DNA of 64,000 nt from Protoeuglena noctilucae (taxonomy: Eukaryota; Chlorophyta; Pedinophyceae; Marsupiomonadales; Marsupiomonadaceae). Numbering within the stretch: position 1 is the first letter of the stretch; every line of letters begins with the position of its first letter. The stretch is taken from NCBI GenBank assembly GCA_958009085.1, contig OY253677.1, positions 964,564 through 1,028,563 on the forward strand, in the 5' to 3' direction. Shown here piece by piece: positions 1 to 64,000 of this stretch. The notes below the pieces were generated by a model. The model was given only the letters and a program-made list of their open reading frames with translations. It did no database searches and had not been told where the DNA came from. The translations under genes and the position numbers were made by a program.

Positions 1-1694
1 CCCCACGGGGTCTCCAGCCACGCGTGCTGCACTGACGGCCGCCGCCACCGCCAGACCGTGCCCCTCCCCCGCCAGGTGCGCGCAGACGAGGAGATCACGG
101 GCGTCGCCTGGGCTCAAAGGCTCATCGCCAGGCGAGGGCAGGCGGTGGATGGCGGCACGGGCTGCCGCCTGCAGCGCCACTGCAGCCCGGCCGCCGCCGC
201 CACGCCCTGCGCGGGACAGGGCCGCGATGGCGCGGATGGCCAGCGGGAGGTGGACGCGCCCCCTTGGCCAGTCCCCGTCCAGCTGCCCTGGCCCATCCAC
301 CGCGCCGCCCTCCCTGCTCCACGTGCCCAGGACCACCTGTTCCTCTGACAGGTACGCCAGCACGACGTCGGACAGCCTCTCATGCGTGCTGGGGTCCAGG
401 GTGGCGCCACTGGGAGTGCACAGGACGCCACGCTGTTTGTCAATGGGCATGCGTGGGTAGGGAACCGATGCGCCATGCGCAGGCGCCACCCTCACCTGTG
501 CAACAGGCGCACGGCGCCCTCCAGCAGACACGACGCGGCGTCGCGCCACGCCTGCCGCGCGCCCCTGCCCTTCCGCGCCAGTGCCGCGGCCGCCATGGGG
601 ACGGCCTCCGCTAAACACGGCCCCGCCTCCACCCCCACTGCCAGAGCCCCCCGCAGCACCTCGGCCCACATGCCCGCGCCCAGGGCCCCCTTCCCTGCCT
701 CCGCCGCGTACGCCACCGCTGCCCGCGCGTCACCCCACACCAGGCACGCCTTGACGCGGCCCTCGGGGGTCGCCCGCTGCAGCGTCGCGGCCTGGGCCTC
801 CCCTTCCACGGCCGCCAGCGACGCGGCGGGGAGCGCGGGGGCCACCGCGCGCACCACCAGGGCCACGTAGTCCTGCGATGATAGCAGACGCGACGTGAAC
901 AAACAAACAGAGAAGGGAGGTTCCGAGCGCAGCTGTGCTGCAGCCACGTCTCACCGGCCAGGGCAGCAGCCCCGCGAGCAGAAGCGTCTCCATGGAGTCC
1001 CCTGGGGCCTCGCCCCGCGTCCAGGCGTCCACGCTCGGGGCCAGGCGCCCGGCCACGTCCCTCGCGGCCGCCACCAGCTCCTCAGGAGGGGGCCTGCAGA
1101 CGGGAAGCGGAGCTTGGAGGTGTGGGGCCACAGTAGCAGTCGCGTCGCAGAAAGATGCATTGAGAGTTGCGCCACACAAGCCATCACTCACATGACCGCT
1201 CGCGCCGCTGCAGAGGGCAGGGCCGGCCGGGCACTCTTGGCCTGGCGCTGGCGGTCCACCCGTCTTGGCCCCGCGCTGCGCACGAGCTCAAAGGGCGGGA
1301 CGCCCAGCTGCAGCGACACGCCATAGCCGCCGAATGTGGGCCCCACCTCCTCCCCCGCGCGCGTGCTGAAGGCGGGCGGGCGACCTGACACGACGCCCGG
1401 GAAGACGCCCACCCCTGGGCCCCTCCGCTCCATCGCGTGCGCGCCGCGCCACACGCCGTCGCTTGAAAGGAAGCCATAGCACCGCATATCTCCACATTGT
1501 GCTTGCGATCCCGCCACAGACAGCCCGTGGCCGCCCCCACCACTCATGGCCGGGGACACGAGAGGGCCCAGCAGCGTGTCGCGTGCCGCAACCTCCCCAA
1601 GGATGAGTTGGAACGGAGGTATTCCTGGCACGCCGATATCCGCCTCCATGCGCGGCCCCATCCGGCCCGCCGGCGCCATCGCGGACCCCCGCAC
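1..1694 (-). CDS. Unidentified large helical protein, partial (runs off the left edge)
   Basis: Four exons join in phase on the minus strand: 1694-1192, 1093-955, 872-496 and 409-1, all flanked by GT/AG sites. The last exon is still open at the window edge, so the C terminus is missing. The reading is rich in Ala/Leu helical stretches (for example LAYLSEEQVVLG near 340) of the kind seen in HEAT or armadillo scaffolds, but I recognise no catalytic motif. Coding sequence probably continues upstream through an exon ending at 1805 (donor after CTCTACCAG) and perhaps to about 2170, where one frame reads like a beta-propeller strand (WAFSGHTCCLQRLF). The 5' end is not resolved and I give no function. 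Confidence 0.5.
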
Positions 1695-2572
1695 CTGCGC
1701 TCAAAGCACGCAAGGCTGCCGTCGCGCGCTGAGGCTTGCGACCGCCACGTCGACGGCACATCGCTACCCAATGCATGGGGATCGAGGCATCGCCGCAGTC
1801 TCACCTGGTAGAGAGCGCGCGGGTACTTCCATGCATGCGGGGACGGCGGCGGGTGGCTGGGCCAGGGCGCGCCTGGCCGGTTCGGTGGGCCGCGGGCGCC
1901 AATTGGACCACCTCCGTAGCGTCCTTGAAAAATCCATCGCGCCGTGTGGCCGGGAACGCGGACACCGTGCCCTGAGGGTCCGAGAAACGGTGAAGAGTGA
2001 TGGGCCCTGCACGCTCGCACACGAGGGTCGACCCGCTGAACAGCAACCAACAAGCCGCACCTGGTGCACTGCTGGATGCGACAAACAGTCGCTGCAAGCA
2101 GCACGTGTGGCCGCTGAACGCCCACGTCGTCATGGCAGGCCCCCAGGCCTGTGCAGCGCGCCCCAGTGAGGCATCCGCTGTAGGTATCAGCAGACCAAGG
2201 AAAACAGGAGACTGGGTGAGCCCCACGGGGGAACCACGCAACAGCCACTGGACTCGAGAACTCGGGATGTCCTTTGCTGAGAAAATGCCGCAGAAACAGA
2301 CTGTTGTTCTCACAGCGATGCTACCCTTTCGAGGTGAGTAGCCTGTTGGCGTGGTAGGCCCCGCAGTTGGCGGAGAAACGGAACTGAAGATGGCAGTGGC
2401 ACGCCAGTGGTGCTGGCGAGCGGCGCTTCTCAAGCTTGAATCCGAGTTGCGCCTCGCCACCTACACACCCCGTCGTCATCGCATCTGGACATCGACCCTT
2501 TGTCGGGGGGACGGGGCCCTGCCTTCCCGCTGAGTGCGGAGGTGCCGGCCCCGTCAACCCTGCCGCTCCACG
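1695..2572. other. 5' region of the left-edge gene and shared upstream region
   Basis: This stretch lies between the resolved exons of the left-edge minus-strand gene and the first exon of the plus-strand gene at 2573. The part below about 2170 probably holds further exons of the minus gene. From there to 2572 I see no convincing coding frame, so it is likely the divergent promoter region. Confidence 0.4.
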
Positions 2573-5500
2573 ATGCTATCTACGCCTCAGTGGCTATCCC
2601 GCCGTCGCTCCTTCGTTTGCGGCTCCCTGCGCGCATCTTTGCGTTGGCTTTCGGGGGTCCCCGAGACGGGGGGCGTCGCGTTCTCAGAGGCTGGGGAGTT
2701 TGTGGATCGCGATGGTCGATGGAAAGGCGATTTAATCGATGTGGGTCGGTACTGTGGCAGCTGGACGGTGGATGGGGCCGTGGGGAGGGCTGTCGAGGGC
2801 CAGGTGACGGGGGGAACAGCGGAGCGTGCTTATTGTGCCGCCACTCTCACTCTGCGTGACCGCCACGGCGTCTCGAGAACGCAGAGAGATGCAGAACGCG
2901 TCGCTCGGATGGCGCAGCGCCTGAGCCTCGCCGGTTTGCGGCTTGCGAGGGAGGGAGGGGCGGGCGTCGAGGGGCAGGGGACAGCGGAGGTGAGTTATGG
3001 CATCTTCGGCGGCTGCTGCGCTCCGGTCGCTCTGTTGCTGCCGATGAGCATCCTCGGGCGTCGTCGCAGGGAGCGGCACCGCGGTTGGCAACCCATGCTC
3101 TGCACCCTCAGCTGCTGCTGGAGGTGAGGGCATGCCTGGAGGGAGAGGGGCAGCTGTTCTGTCAGGGGCCCAACGACACCAGGCATTTGGCAATGAGCAC
3201 TTTGGATAAGGACCATTCACGACAGCTACCGCCTGTCTCGCAGGAGACGCTCCTGGCCATCCGGGGTCCCCGGCCGGACGAAGGGGCGGCCACGTGGGTG
3301 GTCTCGCGCTGTGAGGGGCCCCTGCGGCGTCTCGCGTCCGCGTCTCCTTTGGCTGCGAGCACTCTCGTCGAGGGCATGACCAGCATCCTCATGCGACGCG
3401 CGGAGGGCGCGGGGTGAGCCTGCATGGACGGTGGCCCTAGCCATGGAGTGGCGCAGCGTCGGCCCTGGTCTCTCGGTGGTTCAACCCCCTTTTTGTGCTA
3501 TGAAAAGCATGATTGCACTTTGCTCGCAGGGACCACGTGGTGGGGGAGGACGACGCTTTGGCCCTCCCACGCGCTGCGGCCCTCTTTGCCGAGGCACACG
3601 CGGCCGCGCAGGGGCGCCTGACGGACGCGGACGGACCCGGGTGGCGCGCGGCCTTGCGCCTGCTCCGCGCCGCCCTGCACCTCCTGCGCGCCCACCGGGC
3701 CCTGGAGTGGGCGGGGGGCGAGGGGGCCGGCCTGTCCCTTGCCACGCTGGAGGCCGTGCGCGGAGCAATGGTGGGCCTGGCCACGGGTCGATCCGTGCCC
3801 TTAGACGCCCTCCCCGTCGACGACATGGCCCTCTTCTGGCGCCGCGTCGCGGGGGGGCTGCGGTACGCCCTGCTCTTCGACAAGGGGTGAGGGCAGGCGC
3901 AGCGCAGGTGGTCGATGCCTACTTGCCGTGATGTCTGCGAATTACCATGCTGCGTGCCCCCGCAGTCGCCCCTCGCGCCCCTGGCTGGGCCACGGCGACC
4001 TGTCCCGCGTCTTGGGCATCCTGGGGGAGCACCTGAGCCTGGCCGGGGGTGACCCTCGGCGCGTGGTGCATGGGACGGACGCCGCGCGGCTGGTCGACTG
4101 CCTGGGCAGAACAGCGTACTTGCCGAGCACTGCTGAGGCACAGGTCGTGGCGACGCTCTTCGAGTGAGCCAGTGCAGCGCAGCGAGTGACTGGTGCGGGT
4201 GTCATGCCGTGCAAACTAGGATCCAATCATACTGAAACCCTCCCCTGCCCAGTGTCGTCGCGGGCTGGCTCTCTGAGTCGGGCCACCAGCTGCACCGCTC
4301 CTCGCCGCCATCCGAGGCTGCACAGCGCCAGGCCAGGTTCCGCCGACAGAGGACGGGCACGTCTGCGGTGACGCCAAAGGACCAGCACATGGTGGACGGC
4401 CTGCTGGGGGGGATGCTGGCGTACGCAGCTCAGGTAGGAGCACAGTGCAGCGTCATGCCAGTGCACCGCACATCAGCATGCGCTCGCCTGTGCTCACCTT
4501 TTTAGCATGCCCCTCACTGCGCAGGCCCGCCCCGACCCCCACTCCCCGGAGATGCGCCGCTTCCTCTCCGCCCTGGCCAGCGTCGCCCACCTCCTCGGAC
4601 CTGCCCTCCTGTCCGAGGCGCTCTACCACCTCCGGGACTGGCTGGGGAGGGGCGCCCTCGCAGACAAGGGCCACGGTCCCCAGGTGTGACGCCCCTGCAG
4701 TCTGCGTGTGTCGATCATCACGATTAGACGCCACTGCATGACTCTGCTTGTGTGTTTGTCATGCTCACCGCTGCATGCCCCCTTGCACGAGGCTTTGCAG
4801 GAGGCCCACGATGCCCTGGGTCGGCTGCTCGAGGCGATGGACCCGGGCAAGGAATTTTGCGCCTCGCGGGCCCTCATTGCCTGCGCCAACCTCGGCTACA
4901 CCCTCCCCACGGCCTTCCTCGCCGCCTGCGAGCCGGCCATCGTCAGCGGCCTCCAAAGGTGTGGCAGCTTAGCCACCTTAACAATGCCTCACATCGCCTG
5001 CGCCCATGCTGCTCCACCTGCACCCGTGCCACCCTGCCTGCACCCGTGCCGCCCCTTGCCCACACCCGCAGCCTCGACCTGCGCATGGCGCGCATCTCCG
5101 CTGCTGCCTTCTTCGCCCACGGCTACGTCCCCGGGGAGGCCTTCCGGGCGTCGCTCCTCAGCAAGGCACAGGCGTCGATGGCGAGTGGCGCGTGGGCTGA
5201 TGACACTGAGAGGGCCTTTGCCCCGGCAGAGACGCTGCGGGCGCTGGTGTCGTGGGGGCACGATGTGGGGGAAGCCGAGGCGTGCCGTCTGGCGGAGGGC
5301 TTGCTTCGGGAGGCCGAGGGGGCCGCGGAGGGCGTGGGAGGGGGAGTTTCAAAGACACCGCAGGAGGCGTGGGCGCGGTGGCGGGACATCTCGCTCCCCC
5401 TGGTCATGTGCATGGAGGCGGCGCTGGTGGCCGGGTGGGAGGGCCTCCTGCGTCGCGCCACGGTGGCGGCGCTGGGTGCCGTGTCGCGATCCAGGAACCC

Positions 5501-6272
5501 TCAGATGGACTGGCACAGGTGGGGTTAGGGAGGAAGAGGTGGTCAATACTCGCAGTGACGCGGGGTGCGGATGTGACCCGCCCTTTCCCTCCGCGATCGC
5601 AGGGCCTTGCAGGGGGCCCTACCGGGGCGGCCAGGGGAAGCGGGGGACCCCGGGGCCACGGCGGGGGGAGGAGGGGCGCCGGTGGTCGGGTGGCATGCGT
5701 ACGCATGCATGGTCCTGGCCGCGTCGGTTCTGCGACTGGAGCGCAGCGCACACCGCGCGGCCCTGACCCCGGCCACCCTCCACGAGGGTCTGCGGCTGGC
5801 GGTGCTCTCGGGACTGTCCGCGTCCCTGGCGCGCCTCAGCTGGGCCCTGGCTGCCGACGCCCGCTTCTCCGCGCGCCTGGAGGGCCTGCGCCGCGCCCTC
5901 ACCGCTGCCGGGACTGGGACCGTCGCCCCCCACCTGTGCCTGGTGATGCAGGGGCCCGCGGGACAGCCCCTGGTGCTGGGGTGGTGCCCCCTGGCCGTCA
6001 CGGCATGCGGCCGCACCGTGGGGGTCCTCCCCGCCCTGTCCAGGGGCGCCCTGGCCTGCACTGCGGAGGGGCGCACGGTGGCGGTGGGCATCGACCGCCT
6101 CCTGGCCGTGGCAGCCGAGTGCATGGGACAGCAGGTGGTGCACGTGTGCCCTTGGGGACAGGACCCCGAGGTGGCGGGGGAGGAGGCGGTGCGGGCGGTG
6201 GTGCGCGCTTTGGGGGAGGGGCGGGACGAGGAGGGGAGCGGGGAGGGTGAGAGCTACGGCGGGGTGTCATGA
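2573..6272 (+). CDS. Putative organellar helical-repeat protein with a RAP-like C terminus
   Basis: Ten exons join in phase to 936 residues: 2573-2989, 3070-3123, 3244-3413, 3530-3886, 3966-4163, 4253-4433, 4525-4683, 4801-4958, 5072-5518 and 5603-6272. All nine introns are GT-AG. The N terminus (LSRRRSFVCGSLRASLRWLS) is basic and Ser/Arg-rich, as in mitochondrial or chloroplast transit peptides. The middle is made of Ala/Leu-rich helices of the type found in OPR and FAST-kinase-like RNA-binding proteins. The last 100 residues include a hydrophobic and acidic pattern (GIDRLLAVAAECMGQQVV, then HVCPWGQD) that loosely matches the nuclease-like RAP fold. Family assignment is inference; no repeat consensus is clear by eye. 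If right, it would act on organellar RNA. Confidence 0.6.
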
Positions 6273-6425
6273 GGTAGAACTGGCATGCCCTGATGCAATG
6301 CGACCATTCAAAGCCTGCTCTCGGCCAAAACGCAAAGATGGCGACCGCAGCAGCAACAGCTCTACACAAGTGCTTCTCACAGCAAATGCGGCGATATGTC
6401 GGCATAGCAAAACGTTGGCAACCAC

Positions 6426-7784
6426 TCACGGCTGACGCGTCTGTTTTGACGCGTCGCCGCCGCCCTCAGCCGTGCCTTCCCCCTTGTCCTCTCCCTCCAC
6501 ATGGATGGTGTCTGAAATGCTGTAACCCTCGTCGGGGATGTTGGGAGGGTTGCGGCCCTTGGCAGGGGCCGCCATGGTGCGCCAGTCTTGCCCCAGAGTG
6601 GGGCTGTGGCCGGGTGTGGTGCCCCAGACGTGGCCGTTCAGGTAGCGAGTGGAGTCGAACGCCTCGTCCTGGCGACGCCCCACGTCCGTGGCAGAGTAGC
6701 CAGACCGCGTGACGAAACCTGGTCACAGAAGGAGAGGGGCACGTGTCATATCTGTGTGCCATTCAAATCCATGGCACGGCACGGAAGGGTCGTCGGCCCG
6801 CACCTGCGCGGGCCTGCTCGGCGGCTTCATCGCATGCAGGACGAGCCCTGCCCCCCTGCGTGCGCTGGGACGGGGGTCTCGGGGACAAGGGGGGCCTCTG
6901 ACTCTGCCAGCAGGCACCCGTGGGTATGCCAGGCGCCACGTACATCACCAGCACACCCAGCACGCGCCCCTCACCTCCGCCCTTCTCCCCCGACCCATTG
7001 TCCTGCAGGTACGCCTGCCACAGCACCTCCTTGGCGGACGCAGTGTGGCTCGTTACCCTGGCCAGCCCTGCCAGGTCCTCCGGGTCCATCCGCATGGCGT
7101 CCTTGGCTGCGTCGTCCGACTCCGCCAGCACCAGGATGGGCTGCCCCACCTCCACGTGCTGCCCCTCCTCCACCAGCAGCCGCCCCACGTAGCCCTCGTC
7201 CGCCAGCTCCACTTGCAGCCGCGACACGCCCGCCAACTTGCCCACCTTCTCCCCCGGCGGGACCAGGTTATCCGTCTCGACCTCCGCCACAACCGCGTTG
7301 GCCGGCACAAAGTCGCCGTGCGCGACCTTCCAATGCGCCACCCGCCCCGACGTCATCTCGTGGCTGAGCTTCGGCATCTTTAGGAACGCCACCCGGTCTG
7401 CGGAGTCTTGAAGGGCCTCGATCGACACCGAAGGCCCATTGTCATAACCACTAGCACATACAAAAACAGTACAGTCGCGTGGAGACCATCGACGGCCTCG
7501 GCGCGGGCCCCAGCCTCGCCTTTGATGGCCGCTGCCGTGCTCGCCGCCCGCGAGGCGAACGCAGGAGATAGGGGGGCGCGATCGAGCACATTCGTCGCAA
7601 CGCCTTCGATTGGCGACACGCCGGGTGAAGGCCCGCGCTGAACGAATGCGCCGGGCAGAGTCGATGCACCTCCACACAGCACGACCGCGCCAACAGCGCC
7701 GACGTCGCGCCGAAGGCTCGCGCCCGATGCAGCCCCGAAGAGCCGCATGCTCACGGGCAGGAGGCGCGCGCAGGATGGCGGCAT
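6426..7784 (-). CDS. Mitochondrial-type protein with a lipoyl-like domain lacking the usual lysine
   Basis: Three exons (7784-7520, 7397-6975, 6718-6426) join in phase to 326 residues. The first intron has a GC donor. The leader (MPPSCARLLPVSMRLFGAA) is Arg/Ala/Ser-rich with few acids, like a mitochondrial presequence; the ATG at 7748 is an alternative start. Residues 89-175 match the biotinyl/lipoyl fold: FLKMPKLSHEMTSG, then EVETD, then VGRLLVEEGQHVEVGQPI. In dihydrolipoamide acyltransferases the ETD is followed by the lipoylated Lys; here residue 132 is Asn, and about 14 extra residues follow. The roughly 120-residue tail (GYSATDVGRRQDEAFDS) has no acyltransferase or E3-binding domain that I can recognise. 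It may be a structural subunit of a 2-oxoacid dehydrogenase or another mitochondrial complex. Confidence 0.75.
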
Positions 7785-8153
7785 GGCGCCCAGAATGCGT
7801 GGAGGTGGACAGCGCCAACTGGAAACACCGTCAACAGGGCCCAGCCCTTTCACGCCGTCGGATGGACCGGCACAACTGGGCTCGCAGGACGTGCACGGAC
7901 AGTCTCATGGGCGAAACGTGTCCATGACCAGCGTCATGCATGCGCCAGTGTTTACCAGGTGTCGTGTCTTAGTGCTGTGCACTGTGCACGTGGGGCGCGA
8001 TCTCCTCGTCTCGACTCTATGGCCTTTCAAAGAGGGTCCATCCCGGTTGCCCACCCCCAGCGTGCAGGCACGGCAGTCGTCGGCGGCACCCTCCCGCCAG
8101 GCCACGCTCCCCAGTCAACAAACCAGCATAAACCCCAGGGCCGACGCGTTGGC
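7785..8153. other. Intergenic, no gene seen
   Basis: This lies between the lipoyl-like gene start and the eS25 stop codon, both on the minus strand. It should hold the 3' UTR of eS25 and the promoter of the lipoyl-like gene. I see no coding frame with splice support. Confidence 0.6.
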
Positions 8154-9098
8154 CTACTCGGCGCTGCCGCCGACCGCCCGCGTGTAGATGGCCTGCGCAT
8201 GGTGCACGTTGACGGGCTTGATCGCGCCCTTGGCCAGGAGCTCCTTCAGCGCGGCGCGGGCCAGCGAGCCCGAGATCCGGAGGCGGTCCGACAGAGTGGA
8301 GACCGTGATGAGCTTGGACTTGACAACCTCGTTGTTGAGCTGCGGGGACGAGGCGGGGACGAGCGGAGGATTGAGCCAAGCGACGGGCCGGCGCACGGCC
8401 GCCTAGCAAAGCTGTTACAGATGCAGGAAAGCCCGCATGCAGAGGCCAGGAGCGCAAGGCCGGCGCAAGGAGAGGGTGCCAACCGGGGGCTGCCGACCGC
8501 TGCACCGTGTGCCAAGGCGGGCGCCCGCACCTTCTCGTACGTGGCCTTGTCGAAGAGGACTAAGTTGTTGACCTTCTCCTTCAGCTTGCCCTGCAGGAAG
8601 CACCGGGGACGGGCCGAGGTTGCCCGGTGTGCAGAAAGCGACGGTCGCAGGGCCGAAGGCACCCACGCCGGGGCGGGAGAGCCCCCGCGGAGAGCCCAGC
8701 GAGCGAGAGACACGATCACAGGGCTGAGCACGCCTCGCAGCTCGCCTTCGACCACTTCTTCTTCTTCCCCTTGGACGCGTTGGCCGCGGCCAGGGCCTTG
8801 GCGGCCTTGGACGCCTGGATCTTCGGCGGCTGCGGGCAACGCGACGAGGAGGCCGTTTACTACCAGGCCAGGCGCGACGCTCAGCCCCGACGGCCCCGGG
8901 GCGCTGCAACGCGGCCAGAAGGGGCAGGCGGGTCGGCGTGGCGGGAAACGCGCGCGGAGGCGGGCCGACGACCTCTCATGAGATCAAGCAACAAGTTCAC
9001 GGGCAAGGATGCCCGAGGGGAGCGCGAACGGCCCAGTCGTGGCTAGTCGTCCCGCGTCGTCGACGGCGGGGGCCACGGTGGCGCTCATCGCTCACCAT
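8154..9098 (-). CDS. RPS25: 40S ribosomal protein eS25
   Basis: Four exons join to 110 residues: 9098-9096 (the ATG alone), 8829-8746, 8590-8531 and 8339-8154. The start is fixed by the splice: ATG, then a GT donor, then CCGCCGAAG, which gives the eukaryotic eS25 start MPPK. The product has the Lys-rich linker GKKKKWSK, then NNLVLFDKATYEK, then the winged-helix part SDRLRISGSLARAALKELL and the end AIYTRA, all typical of eS25. Intron 2 begins with GC (AAG/GCGAGC). The protein binds the head of the small subunit near the E site and, in other eukaryotes, helps IRES-driven initiation. Length is normal for the family (about 105-125). Confidence 0.95.
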
Positions 9099-9256
9099 TT
9101 TGGCGTCTTTTTCCCTCCGAAAGGCAGGACCCGGGCGCCCGGCCCTCCTCTTGGCGCTCCCGGTCGAGTCAGGTGCTGCGCCAGAAAAAAGTTTCAATCG
9201 AGGGGGACCCAAGGGCCCGAAAAGTCGCCGCTTCGACGCGTCCCACCCCGCGCGAC

Positions 9257-11726
9257 TCAGGCTAATGGCACGGCGAGGTCTTTGCGCGCCGTGGCGATGA
9301 TCTCGGCCATCGGGGCGTCCGTTTTCAGCGCCTCGGTCGAGAACTGGGTCAGGCTCGCCGCGAAACCGCGCAGCCGCAGTGCGTCCACCATGCTCGCAGG
9401 GCTGCGTGGGCAGCGTGGGCGGGGAGGGTCTGGTGGTGCCCAAAACAACTGCCCTGGGAGGGGTGCAAACGCGCGCATGGCTGCTCCCTCACCTGGGCGT
9501 CTCGCGGAGACGTCCGAGACGCGCCACGTCCGCCACGGGCACGTACCACGGCGGGAGGGCCGCGTCCCCCTCCTCGTCCATCGCGGCCAGCACGGAGGCG
9601 AGCTGCCCCTCCCGCACCCGCCCTCGCTTGGGCAGCGGGAATTCGCAGTCGCTGCCCGCGCTGCCAGCCTCGTCACGCGGCAACGCAACCCGAGCGGCGC
9701 TGTCCCCGCCCCTGCCCCCCCTCGCCACCTCCCCCGCCAGCCCGTCCACTTTGTCAAAGAGTGCCACGAACTCCTCCACAATGTCCGACACGTCCACCAC
9801 CTCGTCCTCGTCCCCCTCCTCCGCCCCCTTGACGGCCGCCATCACCGGCCCCGGCAGCGGACCCCGACTCTCTGTGCTGCCTGCTTGAAGAGCCCCCCCT
9901 GCCGCCCCTTGGGAATCCCCCACTGCCCCCTGGTGCCGACTTGGTGGGCTGGCGCCATTGGCCCACCCCCGCGCCACAGCCTCGTGGGCCAGCCGCGCAA
10001 CGAACGCCCGCGAATGCAGCGGCCCCACCCAAAGTGGCCCCTGCACGACGACGCTGTCCGGGTCCACCTCGGGCCCCACCAGCGCCGCCGCAGATGCGAG
10101 CCTGCGTGCGCGGAGATCGGCTCATCGATGCACCGAATAGGTCCATTCGCACCCAGCGCAAGCCAAGTGCGCGGCGGCACCTCTCAATGGGCACCACGGC
10201 CCAGTCTCCCGACGCAGGGTCGTGCGCGATGTACGCGATGGCCTCCGCGGCCCCCACGGCCTCCCTCCCGCGGCTCTGGAAGGTACACCGAAGCACGGGC
10301 CCGTGGGACGAATACTGGCTGAAGGCCGGCTCCAGCCGCACGCCCTGCTGACTCGCAGCCAGCACCGTGCGCGCGATGAGGGCCCTGCGGGGTGAGGGAG
10401 CAGGCGCGACGATGACGAGGCGGGCGAAGCAGCGTCGCGGCGCCGCGCCCGTGGTGTGCCGGGCGTCACCTCAAGACCAGCTCGTCCCCGCACGGCCCGG
10501 GCAGCACGGCCGCCCCAAGGTGGGCGAGGCACTGGGCGGGGCGGTGGCCCCCGCACGCCGGCCCATCCGACACGGCCACCGTCAGCAGCCCCCCGAACCT
10601 CAAGGCGCCGACGGCCGGGGTCAGCACCGCCCCCGGCAGTCCAAACGCATCCACATCGACGACGTCCATGAAGTCCTCGGACAGGAAGGCGTGGGCCAGG
10701 ACGCGGGAGGCGTCGAAGTGCGACACCCGCCAGGGGACCGCCCCGTTTGGCAGCCCCAGCCCTGCCCAGTGGTGGGACGAGGCCTTGGGCTCCCAGGCCA
10801 ACCTGAGGAGGGCATGGGGAGCAGGTAACGGCGCTGGCGGCACGGGGAGGGTGACATCGTCGGTAGGTTCGCACGCTGTCGTGAGATGAGTCCGAAGGGG
10901 GTGAGGGGCGTGCATCTGCAGCACATGCTTCTCACCCCTGCAGCCCCTCCAGCTTGACCCCCTGGACGGACCCAGTCTGGTTGCAGCTTTCGTCCGATGT
11001 CCCCTCTCGCCCATCGCCCTCAACCTGGCCCAGGGCGTCCGTGGCACCCTGGCGCTGGTCCGCCCGCAGCTGTGCCGCCCGCCTGCATATTGCCCACGAC
11101 CACGTCGTGAGAATTTGGGTTGGCGTCGTTTGCCCACACAAAGTCCGCGTTCGCCTGCACCAGATATCGGCCGGCGCTGCGGGAAGCGGGAAAGGCGCGC
11201 TTGGCACGGCAGCCCCCTCACGCTCCGCTGGCAGCCCTGCGTCACTCACCGGACTCCGCAGCCAGTCATGAGGTCCAACACGCGCAGCCTCCCCGTATCT
11301 TTCCGAACCACCGACGCGGCCAGCACGGCCAGGTCCCTGCGCGGGCGCGGCGGCTGTTGACCTTCGGTGGCTGCTTTACTCGCTGGCCACTCGCCATCCA
11401 CAGCGCGGCGAGGGTGGCTCGCACCTGGCAACCGCGCTCTCGTCCCGATAGAAGAGGGAACCATCGGAAAACTCAAAGCCGCGCTCGCATCGGAGATGCG
11501 CGCCTTCCTCGGCATCCGGGCGTGCCTGTGCGTTGGCCGTAGCTGCCGCGCCCGGCCGACAGATGTGGCGACTTCCCGATGTCCTCAAGTGCCGGTAGAG
11601 CCTCCCGCCCGACGAAGCCACCAGTCTACTACAGCGGAGACGGCCGGGGTCGGGCGGCCCGCAGACAGGGAGAGCGCGCGATATAGCATGCGCGCCGGCC
11701 CAACAGGAGGGCCCGGGCGCAGCCAT
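9257..11726 (-). CDS. TRM1: TRM1-like tRNA (guanine26-N2)-dimethyltransferase
   Basis: Eight exons join in phase to 604 residues: 11726-11425, 11336-11250, 11176-11083, 10976-10936, 10802-10470, 10384-10181, 10101-9493 and 9401-9257. Intron 3 has a GC donor. A transit-like leader of about 75 residues precedes ERGFEFSDGSLFYRDESAV. The SAM pocket follows (RLRVLDLMTGCGVR, then VWANDANPNS), then the catalytic DVVDVDAFGLPG, GGHRPAQ and QYSSHGPVLRC. These match the plant second TRM1 type rather than yeast Trm1. The usual CxxC zinc site after the SHGP segment is not visible. The C-terminal domain (VVVQGPLWVGPLHS to ARKDLAVPLA) is complete, with an acidic insertion. Likely role: N2,N2-dimethylguanosine formation, possibly in an organelle. 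Confidence 0.88.
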
Positions 11727-12149
11727 CGTCAGTGACGGATGGCAGTGACGAGGTGCGCTTTTGCGATATCACACTGATATTGCACTCAACCCGTACACCT
11801 GACCCAGCTCAGCGAAGAGGCGGCGAAGAGATGATGGATGTGGGGGGCGGGGAGAAGGAAGCAAGCGAAGGTTGCTGGTGTGAACCGTATGGGCGCGCAC
11901 GCTCGCAGTCATGCCAGGCGCAGCGCCAGTGGGCTCCTTGCTGGCGAGGCTGGACCATCTTTTTTCATGGCGCTTACGTGTGCCTCGCTGCAAACACGTC
12001 AGTGACACATCGGTCACCCCTGCATGACGTGACATCGCTTCGTTCGCCCTCCCGCCCAACGAGAGTTTGAGTGCGACAGCTCTACTGGCGGAGGCCGGGG
12101 GGCTCGCCGCGCCCGCGTCCCGGGAGCTGAGACGACTTCGCGGCTCGCT
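11727..12149. other. Divergent promoter region between TRM1-like and CTF18 genes
   Basis: These 423 bases separate two start codons that face away from each other. I see no spliced coding frame and no clear TATA box. It most likely contains both promoters and 5' UTRs. Confidence 0.6.
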
Positions 12150-15100
12150 ATGGACGAGCTGGATATCGACGACCTCGTGCGGGAAGACCAGGTGCGCTGC
12201 ACGGTGCACGTATTTCCCACTCGGCCCCCGCGTGCGGCGTGTCGTCTGCCGAACAGCCCCACGTGCATCGCTCAGTGCTATGTTCATAAGAAGAGCTCTC
12301 ATCGTCGGGCGCCCTGCGGCCCTCGCGCTTGCGGCACCGCAGGCTGGCTGGCGCCAGGCTGTGCCCCCTCTCGCGCCGCTTCGCAGCAATGGATGCAGGA
12401 TGAGGAGTACCTGGAGGACGAGGAGGCCATGATGGACTGCACGGACGCGGGTCAGCTCCGAGGCGGGACCCATCCCTCCCGCCTCAACCGCCCCACCGCG
12501 TCGGCGTCCGTGCACCAGCCCACGCCCTGCACGGCGCTGTCCGGCCTCGCAAGCGCCACGCAGGCGACGGAGGGACCCCCGCTCGACACGCAGCGGGGCG
12601 AGGACCTCCTGGCGTTGGCCGCTGGCCCACTCACGCAGACACAGGGCGGGGTCAGGGAGGTGCCCGGACCTGACGAGGAGGCAAGGGGCTGCGGGGCGAA
12701 CGCAGCGGATGGCGCTGCCCATGACTGCAACACCCAGACTTTCACATCCAAGATGTCGTGGCCTGTTGTCGGACTCTTAGTCACGACCCACGCTCCTCCT
12801 ATCCCCCGCAGCTCCCCCGCCTCCACTGGCACCGCGGCGAGGCGTCCTGGGACCCCTCGGGGCCCTTCTCGGTGGAGATCACAGCCCCGGACATGGGCGA
12901 CCGCGTATACTGCTGCGCGTTGGAAGCAGAGGCCGCGGCACTAGATGGGGCGGGGCTGGGGACGGGCATGCATGCGGCACTGCGGGGAGCGGAGCAGAGG
13001 GACACGCTGCTGACCAAGGCGAGCGGGCTGTCGAGGGTGTTGTTGCGACGCACATGTGATGCACTAGTGGTTGAGGTGCCTGGTTGCCACCATGCATGCT
13101 GGCCCATCCTGTTGCCCCTGCGCGGTCGCAGCCGATCGATCAGCTGATGCGGGAGGTGGAGGCCATGCACGTGGAGCGCATTCTGGAACTGACGCGGCGG
13201 GAGCAGCAGGCCGCGGAGGCCCTGGGGGCGGGGGACACTCCCACTGACGACGCCAGGGAGGGGGAGGGGCACGGGCAGCTGTGGGTGGACAAGCACGCGC
13301 CCAAGGTGGGGCTGGCGTGACTCTGCTACCATTTACATTGAAAGTGCGTGTCCTGCATCAGCGCTTTCCAGTTACACTCATTGTGTTATGACATGTGTAC
13401 CATGACGCCCTGCCCCACACTGCTGCAGCGCTACACTGATCTTCTGAGCCCCGAGAGCGTCAACCGCGAGGTTCTCGCGTGGCTGCGTTCCTGGGACGCG
13501 TGCGTGTTCCGCCGCCCCGTCCCCGACGCCGTGCTGCAGCTGGGGGCGGGCGCCGTGCGGCACGACTTCCATTGGTCCGAGGCGAGGAGGGAGGCCACAA
13601 GGAGGAGGGCGGGCGACGCGGAGGCGGCAGCGTGGCAGCTCGGACCCGACAAGCGGCCCCGGCATAAGGCGAGGCCGGGCATGCAACGGGTGACGCTGGA
13701 TGCAAGCCTTGCCTGCACTGGTGTGCGACCAAAACGCAAGCGTCGCCCCCACCCAGATCATCCTCCTCTGCGGCCCCCCCGGCATGGGCAAGACGACCCT
13801 GGCCCACGTGGCTGCCGCCCAGTGTGGTTACCGCGTCGTGGAGGTCAATGCCTCGGACGACCGCACAGGGTCGGCCCTGGCCACGCGCATCGCAGACGCG
13901 GCGTCCAATCGATCCGTCACGGCAGACAGGAGGCCCGTGTGGTGAGATACAGACAGACGCACCTGGCCCAGCCCCACCGCTTGTGCGCTCGCATGTGCCC
14001 TGTGGCCATCGCCTAATGCACCCCCCTGCTGCAGCGTCATTGTGGACGAGGTCGACGGTGTGCTGGGCGGCGAGTGCCAGGGGGCGGTGGCCGCGCTGCT
14101 TTCCCTGGTGCGCAGCGAGGGGGGGCGGCAGGGGCAGGGGGGGACCATGGGAGGGGACGCGGGGGTGGCATCCGACAGCGACGACGAGGGCCGGGCGGCG
14201 CCGACCACGCCCGCGCGCAAGACGCCGGTGCGTGGCGGCGCCTCCCCCCTGCGCGGCGGGGCTTCCCCTTTCCGCGACTCTGGGTCGGGGCGGCGGGGGC
14301 GGATGGGCACGGGCGCTCCCCGGGCGCTGCTGCGCCCCGTCATCTGCATCTGCAACGACGTGTCGGCCCCGGCCCTGCGACCCCTCAAGGAGGTGGCGCG
14401 CGTCTTCCACTTCACGCGCCCCAGGTGGGACGTAGTTACATGCCGCCTGCCTCCGCTGCTACCCTCTCATGTGCCACCGCAAGCGAAAAGCTTTTCGCTT
14501 TTTCAAGCGCCTCTGTCACGCAATGCGACGTGCTCTGACGTGTCAACTCTGCCATTCCCCATGTCGTGTTTCGCAGCGTTGCCGCCGTCACCGACCGACT
14601 CCGCGACGTGGCGCGGTCCGAGGGCGTCCGCACCGACCTGCGCGCTTTGCAGGTGCTGTGCGACAAGACGGGCGCCGACGTGCGCGCCTGCCTCCACACG
14701 CTGCAGTTCGTGCACCGCCAGGGCAGGCACCTCACGGTGGCCGATGTCCTGGGAATGACATTCGGTGCCAAGGACATGACCAAGGCAAGGGGGTACTTGC
14801 TAGCGATAAGCAAGTTGCGTGGGTATCTACACAGTCGGACTTGGTTGCCAACCACAGCCTTTCTCTCCATGACCCCCGCAGTCCATCTTCCAGCTCTGGG
14901 ACGACCTCTTCCACACGCCCTTTGCCGACCACGCCTCGGCACCCGCCTCGGGCACCCTGTCCCTCTTCCACACCCTCCAGGGCCACGGCGACTACGGCGT
15001 CGTCGCCGCCGGGTGCTTCGAGAACGTCACGGCTGTCTTGGGCGGCGACAGCGCTGTGGACCGACGCGCCGGCCCCGCTGCTGCCGCCCTCTCCGCGGCC

Positions 15101-16902
15101 GACGCCCTGGCCACCGCCGCCGCGAGGAGGGGGGACTTCGGGTGCCTGCAGGCGAGACACGATGGCATGGCCAGCCACAACCACTTTGTCATAAGCACAC
15201 ACCCCAGCTGTGTCTCCTCACGCCCCGTGTCACCATGTGCACACACCCCAGCCCCGTAACCTGACCCCCATACCGTGTCCCTGTGCTCCGCAGTACGTCC
15301 CCGGCTTCCTCCTCTCGTTCCGCATGCACGTGGCCGGCCCCCACCGCCACTTCCTCCACTGGCCCCGTGTGGATACGGAGGCCGGGCGCAGGCGGGCCGC
15401 CAACCACGCCCTCGTGCGGGGGTGGGCCAGGGGCGTCGACCCCACCGCGCGACCCTCCCTGCGCGGCGCCTGCGCCGTCGCCGAGGTCATCCCCGCCGTC
15501 GTCTGGGCCGTGGCGCCCGTCATACGGTAACAGACACAGCTGCTGGTCTGCTGCCCTGCATGACAGCTCTGGGGGCCGCCTCACACCTCACCCCCAACCC
15601 CACCCCCAGGCCCGTGCCCATGGACCTCCTGACCCAGCCCGAGCGCGTCCTGCTCTCTGAGGCGGCCGACACCCTCCTGGCCCTCGGCCTCAAGTTCGCC
15701 CCCGACCCCCACCCCGTCCCCAACGCCCTCGGCCAGGTGAGATGGCCAGGCAGTCTGCGCAGTGCTGACACCCTGCATGACGAACACAGCACGCTGACTG
15801 CATTGCCAGGAATTGGCTCTCGACAGCGACGCATGCCGTATCAACTCTCATCTCATGTGCAGCCGGACGATGGGGAGGACCTGCGAGGGAAGATCCGCTT
15901 CCGCCCCTGCACGCCCGTGTCCCTGGAGCCTCCCCTCGACACCCTGCACTGCTACGGGGGCCGACCGCCCAGGGGCCGGGAGGTCCCGCCGTCCGTGCGG
16001 TGAGGGGCACACGCATAGCCAAGCAGCGACACCCCCCGTGCGGCGGGCATCAGCCGCGGATATCAGTGACAGCTGGGTGGTGCTCTCTCGGGTTCGCTTT
16101 CCAGCTCCTCACACCCGCACCGTGCCCCACATGCGCTGCCTGACGCTGCCCTGAGTGGTGCCCCTGTGGTCGCAGGCAGCTGTTGACCCGGGCGGTCCAA
16201 GACGAGGCCATCCGACGCGCAGCCACGCGGGGCATGGCGGGAGAGGACGGACTCAGTCCGGGGCCGAAGCCAACGACCCCGGGGACGCCGCAGACCAGGG
16301 CCACCCCTGGCAGGGAGGGGACGGGGGGGTCACGGGGGCGCAAGAGAGCCGGGCAGGGCAGCACGCCCGGCACGCTGGCGTGGGTGAGAGTCGCGGAATG
16401 GCGCATTCCTAGGCGCGCAGCCACGGTGTCTCTCCGAGGCCGGGAAGCCTGGCACTGTGCTCTGGCACGCCGTGGTTGCCAGCGCTGTGCGTGTCTGACT
16501 GGGTTGCCCCTCCCCTTCGACCCTGGCCCAGGAGCCCAGCCGAGTGGTGGCGACGCTGGAGGAGCGCATGGCCAGCCACGCGCCGCAGCCCAAGCGTGCC
16601 CGGGTGGGCGGCGCGACGTGGATGGACCAAGCGAGGGAGCAGCGCCGGGGGGCCGAGTGGGGCGGGGCCGACAGGGGCAGGTGGGGAGGAGAGCTGTCTG
16701 GCACATGGCGTTGTGAAAAGGTGACGTGGGGATGTTTGTTAATCATGGACTGAGATATGCCATTACGCGCCTCGACTGCAGGCCTGGGGCCGGAGGTGGG
16801 GACAGGGGCGGGACGCGGGACACCGGGGTGCGGTTCCGTCACAACGAGGGCCTCACCAACGCCATCCGGCGCGCCGTGCGTATGCGGGATCTGCTGGGGT
16901 GA
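12150..16902 (+). CDS. CTF18: CTF18/CHTF18, large subunit of the alternative PCNA clamp loader
   Basis: Fifteen exons join in phase to 993 residues: 12150-12191, 12387-12659, 12812-13036, 13132-13305, 13429-13668, 13757-13941, 14035-14424, 14577-14784, 14882-15151, 15294-15526, 15610-15736, 15863-15999, 16176-16383, 16532-16680 and 16782-16902. An acidic N terminus is followed by LWVDKHAPK, the Walker A ILLCGPPGMGKTT (about 320-332), NASDDR, Walker B VIVDEVDG (about 381), sensor RPVICICND and the CTF18 middle domain. The end RFRHNEGLTNAIRRAV is the conserved tail that binds Dcc1-Ctf8. A Gly/Ser/Arg-rich insertion interrupts the AAA+ domain. Introns 5, 8 and 9 have GC donors. Known role: PCNA loading and sister chromatid cohesion in the nucleus. 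Confidence 0.95.
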
Positions 16903-17206
16903 TGGGACCACCTGAGGTGCTGGCGGGTGCCGGCGCAAGCGAGGGGCAGACCGTCCACGGGTCAGCCATCCGCTGCCCCATGAGCTGCGCGTCGCGGCTT
17001 TTGGCTGTGTGTTGTTCGCATTGTGTAGCCTGTTTCACGGCACCGGATTTCAAGTGTAAGTGTTTCGCTCTGGCGGCCTGGGTCTGGCAATGCACGGGCC
17101 GCCCCATCCGGCTAGGGGAAGCTAGGAGGGGAGAGGGGGGAGGGAGACGGACACGTGCGGGCGGCGAGTGGCGCCGCCCGAGCACGCTCCTGCCGGCGGA
17201 GACCGC
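16903..17206. other. Convergent 3' flanks, no gene seen
   Basis: This lies between the stop codons of CTF18 (+) and the LHCII gene (-). It should hold both 3' UTRs. No spliced coding frame is apparent. Confidence 0.6.
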
Positions 17207-18778
17207 TTAGGGCGAGGGCACGAAGCGGCTGGCGGCGTAGGCGAACCCTGCGGGGATAACGCGAGGGGGGGGATTAAGACATGCAGGCGGCTGGTGTCAT
17301 CGCAACGAGGGAAGTTGACATCGCGACATCCCAGCCAGCACGAGGGACGTTGTTATGACACCGACTTGTCCCATTCCCGCGCTTGCTCCACCGCCGCTCA
17401 CCATTGTTGGTGCCGGGGTCGGCGAGGTGCGCCTTGAGGTTGGCGATGGGGCCCTCGCCCGTCACGATGGCCTGGACGAAGAAGCCGAACATGGAGAACA
17501 TGGCCAGGCGGCCGTTCTTGATCTCCTTCACCTTGAGCTCGGCGAACGTGTCGGGGTCGTCGGCCAGGCCCAGGGGGTCAAACGCCTCGCCGGGGTAGAG
17601 GGAGTCGAGGCCCTCGCCCGCCGGGCCGCCGTTCACGCGGTACGCCTCGACGGCGCCCATGAGCAGCACCTGGGGGACAGGGTCGGGGCGAGGTGGTGTA
17701 AGATGACTGCTCCAGCAGTGCAGTCGTTGCTCATCACCCTCATCGCCCCTGCCTTGCTCCCCAGCCCTCCCCGCGCTCGCCTGGCAGATGAGCGTGGCGA
17801 TGATGCTCTTGGCGTGGATGAGGGCGTTGGAGCCGAGGTAGTTGAGGCCGTTGTCCTGGAAGATCTGGGCGCCAGCCTTGAACCACACGGGCTCAGCGAA
17901 CTTGACGCCGTTGTCGGCGAGCAGCTCGGGCGTCACGCAGCCAAGGGCGCCGAGCATGGCCCAGCGGGCGTGGATGACCTCGAGCTCCCGGTTGCGGCGG
18001 AAGGCCTCGGGGTCCGCCGACAGGCCCGCCGAGTCCCAGCCGTAGTCACCGGGGAACTCGCCCTTCAGGTACGACGGCGGGTTCGTGAACGGGCCCAGGT
18101 ACGTGGCGCGGTTGGGGCCGTACCACTCGACCGCGGCGCGGGTCACGCGGCGGGTGCCCTGGGAGCAAGGAGTGGGTGGGGCTGATACGTCGATCCGGTC
18201 CAATCCTGCCGACCCGCGCCATGCAGGGCGCAGCGCGAGCGAAAACGCAGATGTCGTGGCCGAGATCGGAGCCCTGGAGAGCGCGATCGCGTGAAAGGAC
18301 GCCGGCCGAGTGCTTTGCACGAAATCTAGGTTCGGGCGCGCCCGCACGGCGAGGGACGCACAGCCACGCACAGCGCGGCCTACAATCGGCGTAAAGAACT
18401 CGCTTACGCAAGTCTCGAGACCCGATCCGAGCCCCTCGAGCCCGGGCCGAGGAGCGGGCATGTCCCGAATCGGAAAGCGAACCCATGCCCCGCACGCCGC
18501 GGCCAGTGGGTGAGCGGGGGGCGCGGTCGCGTACTCGGCTTTTAAAGAGCGGAACAAAGCGCGCAGGCGGTCCAGGGAGCGCCTGGGTCGGCAGGGCTGG
18601 GGCTGGAACCAGCTCTGCGCCGGCTACACGGTCCGGGCGGGAGCCCCATGCATGCGATCAGGCACTCGAAACGACTTCTGTTCGGAGGACGACGCGGGGG
18701 CCCGATCATGAGGACGAGAGAGCTCACCTTGCCGGCAGCCGCGGGGGCCGCGAGGGTCTTGCCAAGGAACGACGCCAT
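17207..18778 (-). CDS. LHCB: Major light-harvesting chlorophyll a/b-binding protein of LHCII
   Basis: Four exons join to 245 residues: 18778-18728, 18158-17781, 17669-17402 and 17247-17207. A short plastid leader ([17 protein letters not shown]) ends exactly at the first, 569-base intron. The mature protein carries WYGPNR, the WYxxxR trimerisation and phosphatidylglycerol motif of trimeric LHCII. Helix B has [16 protein letters not shown] and helix C has [19 protein letters not shown]; both contain the Glu-Arg pairs and chlorophyll ligands. The end [11 protein letters not shown] is typical. Intron 2 has a GC donor (CAG/GCGAGC). It binds chlorophyll a, b and carotenoids in the thylakoid. The LHCBM-type assignment is firm; the exact isoform is not. 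Confidence 0.95.
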
Positions 18779-19190
18779 GGTCACTTTGCCGGATACGATC
18801 GAAAGCCGAACTCCCCGAGGACGGGGGGGCGAGCTGGGCAATAAGCCGCCCGGAGATCTGGGGAGGGTACTTTATCTGGCACGATGCGATCGCCTCCGGT
18901 GATCTGGGAGTGCGGTGGCGTGTTTACGGAGCTGCTGGTCCTATGTGGCTACTGATCCCACGGTGTTTCGGCGGGCAGCGAGCCAAGCATGTTTTAGGCA
19001 GCCTTGCGAGAGCGTGGCTGCGAGGCAGGGTACCATGAAGGGCAGCCTGAAAAGCGGGAAAGCGCTATCCGTCGGTATCTGTTTCGATGCGCATCTCACG
19101 AATCCTATGTCAGCACCAGCCTAGTCGTACTTGCGTACTTCAAAGTTTCCGCTATGCCCTGCCAATTGCCCTCGCCCGGCGAGCCCCGCG
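18779..19190. other. Promoter region of the LHCII gene, no gene seen
   Basis: These 412 bases lie between the LHCII start codon and the stop of the TMEM214-like gene, both on the minus strand. No coding frame has splice support. It should contain the LHCII promoter and the 3' UTR of the neighbour. Confidence 0.55.
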
Positions 19191-21489
19191 TCAGGGCTGC
19201 CCCGCCACCAGCAGCTTCCCCCCCTGCACCGTCGCCTGCGTCAGGGGCACCCCCACCGCCCGCGCCAGCTCCACCAGTTTCACCAGCAGAGGGTCGGCCG
19301 CGTCCCGGCCCACCCCCGCGCGGAAGCGCTGCAAGGCCGCGGCCAGGTCCACGGGGCGGTACCTGTCCATGGCCACCACCGCCGCCCCCGCCGCCACCAC
19401 CACCCCCACCAGCACCGCCACCGACAGCACCAGCCGCACCAGGGCGCGCCCCACGGCCCCGGCGCCCGCCGCCACCCCCGCGCCCGCCGTCGCCGCGCCC
19501 CTGCTCGCCCCGCCGGCCTTGCCCGCCGCCCCCACCCCCGCGGGTGCCTTGCCCGTCAGCGCGCACACCGCCTCCTCCGCGTGGTGGGCGTGCTTGGACG
19601 CCGACGTGCCCCGCTGGTCCAGGAGCTTGGCGTGCCTGGAGAGGGAGAGAGCAGCGCGTAGTACGTGGGGATTGCAACGTATCTGTGCAACATGCCGGCT
19701 GCGGCATCTCTCTCGTGACACGCCCTCCCTCTCACCTGGCGCTCATGTCTCGCAGCATGGCCTGGACGTGCTTGAGCTTCACCTCGCGGGCCGCGGCCTC
19801 CCCGCCGGCCCCCGCCGCCAGGGCCCGCAGCAGGCGGCTCGACCCACGCAGGCCCGGCTTGTGCTTGCCAGCCCAGGCCTCGGCAGCCTCAGGGCACACG
19901 GCCACGGCGTGCAGGGCCAGAGGGGCCAGGTGCGCCAGGGACGGGTCGTTGACGCTCTCGGCACGCCGCTCAGCTGCGGGGAGGGGCGGCGCGGTCGGTG
20001 GACCTTCCATGCGTGGCATGCGGCGCAGGGACTACGCTGTTGGCAGCTGCGCGACGTGCCCGCAGCCACGCAGGCCGTGACGATCTCGGAGCAGAAGCCC
20101 TTGCGGTCCTTCTTGATGGCCCCCTCGGAGAGAGCGGCCAAAAGCTGCGCTGCCTGCTCGCGGCACGCGCGGGGCAGCGGCACGGTGGGGGCAGCCGCGT
20201 GGGCGGTGGCAGTGCCCGAGGGAGGCGGGGCGAGGGACAGGGCGAGGGCGAGGAGGGCACCGGGGGGCGCCACGGCCTCGCCGATGCCCGGGGCCGCCTT
20301 GGAAGGCGCGGACGGAGCGGCGCGGAGGAGGGAGAGGGCCAGGGACAGGAAGGCCTGAGAGAGAGAGGGACACCGCACAGGGGTGGCGCTGTGCTTCGCT
20401 TGCAGGAATGGGGTGACGCGCATTGACTACCAAGTGTATGCAGTGCATCTACCATGCGGCAGTCGTGCTGGCATTCCCCTCCTTGCCTGGGAGGCGGCGG
20501 CCGGCATGACCGCCACGGTCGCGGCATCGGGGACATCCACCTTGGCCCCGAGGGGGTCGAGGAGTGCCCCGGCGTACGAGGGCCCGACGACCTGGGGGAG
20601 GACGGCGCGCATAAAGAGCCCCAGGGCGGACAGGGAGCCCGCGGGGTTGCGTGCCATCTGGGGACAAAGAGATGGGGTAGCCATAAGGGAGGGGAAGTGG
20701 AGAGGTGGTGAGAGGAAACTGGGAGCCATGCGCATTGCCATGCGGGGGCGGACCACGCACCTGCTGCAGGGCGTAGACCAGGAGGGTGTGCGTGCTGGGC
20801 CCGGTGAGCACGGGCCCCAGGCGGAGGACCCCCGGCCACGCGGCAGCGACGCCCGCAGGCGAGGCGCGGCAGAGTGCGGCGAGGGCCACGAGGGCGCCCG
20901 TCTCGAAGTTGGCGGTGCCGAGGGTGCGGGAGGCCCCGCGGAGGAGCGACACGGCCGCGGACCCCACCCCCGCGGCGTCCTTGCCCGCCAGCCACGTCTG
21001 CAGGCGGTCCCAGGGCTCCCTGGACAGGAAGACGGGGGTAAGGGCTGGGTCGCACGCGAGAGGACACTAAGCTTGGGTGGCATGTAATCAATTGCGGTGC
21101 CCTAAGGGAGGCTGCGAAATCTGCATGGCTGCGAAATCTGCATGCGCCCTGGCACTCACTTGGGCACGGCCGCCACGGCGTCCACGTCGCCGGACAGCAC
21201 GGCGGCCGGCTCCGTGGCGCAGTCGGCGAAGCACGCCACGAGGGGCTCCAGGGCCGCCCCGACCTGCTCGGCCGCTCCCTTGTACTGCTTGTCGGCCGCG
21301 GCCATCGCCTCCGTCAGCGCGGCGAGCGTGACGCCGGCGCCGCACTCGGCCACCTTGCGCTTCGGGGCCGCCTTGCGGGGCTCCGCCGAGGGCTTCTTGG
21401 CCTGCAAGCAACGCGGTTGTGAGCTTGGCCGAGCCTGTGCATCCATCGCCCTTCCGCGCGCTCGCGCCGCGCCGCACGTGCCTTGGCAG
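19191..21489 (-). CDS. TMEM214-like ER membrane protein, 5' end lost in the assembly gap
   Basis: Six resolved exons join in phase for 549 residues up to the stop: 21401-21160, 21019-20761, 20657-20487, 20354-20060, 19973-19736 and 19635-19191. A further upstream exon runs into the N block. The protein is a long array of Ala/Leu helices (LLVYALQQMARNPAG, LGLFMRAVLPQVVG, LAHLAPLALHAVAVCPEAAEAW), followed near the C terminus by one membrane span (LVRLVLSVAVLVGVVVAAG) and a luminal-type tail. This order matches the plant TMEM214-like family, whose human relative sits in the ER and takes part in stress-induced caspase-4 recruitment; the algal function is unknown. Two introns have GC donors (CAG/GCAAGG at 20486 and CGG/GCACGT at 20059). 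Confidence 0.6.
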
Positions 21490-21689
21490 NNNNNNNNNNN
21501 NNNNNNNNNNNNNNNNNNNNNNNNNNNNNNNNNNNNNNNNNNNNNNNNNNNNNNNNNNNNNNNNNNNNNNNNNNNNNNNNNNNNNNNNNNNNNNNNNNNN
21601 NNNNNNNNNNNNNNNNNNNNNNNNNNNNNNNNNNNNNNNNNNNNNNNNNNNNNNNNNNNNNNNNNNNNNNNNNNNNNNNNNNNNNNNNN
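21490..21689. other. Assembly gap of 200 N
   Basis: Exactly 200 N bases, the usual placeholder for a gap of unknown size. It falls where the 5' ends of two divergent genes should be, so both gene starts are missing and the real distance is unknown. Confidence 0.99.
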
Positions 21690-23032
21690 TGGTCTGCCGG
21701 GCGTGGCGGACGCGGACGGCGACGCGGGCAGCGGGGGCGGGGTCGGCTCCGACAGCGGCATCGTGGGTCGCGCGGCGGCGTGTGGCCCTGGGAGCTGCTC
21801 CCTCTCCCCGCGCGCGGCGAGGGCATGGGGCAGGTGAGGCGCTGATGGGCGGGTGAATGGGTATGGCCGCAAGCTGCACCAACTCCAGGCATCTGGGAGT
21901 GCCTCTTCGATGCCGGCACTGCCCTAGCGCGTTTCAGATCTCTCAGACCTTTATTCCACACCGCCTCCCTCCACTCACGCACCTCCACGCATCCCTTGCT
22001 GCCCTCACGCTCCCCCGCCAGCCCTTTGAAATCCACCCTCACCCCGTTGCCCCCAGGCGCCCCGTCCACGAGGCCTTCGCCCCGGACGCAGCCGCCGAGG
22101 AGCCCCCTTCCAAGCTCCCTCGCCTGGCGTTCCAGAGGCCGCTCTCAGGGACCCCCGGTGCCAACGGCCGTGGGGACGTGACCCCCGGGCGCGGCGACAG
22201 CGACAGCGTGGGCGACGGCAGCGGGGGCGTCGAGGGGCGCACTCGGGGCAGACTCAGCGCGGGGGAGGTGCGCGGGCGCAGCCATTCGGGGGACGAGGGC
22301 CGAGTGCGGTCGATGCCGCGCGGCAATGCTGAGGGGACTGGCAGTGTGGGGCCAGGCAGCCGCTTGGCCATGGGGGCGGGTGGCATGGGAGGTGGCTTCC
22401 TCAACGCAGCGGGGGTGGCTGGGAGCCTCGGGCAGGGCGCCCGGCCAGGAGGTGAGGGCGTGACTGGTGCGCATGTGTAATGACTGTTGCTGAGCCACTC
22501 GCCAGCTCCTGTGACTGTTGTTGCGTCTGTCCCCGCAGATGGCCGCATCGCTGGCCTCCATCGCCGCGGCCGCTCCCTTCTGGGCACCCTGGCTTCCGGC
22601 CCCCACTCCCACCCTCCATTGGCCAACCGAGGCCCTGCGCCCGCCCGCGCCCCAGCCGCCCCCTCGGCGCTGCCTTGGCCCTCCGCAGCGGCAGTGGACG
22701 CCCTAAATGCGGACGCGGCGGGGGCGGAGGCGCTGCTGGGCATGGCATCTGCCGTCGTGGCCATGGTGAGTGGCGGGGAGTGGCTGGGGTACAGGCGCTG
22801 CGTGACAGGAACAGCGCAGTGTTACTGTGGCACGCCACTGCTTGTGTGACGATGCTGTGTTGACAAGGATGGTACCCACCCACGCGTGCCACTGCTGGCG
22901 TGAGCCCATCACCACGCGTGTGTGTCTCTGCAGGACGAGGATGAGCTGAAGGAGGAGATGCGGCACCCCTTGGATGGCCGCGAGGTGGACCTCTGTGCCA
23001 TGAACGACATCGACGACATCGACTTCTCATAA
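21690..23032 (+). CDS. Unidentified low-complexity protein with an acidic C-terminal tail, 5' partial
   Basis: Four exons are visible: 21690-21833 (open into the gap), 22057-22451, 22539-22765 and 22934-23032, all joining in phase with GT-AG introns. The sequence is Gly/Ser/Pro/Arg-rich and probably disordered; it includes KLPRLAFQRP and a short helical patch (ALNADAAGAEALLGMASAV). It ends in an acidic tail (MNDIDDIDFS) that resembles transcriptional activation or adaptor-binding peptides. No DNA-binding or enzyme domain is seen, but one could lie in the gap. It is divergent from the TMEM214-like gene. Confidence 0.5.
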
Positions 23033-24285
23033 ACACCACACCATCAACAATCAACGCTATCAACTGGCCATGGACATGGGCAGGCATGCTCAACTGGCAG
23101 TCTCCCTCTCCTCGACGCTGGCAGGCATAGACGGCACACGGCTGCTGTTTTGGGGCAAGTGGACAGTCCCGCCCCTTTTTGTTCGACGGCTGCAGTCATG
23201 CAGTGCGCCAGCAGGCGTGACGTCTACCCATGCCATCTGCGCCGCCCATCCCTTCGCTTACCTAGCCGCCCGCATGCCTCGACCCATCCATCCATCCATC
23301 CATCGCGCCAGAGCCTGTGCCTGGCATGTTTCAGAACCGTTCCTGGTTTCCACGGCGGCCCGCGGAGCAATCAGGCCGTGTGGCTCTACCCACGTTCGCC
23401 TGTGCTCGCGGTGCCTTTTGAGCCTCTTGTGCCTCTCTATGGCCTGGACCTATCCAGCCTGGCTGCCCCGCGCGTTGGCACGGGTGCCCCATGGCTGCAT
23501 GTCTACACCTAGCCCTTCCTACCCTAGGCACGCCCCCCGCAGTGGCCGTGGGCAGAGCACTTTTCCCAGTCTTTGCGACCTGCAGCCCGCCAGCCCTTCC
23601 GGGTCTGTGATGTGACCCGAGTGACGGCGAGGCTGCCCGCCATGTTTCCTTACGTTAACGCGCTCCTTTTGAAGCCTGACGCTACGGCTGCAGCTCCGAC
23701 ACACCAGCCTGGCAACTTTGGGTCGCTGAGAGCTGGAAAAAGCTTCGCGCTGTCAGCAATGTGTCATGCGTTTGTCAGCGTGGCAAAGCCCCCCCGTCGG
23801 GTCGCCGGATAGCTGGCAGGCTACCACGCCAACCCTAGGGCCACTGCCTGGCACCCGCGCATCGGCCGATGCTTCGTCTCATCAGTCCATTGTCGTCGCA
23901 CGTTGGCTTTCGTTGAGCTGCCGAGCCTCGGCGTCTCGAGGAATGGTCTCCGCGCGTCTGCGGTGGGGTGTCTCGAGAACCTCGCGCACAGCGAGCTGCA
24001 GCGGGGCGCGGTTTCCACGCCATGTGCCATGTGTGGCGCAGGAGTGTGTAGCATTAGAGTGGGGCCCGTTTGCTGCGTGGTCGTCGCGCGGTTCCGCCGG
24101 GCGAGGACAGCGCAGTACCAGGTGACTACTCGCACTTGCATCGCACCCGAGGCCGGGCGAAACTGGCGGCTTGGCGCATAGGTAGAGCACTTGTCAATGT
24201 CACTCGAAGAATAGCGCAGCGTTGCAACAAAGAACTGGCCCTTGCCGGTCTCAGGGCGTGTGCGACGGGGGCGGCGCCCCCGGCG
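23033..24285. other. Long intergenic stretch with no clear gene
   Basis: About 1.25 kb between the acidic-tailed gene and the hydrolase-YrdC gene. Open frames exist on both strands but none has family features or consistent splice sites. A short (CCAT)n tract lies near 23284-23304. The last 216 bases are in frame with the downstream gene from an ATG at 24070, which could extend that protein by a basic leader. Confidence 0.5.
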
Positions 24286-26672
24286 ATGGGAGTGTCGGTC
24301 GCGAGGACGCGCGACGCGGTGAAAGGGGAGGCGGGCGTCGATAGCAAGCAAACGCGAGTGGTGGTCCTGCTGCACGGGCTCGGTGAGGCACCAGCGGCGG
24401 CGCAGAGCTGCTTTTCGCACCGCAGCACGTGCCCAGCCACGCCTTCCCCGTCGCCGCAGCGCGCTCGTCCGGGTGCATGCGTGGGATCGCCGCGACGCTC
24501 GAGGAGCACCTCGCCCTGCACGGCCTCTCCGGCCCCGGCGACCGCTGGGTGGTCCTGAACATCGGCTACCCCACGCGGTCGGGGTCCCTGGAGGCGCTGG
24601 TGGGGCAGGCAGCCGACACAGTGCGGCGAGAGTGCAGGGATCGCGGCGTGGACATCGCGGGCGCGGAGTGGTTCGCCGTCACCCACTCCTTAGGCGGCCT
24701 CCTGGCGCGTCACCTCCCCTCGGCCCTGGGCGTCCCCTTCACGCGCATCGCCATGCTGTCACCGCCCAAGTGAGGCAGGGCCCATGCAGTGTCATCGCCA
24801 CGCATGACGCAAGTCATACTCATGCCTAGCAGCACTGCACTGCCTGCCCGATCAAACTAACTGTGAGTGGAGCATGCGTCAACCCCCACCCCCACCCCGC
24901 CCCCAGCCAAGGCAGCACCCTCGCCCGCCGCCTCGTGCGCGGCGTCCCCCTCGTGAGCCCCGCCTTCCGCGCCCTCTTCGGCCCCGTCGCCGACGACCTC
25001 GCCCGGGGCGCCAGCACCGACGGAACCCCGTGGCCGGTGCCTGACGCGGCCGTGGGAGTGGTCATGGGCACGCGCCACCTGTCCCTCGCGCACCCCGTCT
25101 CGTGGCTCGCTGCCGCGGGGCGTCTGCTGGGCCCGGGACCGTCGGACGGCACCGTGGCTCTGGCGGAAATGGCGCTGGGGGAGGTGCGGGGCACGTACGG
25201 CGGCCAGGGGGCACGCGTGTGGGGGTGGCCGGGGTACGAGGGGCCCAGGTGAGAGTGTATAGATGCGTGGTGACACATTGAGACCTTGTTTTGGGGGGAT
25301 TGTCGTTTCGTCAGAGAACAATGCCGTGTCTCTCAGCGCCTTCGCTCCCTTGGTAGCAGGCCCACCTCATTGCATCCCAGCCAACTACATCCCTCCTGCA
25401 TAACAAGCCTCACCTGGCACTCCTCACCCTTCCATGTCCCCCAGGGGTGTGGAGGTGGAGGCGGCTGCCGTGCCTGCCTCTCACACCTTCCTGATGTACA
25501 ACCAAGAAGCGCAGCTCCTGGCGGCGCGCTTCGTGGCCCACGGCACCTTCCGCGGTGCAGGGCACGCCCCGGTACTGCCGGCCACCCCAGATGAGAGTCG
25601 CAGCAGCGGTGGGGCGGGCGGGGTGTCAGGAAACGATGACGACGAGAGGTCCCCAGGCATGGTGGCTGTGGCAGTGGACGGGGCGGGCGCGGCTGCATCC
25701 GGGTTCCCTCGCCCCCCGCTTCCGCACGCCCTCCGCGTGGGGGCGCATGCATTGCGTGCGGGTGGCGTGGTGGCCGTGCCCACCGACACGCTCTACGGCC
25801 TGGCGTGCGCGGCCACGAGCAAGGAGGGCATCCTGCGCCTGTACCGCATTAAGGGCCGCGACGGCGGCAAGCCCGTGGCGGTATGCGTGGGGGACGTGGC
25901 GCAGGTGGCCGAGTGTGGGGAAGCCGACCACCTCCCGCAGGCGACGGTCATGAGCGGTCATGGGGTGGAAGAATCTTAAGCGTACACTCATCAACATACA
26001 TGTTTGCAAATGCCAACCATTGGTTACTCTTACTTTAGTGGAGCCTCTTGCTAACTTTGCCCCACACCTTGGCTGTGCTTTACTCGCCCCTTCCTCTGCC
26101 ATCCCTCTCAGGGTCTCCTGGAGTCGCTGCTTCCGGGGCCCGTGACGGTCGTCCTGCGCCGCCGCTCCTCCGCGCCCCTCAGTCCCTGCCTCAACCCCGG
26201 CGTCCCCACCATCGGCATCCGCGTCCCCAACTGCCCCTTCATCGTCGCCCTGTGCCGCGCATATGGCGGACCTGTCGCGCTCTCCAGGCGAGATGGCTGA
26301 TGATGAACAAAAATCGTGTGCATGGTGACACTGCACTGATATGCAGGTGCAACCAACAGGGTGGTCATTTGCAATCGCCATTCGTCAGTCACCATCATGC
26401 GGCTTCCTGTGCAGTCACTCTCTCCTCCTCCCCTTCCCCGCAGCGCCAACCGCAGCGGCGCCCGCAGTGCCCTGGAGGTCACGGAGTTTGAGGAGCTGTG
26501 GCCCCAGCTGTCGGCGGTGTTTGACGGGGGCCCCATCGCCAGCGGGCGTGCAGGGTCCACGCTGGTGGACCTGACCAGGGAGGGGCTTTATGAGATTCTC
26601 AGGGACGGGGATGCGAAAGAGATGGTGGAGGGCGTGATGGGGAGGTTTGGGTGGACCAGGTGCAGCGACTGA
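24286..26672 (+). CDS. Alpha/beta hydrolase fused to a YrdC/Sua5 threonylcarbamoyl-AMP synthase domain
   Basis: Six exons join in phase to 549 residues: 24286-24382, 24460-24769, 24907-25248, 25445-25940, 26112-26287 and 26444-26672. Residues 23-285 look like a lipase-type alpha/beta hydrolase: VVVLLHGLARSS, the nucleophile in THSLGG (Ser109), LSPPNQGS and a candidate catalytic His in SHTFLMYN (His263). From about residue 345 a YrdC domain follows: LRAGGVVAVPTDTLYGLACA, IKGRDGGKPVAVC, LLPGPVTVVL, VPTIGIRVP and SANRSG. In TsaC/Sua5 enzymes this domain makes threonylcarbamoyl-AMP for t6A37 of tRNA. The fourth exon encodes both the hydrolase His and the YrdC start, so this is not a mis-joined pair. 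Introns 4 and 5 have GC donors. The ATG at 24070 is an alternative start. Confidence 0.85.
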
Positions 26673-26925
26673 CGGACGTGGGTGGGGTGCAGGGGCAAGG
26701 GTCGCGTGGACGGGTGCCCGTTGCTTTGTCCGTCAGCGACTGCGCTGCTTAGTGATCGACGGACACGATTGTCCGCGTAGTAGTGTGCCGAGCACACAGT
26801 AACCTTGCTGCGAGTCCAGCTTCACATCTCGAAGGGTAGCGGCACATCCTCGTAGCAGCCAGCCATTCAACCATGACACAACATACGCCCGCATCGTCCC
26901 AGCGTGGCCATCCATGCTTGTTGCA
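26673..26925. other. Convergent 3' flanks, no gene seen
   Basis: Short region between the stop codons of the hydrolase-YrdC fusion (+) and MsrB (-). It should carry both 3' UTRs; nothing else is apparent. Confidence 0.6.
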
Positions 26926-27652
26926 TCAGCCCTGCACCACCTTCCCATCCTTCCCCTCGAACGTCACGCTGACCGAGTTGACGCAGTGGCGCGTGTTGGT
27001 CTCCGTGAAGCCCTCCCCCGTGAAGACGTGGCCGAGGTGGCCACCGCAGTTGCTGCACGTGATCTCCACGCGGCGCATCCCGTACGAGTTGTCCTCCGTG
27101 CTGCGGGCAACCCACAGCAAGAGATGGGGGATGAGACGGGAGGTGCAGGGACCCACCCGCTGCTGTTGGATGCCTCTCCTCCCAGGACATTACTACGAAT
27201 TCATCTGCTCCATTGAGAGCGCTACGTACGCCCTCTCCACCTTCAGAGCCCACCATACCCCAACCCCCTCACCGCTCCACCGCCCCGGGGAGCTCGCGGT
27301 CGAAGGCGGGCCACCCGCAGCCGCTGTCGAACTTCATGGCCGACGTGTAAAGAGGCTGGCCGCAGCCCTTGCACTTGTATAAGCCCTCCTCGTAGAATTT
27401 GTTCAGCTTGCCCGTCCCTGCAAGGGGCGATGCGTTCATCTCGCCACGGTGGCCTGGCCGACCCGCTTTACCCGCCCCACTACTGGTTCGTGTTCTGCAA
27501 AACCTACGAGGCCTGGCCCGTCGCCACGCCATTCCGGCCCCGCACTCACCCGCGCGCTCCGTGCCCTTCTCGCGCAGGACCTGGTAGTCCTGCGCGGACA
27601 GGATCTTGGCCCACGTGCTCTCGGGCGTCGACTTGTCCAGCTTCTCCGCCAT
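26926..27652 (-). CDS. MSRB: Peptide methionine-R-sulfoxide reductase (MsrB)
   Basis: Three exons (27652-27550, 27417-27273, 27100-26926) join in phase to 140 residues. The core is textbook MsrB: STWAKILSAQDYQVLREKGTER, two zinc-binding CxxC pairs (CKGC at about 50-53 and CSNC at 98-101), SGCGWPAF, GGHLGHVF and the catalytic Cys in RHCVNS. The enzyme reduces methionine-R-sulfoxide in proteins with thioredoxin-type reductants. I start at the ATG giving MAEKLDK. An acceptor-like site just upstream (TTTGCAG, then a frame reading YPRFLRTSVCAMAEK) suggests that a longer form with a transit peptide may exist. Confidence 0.92.
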
Positions 27653-28373
27653 GGCGCAGACCGAGGTGCGCAGGAAGCGGGGGTATCCTGCAAACGAAGG
27701 CCTTATACGCGCGTTCGGAGTAGCACTGCGGGCCTGGATAGAGCGAAACGGTGCAGACGCATCCGTGGCCACGCCCTGGAAACGGGTGCTCCCGCCCGCG
27801 GCATCGGAGCTCGCCGGGCCAGATCCCCTGTGCATCGAGGACAGAAGCTAGCAAGGGAAACGTGGCGATCAGCCAAGGCCGGCAACAGTGCATAAGCGAC
27901 CCGCACGATTGAAAAGCCGTGTGCCGCGCCCACGACCAGGCTCGAGTCGCCCGTTTCCTCAAGCACCGCTATCATAATGATGTCTGCTATCTGGGCCGCG
28001 GATCTCCCGCTCACCGGGGACCTTGGTGGTGCCCAACACCGTGCGAGCCAGGGACGGCCTGGCGAACGTGGCCATGGGGCGCCTGTGATGCGATTCCGCT
28101 GCTGCCGGACGACCTTGGTGGCACAAGCTCAGTAATAAATGATGGCACCTCGCCGGCTGCGATCATGGCCGGACCGGTCGGACTGACCCTGAGTCCGGGC
28201 CGCGGCCGGTGTCGCAGGCGCTGTCGGGGGGTCGCCCTTGGTAGGGAAGAGAAAAACGGACGCGCAGTGTCGCGCAATCTGCCGGAACCGGCCAAGTTAG
28301 TGTGCGCGGGCTGGCCCACCTCGCGGCAGCCGAACCTCGCGCTTTCGCGCCTGTCACCTGACGCGTAAGAACC
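27653..28373. other. Divergent promoter region between MsrB and AP-2 alpha
   Basis: About 720 bases between opposed start codons. It may contain an upstream transit-peptide exon of MsrB. I could not support a separate gene. Confidence 0.5.
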
Positions 28374-31300
28374 ATGTCGAAGACGGTGAAGATGAAGGGG
28401 CTCACGGTGAGGAACCTCGTGGCTCCCCTTGCCACGCGGATGGGCACGCGCCAGTGCGCCTCGCAAGCGGCCTGGCCCCGCACCTGATGGACGCTGCGAG
28501 GCCCCAGCCCGCACCTTACCCTGTCCGTGACGTGGACGCTGGGCCTGGTTTCCTGACGCGGGATTCCAGGGCGCGAGTGGGGCGCTTCAAAAGCGCGCAA
28601 GCTTTTCTTCCCTCCCGGCGACATCTGCGCCCGGCTCTTTGCGCGCATCCGCATGAGTTGCTTTGCGACAGCTGGCTCGCGAGTGCAGTCCCTCACAAGC
28701 GTCGGTGCAGGGGCGCTAAAGGGTCGGGTCTGCTCTGCGTGTCCGTCCTTGCCTGCGGAAGCCGCCCGCATTCGGCCCTCGGCGCCTCTCCCGCAGAACT
28801 TCATCCAGGAGATTCGGGATTGCACGTCTAAGGAGCAGGAGGAGGCGCGCGTGGCCAAGGAGCTCGGCAACATCCGGTGAGGGCAGCACTCCTCGCGCGC
28901 CGCCTGCGCCCCGGTGCCCGGATCCGCGCCTTGCGCGCGCTCTTGCAAGAACCGGATGCATTCGTGCCGGACCCGATCGCCCCCGCCCCGCGCGCAGTGC
29001 GAAGTTCAAGGCGGAGAAGGGCGTGTCGGCATATGACCTCAAGAAGTACACGTGGAAGCTCATGTACATCCACATGCTGGGGTATCCGATCGAATTCGGG
29101 CACATGCAGGCGAGCGAGCAGCGGGTCGGCGCGACGCCGCGGGGGCGGCGACACCGGGCGTGCCTGCGCTGCCCGCGCATGGCTGTGCAGAGACCCGGCG
29201 AGGCAAAGCAGTGGCCCCCTGCGTCTCTCATCCCTCTTCCTCACCTGTGAGACACCTGGCCCACTCCTCTGCTCCCCCAGGCCCTGGAGCTCATGTCCGC
29301 CCCCGCGTATGGGGACAAGCAGGTGGGGTACATGGCCCTGTCGCTGATGCTGGCGGAGGACCACGAGTTCTCCCGGATGTGCATCAACAGCATCAAGAGC
29401 GACCTGCTGTCCAACAACGAGGCCTCCATGTGCCTGGCCCTGGCCTTCGCGGCCAACCTGGGCAGCGCCGAGTACGCCGAGGCACTGGTGAGGAGGGTGG
29501 GCTGGGAGTGGGTGTGGGAGAGCAACAGGGTAGACTGTGACGAGGCACTGGTGATGATGAGGGGGTGGGTGGAAAATTTTACTGGTGCGCTGGTGACCTG
29601 GGTCACCTCGCCTGACCCAACTCACTCCCCCACTCCCTCATGCCTCGCCCCTCCGTGCCCCCAGATGCCGGACCTGGAGCGCATCGCCACGCAGAGCTCC
29701 CAGCGGCCCGTCATCCGCAAGAAGGCCGCCCTGACCCTGGCCAAGTTCGCCCGCCGCGCCCCCGACGCCGTCAACCTCGACCTCTGGAGGCGCGCCCTCC
29801 CCGTGGCACTCGAGACCCGGGACCTGGGGATCCTCCTCACCCTCGCCACGCTCCTGCAGGTGCGGGGAAGGACAGGGAGCTGTCGCTGCCGCAGAGCACG
29901 CAGGCTGGTAGCTACGCTGGGAAGGCAGAGAGGGCGGCTACATGCCAGCGCCACACCACCCCAGAGTGTCACCCGATCGTCATTGCCACCCTTCGCCACC
30001 TCGTCGTCACTTGCGTCTCAACTGCCACCCCTTCCTCGTTCCCCCAGGTCATCTTGGAGCACCACGGCCCCTCGGGCTTTGAGCCGTGCGCCGCCCGCCT
30101 CCTCGACACCCTCCGCCGCATGGTGGTGCGCCCGGAGGAGGACAACGCCCCGGGGGTCGCCGTCACCCGCGACTACACCTACTACGGCATCCCGTCCCCC
30201 TGGCTCCAGGTCAAGTGCCTCCGGTGCCTGCAGTACTTCGACCTCACCACCAGCATCGACCTGGGCTCCCTCTCCCAGCTACTCCACCAGCTCCTCGGAG
30301 CGTCCGCATCCAAGTGAGACGGGACAGCGGAACAAGTAGGCTATTACGACTTGACAGCATAGATGCAAAAGCAATTGCACCTATCATGGACAGTATCTAC
30401 CAGTACCTCATCGCCCCTCCCACCCCACTCTTTCTCCTCACAACATCCCCCCCCTCCCCCCCAGCACCTCCACGTGGCCCCCCGGCAAGGTCAACGCCCT
30501 CTTCGCGGTGCTCCTGGAGGCGGCCTCCCTGGCAGTGCTGGCGGAGGCGGGGGGCGGCCCCCTGTCCCTGGCCACGTCGTCGATGCTGGGGCGCATGGTG
30601 GAGGGCAGCGACGCCAACCTCAAGTACCTGGGGCTGGAGTACCTGGGCAAGATGGCCAGCATACCGGGGATGCAGGCCGCGCTGGCCGGCATGGAGGTGA
30701 GTCTAAATCAGCATGCGGTGATATGGGCCATGCTCTGGTCTAGGTAGCCAGCGAAGCTACTGGACGCCATCGTTTCCCGCTCGCCACCCCCACCCTCACT
30801 CTCACCATCACCCTCACCCCTCACCCTCATTGCCACCCTCAATGCCACCCCCACCCCCACCCTCACCCTCACCCTCACCCTCACCATCACCCTCACCCCC
30901 GCCCTTCCCCCCCCCCAGTCCTTCCTCCTCGGCTCTTTGGCTGACGAGGACACCTCCATCCGCCGCCGCGTGGTGGACCTCCTCTTCCTCGTCTGCACCG
31001 ACCGCAACGCCAACGCCGTGGTCAAGGAGCTCCTGGCCTTCCTTGGGCACGCGGAGGTGGCGGTGAAGGAGGACGTGGCCCTCAAGGCAGCGGTACTGGC
31101 GGAGAAGTTCGCGCCGGACAACAAGTGGTACGTGGACACCCTCCTCACGCTGCTCAGGTGAGGGCATGGCAGTGGTAGGTGGAGACCCTCCTCACGCTGC
31201 TCAGGTGAGGGCATGGCAGTGGTAGGTGGAGACCCTCCTCACGCTGCTCAGGTGAGGGCATGGCAGTCAACACCCTCCTCACGCTGCTCAGGTGAGGGGC

Positions 31301-33878
31301 AGGAGCGGGTGCGGGTGCGTGGCAGTGCGGGTGCAGGTGCGGGGGTCGTGCATGGGCAGGACTGAAAATACAAGCACTCTGCGCCACATGATAAACGCTC
31401 TACGCATCATCACTGACAATATCCATTAACCACTCTCCGCCCATCCTCCTCTCCCCAGGGAGGGCGGCGAGTACGTGGGCCCGGACATCTGGCAGCGGGC
31501 GGTGCAAGTGGTGACCAACGACGCGGCCCTGCGCCCCTTCGCGGCCGAGCGCAGCCTGGCTGAGCTGGAGGAGGGCGGGGTGCTGTCGGACTACTTTGTG
31601 AGGCTGGCGGGATACCTGCTGGGGGAGTACGCGAGGGTCACGGCGCTGGAGGCCGAGCGCGTGCGGAGGGTGAGGGAGAGGGGCATGCGGGGAGGGGTGC
31701 GGGTGGAGATGGGGATGGGCTGCGACAGTGCGACCGACTGCTGTAGCAAGGAGGGATGATGGCAGTGGACCGGTGACCAGTGACCAGTGGCCATGCCGAT
31801 GCACTGCTATGAGGAACGGCCTAGGTGAAGGGACCCCTGACATACACAACGTAACCACCCCACACCCCCTGCCCTTCCCCAGGTGCTGATGCAGCGCTTC
31901 CACCTGGCCAGCCCCGAGACGCAGGCGGTGCTGCTGTCGGCCATCACCAAGATCTGCGTCTTCCCAGGCAAGGCTGGCACCTCCCCCGCCACCCAGGCCG
32001 AGGTGCGGGGGCTCCTGCAGAGGCTCAGCCACACGGCGCATCCGGAGCTGCAGCAGAGGGCCGTCGAGTACCTAAAGCTACTGGTGAGGGCGGGGCTGTC
32101 AGGGGTGGGGGTAAACTTGCTGAGCCAGCCAGGCTGCCTTGTAACAGCTCGCTCGCCCTTCAGCCCTTGTGCACGACTGCTGTCCTCCATGTCAAATCTA
32201 CCTCTCACCCCGCTCCTACCCTTACTCCACCCCGTTCGTTACCACCCCCAGTCCGACCCCTCTGGCCAGCGTGCCCAGACCGTCCTGGCCACGATGCCCC
32301 GCTTCCCACCCCGGGAGTCCTTCCTCCTCCGACGCGTAGCTGCCAGGGGGGCACCCAGCCCGGCTGACGCCGACGCGGCCGCCCAAGGCGAGCAAAGATG
32401 TGAAGTTGACATGAGGGTGCAACATGTAGATGGCACATGGTATTTAGCGATTGACAGACACTAGTGATACCAGGCGACGGGGACAGCGCTCACTCCGTCT
32501 CTACCCCTCCCTCCCCAGGCCTCTCCGCCCTTTCCGTGTCCCTCCCCACGCAAGAGGGCGACATGTTAGGCATGGCCCCCTCCACCTCCACCTCCGCCAG
32601 CAACGCCCGCCCCGCCCCCTCCGCCCCCGCCGACGGCATCGACGCCCGCCTCGGCCCCAGCCAGCCCAGCCAGCCACCCCGCGCCGTCAACAGCCACCCC
32701 GCCCTTCCCTCCTCAAACGGCGGACCCCCCTGTGGCCCCCCGGACGCCCCCGCCGCCTCCGCCCCCTCCCCGGACGGCCTGGTCCGCAACGAGGCGTCCC
32801 TGCGCGGGTGGCCCCCCGGCCTGCGCAAGCTCTGCGTGGGCGACAGCGGGGTGCTCTATGAGGACGCGTGCCTGCAGGTCGGGATGAAGGCGCAGGTCGT
32901 GGGGGCGGTGGGGCGGCTCATGCTGTACCTGGGGAACAAGTCGGGGGTGGCGCTGGTGAGGGGGCGTGGGGGCTGTGTCGATGGCCGGACAGGCCACGCA
33001 CGGAGGGTCGCTTTTCTTTGGCACAGTCGCTTTCCTCAGGCACAGCGTAGCGTGCTCGCGGACCCTTCACTGCCTCCACGCCCATCCCTCCTGCCGTGTC
33101 ATCGCCTCTCCTCCCGCACACCTCAGCTGTCCATCCACCACATGCCCCTCCCACCCCCGCAGACCCAGCTGTCCGTGTCCATCCACCCCGTCCCGCCCGG
33201 CTACCGCGCCCAGCTCCTCGACCAGGCCCCCCCGGCCCTCAGCCCCGGCCAGCAGCTGCCACTCAAGGCCGCCGTGGCCGCGCGGGCGCCCTCCCTGCCC
33301 CTCCCCACCCTCCGCATCGCATTCCTCGGACCCCAGGGACCCGTCCAGTGCGCCGTGCCACGTGAGCCCCGCGCTCTCTGCAAGCCAGGCCTGCCCCACC
33401 CCGCGATCTCCCACGCCCCACCCCCTGCAGTCCCTCACCCGCGCCCCTCATGTTACTGCCCCTCATGTTACTCCCCCTCTCCCCCGCAGTCCCCGCCGTG
33501 CCCCCCCGCTTCGCCCAGCCCGCCCCCGGTCTCTCCCGCGAGGCCTTCTTCGCTGCGTGGCGCGCCTTCCCCCACCGCGCCCAGCGCTCCGGCCAGGCCG
33601 CCGCGCCCCTCCCCCCCGACCGCGTCAACGCCGCCCTGTCCCTGGCCCGCCTGCACCCGACGCCCCTCATCGACCCCAGCCCCGACAATGCCGTGGGGGC
33701 CGCCACGCTGCCCTTCGAGGCCGCGGGGGAGGTGCGCGTGCTGGCGAGGGTCGAGGTGGAGCCGGGCGCCCGGCAGCGGTTCCGCGTCACGGTGGCCGCG
33801 GGGGGCGGCGCGGGGGTGGACGGGGCTCCCGTGGCGGAGTGGACGGCCGCGGTGGTGGCGGGGGTGCTGGAGGGGTAG
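28374..33878 (+). CDS. AP2A: AP-2 adaptor complex subunit alpha
   Basis: Fourteen exons join in phase to 978 residues: 28374-28406, 28797-28876, 28998-29109, 29281-29487, 29665-29859, 30048-30313, 30465-30696, 30919-31157, 31459-31669, 31883-32083, 32252-32387, 32519-32955, 33163-33361 and 33490-33878. The trunk is diagnostic: MKGLTNFIQEIRDC, RVAKELGNIR, KLMYIHMLGYPIEFGHMQA, RDYTYYGIPSPWLQVK, LKAAVLAEKFAPDNKWY and QQRAVEYLKLL. A Pro/Ser-rich hinge of about 100 residues leads to the C-terminal ear domain. It forms the AP-2 core with beta, mu and sigma subunits in clathrin-mediated endocytosis at the plasma membrane. Introns 3 and 11 have GC donors; the donor of intron 8 is repeated in tandem. 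Confidence 0.96.
30779..30905 (+). repeat. CCCTCA-type pyrimidine-rich repeat in AP-2 alpha intron 7
   Basis: The 3' part of the intron is a degenerate array of hexamer-like units (CACCCTCACC, CCATCACCCT) that runs into the acceptor. It greatly lengthens the pyrimidine tract and probably arose by slippage. Confidence 0.8.
31139..31297 (+). repeat. Four tandem copies of an exon end plus splice donor (AP-2 alpha exon 8)
   Basis: The sequence CTCCTCACGCTGCTCAG followed by GTGAGGG occurs four times, beginning at 31141, 31188, 31235 and 31275 (period 47, 47, 40). The first copy is the true end of exon 8; the other three lie inside intron 8 and carry intact-looking donor sites. Shifts of 47, 94 and 134 bases are not multiples of three, so use of a later donor would change frame. 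Confidence 0.95.
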
Positions 33879-34027
33879 GGTAGGGGCGCGAGATGGGGAT
33901 GATAGGATCGCGCTGTGTTCGCGAGTCGCTCTTCAATGACACAAGGGATGGCGGGTGGTGCACGCGTGGTAGAAAAGGAAAAGCGCACGACGCGCAGTGG
34001 CCGTCGGTGCAAGCGTGCTATAGAAAA

Positions 34028-34577
34028 TCACTCCGCCCGTCCCAGCACGAGGTCCCGCGTGGCCTCTATGACTGCCATGGCCTCGTCCACCACCTCGGAC
34101 GGCATTTGCGGGACTGCAGACAGCGCCTTCCGCAGGTGCCCCGCCATGGTGTCGAACTGTGCGTCCCCGAAGAGCTGGGACGCTTGCAGCGACTGCGGGC
34201 GATGCACGAGGGTATAGCCAGCTGGCACAGAGGGCACAGAGGGCCGCAAGCAAAGCGAAGTTGAGCCGTGCACGCACCTTGTGAGCCGGCCCAAGGCTTC
34301 GCCCTGCGGTGCGCACGGGTGCACCGAACACGAGCGAGAGGAAGCCGACCTCCTCGGCCCGCAGCTGCTGCAAGTTGGGGCAGCGGCTCAAAAGGGCCGC
34401 GAGGGACTTGTCGCCCTGCAGCCGGGTGAAGTAGCGGTCCACCAGCGACGCGATGGCCTCGTCACCCTGCGAACACGGACGGCAGTGCGGTTACATGATG
34501 TGCACCTTTGGCTTCTGCGAAGAATGGCGAAAGAGGTTCACCTTTCCCGGTCCTCCCAACCGGTCGTAAAGGGTCAT
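34028..34577 (-). CDS. Truncated (2/2) haemoglobin
   Basis: Three exons (34577-34542, 34466-34278, 34192-34028) join in phase to 129 residues. The start MTLYDRLGG is the classic opening of truncated globins. It continues with DEAIASLVDRYFTRL, FLSLVFGAP and GRSLGPAHK, where His74 is the expected proximal haem ligand F8, and ends in SEVVDEAMAVIEATRD. The family binds O2, NO or CO; algal members are linked to NO dioxygenation or hypoxia. The B9-B10 pair is Tyr-Phe (residues 24-25) rather than the usual Phe-Tyr, so the distal Tyr B10 appears to be missing. Both introns are GT-AG. Confidence 0.88.
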
Positions 34578-34962
34578 GGCATGCACCGTCGCTATTCCAT
34601 TCGCACGCTGTCGTTTTCGTGGCTGTGCAGGTAGACGGAGCGGGGCAGATAGCAGCTCTCCGCAGCAATTTCCTGGCTCGGAAACTCGTGCATGTCAGGG
34701 GGGGAGCCAGAGCATGTGTTCGCACGCGCACGTCTCTTGTCCCCCGTATTGCTGATTCACCCGTTTGGCGTTGGAGAGGGAGGTCGTCTGAGATTGCTCG
34801 TGCCCAGGTGAGCAACTGCCGCCCCCATCCTCCGCAGTCGCGCGAAAAGTTGGGCGGAGATTCACACGAGCATTCTGCTGACCACAAGCATCGCGCCAGT
34901 CGCTCAGGAGCTGCGGTGGGGCAGAACTGAGGTCGTTGGCCCCACGTCTGCGCTGCATGCAG

Positions 34963-35748
34963 GCGTTAAAGGCCACGAGAGAGAGCGGGGCGCGTGGGCA
35001 CGAGTCGCATTCCTCAAACGCGAGGTGGTCGCAGACCTGGCGGGGATCATGGCGTACAACTTGTACCAGGTTCAGCTGGCCAAGGCCTGGGCCCAGGTCA
35101 GCAGGCCCGTGCGGCGTGGCCACGCCATCCGTCGCGCTGTCCCCTGCTACGCCTTGCTTGCGGCAGTACCGCGGACGCCCTCCGCGCGCGTCAGGCCACG
35201 GAGCGAAACCACTTCCTGAGCCTTCCTCGGCCTGCGTCGCCCTCCGCAGCGCGTGGACAAAGAGAACGCCATTGCCGAGAAGTTTTGGCTTCAACGCGCG
35301 CTGGAGAGTGGGCTGGCCAAGGAAGACGACGCGGCGAGCGAGGTACGGACCGGCACATGCGGCGCGAGCCTGCGCGCGGCGGGAGTCTACCGCGACAACC
35401 CTGGTCCTCCCCTCTGTGGAATTTCAGGTGTCGAACGCATCGAACCGTACGGGGAGCACGGCGTTCACTGGATTCACATCCAAGACGTCCTATCTCAAGA
35501 CGAAGCTGACGGCTCTGGAGGAGCTCCTGCTCCAGGTGCGTCAACGCCGTCATCTTCGCGCGTGTGTCCTTCGTCGGCTGGCCTGCCCGACGCCGACCGC
35601 CTCCAGGGATGCGTGCAAGTGACCGTTGGATCCCCGCGCGATGTCCGCGCAGGAGAAGGTGAAGAGGGAGCAGCTGGAATCGGAGCTGAAGAAACTGAAG
35701 GACGCAGGGACGCCGGCGACGGGCAACGCCACCCAGGCCGCTTCCTGA
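34963..35748 (+). CDS. Small coiled-coil protein, N terminus unresolved
   Basis: Four exons join in phase: 34963-35096, 35250-35342, 35428-35535 and 35653-35748. They encode about 142 residues, mostly charged helix: IMAYNLYQVQLAKAWAQ, RVDKENAIAEKFWLQ, LKTKLTALEELLLQ and EKVKREQLESELKKLKDAG. This looks like one or two coiled coils. The first exon must lie upstream and end in phase 1, but I could not find it with confidence. I do not recognise the family. Confidence 0.5.
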
Positions 35749-36062
35749 GAAGCGCAAGGAGGGCCACGAGTAGAGGCAGCGCTTGTATGCATGTAGGCGT
35801 CCACGTGTTTTTTATAAGAGACGCGACGAACACCAGTTTCTTCCCCTTTGTGCTTGAAATAGGTCACATTGATGGTTGGAACGTGATGTCCATGGCTCCG
35901 GCAGCCGAATCAGGACGACGGTGCAGGTGCAACACGCAAGTGTGTCGTGAGACTGACCCAAACGCAATCAAGTATTGTCTCAGGGCATGTAGACTCTTAG
36001 GAAGCGTCACTTCTCGCTCAGCGAACCCATGGGGACGAGTCTCGTAGCCTGTGCTGAGCAAT
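35749..36062. other. Intergenic, no gene seen
   Basis: About 310 bases between two plus-strand genes, presumably a 3' UTR and the promoter of the BCD1 gene. Confidence 0.55.
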
Positions 36063-37556
36063 ATGGCCACCGGGGACACGGCCGTGGCTCAACCGACCCA
36101 CCCCTCGCCGCAAGATGTGAATGAGGATGATGAGCCGTGGGAAAGCGACGGGCGAGTTGCAAGGCTCACCCGTCACGCCCGTCATGGGCGTGGCTGGCTG
36201 GCCTTTCGTTTGTCGTTGCTGAAGGGGCCCCCCTTCCATGGTCCCGGCGCGTCGCCAAACCCTGCATTTCGGTAGCTTGCTCGATCTTTGCGATTTCTGC
36301 CATCCGCAGGGAAGAGCGCGCGCGGAGGAATCGGAGGCGCGTGGAGGAGCTGCGCGAGGGTGCTGCGCCCGTCTGCGGCGTCTGTGGGGAGCGCCCGAGC
36401 CGTTACTGCTGTCCGGGCTGTACACAGCGCTTCTGTGGGTTGGATTGCTCGAGGCAACACAAGAAGGACGCCGGATGCAGGTGCGGCGCGTCCGCCGCTT
36501 GCCACAGTTGCCACGAGCAGTTATGGCCGCTCGACACGGCCCCTCGCTGCCCTTTCACGCCCTCAGTGGCAAGAGGGATCGCACGGCGTTCGTGTCGCTG
36601 CCGGAGATGGACTCCCGGCACTTGCACTCGGACTACCAGCTGCTGGAGGAGACGGCGCGGGCCGCGGACAACGCCAAGCGGCAAAGGCCCGCGGGACCCG
36701 ACCAGGTCCTTCCACGGGTGTGTTTCCAGCGCAACACTTGCCCCTGCCGTCTGCCTCGCTCATCCAGGTCCTGCCCCAGCTGCTGTGCTGCCTGTCTACA
36801 GTGCACCCTTCCGCCACCCTTGTGCCCCAGGCCCGGTCGCTCCTTCGGCAGCACGCAGCGGGTCGCGGCATCGAGGTCCTCTTCCAGGCCCCGGGCATGG
36901 AGCGGTCGCGAGCCAACTCCTCGCGCGTTGTGGGGGGCGCTGCGGAGTGGACCGTGCAGTGGGCCTTCCTGGGGGCGCCGTTGCGGCTGCTGACGAAGAG
37001 GGCGCACGAGAAGCGTGAGGTCGGGAAGCTGCTCCGACAAGTCTTGGTGAGGGGAGGACGGTGCTGTGTGTGGAACTGTCGTGCTTGATGCACAGCAGGG
37101 TTACAAATCCGTAAGACTGCCTGTGCACCACCCTGTGCGCCCTGCTGCCGTGGCCCATGCCCGTCAGTTGAATGCCTTCTCCGCGTCGCTGTCCTGCAGG
37201 ACACGAGCAAGCCTGGGGCGGCGCAGATGGCCCACGAGCTGAGGCAGTATGTGGACGCGCTGGCAGAGGCGGCGGAGGGAGTGGGGTGCCTGAAACTACT
37301 CATGCGCGCCGAGCGGCGACCTGCCAATCAGCCGGGGTACTACGCGGTGGACCCCGAGGCGGCGCTGGGGGACGTGCTGAGTGGCAAGGTGGTCGTGGAG
37401 TTCCCCACCATCGTCGTGGGACTCCCGGGGGAGGCAGAGGGTTTGCCGATGATCGCGCAGGGGGGCATGGAGCTCAAGGTGTATGAGGATACGAAGGGTG
37501 ACAGCGACACGGACGCCCAGCGTGCTGCACTGGACGGCGGCGCCTTACCTGCATAG
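36063..37556 (+). CDS. BCD1: BCD1/ZNHIT6, box C/D snoRNP assembly factor
   Basis: Exons 36063-36151, 36310-36480, 36567-36705, about 36831-37046 and 37200-37556 join in phase to 323 residues (an acceptor at 36767 would give 21 more). The HIT zinc finger is clear: CGVCGERPSRYCCPGC, then CGLDCSRQH and GC. It is followed by the family signature GKRDRTAFVSL, the helix DYQLLEETARAADNAKRQR, and a C-terminal domain containing GIEVLFQAPGM and WTVQWAF. BCD1 binds the RUVBL/NUFIP system and is needed for box C/D snoRNA build-up in the nucleus. Intron 1 has a GC donor (CGG/GCGAGT), and frame continuity depends on it. Confidence 0.9.
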
Positions 37557-37740
37557 CTTGGGGCCCATCACGCGCGTGTAGTCAGTCGCTGAATCCCTGA
37601 TGCCGGCGACTCGTAACGGAGATCGATTAAGCACGTGGAAAATTTGCCTTAGCTTTGGATTTCGTGCAAGGGCGAGCGTGTGGCCTAGGAGCCAAAGAAA
37701 GGGTTCACATCATCGATTAGCTGAAACTTGCCTTTGACAG
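37557..37740. other. Short intergenic region
   Basis: Fewer than 200 bases separate BCD1 from the A49 gene on the same strand; it holds the promoter of the latter. Confidence 0.5.
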
Positions 37741-40031
37741 ATGACGAAGCGGCGCGTCACCTGCGAGGTGGTGGCGGGGGGCGACGGCCGGCTTGCTCCG
37801 TTCGCCGTCTACTTTCCCTCCGGCCATCGCCCCACGGTGAGGCGTCGCAAAGGGCAGGCAGCGCACCATTCGCTTGAAGTCCTGCTGCCGGAGCAACTCG
37901 CCGCCGGGCTCAGCCGCTCGTTGTGCGGCGCGTGCACGTTGCCGGGCGTGACAATTCCCATCGCTCCGCGATGCACGAACGCCGATGCTTTGGGTCGCCC
38001 TGGCATGTGGACCTTGATATCTGTCGCTTGGCGTGCGATTGCCTGGTTATATCCACGGGTGATGCGCCTGACGAGGTGCGCCTTGGCTGCTACTGCTGAA
38101 TCGACGTGCGACTGCGCTCATTCTGCCGGTCTCGGGATGCAGGATGACGAAAGCTTCGAAGTGCATCAACACGTGTCGAAGCGACACCACTACGTCGTCG
38201 CCGGAGAGCGGGAAGGGGTCGCGCTCGTGGGCGAGACCAGCGGGGCTGGGGAGGGACCGGCGAGCCAGTTCGCGGTGGGGCTGCTGGACCGCGCATCGGG
38301 GAAGCTTCGGGTGTGTCTGCCAGAAGGGCTGGGCTTCGCCTGCATGGAGGTGCGGGTGGAGGGGGTGGACTACGTGGCGGGGGGGCGGGCGGACGGGCGG
38401 GCAGATGAGCTCACGCGGGAGGAGCGGGTCGCCCGCAACAAAGCCCTAGTAGCGGAGGTGACGGCGCGCACGTCCCGGCATGCGGGCGCGCTGCCGCGTC
38501 CCGAGCCTCGCTAAAGCGCCGGCTAACCCTCGTGCCGCAGTTCGGGTCCCTTCGGCGGCGGCGGCAGATGAACCTCAAGGAGGGCGCGGTGGTGCACGAG
38601 GGCGCGATCGCCGGCTCCTGCGCGCTGACACAGATCCTGACGGAGGCGGGGGAGAAGGCGGCGGGGGAGGGACTCACCAAGGAGAAGGCGAGGGCGCGGG
38701 TGCAGGTGCGGATGGCACCGGGCCATTGCAGCAGTGGGATGACTCATAAGTTGTCGTCTTGTCTGCTCAGGTGCTGGCTGCGGCCCACGGTCATCGGAAC
38801 CTCCCGCCCCACGACCCGACCGCGCGGTGGCCGTGGCAGGCCTACCCCTGGGAGGAGCTCTGCCCGGCGGGGCCCGCGCAGTCCCTGCGGACGGACGAGC
38901 TGCTGCGTTCCGCGGCCAGCCCTTCTGCCATGGAGTAGCTCCAGGGTGGCAGCGACTTCAACGGCTACGTGCGGTGCGTGGCGTGCGTGGTGCCATGAAT
39001 CGCCGTCTGATCTTGATGCGCGGTTCCTTGCGAGGGAAGATCTTGCGGGGCATTGCATGGGCTCGCTGGGAATCGAGGGACGGACTGACCCGTGCGGCAC
39101 CTCGGGTGCTTCCCCCTTCATCAGCCCCCGCCCTGGCTTGCCCCCCCAGGTCCCGCGCGGTCGTGCTGCGCGGCATCCGGGACAAGGACGCCCGCCGCCG
39201 TGCGGCCAACTGGCTCGCCTTCGTCCACCCTCTTATGGTGTACTGGCGCGCCCCGGGAGTGGGTGAGCGGGCAGGGTGGCCATGCGCCACGACATGACGC
39301 GGCTTTAATGCCTACGTTTGGATGGCGAGCTTGGCAAGCGAGTCGCCTGGTTTAGGGAGATGCAAGGGCTTCTCCCCTGGCTCCCGCAGTGCCATACCCG
39401 GAGGACGGCCTCGGGGAGCTGGCAGCCAAGTGGAACTGCCCTGAGGGCGTCGTGGACTGGATGCTGTCGACATTTGCGTCGCGGCAGCCGAGCGAGAGGG
39501 AGCCGGGGAAAGAGAGCTTCGTGCGTTCCAAGGTGCCCTTTCCGCTGGGTGGTCGCGGGCGGCTGAGCCAGTGCATGCCCCTGCTCTGCCGAGCGCTCGT
39601 CGCTCCTGGCCGCGACGCAGGACAAGAAGGACCTGCTGACATGCTACGTCTTCGTGGCCGCGCTGGGCGCCGAGGAGTGGGCCATGGAGGACACGGTCTT
39701 TGACGAGCTGCGGTTCGCGCTGAAGGCCGACGCCAAGAACCTCGCCAAGGTCGCCAGGTGATGGCGTGGCGCGCGTGGAATAGCTGGCGTTGGCGTCAAC
39801 GTCTCGCTTGACAGGCCTCGCGCGCGCCTGCCCCGTCGCAGGGAGCTTGGGTGCGACGTCAAGAGCTCCCAGGCGAAGGCGAAGGACGGCAGCGCCATGT
39901 ACAAGGTCGGCCTCCTGTCCGCACGCGGAGGGGAATCCGACAGGCGTCTGGAGGACTGCTTTAACCAAGCCCAAGCTGCAGCGCGCGAGCCGGCGGTAGG
40001 GTTTTGCCAATGCTGCTTCTGGCGCAAGTGA
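37741..40031 (+). CDS. RPA49: RNA polymerase I subunit A49, with an in-frame stop in exon 4
   Basis: Eight exons keep one phase: 37741-37836, 38143-38457, 38541-38705, 38771-38973, 39150-39262, 39390-39532, 39621-39757 and 39842-40031 (454 codons). The N-terminal dimerisation domain is recognisable: FAVYFPSGHRP, HHYVVAGEREGVALVG, VGLLDRASGKLRV, GVDYV and FGSLRRRRQM. The C-terminal tandem winged-helix part follows (GIRDKDARRRAANWLAFVH, LLTCYVFVAALGAEEWA, ELGCDV). A49 with A34.5 stimulates Pol I elongation and initiation in the nucleolus. A TAG at 38936-38938 interrupts exon 4 in frame, although coding quality continues on both sides. The last 30 codons are uncertain; an unseen short intron may alter the end. 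Confidence 0.78.
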
Positions 40032-40636
40032 CGCGCGGGCCGAGGGTCACGGAAAGGGGCATGCCGCCCATGACTCCTTCAAATCACGATCAAATTGCGA
40101 CTGCGGGCCCCGACGCTCGCCGATCCCGGCGCACCCATGGGCTGCTAGCGGCCGCGGCGCACTCGGACCTGCCTGAACTTGCCCATTCTGCGCAAGGGAG
40201 CGACGTCCTCATCTCATGCGGCCTGGTTTCGACGCGAATAACCCCACGGTGCTGTTGAATTGCGCGGAGAGGACGCGGACGGGAAGTTCGGGTGCTGACA
40301 GGTGCGTTCAGGGCCTTTGGTCGGCCGTTTGCATTCCATCCATCGCAGTCATACCTAGGAGAACGCGGCGCACCTCGCCGCGGAGCGCGACATCCGCCCT
40401 CGCCCCCTTTTCTAAGTGCCATGTCCCCAAGCGAGCTGCACGCGGCTATATGACGAGTCGATCAGCCAGCTCTTTGCGTGCCTAGGCGCTGCGCCCCCCG
40501 CGGCCCCGCCCTCCTGCGCGGCCGCGGGCACCCACACCCCGGGCACCGTTCTGCGTGTGGCAATCCGTCCTGTCCTGCGACGCAGCCAATCTCGTGCCCC
40601 TCTCCGCAGCCCATCGCGGTTCTTTGTCAGGAGCGG
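40032..40636. other. Intergenic, no gene seen
   Basis: About 600 bases between the A49 gene and the cysteine-rich gene on the same strand. Frames are open but show no family features. A non-coding first exon of the downstream gene could lie here. Confidence 0.5.
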
Positions 40637-42202
40637 ATGCGGCGCGCGAAGCGTCCTGGCGGGCGGGCCCTGCTGTGGCTGTTTGTGGTTGCGGCGCTCG
40701 TGCTGACGGCGGCCACCCAGACGTCCGTGCTGCCCGCTGACTGGCCCGCGGAGGGCCCGGTCCCCAGCAAAATCGAGTTCGTCAACACCGGCGTTTCGTC
40801 GGGGGCCACAAACGCCCACATGCCGCCAACCCAGGCGAGTCTAGGGCAGCCGCTGAGGGTTGTCTGGCTCAGCTGGCTGCGGGGCGTCGCTGCTAAACAA
40901 GAGACATCCCCGCTATGTTGCAGGACCGAGGGCGCACTCTCCGTGACCAGATAAACGTCGCCACGACAGGTGACGAGGGGGCGGGGTGGTTCGTTAATGC
41001 GATGCATGCGTCGTCATCCCATCGTGACAAACTACCGTGATCCCCAGTCGATGGATGCATCTGTCATCTACCATGGGTTTCCTGTCGATGACTTGTTTCT
41101 CTCTTCTCAACCAACTCCTGCCAGTGGCAGTGGCAGCATCGATATCCTGTCCTCCATTCCCCATCCCACGTGCCCGCGATGCCCTTAGGTAGCACCGCAT
41201 CCGTCGTCACTTCTGGCAACCCAGCCACGGCCGCGACCCCCGCCGCACCCCCAACCGCCGCGACCCCCGCCGCACCTCCGCCTGCCGCGCCCGCCGCGCC
41301 TGCCGCCGTCCAAGTGAACATCGTGCCTGCCGCATCCACGACCACCACCACAACCACCACCACTACTACGGCAGCCCAAGTGAATTCCACGGTCACCGCC
41401 CCGAGCAGCCCCCCTGACGCGCCTCCCACTGCGGCAGGTGCCCAGGGACGCGTAATGATGACCTCACCTCGTCCCTCTTACCCCACCCCGCCATCCACTG
41501 CTCGCAGAGACCTCTGCCTACGCTTGAATGCGAGGGCGTGGGCATTGATTGCGCCGCCACCGCTTGCCCACTCCTCCCGAGGCCCGCTGCCCCGCAGGCG
41601 GACTGGGCGGGGCGCTGGGCGCGCTGGGATCCTCGGCGCAGAAGCTGACGTTCGGGTCCGGGGTGTTCGGGGACTCGCCCTTCGTGGGGTCCACCGTGAG
41701 CATCAAGCAGTTCACTGGCAGTGGCGGCGCGGGGGTTGGAGGAGGGCAGAACTGTGCCGGGCGAGTGGCTGCATGATTTGAGGAGCCTTGTTATGTTCCA
41801 CTTGGCACTACTGTCACCCTACCATGTCCCGGCTTCGTCTCTCTCCCCAGCACCTGCGACCGGGCGGGCGTCATTGCGTCGTGCGGGGGCGTGGCGTCCG
41901 GCAGCCCCCTCTGCTGCCAGGCGCTGGCGGGCGTGTCGTCCTGCCTCTGCAACGGGCCCTTCTGGTGTGGCCTCCAGAGCGCCGTTCCCAACCTGGCCGG
42001 GGTCATCCAGGTGCCCTGCGCAGCCACCGCTGCTGCTGAGCATCCGCTTGCCATGGCACTGCATACTGATGCAGTGCAAGAAGACATAGCTGAGCGTGCG
42101 GTGGGGAGTATCTCACGTCTCGATGCGTCCCTTCCGCAGAGCTGCATCGCCAAGGGACAGGCCCCGCCCACGATGCTCCCGGCGCCCCCTCCCTCGTGCT
42201 AA
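40637..42202 (+). CDS. Membrane-anchored or secreted cysteine-rich protein resembling plant LTP/8-Cys proteins
   Basis: Six exons (40637-40834, 40924-40969, 41189-41437, 41598-41760, 41851-42010, 42140-42202) join in phase to 292 residues. A basic start and a strong hydrophobic stretch (ALLWLFVVAALVLTAA, residues 11-26) give a signal peptide or anchor. An Ala/Pro/Thr-rich linker with a run of eleven Thr follows, probably O-glycosylated in the wall or lumen. The C-terminal 95 residues hold ten Cys in the order C-C-C-CC-CxC-C-C-C, including SPLCCQALAGVSSCLC, which resembles the CC...CxC core of nsLTP and HyPRP domains, although the spacing after CxC is shorter. Introns 1 and 4 have GC donors. 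Function unknown; lipid binding or cell-wall adhesion are possible. Confidence 0.75.
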
Positions 42203-42617
42203 CGCCCACCGGACTCTCCCTGGGGAGGGGCCGCGCCTCTTTGGCCCTGGAGTGACCCCGATAGGTGATTCCACGGCGCATCGAGGCGTCCGGCCCTCCC
42301 CTGCACTCTGCCGTGAGGAGAATTGCACTGGACACGGGGCGTGGCTGCCATACGCATCACGGCATTCCCCATCCGCATGTGACCCCTAGCTGTCGTAGGT
42401 CAGCGCGCGGGTCGTGGCGCCTTTGAAGGTCCGCGGGGCAAGGGGCACGACGTGGGCAGAGAGGAAAGCATCGGCAGATGAACCACGCCGCCCGGGCAAG
42501 CATCGAGAGAGAAGGAACATGAGACACCATTGACCGTCACGACAGACAAAGAGATGGCATGCGGCAGTCCCTGCCTGGCCAGGACAGCCCAGCCCCTCTT
42601 ACGCCCATCAGTCTCTC
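42203..42617. other. Convergent 3' flanks, no gene seen
   Basis: About 415 bases between the stops of the cysteine-rich gene (+) and the ER membrane gene (-). No supported coding frame. Confidence 0.55.
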
Positions 42618-43709
42618 TCAGTCTCGCTTCTTGTCCCCCTCGTCCGTGTCGTAGATGGTGCGCCCCGTGCCCCGCTTGAAGAGAAATTTGCGCCCGTTGC
42701 TCCTCTCCGGGTCCAGCTCCAGCGCCGTCATCTTCTGGATGATGAAGAGGAGCTCCGAGAGCTCCTTGGGGGAGAACCCACTGGCAATGAACCCACTCAG
42801 CTGCGGCAAGGGATGGGCTGCCAGATGTCGAAAGACACACCGGCGAGGTCGCTGTCCTGGCTCAGGCATCTGCACAGAGCACCAAGCCCCGCCCGGGAGG
42901 CAGCCATGCACGCGCACCCGGATGACGATGGAGGGGATGAAGTAGCAGAGGAAGGCGAAGGCGATCCACCCGATCTTCTGGTCGATGGGAAGCCGGCGAA
43001 TGTACCACACGAACCCGCCCATGATGGCGAGGAGCACCAGGGCCGTGCCAGCCACGTGGAACATGCTCGGGAGCTTGGTCACCACGAACCTGCCGCGCAC
43101 GGACCATGGGAGAGGAAGGGTCAGCACGCCGAGATGGTGAGGGTGTCTGTGGATGGATGCGCACTCACAGCACGCTACATTGCTCCGTCAGCGAGCTGCT
43201 GCGCCGCTCACGTGGGGATGGGCCGACCGTCACCCTCGATCCTGCAGTCCGCGCGGTACGTCCACTTCCGCAGCTTCCTCATCACCTTCACGACCTGCAC
43301 GTGCGCATCGTCCACCGAGGATGACGTCCGACAGAAAATCCGAGCGCACGATCGGCTGCACGTGCTGCCCCCAAAGTTGTTGCATGCCTCTGTCGGGCCC
43401 GCCCACCTTCTCGTCGAATCCGATGAGCTCCACGTTGCTTTCGTCGACAAATATCAGCGCTGGCTCAGGTTCGGGGGCGCTGGAGGCCTCGGCAGGCTTC
43501 GGGTCTGGCCTCGCACGCCGGCTTGTGACGGGGACATCCTCGAGCTCCTCCTCGCTCGACTCTTCTGAGCTGCTGCTCGTGGGGAGCTCCTCGACGGTGA
43601 CCATCGCGTCAACAGCACGCCCGTCAGCGGAGAATGTGGATTGCTCGCACCGGGAAGGAACACTGGTCGGCGTAAGTGCGCAGGTCCCAATCACGAGCCA
43701 TACGAGCAC
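42618..43709 (-). CDS. Small two-span ER membrane protein with a dilysine C terminus
   Basis: Four exons (43709-43407, 43294-43212, 43089-42918, 42800-42618) join in phase to 246 residues. It opens with a hydrophobic signal-like segment (MLVWLVIGTCAL), followed by an acidic Ser/Glu-rich stretch (SSSSEESSEEELEDV). A conserved-looking region (KVMRKLRKWTYRADC) precedes two membrane spans (VAGTALVLLAIMGGFVWYI and IGWIAFAFLCYFIPSIVI). The tail SPKELSELLFIIQKM ends in KKRD, which fits a KKxx ER-retrieval signal if the C terminus is cytosolic. I do not recognise the family; a role in the early secretory pathway is inferred from topology only. Confidence 0.7.
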
Positions 43710-44018
43710 AAGTCTGAGCTCAGCAAAGGTAGTAGATGCAGCCAGCGACAGGGCAAACGGTCACACAAATGTCCTTTCCAGGAAACACACTGCTGGCGTC
43801 CTGCGCTGGCACACCAGTTTCGATCTGCATCCCGTCGTGACTCGCTTGGAAGCTAGCAAGGATGAATGCACGACTGCTGCCATGAGCGATCAAATTCTGT
43901 GTCGCTAGCTTCTAGCTGTCACAAGCGAGGCCCGCACGCTCTCTTCTGCGACAAATCTTTGCAACTCAAACCGATCCGCTGCGCCGAGTGTATACATACG
44001 ACGTACCCGCGCCCTGCC
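43710..44018. other. Divergent promoter region
   Basis: About 310 bases between opposed starts of the ER membrane gene and the MESD-like gene. A TATA-like TATACATA lies at about 43991, some 28 bases upstream of the plus-strand ATG, and could serve that gene. Confidence 0.5.
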
Positions 44019-44945
44019 ATGCGTCCCACGGAAGGCGGCCATCTCGCATGGGTCCTGCCCCGCCTTCTCCTGCTCTTCGTCCTGGCCCTGCTTCTCCTCG
44101 CCACCACTGCGTGCGCTAGGCGCATCACCATCGGCGACGACATCGGAGAGGACGCCGAGGACCTGCGAAGATGGGGCCTCAAGTCGGGGCAGGAGGTGCT
44201 GGACGACCTCAATGAGCGGAGGCGGCAGCCTCCCGCCCACACCGTCGATATCGGCCGGCTCGGCGACGAGGGCTACATGCGGGAGATGACCCTGGTCCGT
44301 GGCTGCGCCTGGCCTGTGTCGAGCGAGCCTCAGCTGGGAGGCTGGTGATGACACCCACCTGCGCCACGCTTCCCACGAGAGACACGCGCCCCTGTCACTG
44401 CAGAGGAACATCCGCGGCCCGACGTTGACGTTCGTGCGGCTGGTGCCCGACGCGTCCCGCGTCCAGTCTGCCGTGGAGCGCCTGGCTCGGCTGTGGACGG
44501 AGAAGCTGCGGTCGGGGCAGGTCGACGTGCGCTTCTACGCCGCGAGCCCGCAACAGATCGTCGCGGTGGTCGATGATGCCGAAACCGCCCTGCTCCTGCG
44601 GGACTTCTTGCTGGCCGAGCCGCTGGTGTACGAGTGGGAGGTGGAGGCGAGTGGGCGCGTGTGTGCAGGACGTGTGGGGCTGCTGTCCAGGAAGAGCCCA
44701 CCCTGGCAGCGGCCCATCAGAAGGCCGCTGACGCTGGTGGCCTTGCACCTGACCCAGGGTGGTCTCCTCGCCCATTGCAGCGGACGCAGTTCCGTCGTGT
44801 GGAGGACACGGTGCCGTACGAGGAGCTGGACCCGGTGGCGGACCGGATGCGCGCGGCAGAACGGGCCGCTGAAGTGCGGGACAGCACGCGGCGCTGGCAG
44901 GAACGGCGGGCAGTGGGGGCAGGGGACGAGATCGCCGATCTGTGA
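44019..44945 (+). CDS. Secretory protein resembling the MESD/Boca ER chaperone
   Basis: Three exons (44019-44294, 44404-44646, 44781-44945) join in phase to 227 residues. A strong signal peptide (LPRLLLLFVLALLLLATTA) is followed by an acidic helical part (DDIGEDAEDLRRWGLKSGQEV). A ferredoxin-like alpha/beta region comes next: PTLTFVRLVPD, RLARLWTEKLRSGQVDVRFY, QQIVAVVDDAETALLLRDFLL and YEWEVE. Element order and spacing match the central domain of MESD/Boca, the ER chaperone for LDL-receptor beta-propellers, but identity is low. A charged helix ends the protein; no KDEL-type signal is present. Intron 2 has a GC donor (GAG/GCGAGT). Confidence 0.7.
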
Positions 44946-45562
44946 TGGCAATGGCCGTTGATTCTTGGATTTACGCAGGTTGTTAGGCTTCAAAAACCTT
45001 CCATGCATTTTGTAAACCAGATGCAAATGGATCTCGAGTCTGAGCATGAAGGGGGGGCGTCGCGGGTTGGCCCCTGGTTACAGACGCCTGACAAGGAGCT
45101 CTCAGCCTTGAAGTGCGGACCAAAACGCATCCTACGCACGCTTCGTGATGTCTGCTTAGACACAGGCCCAGTGGTGTGCGCATTTGCGGCCGCTGCGAGG
45201 CAGGGTATGCAGCGGCACGTGCTGGACGCACTCGAGCGCTTTGCGTCGCCTGGGCGCGGCTGTGCACCCAGCGCATGACGCTGCAAGTCCATTTCTTACC
45301 ACATAATATGTTGCGGTAGCCATCGGTAGCAACTCGGATCCTTTACCAAGCTCTCGGGGTCGACTTATGTGACTATCAACGTCCCCGCCGCGTCGCTTCG
45401 GGTGGCAAAGTGGTGTCCTAGGACTGTCGCCGACATGTGGATCATTGTCCGTTACTCTGTGGGCTTCCTGCGCGCCACTACGCTGCACGTCCTGACAGCA
45501 TGCGAGCAGGCAAGGAATCGCTCGCGCATCTCTGCGACGCCGCTGCGAATCGCTGCGCCATC
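44946..45562. other. Intergenic, no gene seen
   Basis: About 620 bases upstream of the SMP/C2 gene. No frame with splice support; an upstream ATG in frame at 45437 would give a longer but unlikely N terminus. Confidence 0.5.
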
Positions 45563-48500
45563 ATGTCGGCAGCTCTTTGCATTCGATGCCGTATTGATGG
45601 TTACCACCATGCTGCGCGCCTGCAGGTCCTTTCGGCGGTGGATCCGGCCTCCCGCCTGCAGTGGCTCGTGGCGCACACCCAACAGGTCCTAGCGTGGCTC
45701 CTCGCCTGGGGCATCGCCCTCTTTGGCAAACTCTCCTGGTCCCTTCTCGCAACTGTCTCCTTCCTGACGCTCCTGGCCGCCCTAGTCCTCACGGTGCGGG
45801 CCAGCGCAGTCGCCTCTCGCCCCCAGCAGACCAAGACGGCAAGTCGTCACCCTCCCCCCAGCCTCCCCGCCCCAGGTCGCCCACGCCAGGGCTTCCCGAG
45901 AGCGCCGCAGGCTGGCGCGATCGCTGCGCCGCGCCCGCGCCCGCCTGGCCGACGCGGACGTGGTGCTGGTCACGAATGCCGAGCCCGGGGAGTGGCTGAA
46001 CAAGATGCTCGTGCAGTACTGGCACTCGTTCGTGCACCCCAAGCTCCTCAACACCATGCTGCGCAGCGTCCAGGGCAAGCTGGACGAGGTGGTCGACCAG
46101 GGCGTCCTGTCCCTGTGGGTGGAGAAGTTCCACCTGGGACTAGCGCCCCCCGTGCTGGTGAGATGCGGAGGCGACCAGCAGGGACGCAGCTGCAGAGTTA
46201 CGTGCAACACCGTTGCCTGACCTCATACGCATGTCTGCCGACGCCACCCGCGCAGTCCAACTGGAAGGCCTACGCGCACCGGGACGGTTCGAGGGGTCTC
46301 GCGCGCCTGGAGGTGGACGTGCACTTCGCCACTGACCAGGCGGACATCGAGGTGACATGGGAAGGGTGCCTGTCGGGCGAGGAGATAGGGGAGAGGAGAT
46401 ATAACCCCACGTGCATTAGTGGGCGTGTCATGAGCGAGGGGCATGCTTGGTGCGCCCATGCTGCCTCCGTGCACATCCCCGCTTGCCTTGCCCCCGCAGC
46501 TCAAGGGCCAGGGCAACATGGTTGGCTTGGCGCAGGTCATCATCTCTGGTCTCGCAGTCGAGGGTGAGGCGGTGCTCCCTCGACAATGCACACCCAGCAT
46601 TGCATGCCTATGTCAACTAAGGCAGTCCTCATCCCCATCCCGCCCAGGCAAGCTGGCCATGTACCCCGTCGCCAACCAGCGCCTGCTCGTGTTCGGGTTC
46701 AAGGGCAGCCCCGAGGTCAGCCTCGACTACAAGATCTTCATCGGGGCCAACGAGACGCACAAGCTCAACATCGGGGCCGTGCTGCCCATCCGGAGCATCG
46801 TCGAGAACCTGTTCAAGGTGAGGACAGCGACCGCATGGCATAGTGCGTGTGTGGCGACGTAGGAAGCACGAACAGGGGTACGCTGCAGACTGCAGGAGAG
46901 GGTCAAAGGCTGTGGTCGCTTGCTCCCTGCGTGCGTGACCACGTGCCCCTCGCGTGCTGCCTGCAGGACCTGATGATTGAGCCCAACCGACGCTGCGTGG
47001 GACTGGAGCTGCAGGTGCGCCGAGGATGCCTAGTGACTAGCGCAGGGGGCGTTGGGTAGCAAACAATGCATGCTTGACCAGACCCATGCATTGGTCGTCA
47101 CTGGTGCTCTGCTCCGTCTCTTCGGCCCGTGCCAGTGTCGCCCTGTGTCATCACCTGACCGCCCCTCGCACTCCTCGCCTCCCCTGCAGGACCTGAACCG
47201 TGACCCCGTGGTGGGGAGCACGGCCGTGCGCGTCAAGGGCGTGAGCGGGGTGCGGCCCACGCAGGGCCGGCGCCTGCAGGTGGACGTCACCTGCAAGGAC
47301 TGGTCCCGCACCGCGCAGACGTCTTTCGACGGACCCGACGCGGCCATCGACGAGGCCTTCGTCATCACCATGGTGACACCGGCAGCAAAGCAGTTGACAG
47401 CTTCCATTTCCGCCAAATGTGCTTCCATCTGCCCCTCCCATGTCGTCCAACCCCACCTCCCACTCCTCTGCCACCCTCTCAGGCAGAAAAGGCGTACACC
47501 ATCGACGTGGTGCTCCGCGACCGCGGCCGCTCCGAGCCCCTGGGCCGTGCCCGCCTCGAGGTCAACTTCCTCAGCGACGGCTCCACCGCCTTCTGGGGCT
47601 CCGGCCTCGACGGCTCCCCCGTGGCCCGCCGCGTGGCCCCCTTCGAGTCATGGGAGGTGGCCCTGGCCGTCATGGCACCCGACGAGGAGGGGCGGCCCAG
47701 GGTCACGCGGGGGGCCGTGCACCTGGCCGCCACGCAGCAGGGGTGGAGGTTCGCGCAGAGGGCGCCCCCGGAGTTCGTGTGCTATAGGCGAGAGGGATGG
47801 GGCATGCGCAACGCAGGTCTCCCATCACATGCCTGACCCCCCAGCCTATCTCCCACATTCCGCCTCCCCCAGGTCCCTGGGCCCTCGCACGCTCCTTCTC
47901 CTGGTGGTGGAGGCGGAGGGCCTCCCCAAGCACGTGGCCAGCGCCTACGCCAGCGTCACGTACGGGCCCCTGCGCGTGGACACCCACAAGTGCGAGAACA
48001 CGCAGCGGCCCGTGTGGAACGCGTGGATGAAGGTCGAGGAGAGCCCGAACCCGGGGCTGAGGTGAGAGGGCCTGCGGAGAACAGACTGCCGCTGTGGTAG
48101 AGTCAGTGACATCTTCGGCTCAACAACTGAACAACTGCTCCTCCGCACCCCAGGCGCGTCAAGGTGCAGATCCGCAACGCCACGCGCGGCGTCAAGTCCG
48201 ACGAGCCCCTGGGCCACGCCTGGCTTGCCCTGGACGCGGTGCACGAGTGCCACCCTCTGGACCAGTGGCTGGACCTGGAGGGGCCCGCCAAGGGGGGCCG
48301 CGTGCACCTGGTGGCCGAGGTGCGCCCGGGGAGGGCAGACCAGGTGCCCCTCCCCGCCTACCACAACCGGTGAGTGGTCCACACTGCAGAACCTGTCATT
48401 CTGTCAGAGGTCCACCCACCCACTCCCTTCTTCAGCACTCACGCTCTCCCCCGCCCCACGCCTGGCACCCCCTAGGTCGGGCACCGAGGTCCTGGAGGTG

Positions 48501-50104
48501 GGCGTCCGCATGGCCCGTTCCCTCGCCGACCGCGCGTCCATCTTCCGCCCCCGCGTCAACGCCTTCGCCATCGTGTCGTACGGCCTGGAGCGGCGGCGCA
48601 CCGACTACGTCCGCGACAGCGTCAGCCCCGTGTGGGACCAGACCTACACCTTCCCCTTCGAGGAGGGGCGCCTCCTGCAGGTCGAGATATGGAACCGGTG
48701 AGGCCGTGCGATGGTGTGAGGGACTGCAATGATGTGCGATACTTGAGTGCGAATGCAGCTGTGCCGCTCAGTCGTCGTTGCCGCCCTTCTACGCCCCATG
48801 CCACCCCTCCCCCCCGCCGCCCCTCCCCAGCACCCACGTGGGCTTCGCGCGCAGCCTCGCGTCCCTCGAGTACATGGGCACGCTCCTCCTCAACCCCAGC
48901 CTCCTCAGCACGGGCGTCCTCTTCGAGCAGTGGCTGCCCCTCGAGGGGGTGCACAACGGGGAGGTCCTTCTCAGGTGAACTGAGAACTCCCGCACTTCAA
49001 ACGCCTCCTCAGCGTCGTCCGTGGCACAGGCAGAGCAGTGACTATGGACATGCCTTGTCACAGCCTGGCACCGGCCAAGCAGAGAGTGCGCAGCCGTGCC
49101 ATAAACCGACCCCCAACCCCTACCCTGTCACCCCCCAGGTGTCGCCGCCACGCCCCCCCCGCGGACCGCCTGGTCCCAGCCACGGCGGGGGGCCTGGACC
49201 ACCAGCGGAGGCACGTGGAGACGGAGGCCGCGATGCGGGAGGCGTGGGACAAGGAGCGCCTGGCCAGGGCCGCCGAGGCGCAGGACAAGCTGTACAAGAA
49301 GTCCGTGGTGAGTCGTGACATGGGGCGGGGTGTGTGGTTCTCATCGACAGCAGCAGGAGAAGGGACGTGGGGCGTGGGCCATGCAGCGGTGCGCGTGAAT
49401 GCCCATCGCGTTCCGTCTAAGGCAAACCCATGAGCACGCTCGGCCAACCCATGCTTCTCATGTCCCCAGCTGCGGGAGGACGAGGCAGCGGAGGTGCTGC
49501 GGCGGGCCGAGGAGCGGGGCGCCGAGCGGAGCGTGGCAGCAGCAGAGGCGCGGGGGGCGGCGGGGCAGGCGGGGGCGTCCGGGCGCGTCCGTGGCTGGGT
49601 GGACCTGGGGTGGCAAGAGGAGATGGCGGGGGAGCTGTACGGGGGGGGCACATCAGCGTCGGCGGAGACGCGCGGGGGCGACGCGGGGGCCGCTCCCGGC
49701 GCAGGGCCCCGCGTGCTGCGGCCCTGGGAGGTGCACGGAGACGTGTGGGACGTGCGCAAGCGGGTGGCCGAGGCGTCAGAGCGCGAGGCGGCGCTGTGGC
49801 GGGAGCTTCAGGAGGTGAGGGACAGGGGCTGACTAGGTTGATCCCTCAGCGTGCGGGGTCATTTGCGCGAGCCAAGCCAAACCAAGCACACGCACCCCTT
49901 GCTCGGCAGGAGCGACCGCGGCGGCGGGAGCTGGAGTCGCGGGAGTCGGCGCGGCTGGCTGCGGAGGCGGCGCGGGCCCGGAAGGGCCGCGGGGTCTTAC
50001 GACGGCTGATGGGCCGGGGGAAGCCACGGGCTGCACAGGTGCCCACGGTGCCAGGGGACCCCGCTGCGCCATCGACCGAGGCGCACACGGCGAAGAGCTC
50101 CTGA
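45563..50104 (+). CDS. Extended-synaptotagmin/tricalbin-like protein (SMP domain plus C2 domains)
   Basis: Fifteen exons join in phase to 967 residues: 45563-45838, 45876-46157, 46256-46351, 46500-46563, 46648-46817, 46967-47014, 47190-47372, 47483-47787, 47873-48061, 48154-48369, 48476-48697, 48831-48974, 49139-49307, 49470-49814 and 49910-50104. A membrane hairpin (about 42-78) precedes an SMP lipid-transfer domain from about 130, with EWLNKMLVQYWHSFVHPKLL as its signature. Several C2-like beta domains follow (LLLVVEAEGLPKHVASAYAS; VSPVWDQTYTFPF), then a Glu/Arg/Ala-rich coiled coil and a basic tail. Relatives tether the ER to the plasma membrane and move lipids. Introns 1 and 8 have GC donors; intron 1 is only 37 bases. 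The start is the least certain part. Confidence 0.87.
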
Positions 50105-50675
50105 CACCCAGGTTGTCGTTCCAGCTTGTCGCTCCGCAGCCTTTCCGTGTCCCTCCTGCATGACGGGTGATAGCTGCCTGGATATAGGACCCATCTTCAA
50201 GGCCCATCCGCCCATCGGTCGAAACAGCAGACTGGCGCCAGAAGCAGCCGGTGGCAGGCTTGGCTAAAAGCACCGGCACAATTGCGATTAAACAGCTGCC
50301 TCGCGACCAGGCTCGCCTCCGTGCATCGGATCCGCGTCAAGAAACACCAGGCGCCGGCGAAAAGGGCAGCCCGTGCACAGCCGTTCCGGTCGCACTACGT
50401 TACTTTTCTGGCGGGTGATCTTGCCGCAGCGGCACTGTCCGGCCAGGCCAGGTCCGGCCTCCATTCCAGCCACAAACCAGCGCCACAAGTCCTCGCAGCC
50501 ACCGCGCGAGCGCGCCCGGTTTGGGTTAGGCCCGGTACGCCGCCTGTCGTTTGTGGACGTCATAAACGTCTGCCTTGTTGCGCCGGTCGCAGGGTTGGGT
50601 GTCTCCGCGCGGGCATGGCGGTGCAGGCACAACACGCACCGCAATCTGCGCTTGCAATCGCGCGAGGGCGCGACG
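50105..50675. other. Intergenic, promoter of the PRR/TOC1-like gene
   Basis: About 570 bases between two plus-strand genes. I see no supported coding frame here. Long antisense frames across this region are rejected below. Confidence 0.5.
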
Positions 50676-52783
50676 ATGAGCGGCGACGAGCCGGAGCGCC
50701 CGGGAGCTTCTATGGCAGGGGATGGCGTCGTCTCGGGGCGGGATGGTGCCGGCGCGGAGGATCGCGGGGGCGTCAGGGCACTCCCTGTGGACGGCCCGGC
50801 CAGCCACGGCGCGCATCCTCGGATGGACGACGACGGGGAGGAGGACGAGCCGGGCCATCTCTCATCAGACGCCGATTCCATGGGCAAGTCGCGAACGGCG
50901 CCGCTCTCGCTGGGACCGCGTTCTACGCTGGCCACCCACCGTCCCTCTCCCCGCCCTAGCTGACTCGCTGGCCCTTGTCCCCGCGCGCCCAGACTCGAGC
51001 GAGGAGGAGGAGATGGTGGCGTCGCCGCTGCGCGTGCTGCTGGTGGAGGACGACCCGCTGACCACCAAGGTCGTGCGGGCGCTGCTGCGGGCGTGCGGGT
51101 ACGAGGTCCTGCTGGCCAGCAACGGGAGGCAGGCCATGGGTGAGGCCGGGGATGCGCTAGGACCGGCACCGCGGGTGTCTTCAGAGCACCCCGCCGCCCC
51201 ACACAGTGCAGCACCATACGCGACCCGTCCCTCTGCCCCGCACAGATGTGATTGACCGCGAGGGTGGCAACGTGGACGTGGTGCTGACGGACGTGCTGAT
51301 GCCGGAGATTTCGGGGTTCGAGCTCCTGATCAACCTCATCCAGCAGCCCCAGTACGCCCACATCGCCATCATCCTGATGTCGTCCTCGTCCTCCCAGGCG
51401 AGCTGAGCTGGGCATGAAGCAGGGGCGCGCAGCGACGTGGTCAGGACTGTGGATGGTTTGACTGTGGATGGTCTGTAACTCGCCCCCCACTGCCCGCCCT
51501 GCCCCAGGACATGGTGATGCGTGCGCACGAGGCAGGCGCCGCGGACTTCCTCTGCAAGCCCGTGAGCCGCGAGGCGGTGCTGGAGCTGCGGCGGCACGCC
51601 CACGCGCACCGGGACACGGGGCGGAGTCGCGAGCCGTCGGACGGGGCGGCGGGGGCACGGGGAGCGGGGTCGCCCGTGGCTGAGGGGGCGGGGAAGCGTG
51701 GGGAGGAGGCGGGGACGAGCAGCAGCCAGGGGACGGGTGAGATGGGCGGTGGCATCGCGCGAGCATGGGCTGCGTGCGGCATGGGGTGTGAGTGACGTGC
51801 GGCTTAGGGATGCTTTCGCATGCCATGATGTGGAAATGGAATGTTGTGCTTGGTTGGCATTGCAGAGGGGCCACGGACGCGGCGGACGAGCATCCCTGGG
51901 CGGGAGAGCGGCGGCGCTGTGGAGGGCGCGCATGGGGCGGGGGAGGAGGGCGGACAGGCGGTGCAGAGGTGAGGGGGTGGCACGGGAACGGGAGAGGGGA
52001 GCAGTGTGCCTCTGGGATGGCAGCCATCGCAACAGGCGGCGATGATCCATATCGTCGCCTAACCGCAGGCTGCCTCGCGCACTGATGGAGCTGTCGATGA
52101 TTGGGGCCGAGCGCGAGCGGCTGAGGCAGGCCGGCGGGGTCGACCCCAGCGCGCAGGCCTTCCCCCGGCCAGGCCCGCGGTCGGCCTTCCAGCCCTTTCA
52201 GTCTTTCCAGTCCTTCGCGGCGCTGGTGCCTCGCCCCGTGCCGCGCCCCTCCGCGGCTGAGCCACGGGGACCCGTGTCCCCTGGGGGGGCAGCCACGGGA
52301 TCCCCAGGCGCATGGGGCGCGGAAGACGAGGGCGCGCTGTCGCGGGAGGGCGCACTGGCGCTGACGGACCTGGGGCGAGGCGCTGCGCCTGCGGACGGGG
52401 CCGGCATGGCGGCAGAGGCGCAGCACTTCTTTGCAGCGGTGAGGCATCTTGACGTGGGGAGGCGTCGCGGGTGGCTGCGAGCCCGGGCGTTCTCGCGCTG
52501 AGTCCCTTTGCCTACTCCCCCGCCTCAGTTCCAAGAGGCGCTCAAGCAGGGCCGCGTGCTGAGCCCCGGCGGGCGGCCGGCCAAGAGCGCGGCGGCCGCG
52601 GCAGCCCGGGCGGCGGCCCTGTCTCGCTTCCGCGAAAAGCGCAAGAACCGCACGTTCCAGAAGAAGGTCCGGTACGAGTCTCGCAAGAAGCTGGCCGAGC
52701 AGCGCCCTCGCATCGGGGGGCAGTTCGTCAAGCAGGAGGTGGCCGCGGCGCTGGCTGCGGTGGAGCTGGCCGCTGGGAAGTGA
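50676..52783 (+). CDS. TOC1: TOC1/PRR-like response regulator with CCT domain
   Basis: Seven exons (50676-50883, 50993-51139, 51246-51397, 51508-51736, 51866-51968, 52069-52438, 52529-52783) join in phase to 487 residues. An acidic N terminus precedes a receiver domain: [12 protein letters not shown] (acidic pair at 89-90), [13 protein letters not shown] with the phosphoacceptor position Asp134, and FLCKPV with Lys186. A disordered middle leads to a C-terminal CCT motif at about 430-473 ([20 protein letters not shown]). This order is that of plant clock PRRs and TOC1. Land-plant PRRs replace the phosphoacceptor Asp, usually by Glu; here it is kept, as I recall for prasinophyte TOC1. Introns 1 and 3 have GC donors. 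It is likely a nuclear transcription regulator in the circadian clock. Confidence 0.9.
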
Positions 52784-53093
52784 CGCCATCAGCATGCTCA
52801 CTCATCGGACTCCTTTGTGTCTTTCTGTGCGGATGACCCGGATGTGTCGGACCGATGTTCTTTTGCCAGTCGGAGCGCAATGTGCTGTGGTTTCGTTGAA
52901 AGACATCTGACGCCCTGGCGCGGCCTGCACACTACTGCGCAAACCCAGCGTGGCTGTCAGCCGTTCCACGTACAAATTTGCGCGTTTGAGCTGAAGTTGG
53001 AGCCAAACATCGGGGTCGCTGCATACTCCGTGGGACGCTAGATCGAGACGCCATATCATGGTAGGATAGTCTAACCCAAATCTTCAAGCGCAG
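52784..53093. other. Intergenic, no gene seen
   Basis: About 310 bases between the PRR/TOC1-like gene and the phosphatase gene on the same strand; 3' UTR and promoter by position. Confidence 0.55.
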
Positions 53094-54967
53094 ATGGACC
53101 GGGGCGCGGCCCCGCGCGTCCGCGCGCTTGCTGTGACCTTCGCACTGCTCTCATGTCTCCTGAACGCGCTGGCGTTCCAGGCGAGTTCTTTTTGCATTCT
53201 GCGTGGCCCTTCAGCACATCTCAACATACAACGATCGCTGGCTGCCCTATCCAACCCCTCCTGACTTCACAAGCCCTTTCATGAGCCTCGTGCATTCGCA
53301 GCTCCCTCCATTCCCTCCCAAGGACTTCCTCTCGCACGATGTGACTGCCTCGCCACCCCAGCCTGGTGAGGGACCTCTCCTCAGCCCAGGAAACACAGCT
53401 TCGCATCACCCACGCTTGTTACATGTACCCTTGCCCCGACCTGCGTCGCCGCAGCTGCATATATGCCCAACCCGCCACCTCGCCTCGTGGCCATCGGAGA
53501 CCTGCACGGTGATCTGTCCGCGGCACTGGCGACCCTGGAGCTGGCCGGGGTGGTGGCGCCTGGCCACGGGGGCCGCATCGACCGCACCGTGTGGGCGGGT
53601 GGGGACACGCTCGTGGTGCAGATGGGGGACTTCACGGACCGGGGACCCAGCGAGATTAAGGCGAGGGCACGTCGATGGGGTGATAGAGACGGTCATGGGG
53701 ATCGCTGCCTGGTCAGTCGGACCGACGAACGCACGACTCACTGTGATGTCATGCACCTAGCTTCCTCGTCCCTCTGCAGATTCTGCTGCTGATGCGGTGG
53801 TTGGCGTCCCAAGCGCGACGCGAGGGGGGCGACGTGGTCATGCTGCTGGGCAACCACGACGCCATGCAGGCGAGGGCAGCGGCCGCAGACCAGGGGCACG
53901 GAGGCATGCACCTCGCTTGATGTGGTGGCAGTCCGAGCCTGTGCCTGGCTTGTTTACCCACACCCCAGGTGGCGGGTGACTTCCGCTACGTCCACCGGAT
54001 GGCCTACCAGGAGACCGCGGCCCTGCTGCCGGGGCTGACGGACGAGCAGCGGAGCAGCCCCGAGGCCCTGCGGCAGGCGCGACGGATGCTGTGGGGCCCG
54101 GGGGCTCCCGTGGCGGCGGAGATGGCGTGGAACCCCACGGTGCTGGTGGTGGGGGACACGCTGTTCGTGCACGGGGGCCTCTTGCCAGGCGAGGGGCGTG
54201 GATGGGGCGCAGTGGCTCGTGCCATGCAAAGGACACGCTGACTGCTCACGTCTATGCCACTTCTGGGCCTCAGGGCACCTGGACGGCCCGGGTCTCCAGG
54301 GCATGAACGACGACGTGGCTGCGTGGATGTGGGGCGCGCCGGTCGAGCGCCCCGCCCAGGGCCACGGCTCGCTGCCCTCCATCTACGCCGACTTAGAGGG
54401 CCCCTTCTGGCAGCGCCTGTACTCCAACCTGCCCAGCAACTTCGTGGCCAGCGAGGCGTGCCCCACGCTGCAGGAGACGCTGCAGAGGGTCAGGTGCGTC
54501 CGCTGCAGCACTGGGCTCACGTGGGTGCGAGGCGCCCCCTGCACTTGCGGCATCTGCGTTCTGGTATCTCCGTCTCGCAGCGACTCGTGGCCGGGGGAAG
54601 GTGGGCCTGTCGTCCGCCGCATCGTCATGGGCCACACCCCTCAGGTGACGGCACAGGGGCCAGCAAGTGGGCCAGGCATGGTTTCCGGTGTGGCCCCTGG
54701 TGATTGTCGGGCGGCATCCCTCAGCGCACCCATCCCTCGCAGGTGGAGCTGACACCCGGGCTGTTTGGGTCGGGGGCGCGCCTGCTGGGCATCAACGCCG
54801 TCTGCGACGGGGCGGCGTGGCGCATCGACGCCGGCCTCAGCGCCGGCATGTTTGGCGCGGACCCGGAGGTGCTGGAGGTCACGTGGACGGACCGGGACGA
54901 CGGGGGCGCGGCGTCGACGGTGCGCGTCATCCGGAGCGATGGTGGCAAGGGTAAGGACGAGCTGTAG
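53094..54967 (+). CDS. Shewanella-like (SLP-type) PPP-family protein phosphatase with a signal peptide
   Basis: Eight exons (53094-53180, 53302-53365, 53455-53660, 53780-53869, 53969-54188, 54274-54493, 54581-54644, 54743-54967) join in phase to 391 residues. Exon 1 is a signal peptide (LAVTFALLSCLLNALAFQ). The metal-binding motifs are in order: GDLHGD (65-70), GDFTDRG (108-114), LGNHDAM (142-148), FVHGG and VMGHTPQ. GNHD in place of the usual PPP GNHE still supplies an acidic residue. The pattern fits bacterial-derived SLP phosphatases of plants and algae, which act in chloroplast, mitochondrial intermembrane space or secretory routes. Four of seven introns (1, 3, 4, 5) have GC donors. Exon 8 is duplicated at 58839. 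Confidence 0.9.
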
Positions 54968-55562
54968 CGGGCGGGTGCCAGGGTGTAACAGCCGGCCGCA
55001 TTCAAGGACTGTGACTGCAGCGCGCGGGTGCCAGGGTCTGACAGGCGCACGCAAGGACTGTGCTGGGAAAGTAGGGCAGCCCGCGATCAATGCGATTTCG
55101 GGGCCCCTCAGAGCGCAATTGGTGGCAGCGAAAAAGACTGCATGCGCCATGGCAAGGGGAAGGAAGCACAAGTAGGAGAAGCACGACAGCGATGGCAGGC
55201 GTGCGCTTGCCTGGGGTGGCAGGTTTCAGCGACGGGACCTAGGCCACGCCGCCATGTTGCATAGCGCTCCGCAGCACACGATGGCTGCCGTTGCTGCGGT
55301 CGATGCCCGAGGGTCCCGCGCCGTCGTCCTGCGGGGGCTCCGCGGCCTTGCGCTTGCCCTGGCGGCCGTTGGTCGCGGCGCCAGCCTGAGGGGCGAGGCG
55401 GGGGGCGGCTGGCCCGGCCGCCGCAGCTCCGCCCGGCTGCTGTGCCTGCGCCCCGTCCACCGCCTCAAACAAGCCATCCAGCAAGCGCACGTGGGCTTCG
55501 GGCACGTGCAGGGGGCCTCTGAGCGGCTTGGTGGGGTCGAACTTGAGGGTGGAGAAGAAGAT
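54674..55562. repeat. Segmental duplication, copy A (convergent 3' ends of phosphatase and Hsp70-like genes)
   Basis: About 890 bases are repeated in direct orientation at 58778-59677. The copy covers phosphatase exon 8, the intergenic spacer and the 3' part of the last exon of the Hsp70-like gene. The offset is 4096 bases at the phosphatase stop and 4115 at the Hsp70-like stop. The flanks are almost identical, but a patch at roughly 55070-55140 is clearly diverged. Confidence 0.95.
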
Positions 55563-58477
55563 GAGGTTGGGCATCTGCACCTCCAGGTCGGGCGTGACCG
55601 TCACCCCTGCGCAGTCGTGCTGGTCAGGGAAAGCAATGGAGATCCCCAGACCGGCGCCGGCGCCTTTCCTGGGCTTCGAAAGGACCTTGAACTGCGGTGA
55701 TCCCGTCTTAAGTTTCTTTGCCGCTTTGATGATGGGCCACGCCTCAGGCACCGGCACGTTCTGCGGTCCACGGGCAGCGCAGCATGGAGCTTGGGTCAAC
55801 ATGCGACGCACTCGCTCCGCAGGGAGACCTCAGCAGCGAAACTATGCCTCACCAGCGTCGGTCCGAGGATGACGGTGTTTCCGTTCATTCCTGGCAGTCT
55901 CGCGCCTAGAATGAGCTCCACCTCCGCGCTTTCCCTCGACTCCATGGACTTGTCTTGAAGCGAGAAGTACTCGTTGCCGGCCGGTGTTTCCACAACCTGC
56001 GGGTGCATGCTAGTGCCTGGCGCTGAGAGGCCGGTCCGTGGACCGGCGCTTGCGCGTCCCAACCAAGCCTCCATGGCAGTGGGCGTCATCACCTCGTTCG
56101 CGTCCAGCCAATTGTAAGCGGCGGCGTTCTTGCTGATGTCATGGTACTGCAGCCCGAGCTTAATTTCATCGGGCAGCCTGCCCATCTCGAGGCGCTTGGC
56201 CATGTTAATGAGCCCAGACAGGACCTGTTGAGGCGCGCAGATGTATGGTGAGGCATGCACTCAGTGATGGATGCGAGCGGAAGGTGGCTTTTTAAGAGCA
56301 CCGGAAGACTCACCATGCTGCCTGCACCCATGCTGCCCTCCGTGAGGCGCGTGTTGCCCAGCTCCTCGCAGTATGCCCTCAACTCCTCCTGCAGGTTCCA
56401 CGTCTTGAGGGCGCCACCCGACCCCACGACGAGGAGCTGGCACTTAGCGGGCACCTTGCTGCGGGGAGCCAGATAAGGCACAGGTTTACAAGCTGCTTCT
56501 GGCGAGAGGCACGGTGGCGTTGCTAGGTTGATCACGTACCTGCGCGCGTTGCGCAGGAGGTCCTTGATGGCCGAGATAGGGCTTCCCATCTCGGTGGCAT
56601 CCCCGTCCACGGTGTTGAGCTGCTCCCACAAGGCACTCGTGGGCACGCACAGCTCGGGCTCGTCGACGTCCTCGTCCTCCTGCTTCGCCCCGCTCATCTT
56701 GTTCGCCTGGATGACAGCCTCCTTGAGCGGACCCGTGAACTGCCTCAGGCTGATCTGGTAGTACTCAAGCTCCGGACGGAGATCTTTCTTGGCGTCATTC
56801 ACCTCCTTTGCAGTCAGGTGGCGGCCGATCGCCAGAGCTGGCCCAGCTTGGAGCAGCCTCTCCCTCGCAATCTTGAGCAGCTTCTCCGTGACCACCGTCC
56901 CACTCATGGCCGTCGTGCTGGCGTAGCTGATGATGAACAGCCCGCCCTTGGCGCACCTGGACAGGGCCCCGTCGGTCGTCCGGCCTCCGACGTCCAGCAC
57001 AAACACATAGTTTCCCTTTCCGCACAGACCGAGCGCCGAAGGGGGCAGGGCCCAAGAGGTGGCGATCGCCTCGTTTGTGACGTGCACGTGGAGTGGGATG
57101 CTCTCCACCTGCAATGGCGTGAGAGGGACAGTGCTGCTGAGCACAAGAAGCTGACCTCCATGAGGTCTCTCCCCAACTCTAGACGTGCAGAACACGCACC
57201 AATTCCATGGCGTCGTCCTTGGCCTCAGATGCGCTGCCCGCGCCCTGGTCAGCAGTCTGAGGAAGGCACGAACTCAGCGCGTACCGGAGCGCACGCTTCA
57301 CCGCCCTCCTGACCAGCTCGCAGACCATCGCCGACAGCTGGTCGTTGGTGTACTCTGCGTGCATGGCAGAATTTGATGACATTAGAAACACAAGTAGTTA
57401 ACTGCAACTGGAGGGATCTGACTGGATGCCAGCCACGTCACAGAGCGCTCAACTGCAGCATAGCCCCGTCCCTGCGGTCAGTCCACGCACCGACGTCTTT
57501 GCGTGATGTGGGGCGCTTGAGGCTCCGCTCGTCGAAGCGCGGAAACGCCGCAAGGACAGCAATGCCCTCGCCCCGCATGGTTGCCAGCAGCTTGGCAAGA
57601 GAGGCCGGGCCGCCCGATCTGATGTCCTTTGCAATGCAGTCGTGCCACACGTGCCTCATAGCGGCGTACACGGTGTACTCATATTTCGCCACCAGCCTCT
57701 TGAGGTCATCGTCTTGCTCACTCGCATCCAACACCTCCATCCACGTGCTGTACCTCAGCCTCTCTGCCATATCTGCAGTAAGCAGTCCCGCCTTGGCATC
57801 GCGAATCACGTTGTTCTTGATCTCCCGCTTCTCCTCGTACCAGCATGTGACAGGATCGCCGCCGTTCATGTACCTGCAGGGGGCTAGGAGAAATGTCGTA
57901 CCATTTCCCCTACACATAAACCAAGAGTTTCTGGCCCAGCGAGGCGCGCCCCAACCAAACCAGCTCACTTGTTGAAATCTTGCACGGGAAAACACGCCTG
58001 TCCTGTCACAATCAAGTTGCGCATTTCGTGCCGGGACATGACGGTGCCCTTGTGAATCTCTGAGCCCATGTCCAGCGTGAAGACCACACCTGAAGCATCC
58101 TACAGGCACCCGGGGAGGGGCATCAGCTTGGAGGCGTCGGCTGCAGTCTCCCGCATTTGACAGGCCGGCGCCATAAATAATCTCCGCATCGTGACTTATC
58201 CATTCGTTCCAACGATCGACATGGCCATAAACAAGGCGAGGGAGGACGAAGGTCGCGGCGATGCGCCCTAGCAGGGCAAGGGCATAGCTCAGCGTAGACC
58301 CAGCGTAGTGCTCACCAGGAGGCTCCCGCCCGACGCGGCCGCGGCCCCTTCCCCGCCCGGTGCCGCACCGCCCTCATCGACATCTCCCCGCTCCGTTCCA
58401 CGGGTCCTCGCTCCAGGAGAGCGCCCACCCAGCCGCGCCGGGCGTCCGGAGTGTGCGCCTTGATACGAAGTACGCAT
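55239..58477 (-). CDS. Hsp70/actin-fold ATPase, HSPA12-like
   Basis: Eight exons (58477-58316, 58099-57969, 57873-57491, 57354-57200, 57108-56540, 56458-56314, 56224-55829, 55760-55239) join in phase to 820 residues. Three nucleotide-binding signatures of the Hsp70/actin fold are visible: phosphate-1 VVFTLDMGSEIHKG (about 59), phosphate-2 YVFVLDVGGRTTDGAL (about 311) and adenosine motif LLVVGSGGALKTW (about 474). The rest does not match canonical Hsp70: no standard substrate-binding domain or EEVD end, and a Pro/Ala/Gln/Lys-rich tail. HSPA12-type proteins are the closest family I know. All seven introns are GT-AG, unlike many neighbours. The start ATG is uncertain. The last exon is partly duplicated at 59354-59677. 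Confidence 0.72.
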
Positions 58478-58838
58478 CGCCGTCGCGATTGACCGGCGAA
58501 ATAGGTAAATCAATCGCCACAATAAACACCCAACGTCGGGCGCCCTCTCGCCGAAGTACAATAGGGTGAAGCACGGTTAGGGCGGCTCGCGATTTTTTCG
58601 ATTTGCGATGACTCGCCTCACTCACGACGCTGAAACCGACGCGTCCAGACTCCGGAAGAATGGCGAGGATTCCCCACGCGCCCAAGCTGTTAAAGCCAGG
58701 GCGAAGGTAATGCCCTCCGGTACTACCCCCAGGGTCGTCCCCGGTCAGACGCCTGGCTTCCTCCAACACGAGGGTCTGGCATGGTGTCCGGTGTGGTGAC
58801 TGTCAGGCGGCATCCCTCAGCGCACCCATCCCTCGCAG

Positions 58839-59063
58839 GTGGAGCTGACACCCGGGCTGTTTGGGTCGGGGGCGCGCCTGCTGGGCATCAACGCCGTCTG
58901 CGACGGGGCGGCGTGGCGCATCGACGCCGGCCTCAGCGCCGGCATGTTTGGCGCGGACCCGGAGGTGCTGGAGGTCACGTGGACGGACCGGGACGACGGG
59001 GGCGCGGCGTCGACGGTGCGCGTCATCCGGAGCGATGGTGGCAAGGGTAAGGACGAGCTGTAG
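58839..59063 (+). pseudogene. Orphan copy of phosphatase exon 8
   Basis: The 225 bases correspond to phosphatase exon 8 (GLFGSGARLLGINAVCDG to the stop), with the acceptor CTCGCAG kept just before it. The catalytic exons are absent upstream, so it cannot encode an active phosphatase. It could be spliced onto another transcript, but I see no donor partner. The sequence appears unchanged from its parent, which points to a recent duplication. Confidence 0.85.
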
Positions 59064-59353
59064 CGGGCGGGTGCCAGGGTGTAACAGCCGGCCGCATTCA
59101 AGGACTGTGACTGCAGCGCGCGGGTGCCAGGGTCTGACAGGCGCACGCAAGGACTGTGCTGGAAAAGTGGGGTAGGGTTAGCCCTGGGGTAGCGCACGAT
59201 CAATGCAATTCTCGAGGTACTCTGAAAGCGCGACTGTTGGCAGCGGAAGCGACTGCGTGCGCCATGGCAAGGGGAAGGAAGCACAAGTAGGAGAAGCACG
59301 ACAGCGATGGCAGGCGTGCGCTTGCCTGGGGTGGCAGGTTTCAGCGACGGGAC

Positions 59354-59677
59354 CTAGGCCACGCCGCCATGTTGCATAGCGCTCCGCAGCACACGATGGC
59401 TGCCGTTGCTGCGGTGGATGCCCGAGGGTCCCGCGCCGTCGTCCTGCGGGGGCTCCGCGGCCTTGCGCTTGCCCTGGCGGCCGTTGGTCGCGGCGCCAGC
59501 CTGAGGGGCGAGGCGGGGGGCGGCTGGCCCGGCCGCCGCAGCTCCGCCCGGCTGCTGCGCCTGCGCCCCGTCCACCGCCTCAAACAAGCCATCCAGCAAG
59601 CGCACGTGGGCTTCGGGCACGTGCAGGGGGCCTCTGAGCGGCTTGGTGGGGTCGAACTTGAGGGTGGAGAAGAAGAC
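59354..59677 (-). pseudogene. Orphan copy of the 3' end of the Hsp70-like gene
   Basis: About 108 codons of the last Hsp70-like exon (FFSTLKFDPTKPLRG to the stop) are repeated here. The match stops abruptly at 59677 and the frame above it is unrelated sequence. No ATPase part is present. Only a few base changes from the parent are seen (for example GTC to GTG at about 59415). Confidence 0.85.
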
Positions 59678-59881
59678 GCAGCCCTGGAGATGCTTTCGCA
59701 TTTTGTGCCGCAGCGCCAGTAGGTCGTCCCCCTCCGCGACCCCATGCCTCCTCCGCGTCGATCGCCACCCCCGCGCTGATTCCGGCGACTGCTTTAGCCA
59801 CTACGCGCCCGTTGATCTAGCGAAAGCGACGCGGGAAGGGAGGGTCTTTTTGGTTGGGAGGTGCGAGTGCGATCGGAGGTC

Positions 59882-62639
59882 ATGGCGGACAACGAGTTCG
59901 CGGAGGAGGAGGTCCTCGACTTCGACGAGGAGCAGGAGCAGCAGGTGAACCTCCCGCGACGACCAACCATCCACGCTGGGCGGGAAGGGTCCCCCGGCCG
60001 AGGCGATGACCGTGGCGTGGCAACCGGCGGCTTCCGTGGCGCTAAGAAGCTCACGGAGGATGCGCGGGCCCCGGGGTCCCGGAGAGCGTGCTCCGCAGGA
60101 GAGGCGTTTCGAGCCGCGCTCATCAGAGCCCGCCCGGACCCTCCCGTCGCCCGTCGCCTGATGTATGTGCGGAAGCGGGGGCTTTCCGGCCCTGGTCTGC
60201 GCCGGGCAGGTCGGTGGGTCGTCTTCCGTCGGAACGGCCCGGCCGCGACTCGCCTCACCGCGCGCCGGCCGCTCTCGCTTCGATGATGGAGTGTTGGCGG
60301 CAGTCGCCCCACGCTCGCCCGTCTTGATCTGCCTGGGACGCCTTCGTCTGTCTTCCTCGCCCTCTCGCGGCCCCTGGCGCCCCCTGCGTTGCTCTTCGCC
60401 CGCCTTCGTCTTTCTGGTTGGGTTGTCCGTGTTCTGGCGCTTTCTCGGGTGCACTGGCTTGCGGGCGGCGGACGTTGGGGTCTTTGCGCTTGTTGCCCAG
60501 CCTCGCGCGCCTGCTGCGGCCGCACGGGCCGGCGCCCTCGTCGCCGGACGGGATATGGGACCGAGGGTGGAGGCGGGGTGGCGGGTGGCCGCGCCCCGCA
60601 CCCCGCGCGGAGGGGGGGCCCTCACGCCTCGAGCGCGCCTGGGGCGGTCCTCGCGGGCAGGGCCGCGGCCCGGCGTCCGTCCGGCCGGCGACGGGGCGTC
60701 CCCGCGGTACCGGCGCGGCGCTGTCTGGACGGATCGCCTGAACACCGCCCGCGGCTGCTCTTGGGGTCCCACAGGTCGGCCACGCACATGACGACGGCGT
60801 CGCCACGGCCAAGGGGGACACGTACGCCGGCGCCGCGTCCGTCGGGTGGCGCGAGTTCGCCATCAAGGTGAGCGCGGCGGGGCGGGGCTGGGCATGGGCG
60901 GGGACGCATCTTGGGAGTGCTGGCCCCGGTTGCATGGGTACGCTGCCCTGCCCTTCCGCCCCCGACTCCCCCCGTCTGCTCGCCGCAGGAGGAGCTTCTG
61001 AAGGCCATCCAGGAGGCGGGGTGGGAGCACCCCTCGGAGGTCCAGCAGCAGTGCATCCCCAAGGCCATCGCGGGCGCGGACGTCATCTGCCAGGCCAAGG
61101 CCGGCCGCGGCAAGACGGGCGTGTTCGTCATCTCGCTGCTTCAGCAGCTGGACGTGGTGGAGACGGAGGACGGCAAGGACAAGGTGCTCAACGACTGCAA
61201 GGCGGTGGTGATGTGCCACACGCGCGAGCTGGCCCTGCAGATCCAGGGCGAGTTCAACCGCCTCAAGTCGCACCTCAAGAACATCCGCGTCGAGACGTTC
61301 ATGGGGGGGGTGCCGGAGGAGAAGGACGTGGCCAAGATCCAGGCGAGGGGGGTGGTGCTGCGCCGCCTTGGGGTTGCCGGGGCGGGGGGCGTGGTGCGAG
61401 AGTGCCCTTGCCTGGCACAGCGTGCCGCGCTGGCACGTCGGCCTCCCCCTTCCCACGCCTCCCCGCTTCCCTCTGACCCCCGCAGAAGGCCCAGCCCCAC
61501 ATCGCGGTGGGCACGCCCGGCCGCCTGAAGGCGCTGGTGAAGAAGGGGGCGCTGAAGCTGGCCAAGCTGCAGTTCTTCGTGCTGGACGAGTGCGACAAGA
61601 TGCTGGAGAAGGCCGACATGCGTTCGGACATCCAGGAGGTGTTCGTCCGCACCCCGGTGCAGAAGCAGGTCCTCATGTTCACGGCCACGCTGCCGGCCGA
61701 GATGCGCACGCTGTGCAAGAAGTTCATGCGCAAGAACCCCCTGGAGGTGCTGGTGGACGACGAGAAGGAGCTGACCCTGCACGGCCTGGTGCAGCACTAC
61801 GTGTCGCTGGAGGAGGACGGCAAGAACCGCAAGCTGTTCGACATCCTCGACATGCTCGACTTCAAGCAGGTCGTCATCTTCGTCAAGACGCCCAAGCGCG
61901 CAGAGGCGAGGAGGGCTGGGGGGACTTGGGGAGTCGGTGGCGTGTTGGTAGCCACATAAAGGGTCCGCGCCCTGCGTGGCGGGGATGGACACAAGCTGCG
62001 CCCCTCCCCGCGCAGGTGCTGGCCAAGCTGATGCGCCAGGTCAACTTCCCGGCCATCTGCATCCACTCGGCCATGACTCAGGATGAGCGGAGCAAGAACT
62101 TCAACGCCTTCCGCTCGGGGCAGGTGAGACCTGAGAGCCGAGCTGCGTGGTGCAGCAGCGACGGGGTGCTGGGCCCCGGGAGAGTGACAGGGGCCCACGA
62201 CTGCGTCCTAGCGGCGAATTGCCTGGTCATAGGCGCCAGTTAGGCAGGGACGCGCGTGCGGCGGCACCTGAGAGCGCTGACGGCCGGGCCGCCCCGCCTG
62301 GGACTGCAGGAGCGCATCCTGGTGTCGACGGACCTGGCCGGCCGCGGCGTGGACGTGGTGGGCGTGAACGTGGTGATCAACTACGACATGCCCGCGGACG
62401 ACGACAAGCACGGCAAGGGCGACGACACGTACCTCCACCGCGTGGGGCGCGCGGGGCGGTTCGGCACCAAGGGCCTGGCCATCACGTTCGTGGCCACGGA
62501 GGAGGACCAGCGCGTGCTGCAGAAGGTGCAGGAGCGGTTCACGGTGGAGATCAAGCCCCTGCCGGAGCAGATCGACAAGAAGCTCTACTTCCACTCCGAC
62601 AACCTCTACGACCGCGACAACATCGTCGAGGAGTTCTGA
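59882..62639 (+). CDS. SUB2: DECD-box RNA helicase UAP56/SUB2 (DDX39)
   Basis: Six exons (59882-59944, 60775-60867, 60989-61342, 61486-61905, 62016-62123, 62310-62639) join in phase to 455 residues. The acidic start [14 protein letters not shown] and WREFAIK match UAP56. Helicase motifs follow: Q motif [13 protein letters not shown], motif I AKAGRGKT (88-95), GTPGRL, motif II DECD (204-207, diagnostic of this subfamily), [20 protein letters not shown] and [10 protein letters not shown]. An insertion ([11 protein letters not shown]) sits before motif VI. The protein loads TREX and acts in splicing and mRNA export. Introns 3 and 4 have GC donors. Intron 1 is long (830 bases). Confidence 0.95.
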
Positions 62640-63802
62640 GCTGGTTTGTAGAGCCGGCAAAGGGGTTGCGAGCCAAGCGGCTCGGGGGCGCGCCTAGCGG
62701 AGAGCCAGCGGCCGGGTTGAAGCTGGCCGACGCTGCCCAACAGTGCATGCTGATGTGTCCATGGGTCGGCTGCATCCGCATGCGCCCGCTGTCGTCTTGC
62801 TTGCTACAGTTTCACTTCAAGAAAGAGCCGGCACTTTCGTCAGTGCCGAGCCGGGCTAGGCTGTGCTATCCGTGGGCGCGCGAATGGGCGCACGCGTGCA
62901 TGGGAAAGGTCTGCGCCTAGTGGTGCGCTGCCGCCGTCCCCTCTAGGGAACAGGGCGCGGAAACTGGGTGTTTGGGGCAGGCGGCCCCGCAAGCCATGAG
63001 CCACCAGGCTTGCGGGCGCCCGCCCCAGGCCACGCCAGGGCCCAGGGCTGCCCCCGTCTACCGCCACAGAGACGGGGGCAAGGGGAGTGCGCGAGAGCGC
63101 TGGAAACCTGTCGCCGCCGCCACAGCGACTCGCGAACGTAGTAAAGAGAGTAGGGGTCATAGGGGAACTGCAGCTCAAGGGCCGTGCAGCATGGGGGTAA
63201 GGGCGACGCGCGAAAGCAGCGTCGGGAGTCGTCGTCGGGCGGCCGGCCGAAGCCAGCCGCAGAAAAGTGCCTGGTAACTACAGGCGCAGCGGACCCCCCC
63301 GCTGAGGGGGGCCGCTGCAGGCGCGCACCAACAGCCCGCGCAGCCCGCCCTTCCCCACCCCGTGGAGATAGCTAGATACCGGGGGTGGGGCCGGGACGGG
63401 CGGCGCGAGCCCGGAGGGCGCGCCGGGGTCGTCGGATGTATGTGGGGGCACAGTCAGGCAGAGGCAAGAGGGCATGGCACAAAACAAAAGCTAAGGGCGT
63501 GGGAGTCACAAGTGCGTGCACAAGCATGGGGCGGACCGGGGCCGACTGCCGACCGGCTGCCGCGGCAGTGGGCCCGACTGGGCCGCGCGGGGCTGGCCGC
63601 AGGGGCGCTGGCCGCGGGGGGCAGGCGTCGGCAGGGCGGGCCCTGCGCTGTCAGGAGCGCGGGGGGTGGCACCTGCCAGGCAAGACGAGGGGGCCTCTCC
63701 AGATGCGAGGCCTCGCTAGGCAGCCTGCGCCGGGTGGGTTGCTGCGGCGTGGCCGGTGCCCCATGCCCCATCTCCCGCACGTGTGGGGCGCGTGGGTGCG
63801 CT
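62640..63802. other. Intergenic, convergent 3' flanks, no gene seen
   Basis: About 1.16 kb between the UAP56 stop and the stop of the right-edge gene. Open frames are low-complexity Arg/Gly/Pro readings without splice support. It probably holds two long 3' UTRs. Confidence 0.55.
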
Positions 63803-63928
63803 TTACGGAGCGTACGACCGGGCGTGGATGTGGGTGCCCTTCTTCGAGTCGTACTTGTCCTTGAGGTACAGGGCGTCGCGGTCGGAGATGACGCGGCCGG
63901 GCCAGGGGAGGTCGTAGTCCTGGAACAC
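63803..63928 (-). CDS. Last exon of an unidentified gene entering from the right edge
   Basis: A 126-base exon follows an acceptor (ACCCCAG) and encodes 41 residues: VFQDYDLPWPGRV, DRDALYLKDKYDSKK, then GTHIHARSYAP and TAA. Composition and splice site are convincing, but I do not recognise the protein. The rest of the gene lies beyond the window. Confidence 0.65.
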   Translation of the reverse strand: MFQDYDLPWPGRVISDRDALYLKDKYDSKKGTHIHARSYAP

Positions 63929-64000
63929 CTGGGGTGGATGACGGGTGGGGAGGAAGGTGAGACCAGTGACTGGCGAGAAGGACGGCGAGGGGAGCCGGGG

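Follow-up and report, generated by a model that had tools for sequence, protein, structure and literature searches.

The window, a stretch of 64,000 nucleotides from the green alga Protoeuglena noctilucae with a G+C content of 0.634–0.699 in 4-kb steps, carries genes for eS25, LHCII, CTF18, AP-2 alpha, a Shewanella-like phosphatase and UAP56, among others. About one fifth of the introns in this GC-rich alga appear to start with GC, not GT. The original prediction had listed 27 GC-AG introns among roughly 134, and all 27 positions read G/GC on the strand assigned to them (the slash marks the junction). All but one are collected in Table 1.

Table 1. Listed GC-AG introns of the window and the evidence for each. 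Homology values are given in favour of the GC junction.
Feature	Positions	Strand	Evidence
GC-AG intron, predicted, doubtful; gene presumably lipoyl-domain-like	7398..7519	-	found by learned-+2 model only
GC-AG intron, eS25 (AAG/GCGAGC)	8591..8745	-	homology +19.2 bits over best of 3 GT/retained alternatives
GC-AG intron, predicted; gene presumably Trm1-like	10962..11082	-	gene finder
GC-AG intron, CTF18 (AAG/GCGAGG)	13669..13756	+	homology +11.6 bits
GC-AG intron, CTF18 (AAG/GCAAGG)	14785..14881	+	homology +26.0 bits
GC-AG intron, CTF18 (CAG/GCGAGA)	15152..15293	+	homology +6.1 bits
GC-AG intron, LHCII (CAG/GCGAGC)	17670..17780	-	homology +19.8 bits relative to retention (top-scoring of 45 alternatives)
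GC-AG intron, predicted; weak donor CGG/GCACGT	19974..20059	-	gene finder
GC-AG intron, predicted	20355..20486	-	gene finder
GC-AG intron, predicted	25941..26111	+	gene finder
GC-AG intron, predicted	26288..26443	+	gene finder
GC-AG intron, AP-2 alpha (CAG/GCGAGC)	29110..29280	+	homology +7.0 bits
GC-AG intron, AP-2 alpha, predicted	32388..32518	+	gene finder
GC-AG intron, predicted	36152..36309	+	gene finder
GC-AG intron, predicted	40835..40923	+	gene finder
GC-AG intron, predicted	41761..41850	+	gene finder
GC-AG intron, predicted	44647..44780	+	gene finder
GC-AG intron, predicted; gene presumably C2/SMP-domain-like	47788..47872	+	gene finder
GC-AG intron, predicted; gene presumably response-regulator/CCT-like	50884..50992	+	gene finder
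GC-AG intron, predicted; same gene as 50884..50992	51398..51507	+	gene finder
GC-AG intron 1, Shewanella-like phosphatase (CAG/GCGAGT)	53181..53301	+	P0001 exact
GC-AG intron 3, phosphatase (AAG/GCGAGG)	53661..53779	+	P0001 exact; no GT..AG alternative within 25 bases
GC-AG intron 4, phosphatase (CAG/GCGAGG)	53870..53968	+	P0001 exact
GC-AG intron 5, phosphatase (CAG/GCGAGG)	54189..54273	+	P0001 exact
GC-AG intron 3, UAP56 (CAG/GCGAGG)	61343..61485	+	P0241 exact; homology +1.5 bits; missed by 2/3 gene-finder models
GC-AG intron 4, UAP56 (GAG/GCGAGG)	61906..62015	+	P0241 exact; homology +10.9 bits

The GC donors of the phosphatase and UAP56 genes are spliced. One public protein (P0001) is identical, letter for letter, to the spliced product of the phosphatase gene, and another (P0241) to that of UAP56; together, the two products use six GC-AG and six GT-AG introns. 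The contig encoding P0241 derives from spliced RNA, as its 1559 nt are too short for the unspliced gene. At none of the six GC junctions does a GT..AG placement within 25 bases yield the same protein. P0001 also places the end of the first phosphatase intron at 53301 and not at 53361, the position chosen by the gene finder.

For eS25, LHCII, CTF18, AP-2 alpha and UAP56, the proteins had been claimed to join only if GC is used. Homology bears this out for eight of the nine listed introns tested, in which the GC junction beats all GT or retained alternatives tried; for the ninth, at AP-2 alpha position 32388, the comparison is uninformative between GC and its alternatives. Exact spliced proteins support six donors and homology eight, with 61343 and 61906 carrying both, so that 12 of the 27 are independently supported. 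Fourteen more are listed besides 32388. Thirteen of these rest on the gene finder and their context, and the last, 45839 on the plus strand (ACG/GCAAGT), on nothing; it is found by none of three models, lies inside a predicted GT intron (45794–45875) and is probably wrong. Over two homology test sets, GC came out ahead of all the GT and retained alternatives tried in 13 of 18 GC-called introns (8/11 and 5/7), and GT ahead of all GC alternatives in 30 of 37 GT-called introns (21/28 and 9/9). Three of the other five GC-called introns are undecided, and two have a clearly better GT alternative, namely CTF18 13019 (by 7.6 bits) and RRP44 intron 1 (by 13.7 bits). A GC start, an AG end and splicing hold together for six introns of two genes according to the exact products and for the 13 of 18 according to homology, two introns being common to both.

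We estimated the overall share with a gene finder that is blind to the +2 base and had been trained on the window together with a further 200 kb of this genome; the resulting intron set covers 264 kb on six contigs. The blind finder returned T at +2 in 357 introns, C in 119, G in 35 and A in 22 (n = 533). With +2 learned, 112 of 530 introns have GC donors, corresponding to ~21% of GT+GC donors (95% interval 18–25%). This agrees with the predicted one in five and is not near 1%; the window by itself holds 35 GC donors among 138 GT+GC introns. The share ranges from 14 to 28% across six regions with no heterogeneity (P = 0.32), and clustering of GC introns by region was accordingly dropped. An uneven use of GC between genes, also proposed originally, does not exceed chance (shuffle P = 0.17). 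Compared with a GT-only model, permitting GC raised the log-odds by 848 nats, GG by 205 and GA by 73. Simulated genomes with 0, 1 and 20% GC donors yielded 0, 1 and 92 GC calls (of the last, 76 were correct and 16 wrong), and the genome simulated without GC donors showed zero gain when GC was permitted. GC and GT introns are alike in lengths, acceptors and phases, and also in their 3n stop-free shares (0.161 and 0.142, respectively), and the possibility of coding segments misread as introns was dropped on the latter ground. The blind finder recovers 25 of the 27 listed donors (missing 7519 on the minus strand and 45839), the learned-+2 model 25 (missing 45839 and 61343), a GT+GC model 24, and the three combined 26. 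Each model also calls ten GC donors in the window that are absent from the original list, and some of these are false or doubtful, for example 13019. The observation of abundant GC-AG introns is confirmed.

The listed donors had been described as mostly strong U1 matches apart from the C. Taking -2A, -1G, +4A and +5G as the core, 20 of the 27 indeed have all four bases, six have three and one has two. In the learned-+2 model, GC accounts for 74 of 154 full-core donors (48%), and its share falls to 6–10% with a single departure at -2 (9/130), -1 (2/26), +4 (8/82) or +5 (2/34). The blind model gives 76/154 with a full core versus 28/251 (Fisher P = 3.5e-17), and a simulation with context-free GC indicates that the gene finder does not produce this dependence. 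The rest of the donor is nearer to consensus in GC than in GT introns, as seen for -2A (89/112 versus 228/415), +4A (93/112 versus 284/415) and +5G (105/112 versus 351/415). GC is also associated with +3A (17/112 versus 16/415 in GT) and, in a joint fit only, with +6T; taken singly, the differences at -1G and +6T between GC and GT donors are not significant. The duplex-energy curve is non-monotonic, with GC shares of 0.39 at the strongest sites, 0.02–0.09 in the middle and 0.14–0.22 in the three weakest classes. We attribute the rise in the weakest classes, short of proof, to noise of the gene finder, since among donors with two core matches the blind model has 14 C, 11 G and 8 A next to 56 T.

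U1 snRNA, which the original prediction had singled out for comparison, has one match in 26.3 Mb, at L001:1501. It carries a canonical 5' end, AUACUUACCUG, and scores 65.9 bits, slightly below the Rfam cut-off of 69.5 (41 of 427 candidates were scored). No U11 match was obtained at E values up to 1. Given this and the U1-like donor consensus AG/G[TC]GAG, we infer that the major spliceosome, with its U1, excises the GC-AG introns, and the minor spliceosome (U12-type introns) was rejected. Prp8 was also located in the genome.

The explanation that we consider probable combines mutation pressure with buffering by U1. The introns would be ordinary U2-type introns of the major spliceosome, about one fifth having GC for GT, in which strong U1 pairing tolerates +2C. 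Good pairing at -2, -1 and +3 to +6 would leave the +2 base with barely any effect on splicing, and in a GC-rich genome this base, under strong pairing, would drift near its mutational balance; C at +2 of full-core donors amounts to 48–49%, against ~61% of C+T expected from intron composition if the position were neutral. One core mismatch would make +2C costly, in keeping with the drop in GC described above. Because the compensating positions flank the junction, and those in the exon pair with U1 and not with U6, splicing is probably limited at U1 recognition, not at the subsequent transfer to U6. The evidence is evenly poised on a stricter formulation, in which +2 is near neutral where all core U1-pairing bases are right and strongly constrained after one mismatch, so that the genome-wide GC-AG share would equal the mutation bias multiplied by the perfect-core fraction. 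GC pressure alone is insufficient, as Micromonas RCC299 has 2.7% GC-AG introns at 64.1% GC and Micromonas pusilla 22.2% at 65.9% (Iwata and Gotoh 2011, PMC3033335). As GC donors are much scarcer in some other GC-rich algae, a modest lineage-specific relaxation, affecting a protein or an RNA modification in the U1 or U5/U6 apparatus, may be required as well.

Such a trans-acting change (in U1-C, Luc7, Prp8, or U1 or U6 modification), relaxing the reading of +2, could instead be the main cause, which we think unlikely but worth serious consideration. The U1 5' end is canonical, the U6 ACAGAG box and U1-C zinc finger are in our judgement ordinary, and the genome has SNRNP27 and a match to Methyltransf_10 (METTL16 family); all of this speaks against it, whereas the finding of only one Luc7 locus fits. 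GC content predicts the GC-AG share poorly across algae, and the authors of that survey pointed to modified U1 bases or to proteins of U1 as suspected causes (passages of PMC3033335). However, a general relaxation should lift GC in weak donors, where single departures cut it. A variant U1 with a G facing +2 would match GC donors fully, but the only U1 found has the canonical end, and this candidate was dropped as very improbable; a very divergent copy could escape a search of this kind. An annotation artefact, with true GT donors a few bases off or unreal introns, is extremely unlikely. AG/GCRAG is the commonest of the four AG/GNRAG words (170/457 in 264 kb), which would suit an artefact, as would the five GC-called introns unfavoured by homology and the 16 wrong calls in the simulation. 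The exact spliced proteins, the blind +2 counts, likelihood gains and simulations, and the likeness of GC and GT introns all speak against it, and it is contradicted for the 12 independently supported donors. Finally, C-to-U editing of pre-mRNA converting GC to GU ahead of splicing would be compatible with the DNA and the spliced products, but the dependence on context follows U1 pairing and we know of no nuclear editing system of such kind, which makes it extremely unlikely.

Micromonas pusilla is a mamiellophyte, Aureococcus a pelagophyte and Emiliania huxleyi a haptophyte, the first two being of lineages other than that of the present alga; in plants and animals, GC-AG introns have donors that are otherwise strong. 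A GC-AG share as high as that found here is unusual, yet already on record for a few other GC-rich algae. The yardstick of about 1% used originally fits the plant average (1.2%, PMC6310983) but fails for GC-rich algae, with 7.7–65% on record for some and 2.7% for one (passages of PMC3033335 and PMC4028052). As in plants and animals, GC-AG is the major non-canonical class, but at ~21% here against ~1% of introns there (PMC6310983, PMC7072748). Chlorella sp. has 7.7% GC-AG introns at a GC content above that of M. pusilla, and Aureococcus anophagefferens 39.6% at 69.5% GC (PMC3033335). With M. pusilla and Aureococcus, the present alga shares the high GC-AG share, the GC-rich genome and the canonical U1 5' end; in contrast to our data, the passages of PMC3033335 drawn on here give no dependence of their GC share on the remainder of the donor. 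With Emiliania it shares a GC-rich genome (65% in Emiliania), plentiful GC donors and almost unchanged AG acceptors, but in Emiliania GC donors are the majority and intron retention is high; they make up 56% in curated genes and 61–65% in sets derived from RNA, while unfiltered ESTs give 39% and older gene models 15% (passages of PMC4028052). One dinoflagellate gene has G(C/A)-AG introns (PMC5029490), and the passages drawn on from the Auxenochlorella, Chloropicon and pedinophyte literature give no donor share. Abundant algal GC-AG introns were termed an enigma in 2011 (PMC3033335), which can now be recast as a measurable rule relating the constraint on +2 to the strength of the remaining donor. 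If true, a near-neutral +2 in full-core donors would offer a testable answer to the gap between M. pusilla and RCC299.

In a single-gene UAP56 tree, the alga groups with Pedinophyceae sp. YPF-701 (support 100/100), which points to a pedinophyte and not, as originally assumed, a trebouxiophyte. On this one gene tree, the small set of lineages rich in GC-AG introns would gain a further green-algal member. In this alga, a gene finder that permits GT donors alone would get the structure of many genes wrong.

The abundance of GC-AG introns in this alga is real and well supported. Introns were predicted with a semi-Markov gene finder that required introns to start with G (+1) and to end in AG, and left the second base (+2) free (the blind model). 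Training was unsupervised, with a generic donor consensus as the start, on 264 kb comprising the window (C10:964564-1028563) and positions 200001-240000 (40 kb) of contigs 1, 3, 5, 7 and 9, sampled with position as the sole criterion from the searched genome of 26.3 Mb in 26 contigs. The blind model returned 533 introns in 94 genes, with T at +2 in 357, C in 119, G in 35 and A in 22; about one fifth GC remains in these counts if false introns hit C about as often as G. When the +2 frequencies were learned, the counts were T 415, C 112, G 3 and A 0 (n = 530 introns), giving a GC share of GT+GC of 21.3% (95% interval 18.0-24.9%). The total log-odds was 14279.7 for GT only and 15127.8 for GT+GC, compared to 14485.0 for GT+GG and 14353.0 for GT+GA. 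Across the six regions the share ranged from 14 to 28%, with no significant heterogeneity, and GC introns did not cluster by gene (P = 0.17).

The same training was applied to synthetic genomes in which true GC donors made up 0% (0/460), 1% (3/481) or 20% (88/466) of introns. The model permitting GT and GC called 0, 1 and 92 GC introns, respectively, and the blind C counts were 23, 41 and 104; the 20% simulation is the one that the real data resemble. As 76 of the 92 calls were true, about one sixth of single GC calls were wrong in that simulation, which advises caution for predicted introns that have no other support. The original prediction had listed 27 GC donors in the window, out of about 134 introns. 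All 27 read G|GC (exon|intron) on the strand given, and the blind model found 25 of them again, together with 10 GC donors beyond the list; the entry at 45839 is probably no donor.

Single junctions were assessed in six genes by scoring in-frame, stop-free alternatives (GT or retained versus GC, with donor and acceptor each at most 150 bases away) against homologues. The window genes eS25, LHCII, AP-2 alpha (two models), CTF18 and UAP56 hold 39 introns, 11 of them GC-called. GC was favoured at 8 of these 11, by 19.2, 19.8, 7.0, 11.6, 26.0, 6.1, 1.5 and 10.9 bits, and GT at 21 of the 28 GT calls. For RRP44 on contig 7, GC was favoured at 5 of 7 GC calls (by 3.0, 15.5, 8.9, 12.1 and 16.4 bits) and GT at 9 of 9 GT calls. 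At RRP44 intron 1 a GT alternative was 13.7 bits better; at intron 10 the best GT placement gained 0.6 bits over the call, and a GC placement with the acceptor shifted by 3 bases gained 4.8 bits. These genes had been named in the original prediction or picked for their GC calls, so that the scores support single junctions and not the overall share.

Positions of individual features (in the window unless a contig is named)
Feature	Position	Observation
GC call	12681	Homology scores uninformative; not in original list
GC call, disfavoured	13019	GT alternative 7.6 bits better; not in original list
GC call	32388	Homology scores uninformative
Listed donor	45839	ACG|GCAAGT; inside predicted GT intron 45794-45875
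Phosphatase, first acceptor	53301	From P0001; replaces gene-finder acceptor
Phosphatase, second exon	53302-53365	64 nt, P0001 exact; gene finder gave 4-nt exon (within 53181-53454)
Duplicated piece, first copy	54698-55406	
Duplicated piece, second copy	58794-59521	Gene finder yields fragments only
Luc7 gene	C1:730498-731383	Single locus

Public proteins provided spliced products for two genes. For the Shewanella-like phosphatase, the protein search retrieved P0001 (391 aa, from jgi and lgn), whose longest contig, 4200 nt, would by its length alone also be compatible with a splice-aware prediction from DNA. P0001 equals the window translation over seven introns (four GC-AG, three GT-AG) at every residue, and at most 75 aa of it can be read without a break in any one forward frame of the window. 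When each GC junction was slid by up to 25 bases, none of the GT..AG placements reproduced this protein. The UAP56 search returned P0241 (460 aa, jgi), which is exact over two GC-AG and three GT-AG introns and carries five extra in-frame residues upstream. Its contig has 1559 nt and must be spliced, since the corresponding stretch spans 2773 nt in the genome and 1383 nt after splicing. Both genes were picked for many GC calls or for conservation, and their 6/12 GC introns are no estimate of the share. With the RRP44 model, the species' own protein was absent among the 120 matches listed (top identity 53%). The phosphatase and Hsp70-like genes are convergent, and a segment containing their 3' ends occurs again about 4.1 kb away, seen as two 300-nt pairs of 99% and 97% identity.

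GC use depended sharply on the remaining donor bases. From the composition of GT intron bodies, C/T would be 1.56 under neutrality, or 61% C of C+T. With the full core (A and G as the last exon bases, -2 and -1; +4 A, +5 G), 74 of 154 donors were GC, compared to 9/130, 2/26, 8/82 and 2/34 when only -2, -1, +4 or +5 departed. The blind model gave 76/154 with the full core versus 28/251 with three of four. In a simulation with context-free GC, these classes came out at 17% and 24-27%, close to the truth of 16% and 25%, so the pattern is not made by the finder. +3A was associated with GC (17/112 GC versus 16/415 GT), as was +6T in a joint fit, not alone. When donors were binned by computed U1 duplex energy, the GC share fell from 39% in the top class to 2-9% in the three below it, but stood at 14-22% in the three weakest. 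G and A calls of the blind model are also frequent at such weak sites; we read the higher share there as noise. GC and GT introns resemble each other in length (median 116 and 126), phase, acceptor and relative position. Acceptors are mostly GCAG: in both kinds across the six regions, 97-99% of introns have C at -3 and 68-74% have G at -4.

In the splicing machinery, U1 gave one match of 65.9 bits, just below the Rfam cut-off, with the 5' end AUACUUACCUG, and U6 contains ACAGAG. The U1-C N-terminus is MPRYYCDYCDSFLTHDS, a start that we take to be ordinary. A single Luc7 gene came up even when E values as high as 10 were allowed, presumably of the LUC7L3 type by its motifs; a LUC7L2 type may be missing, or over-split by introns and thus unseen. 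SNRNP27 and a Methyltransf_10 gene are present, and a genome search for U11 found none. None of the components examined explains the trait.

Abundant GC-AG introns are a known phenomenon. Excerpts of published surveys give a plant average of 1.2% (PMC6310983), and 39.6% for Aureococcus anophagefferens, 22.2% for Micromonas pusilla, 7.7% for Chlorella sp. and 2.7% for Micromonas RCC299, with a loose tie to G+C content, canonical U1 ends and an origin termed an "enigma" (Iwata and Gotoh 2011, PMC3033335); for Emiliania huxleyi, curated and RNA-based sets reach 56-65% (PMC4028052). The excerpts of these three papers contain neither a pedinophyte case nor a sharp dependence of GC use on the remaining donor bases. 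The likeliest explanation is mutation pressure on a +2 base that strong U1 pairing buffers; a lineage-specific relaxation may act in addition.

Among named sequences, the closest UAP56 belongs to Pedinophyceae sp. YPF-701 (68% identity), an alga since given the name Akinorimonas japonica (PMC12574857). In a tree of 23 sequences, the window's protein forms one group at 100/100 with it and with P0242, P0243 and P0244, a placement from a single gene in a tree whose remaining deep forks are weak. These three UAP56 proteins (jgi/lgn sources) are 78-83% identical to that of the window, and their grouping indicates that public sequence data include close relatives.
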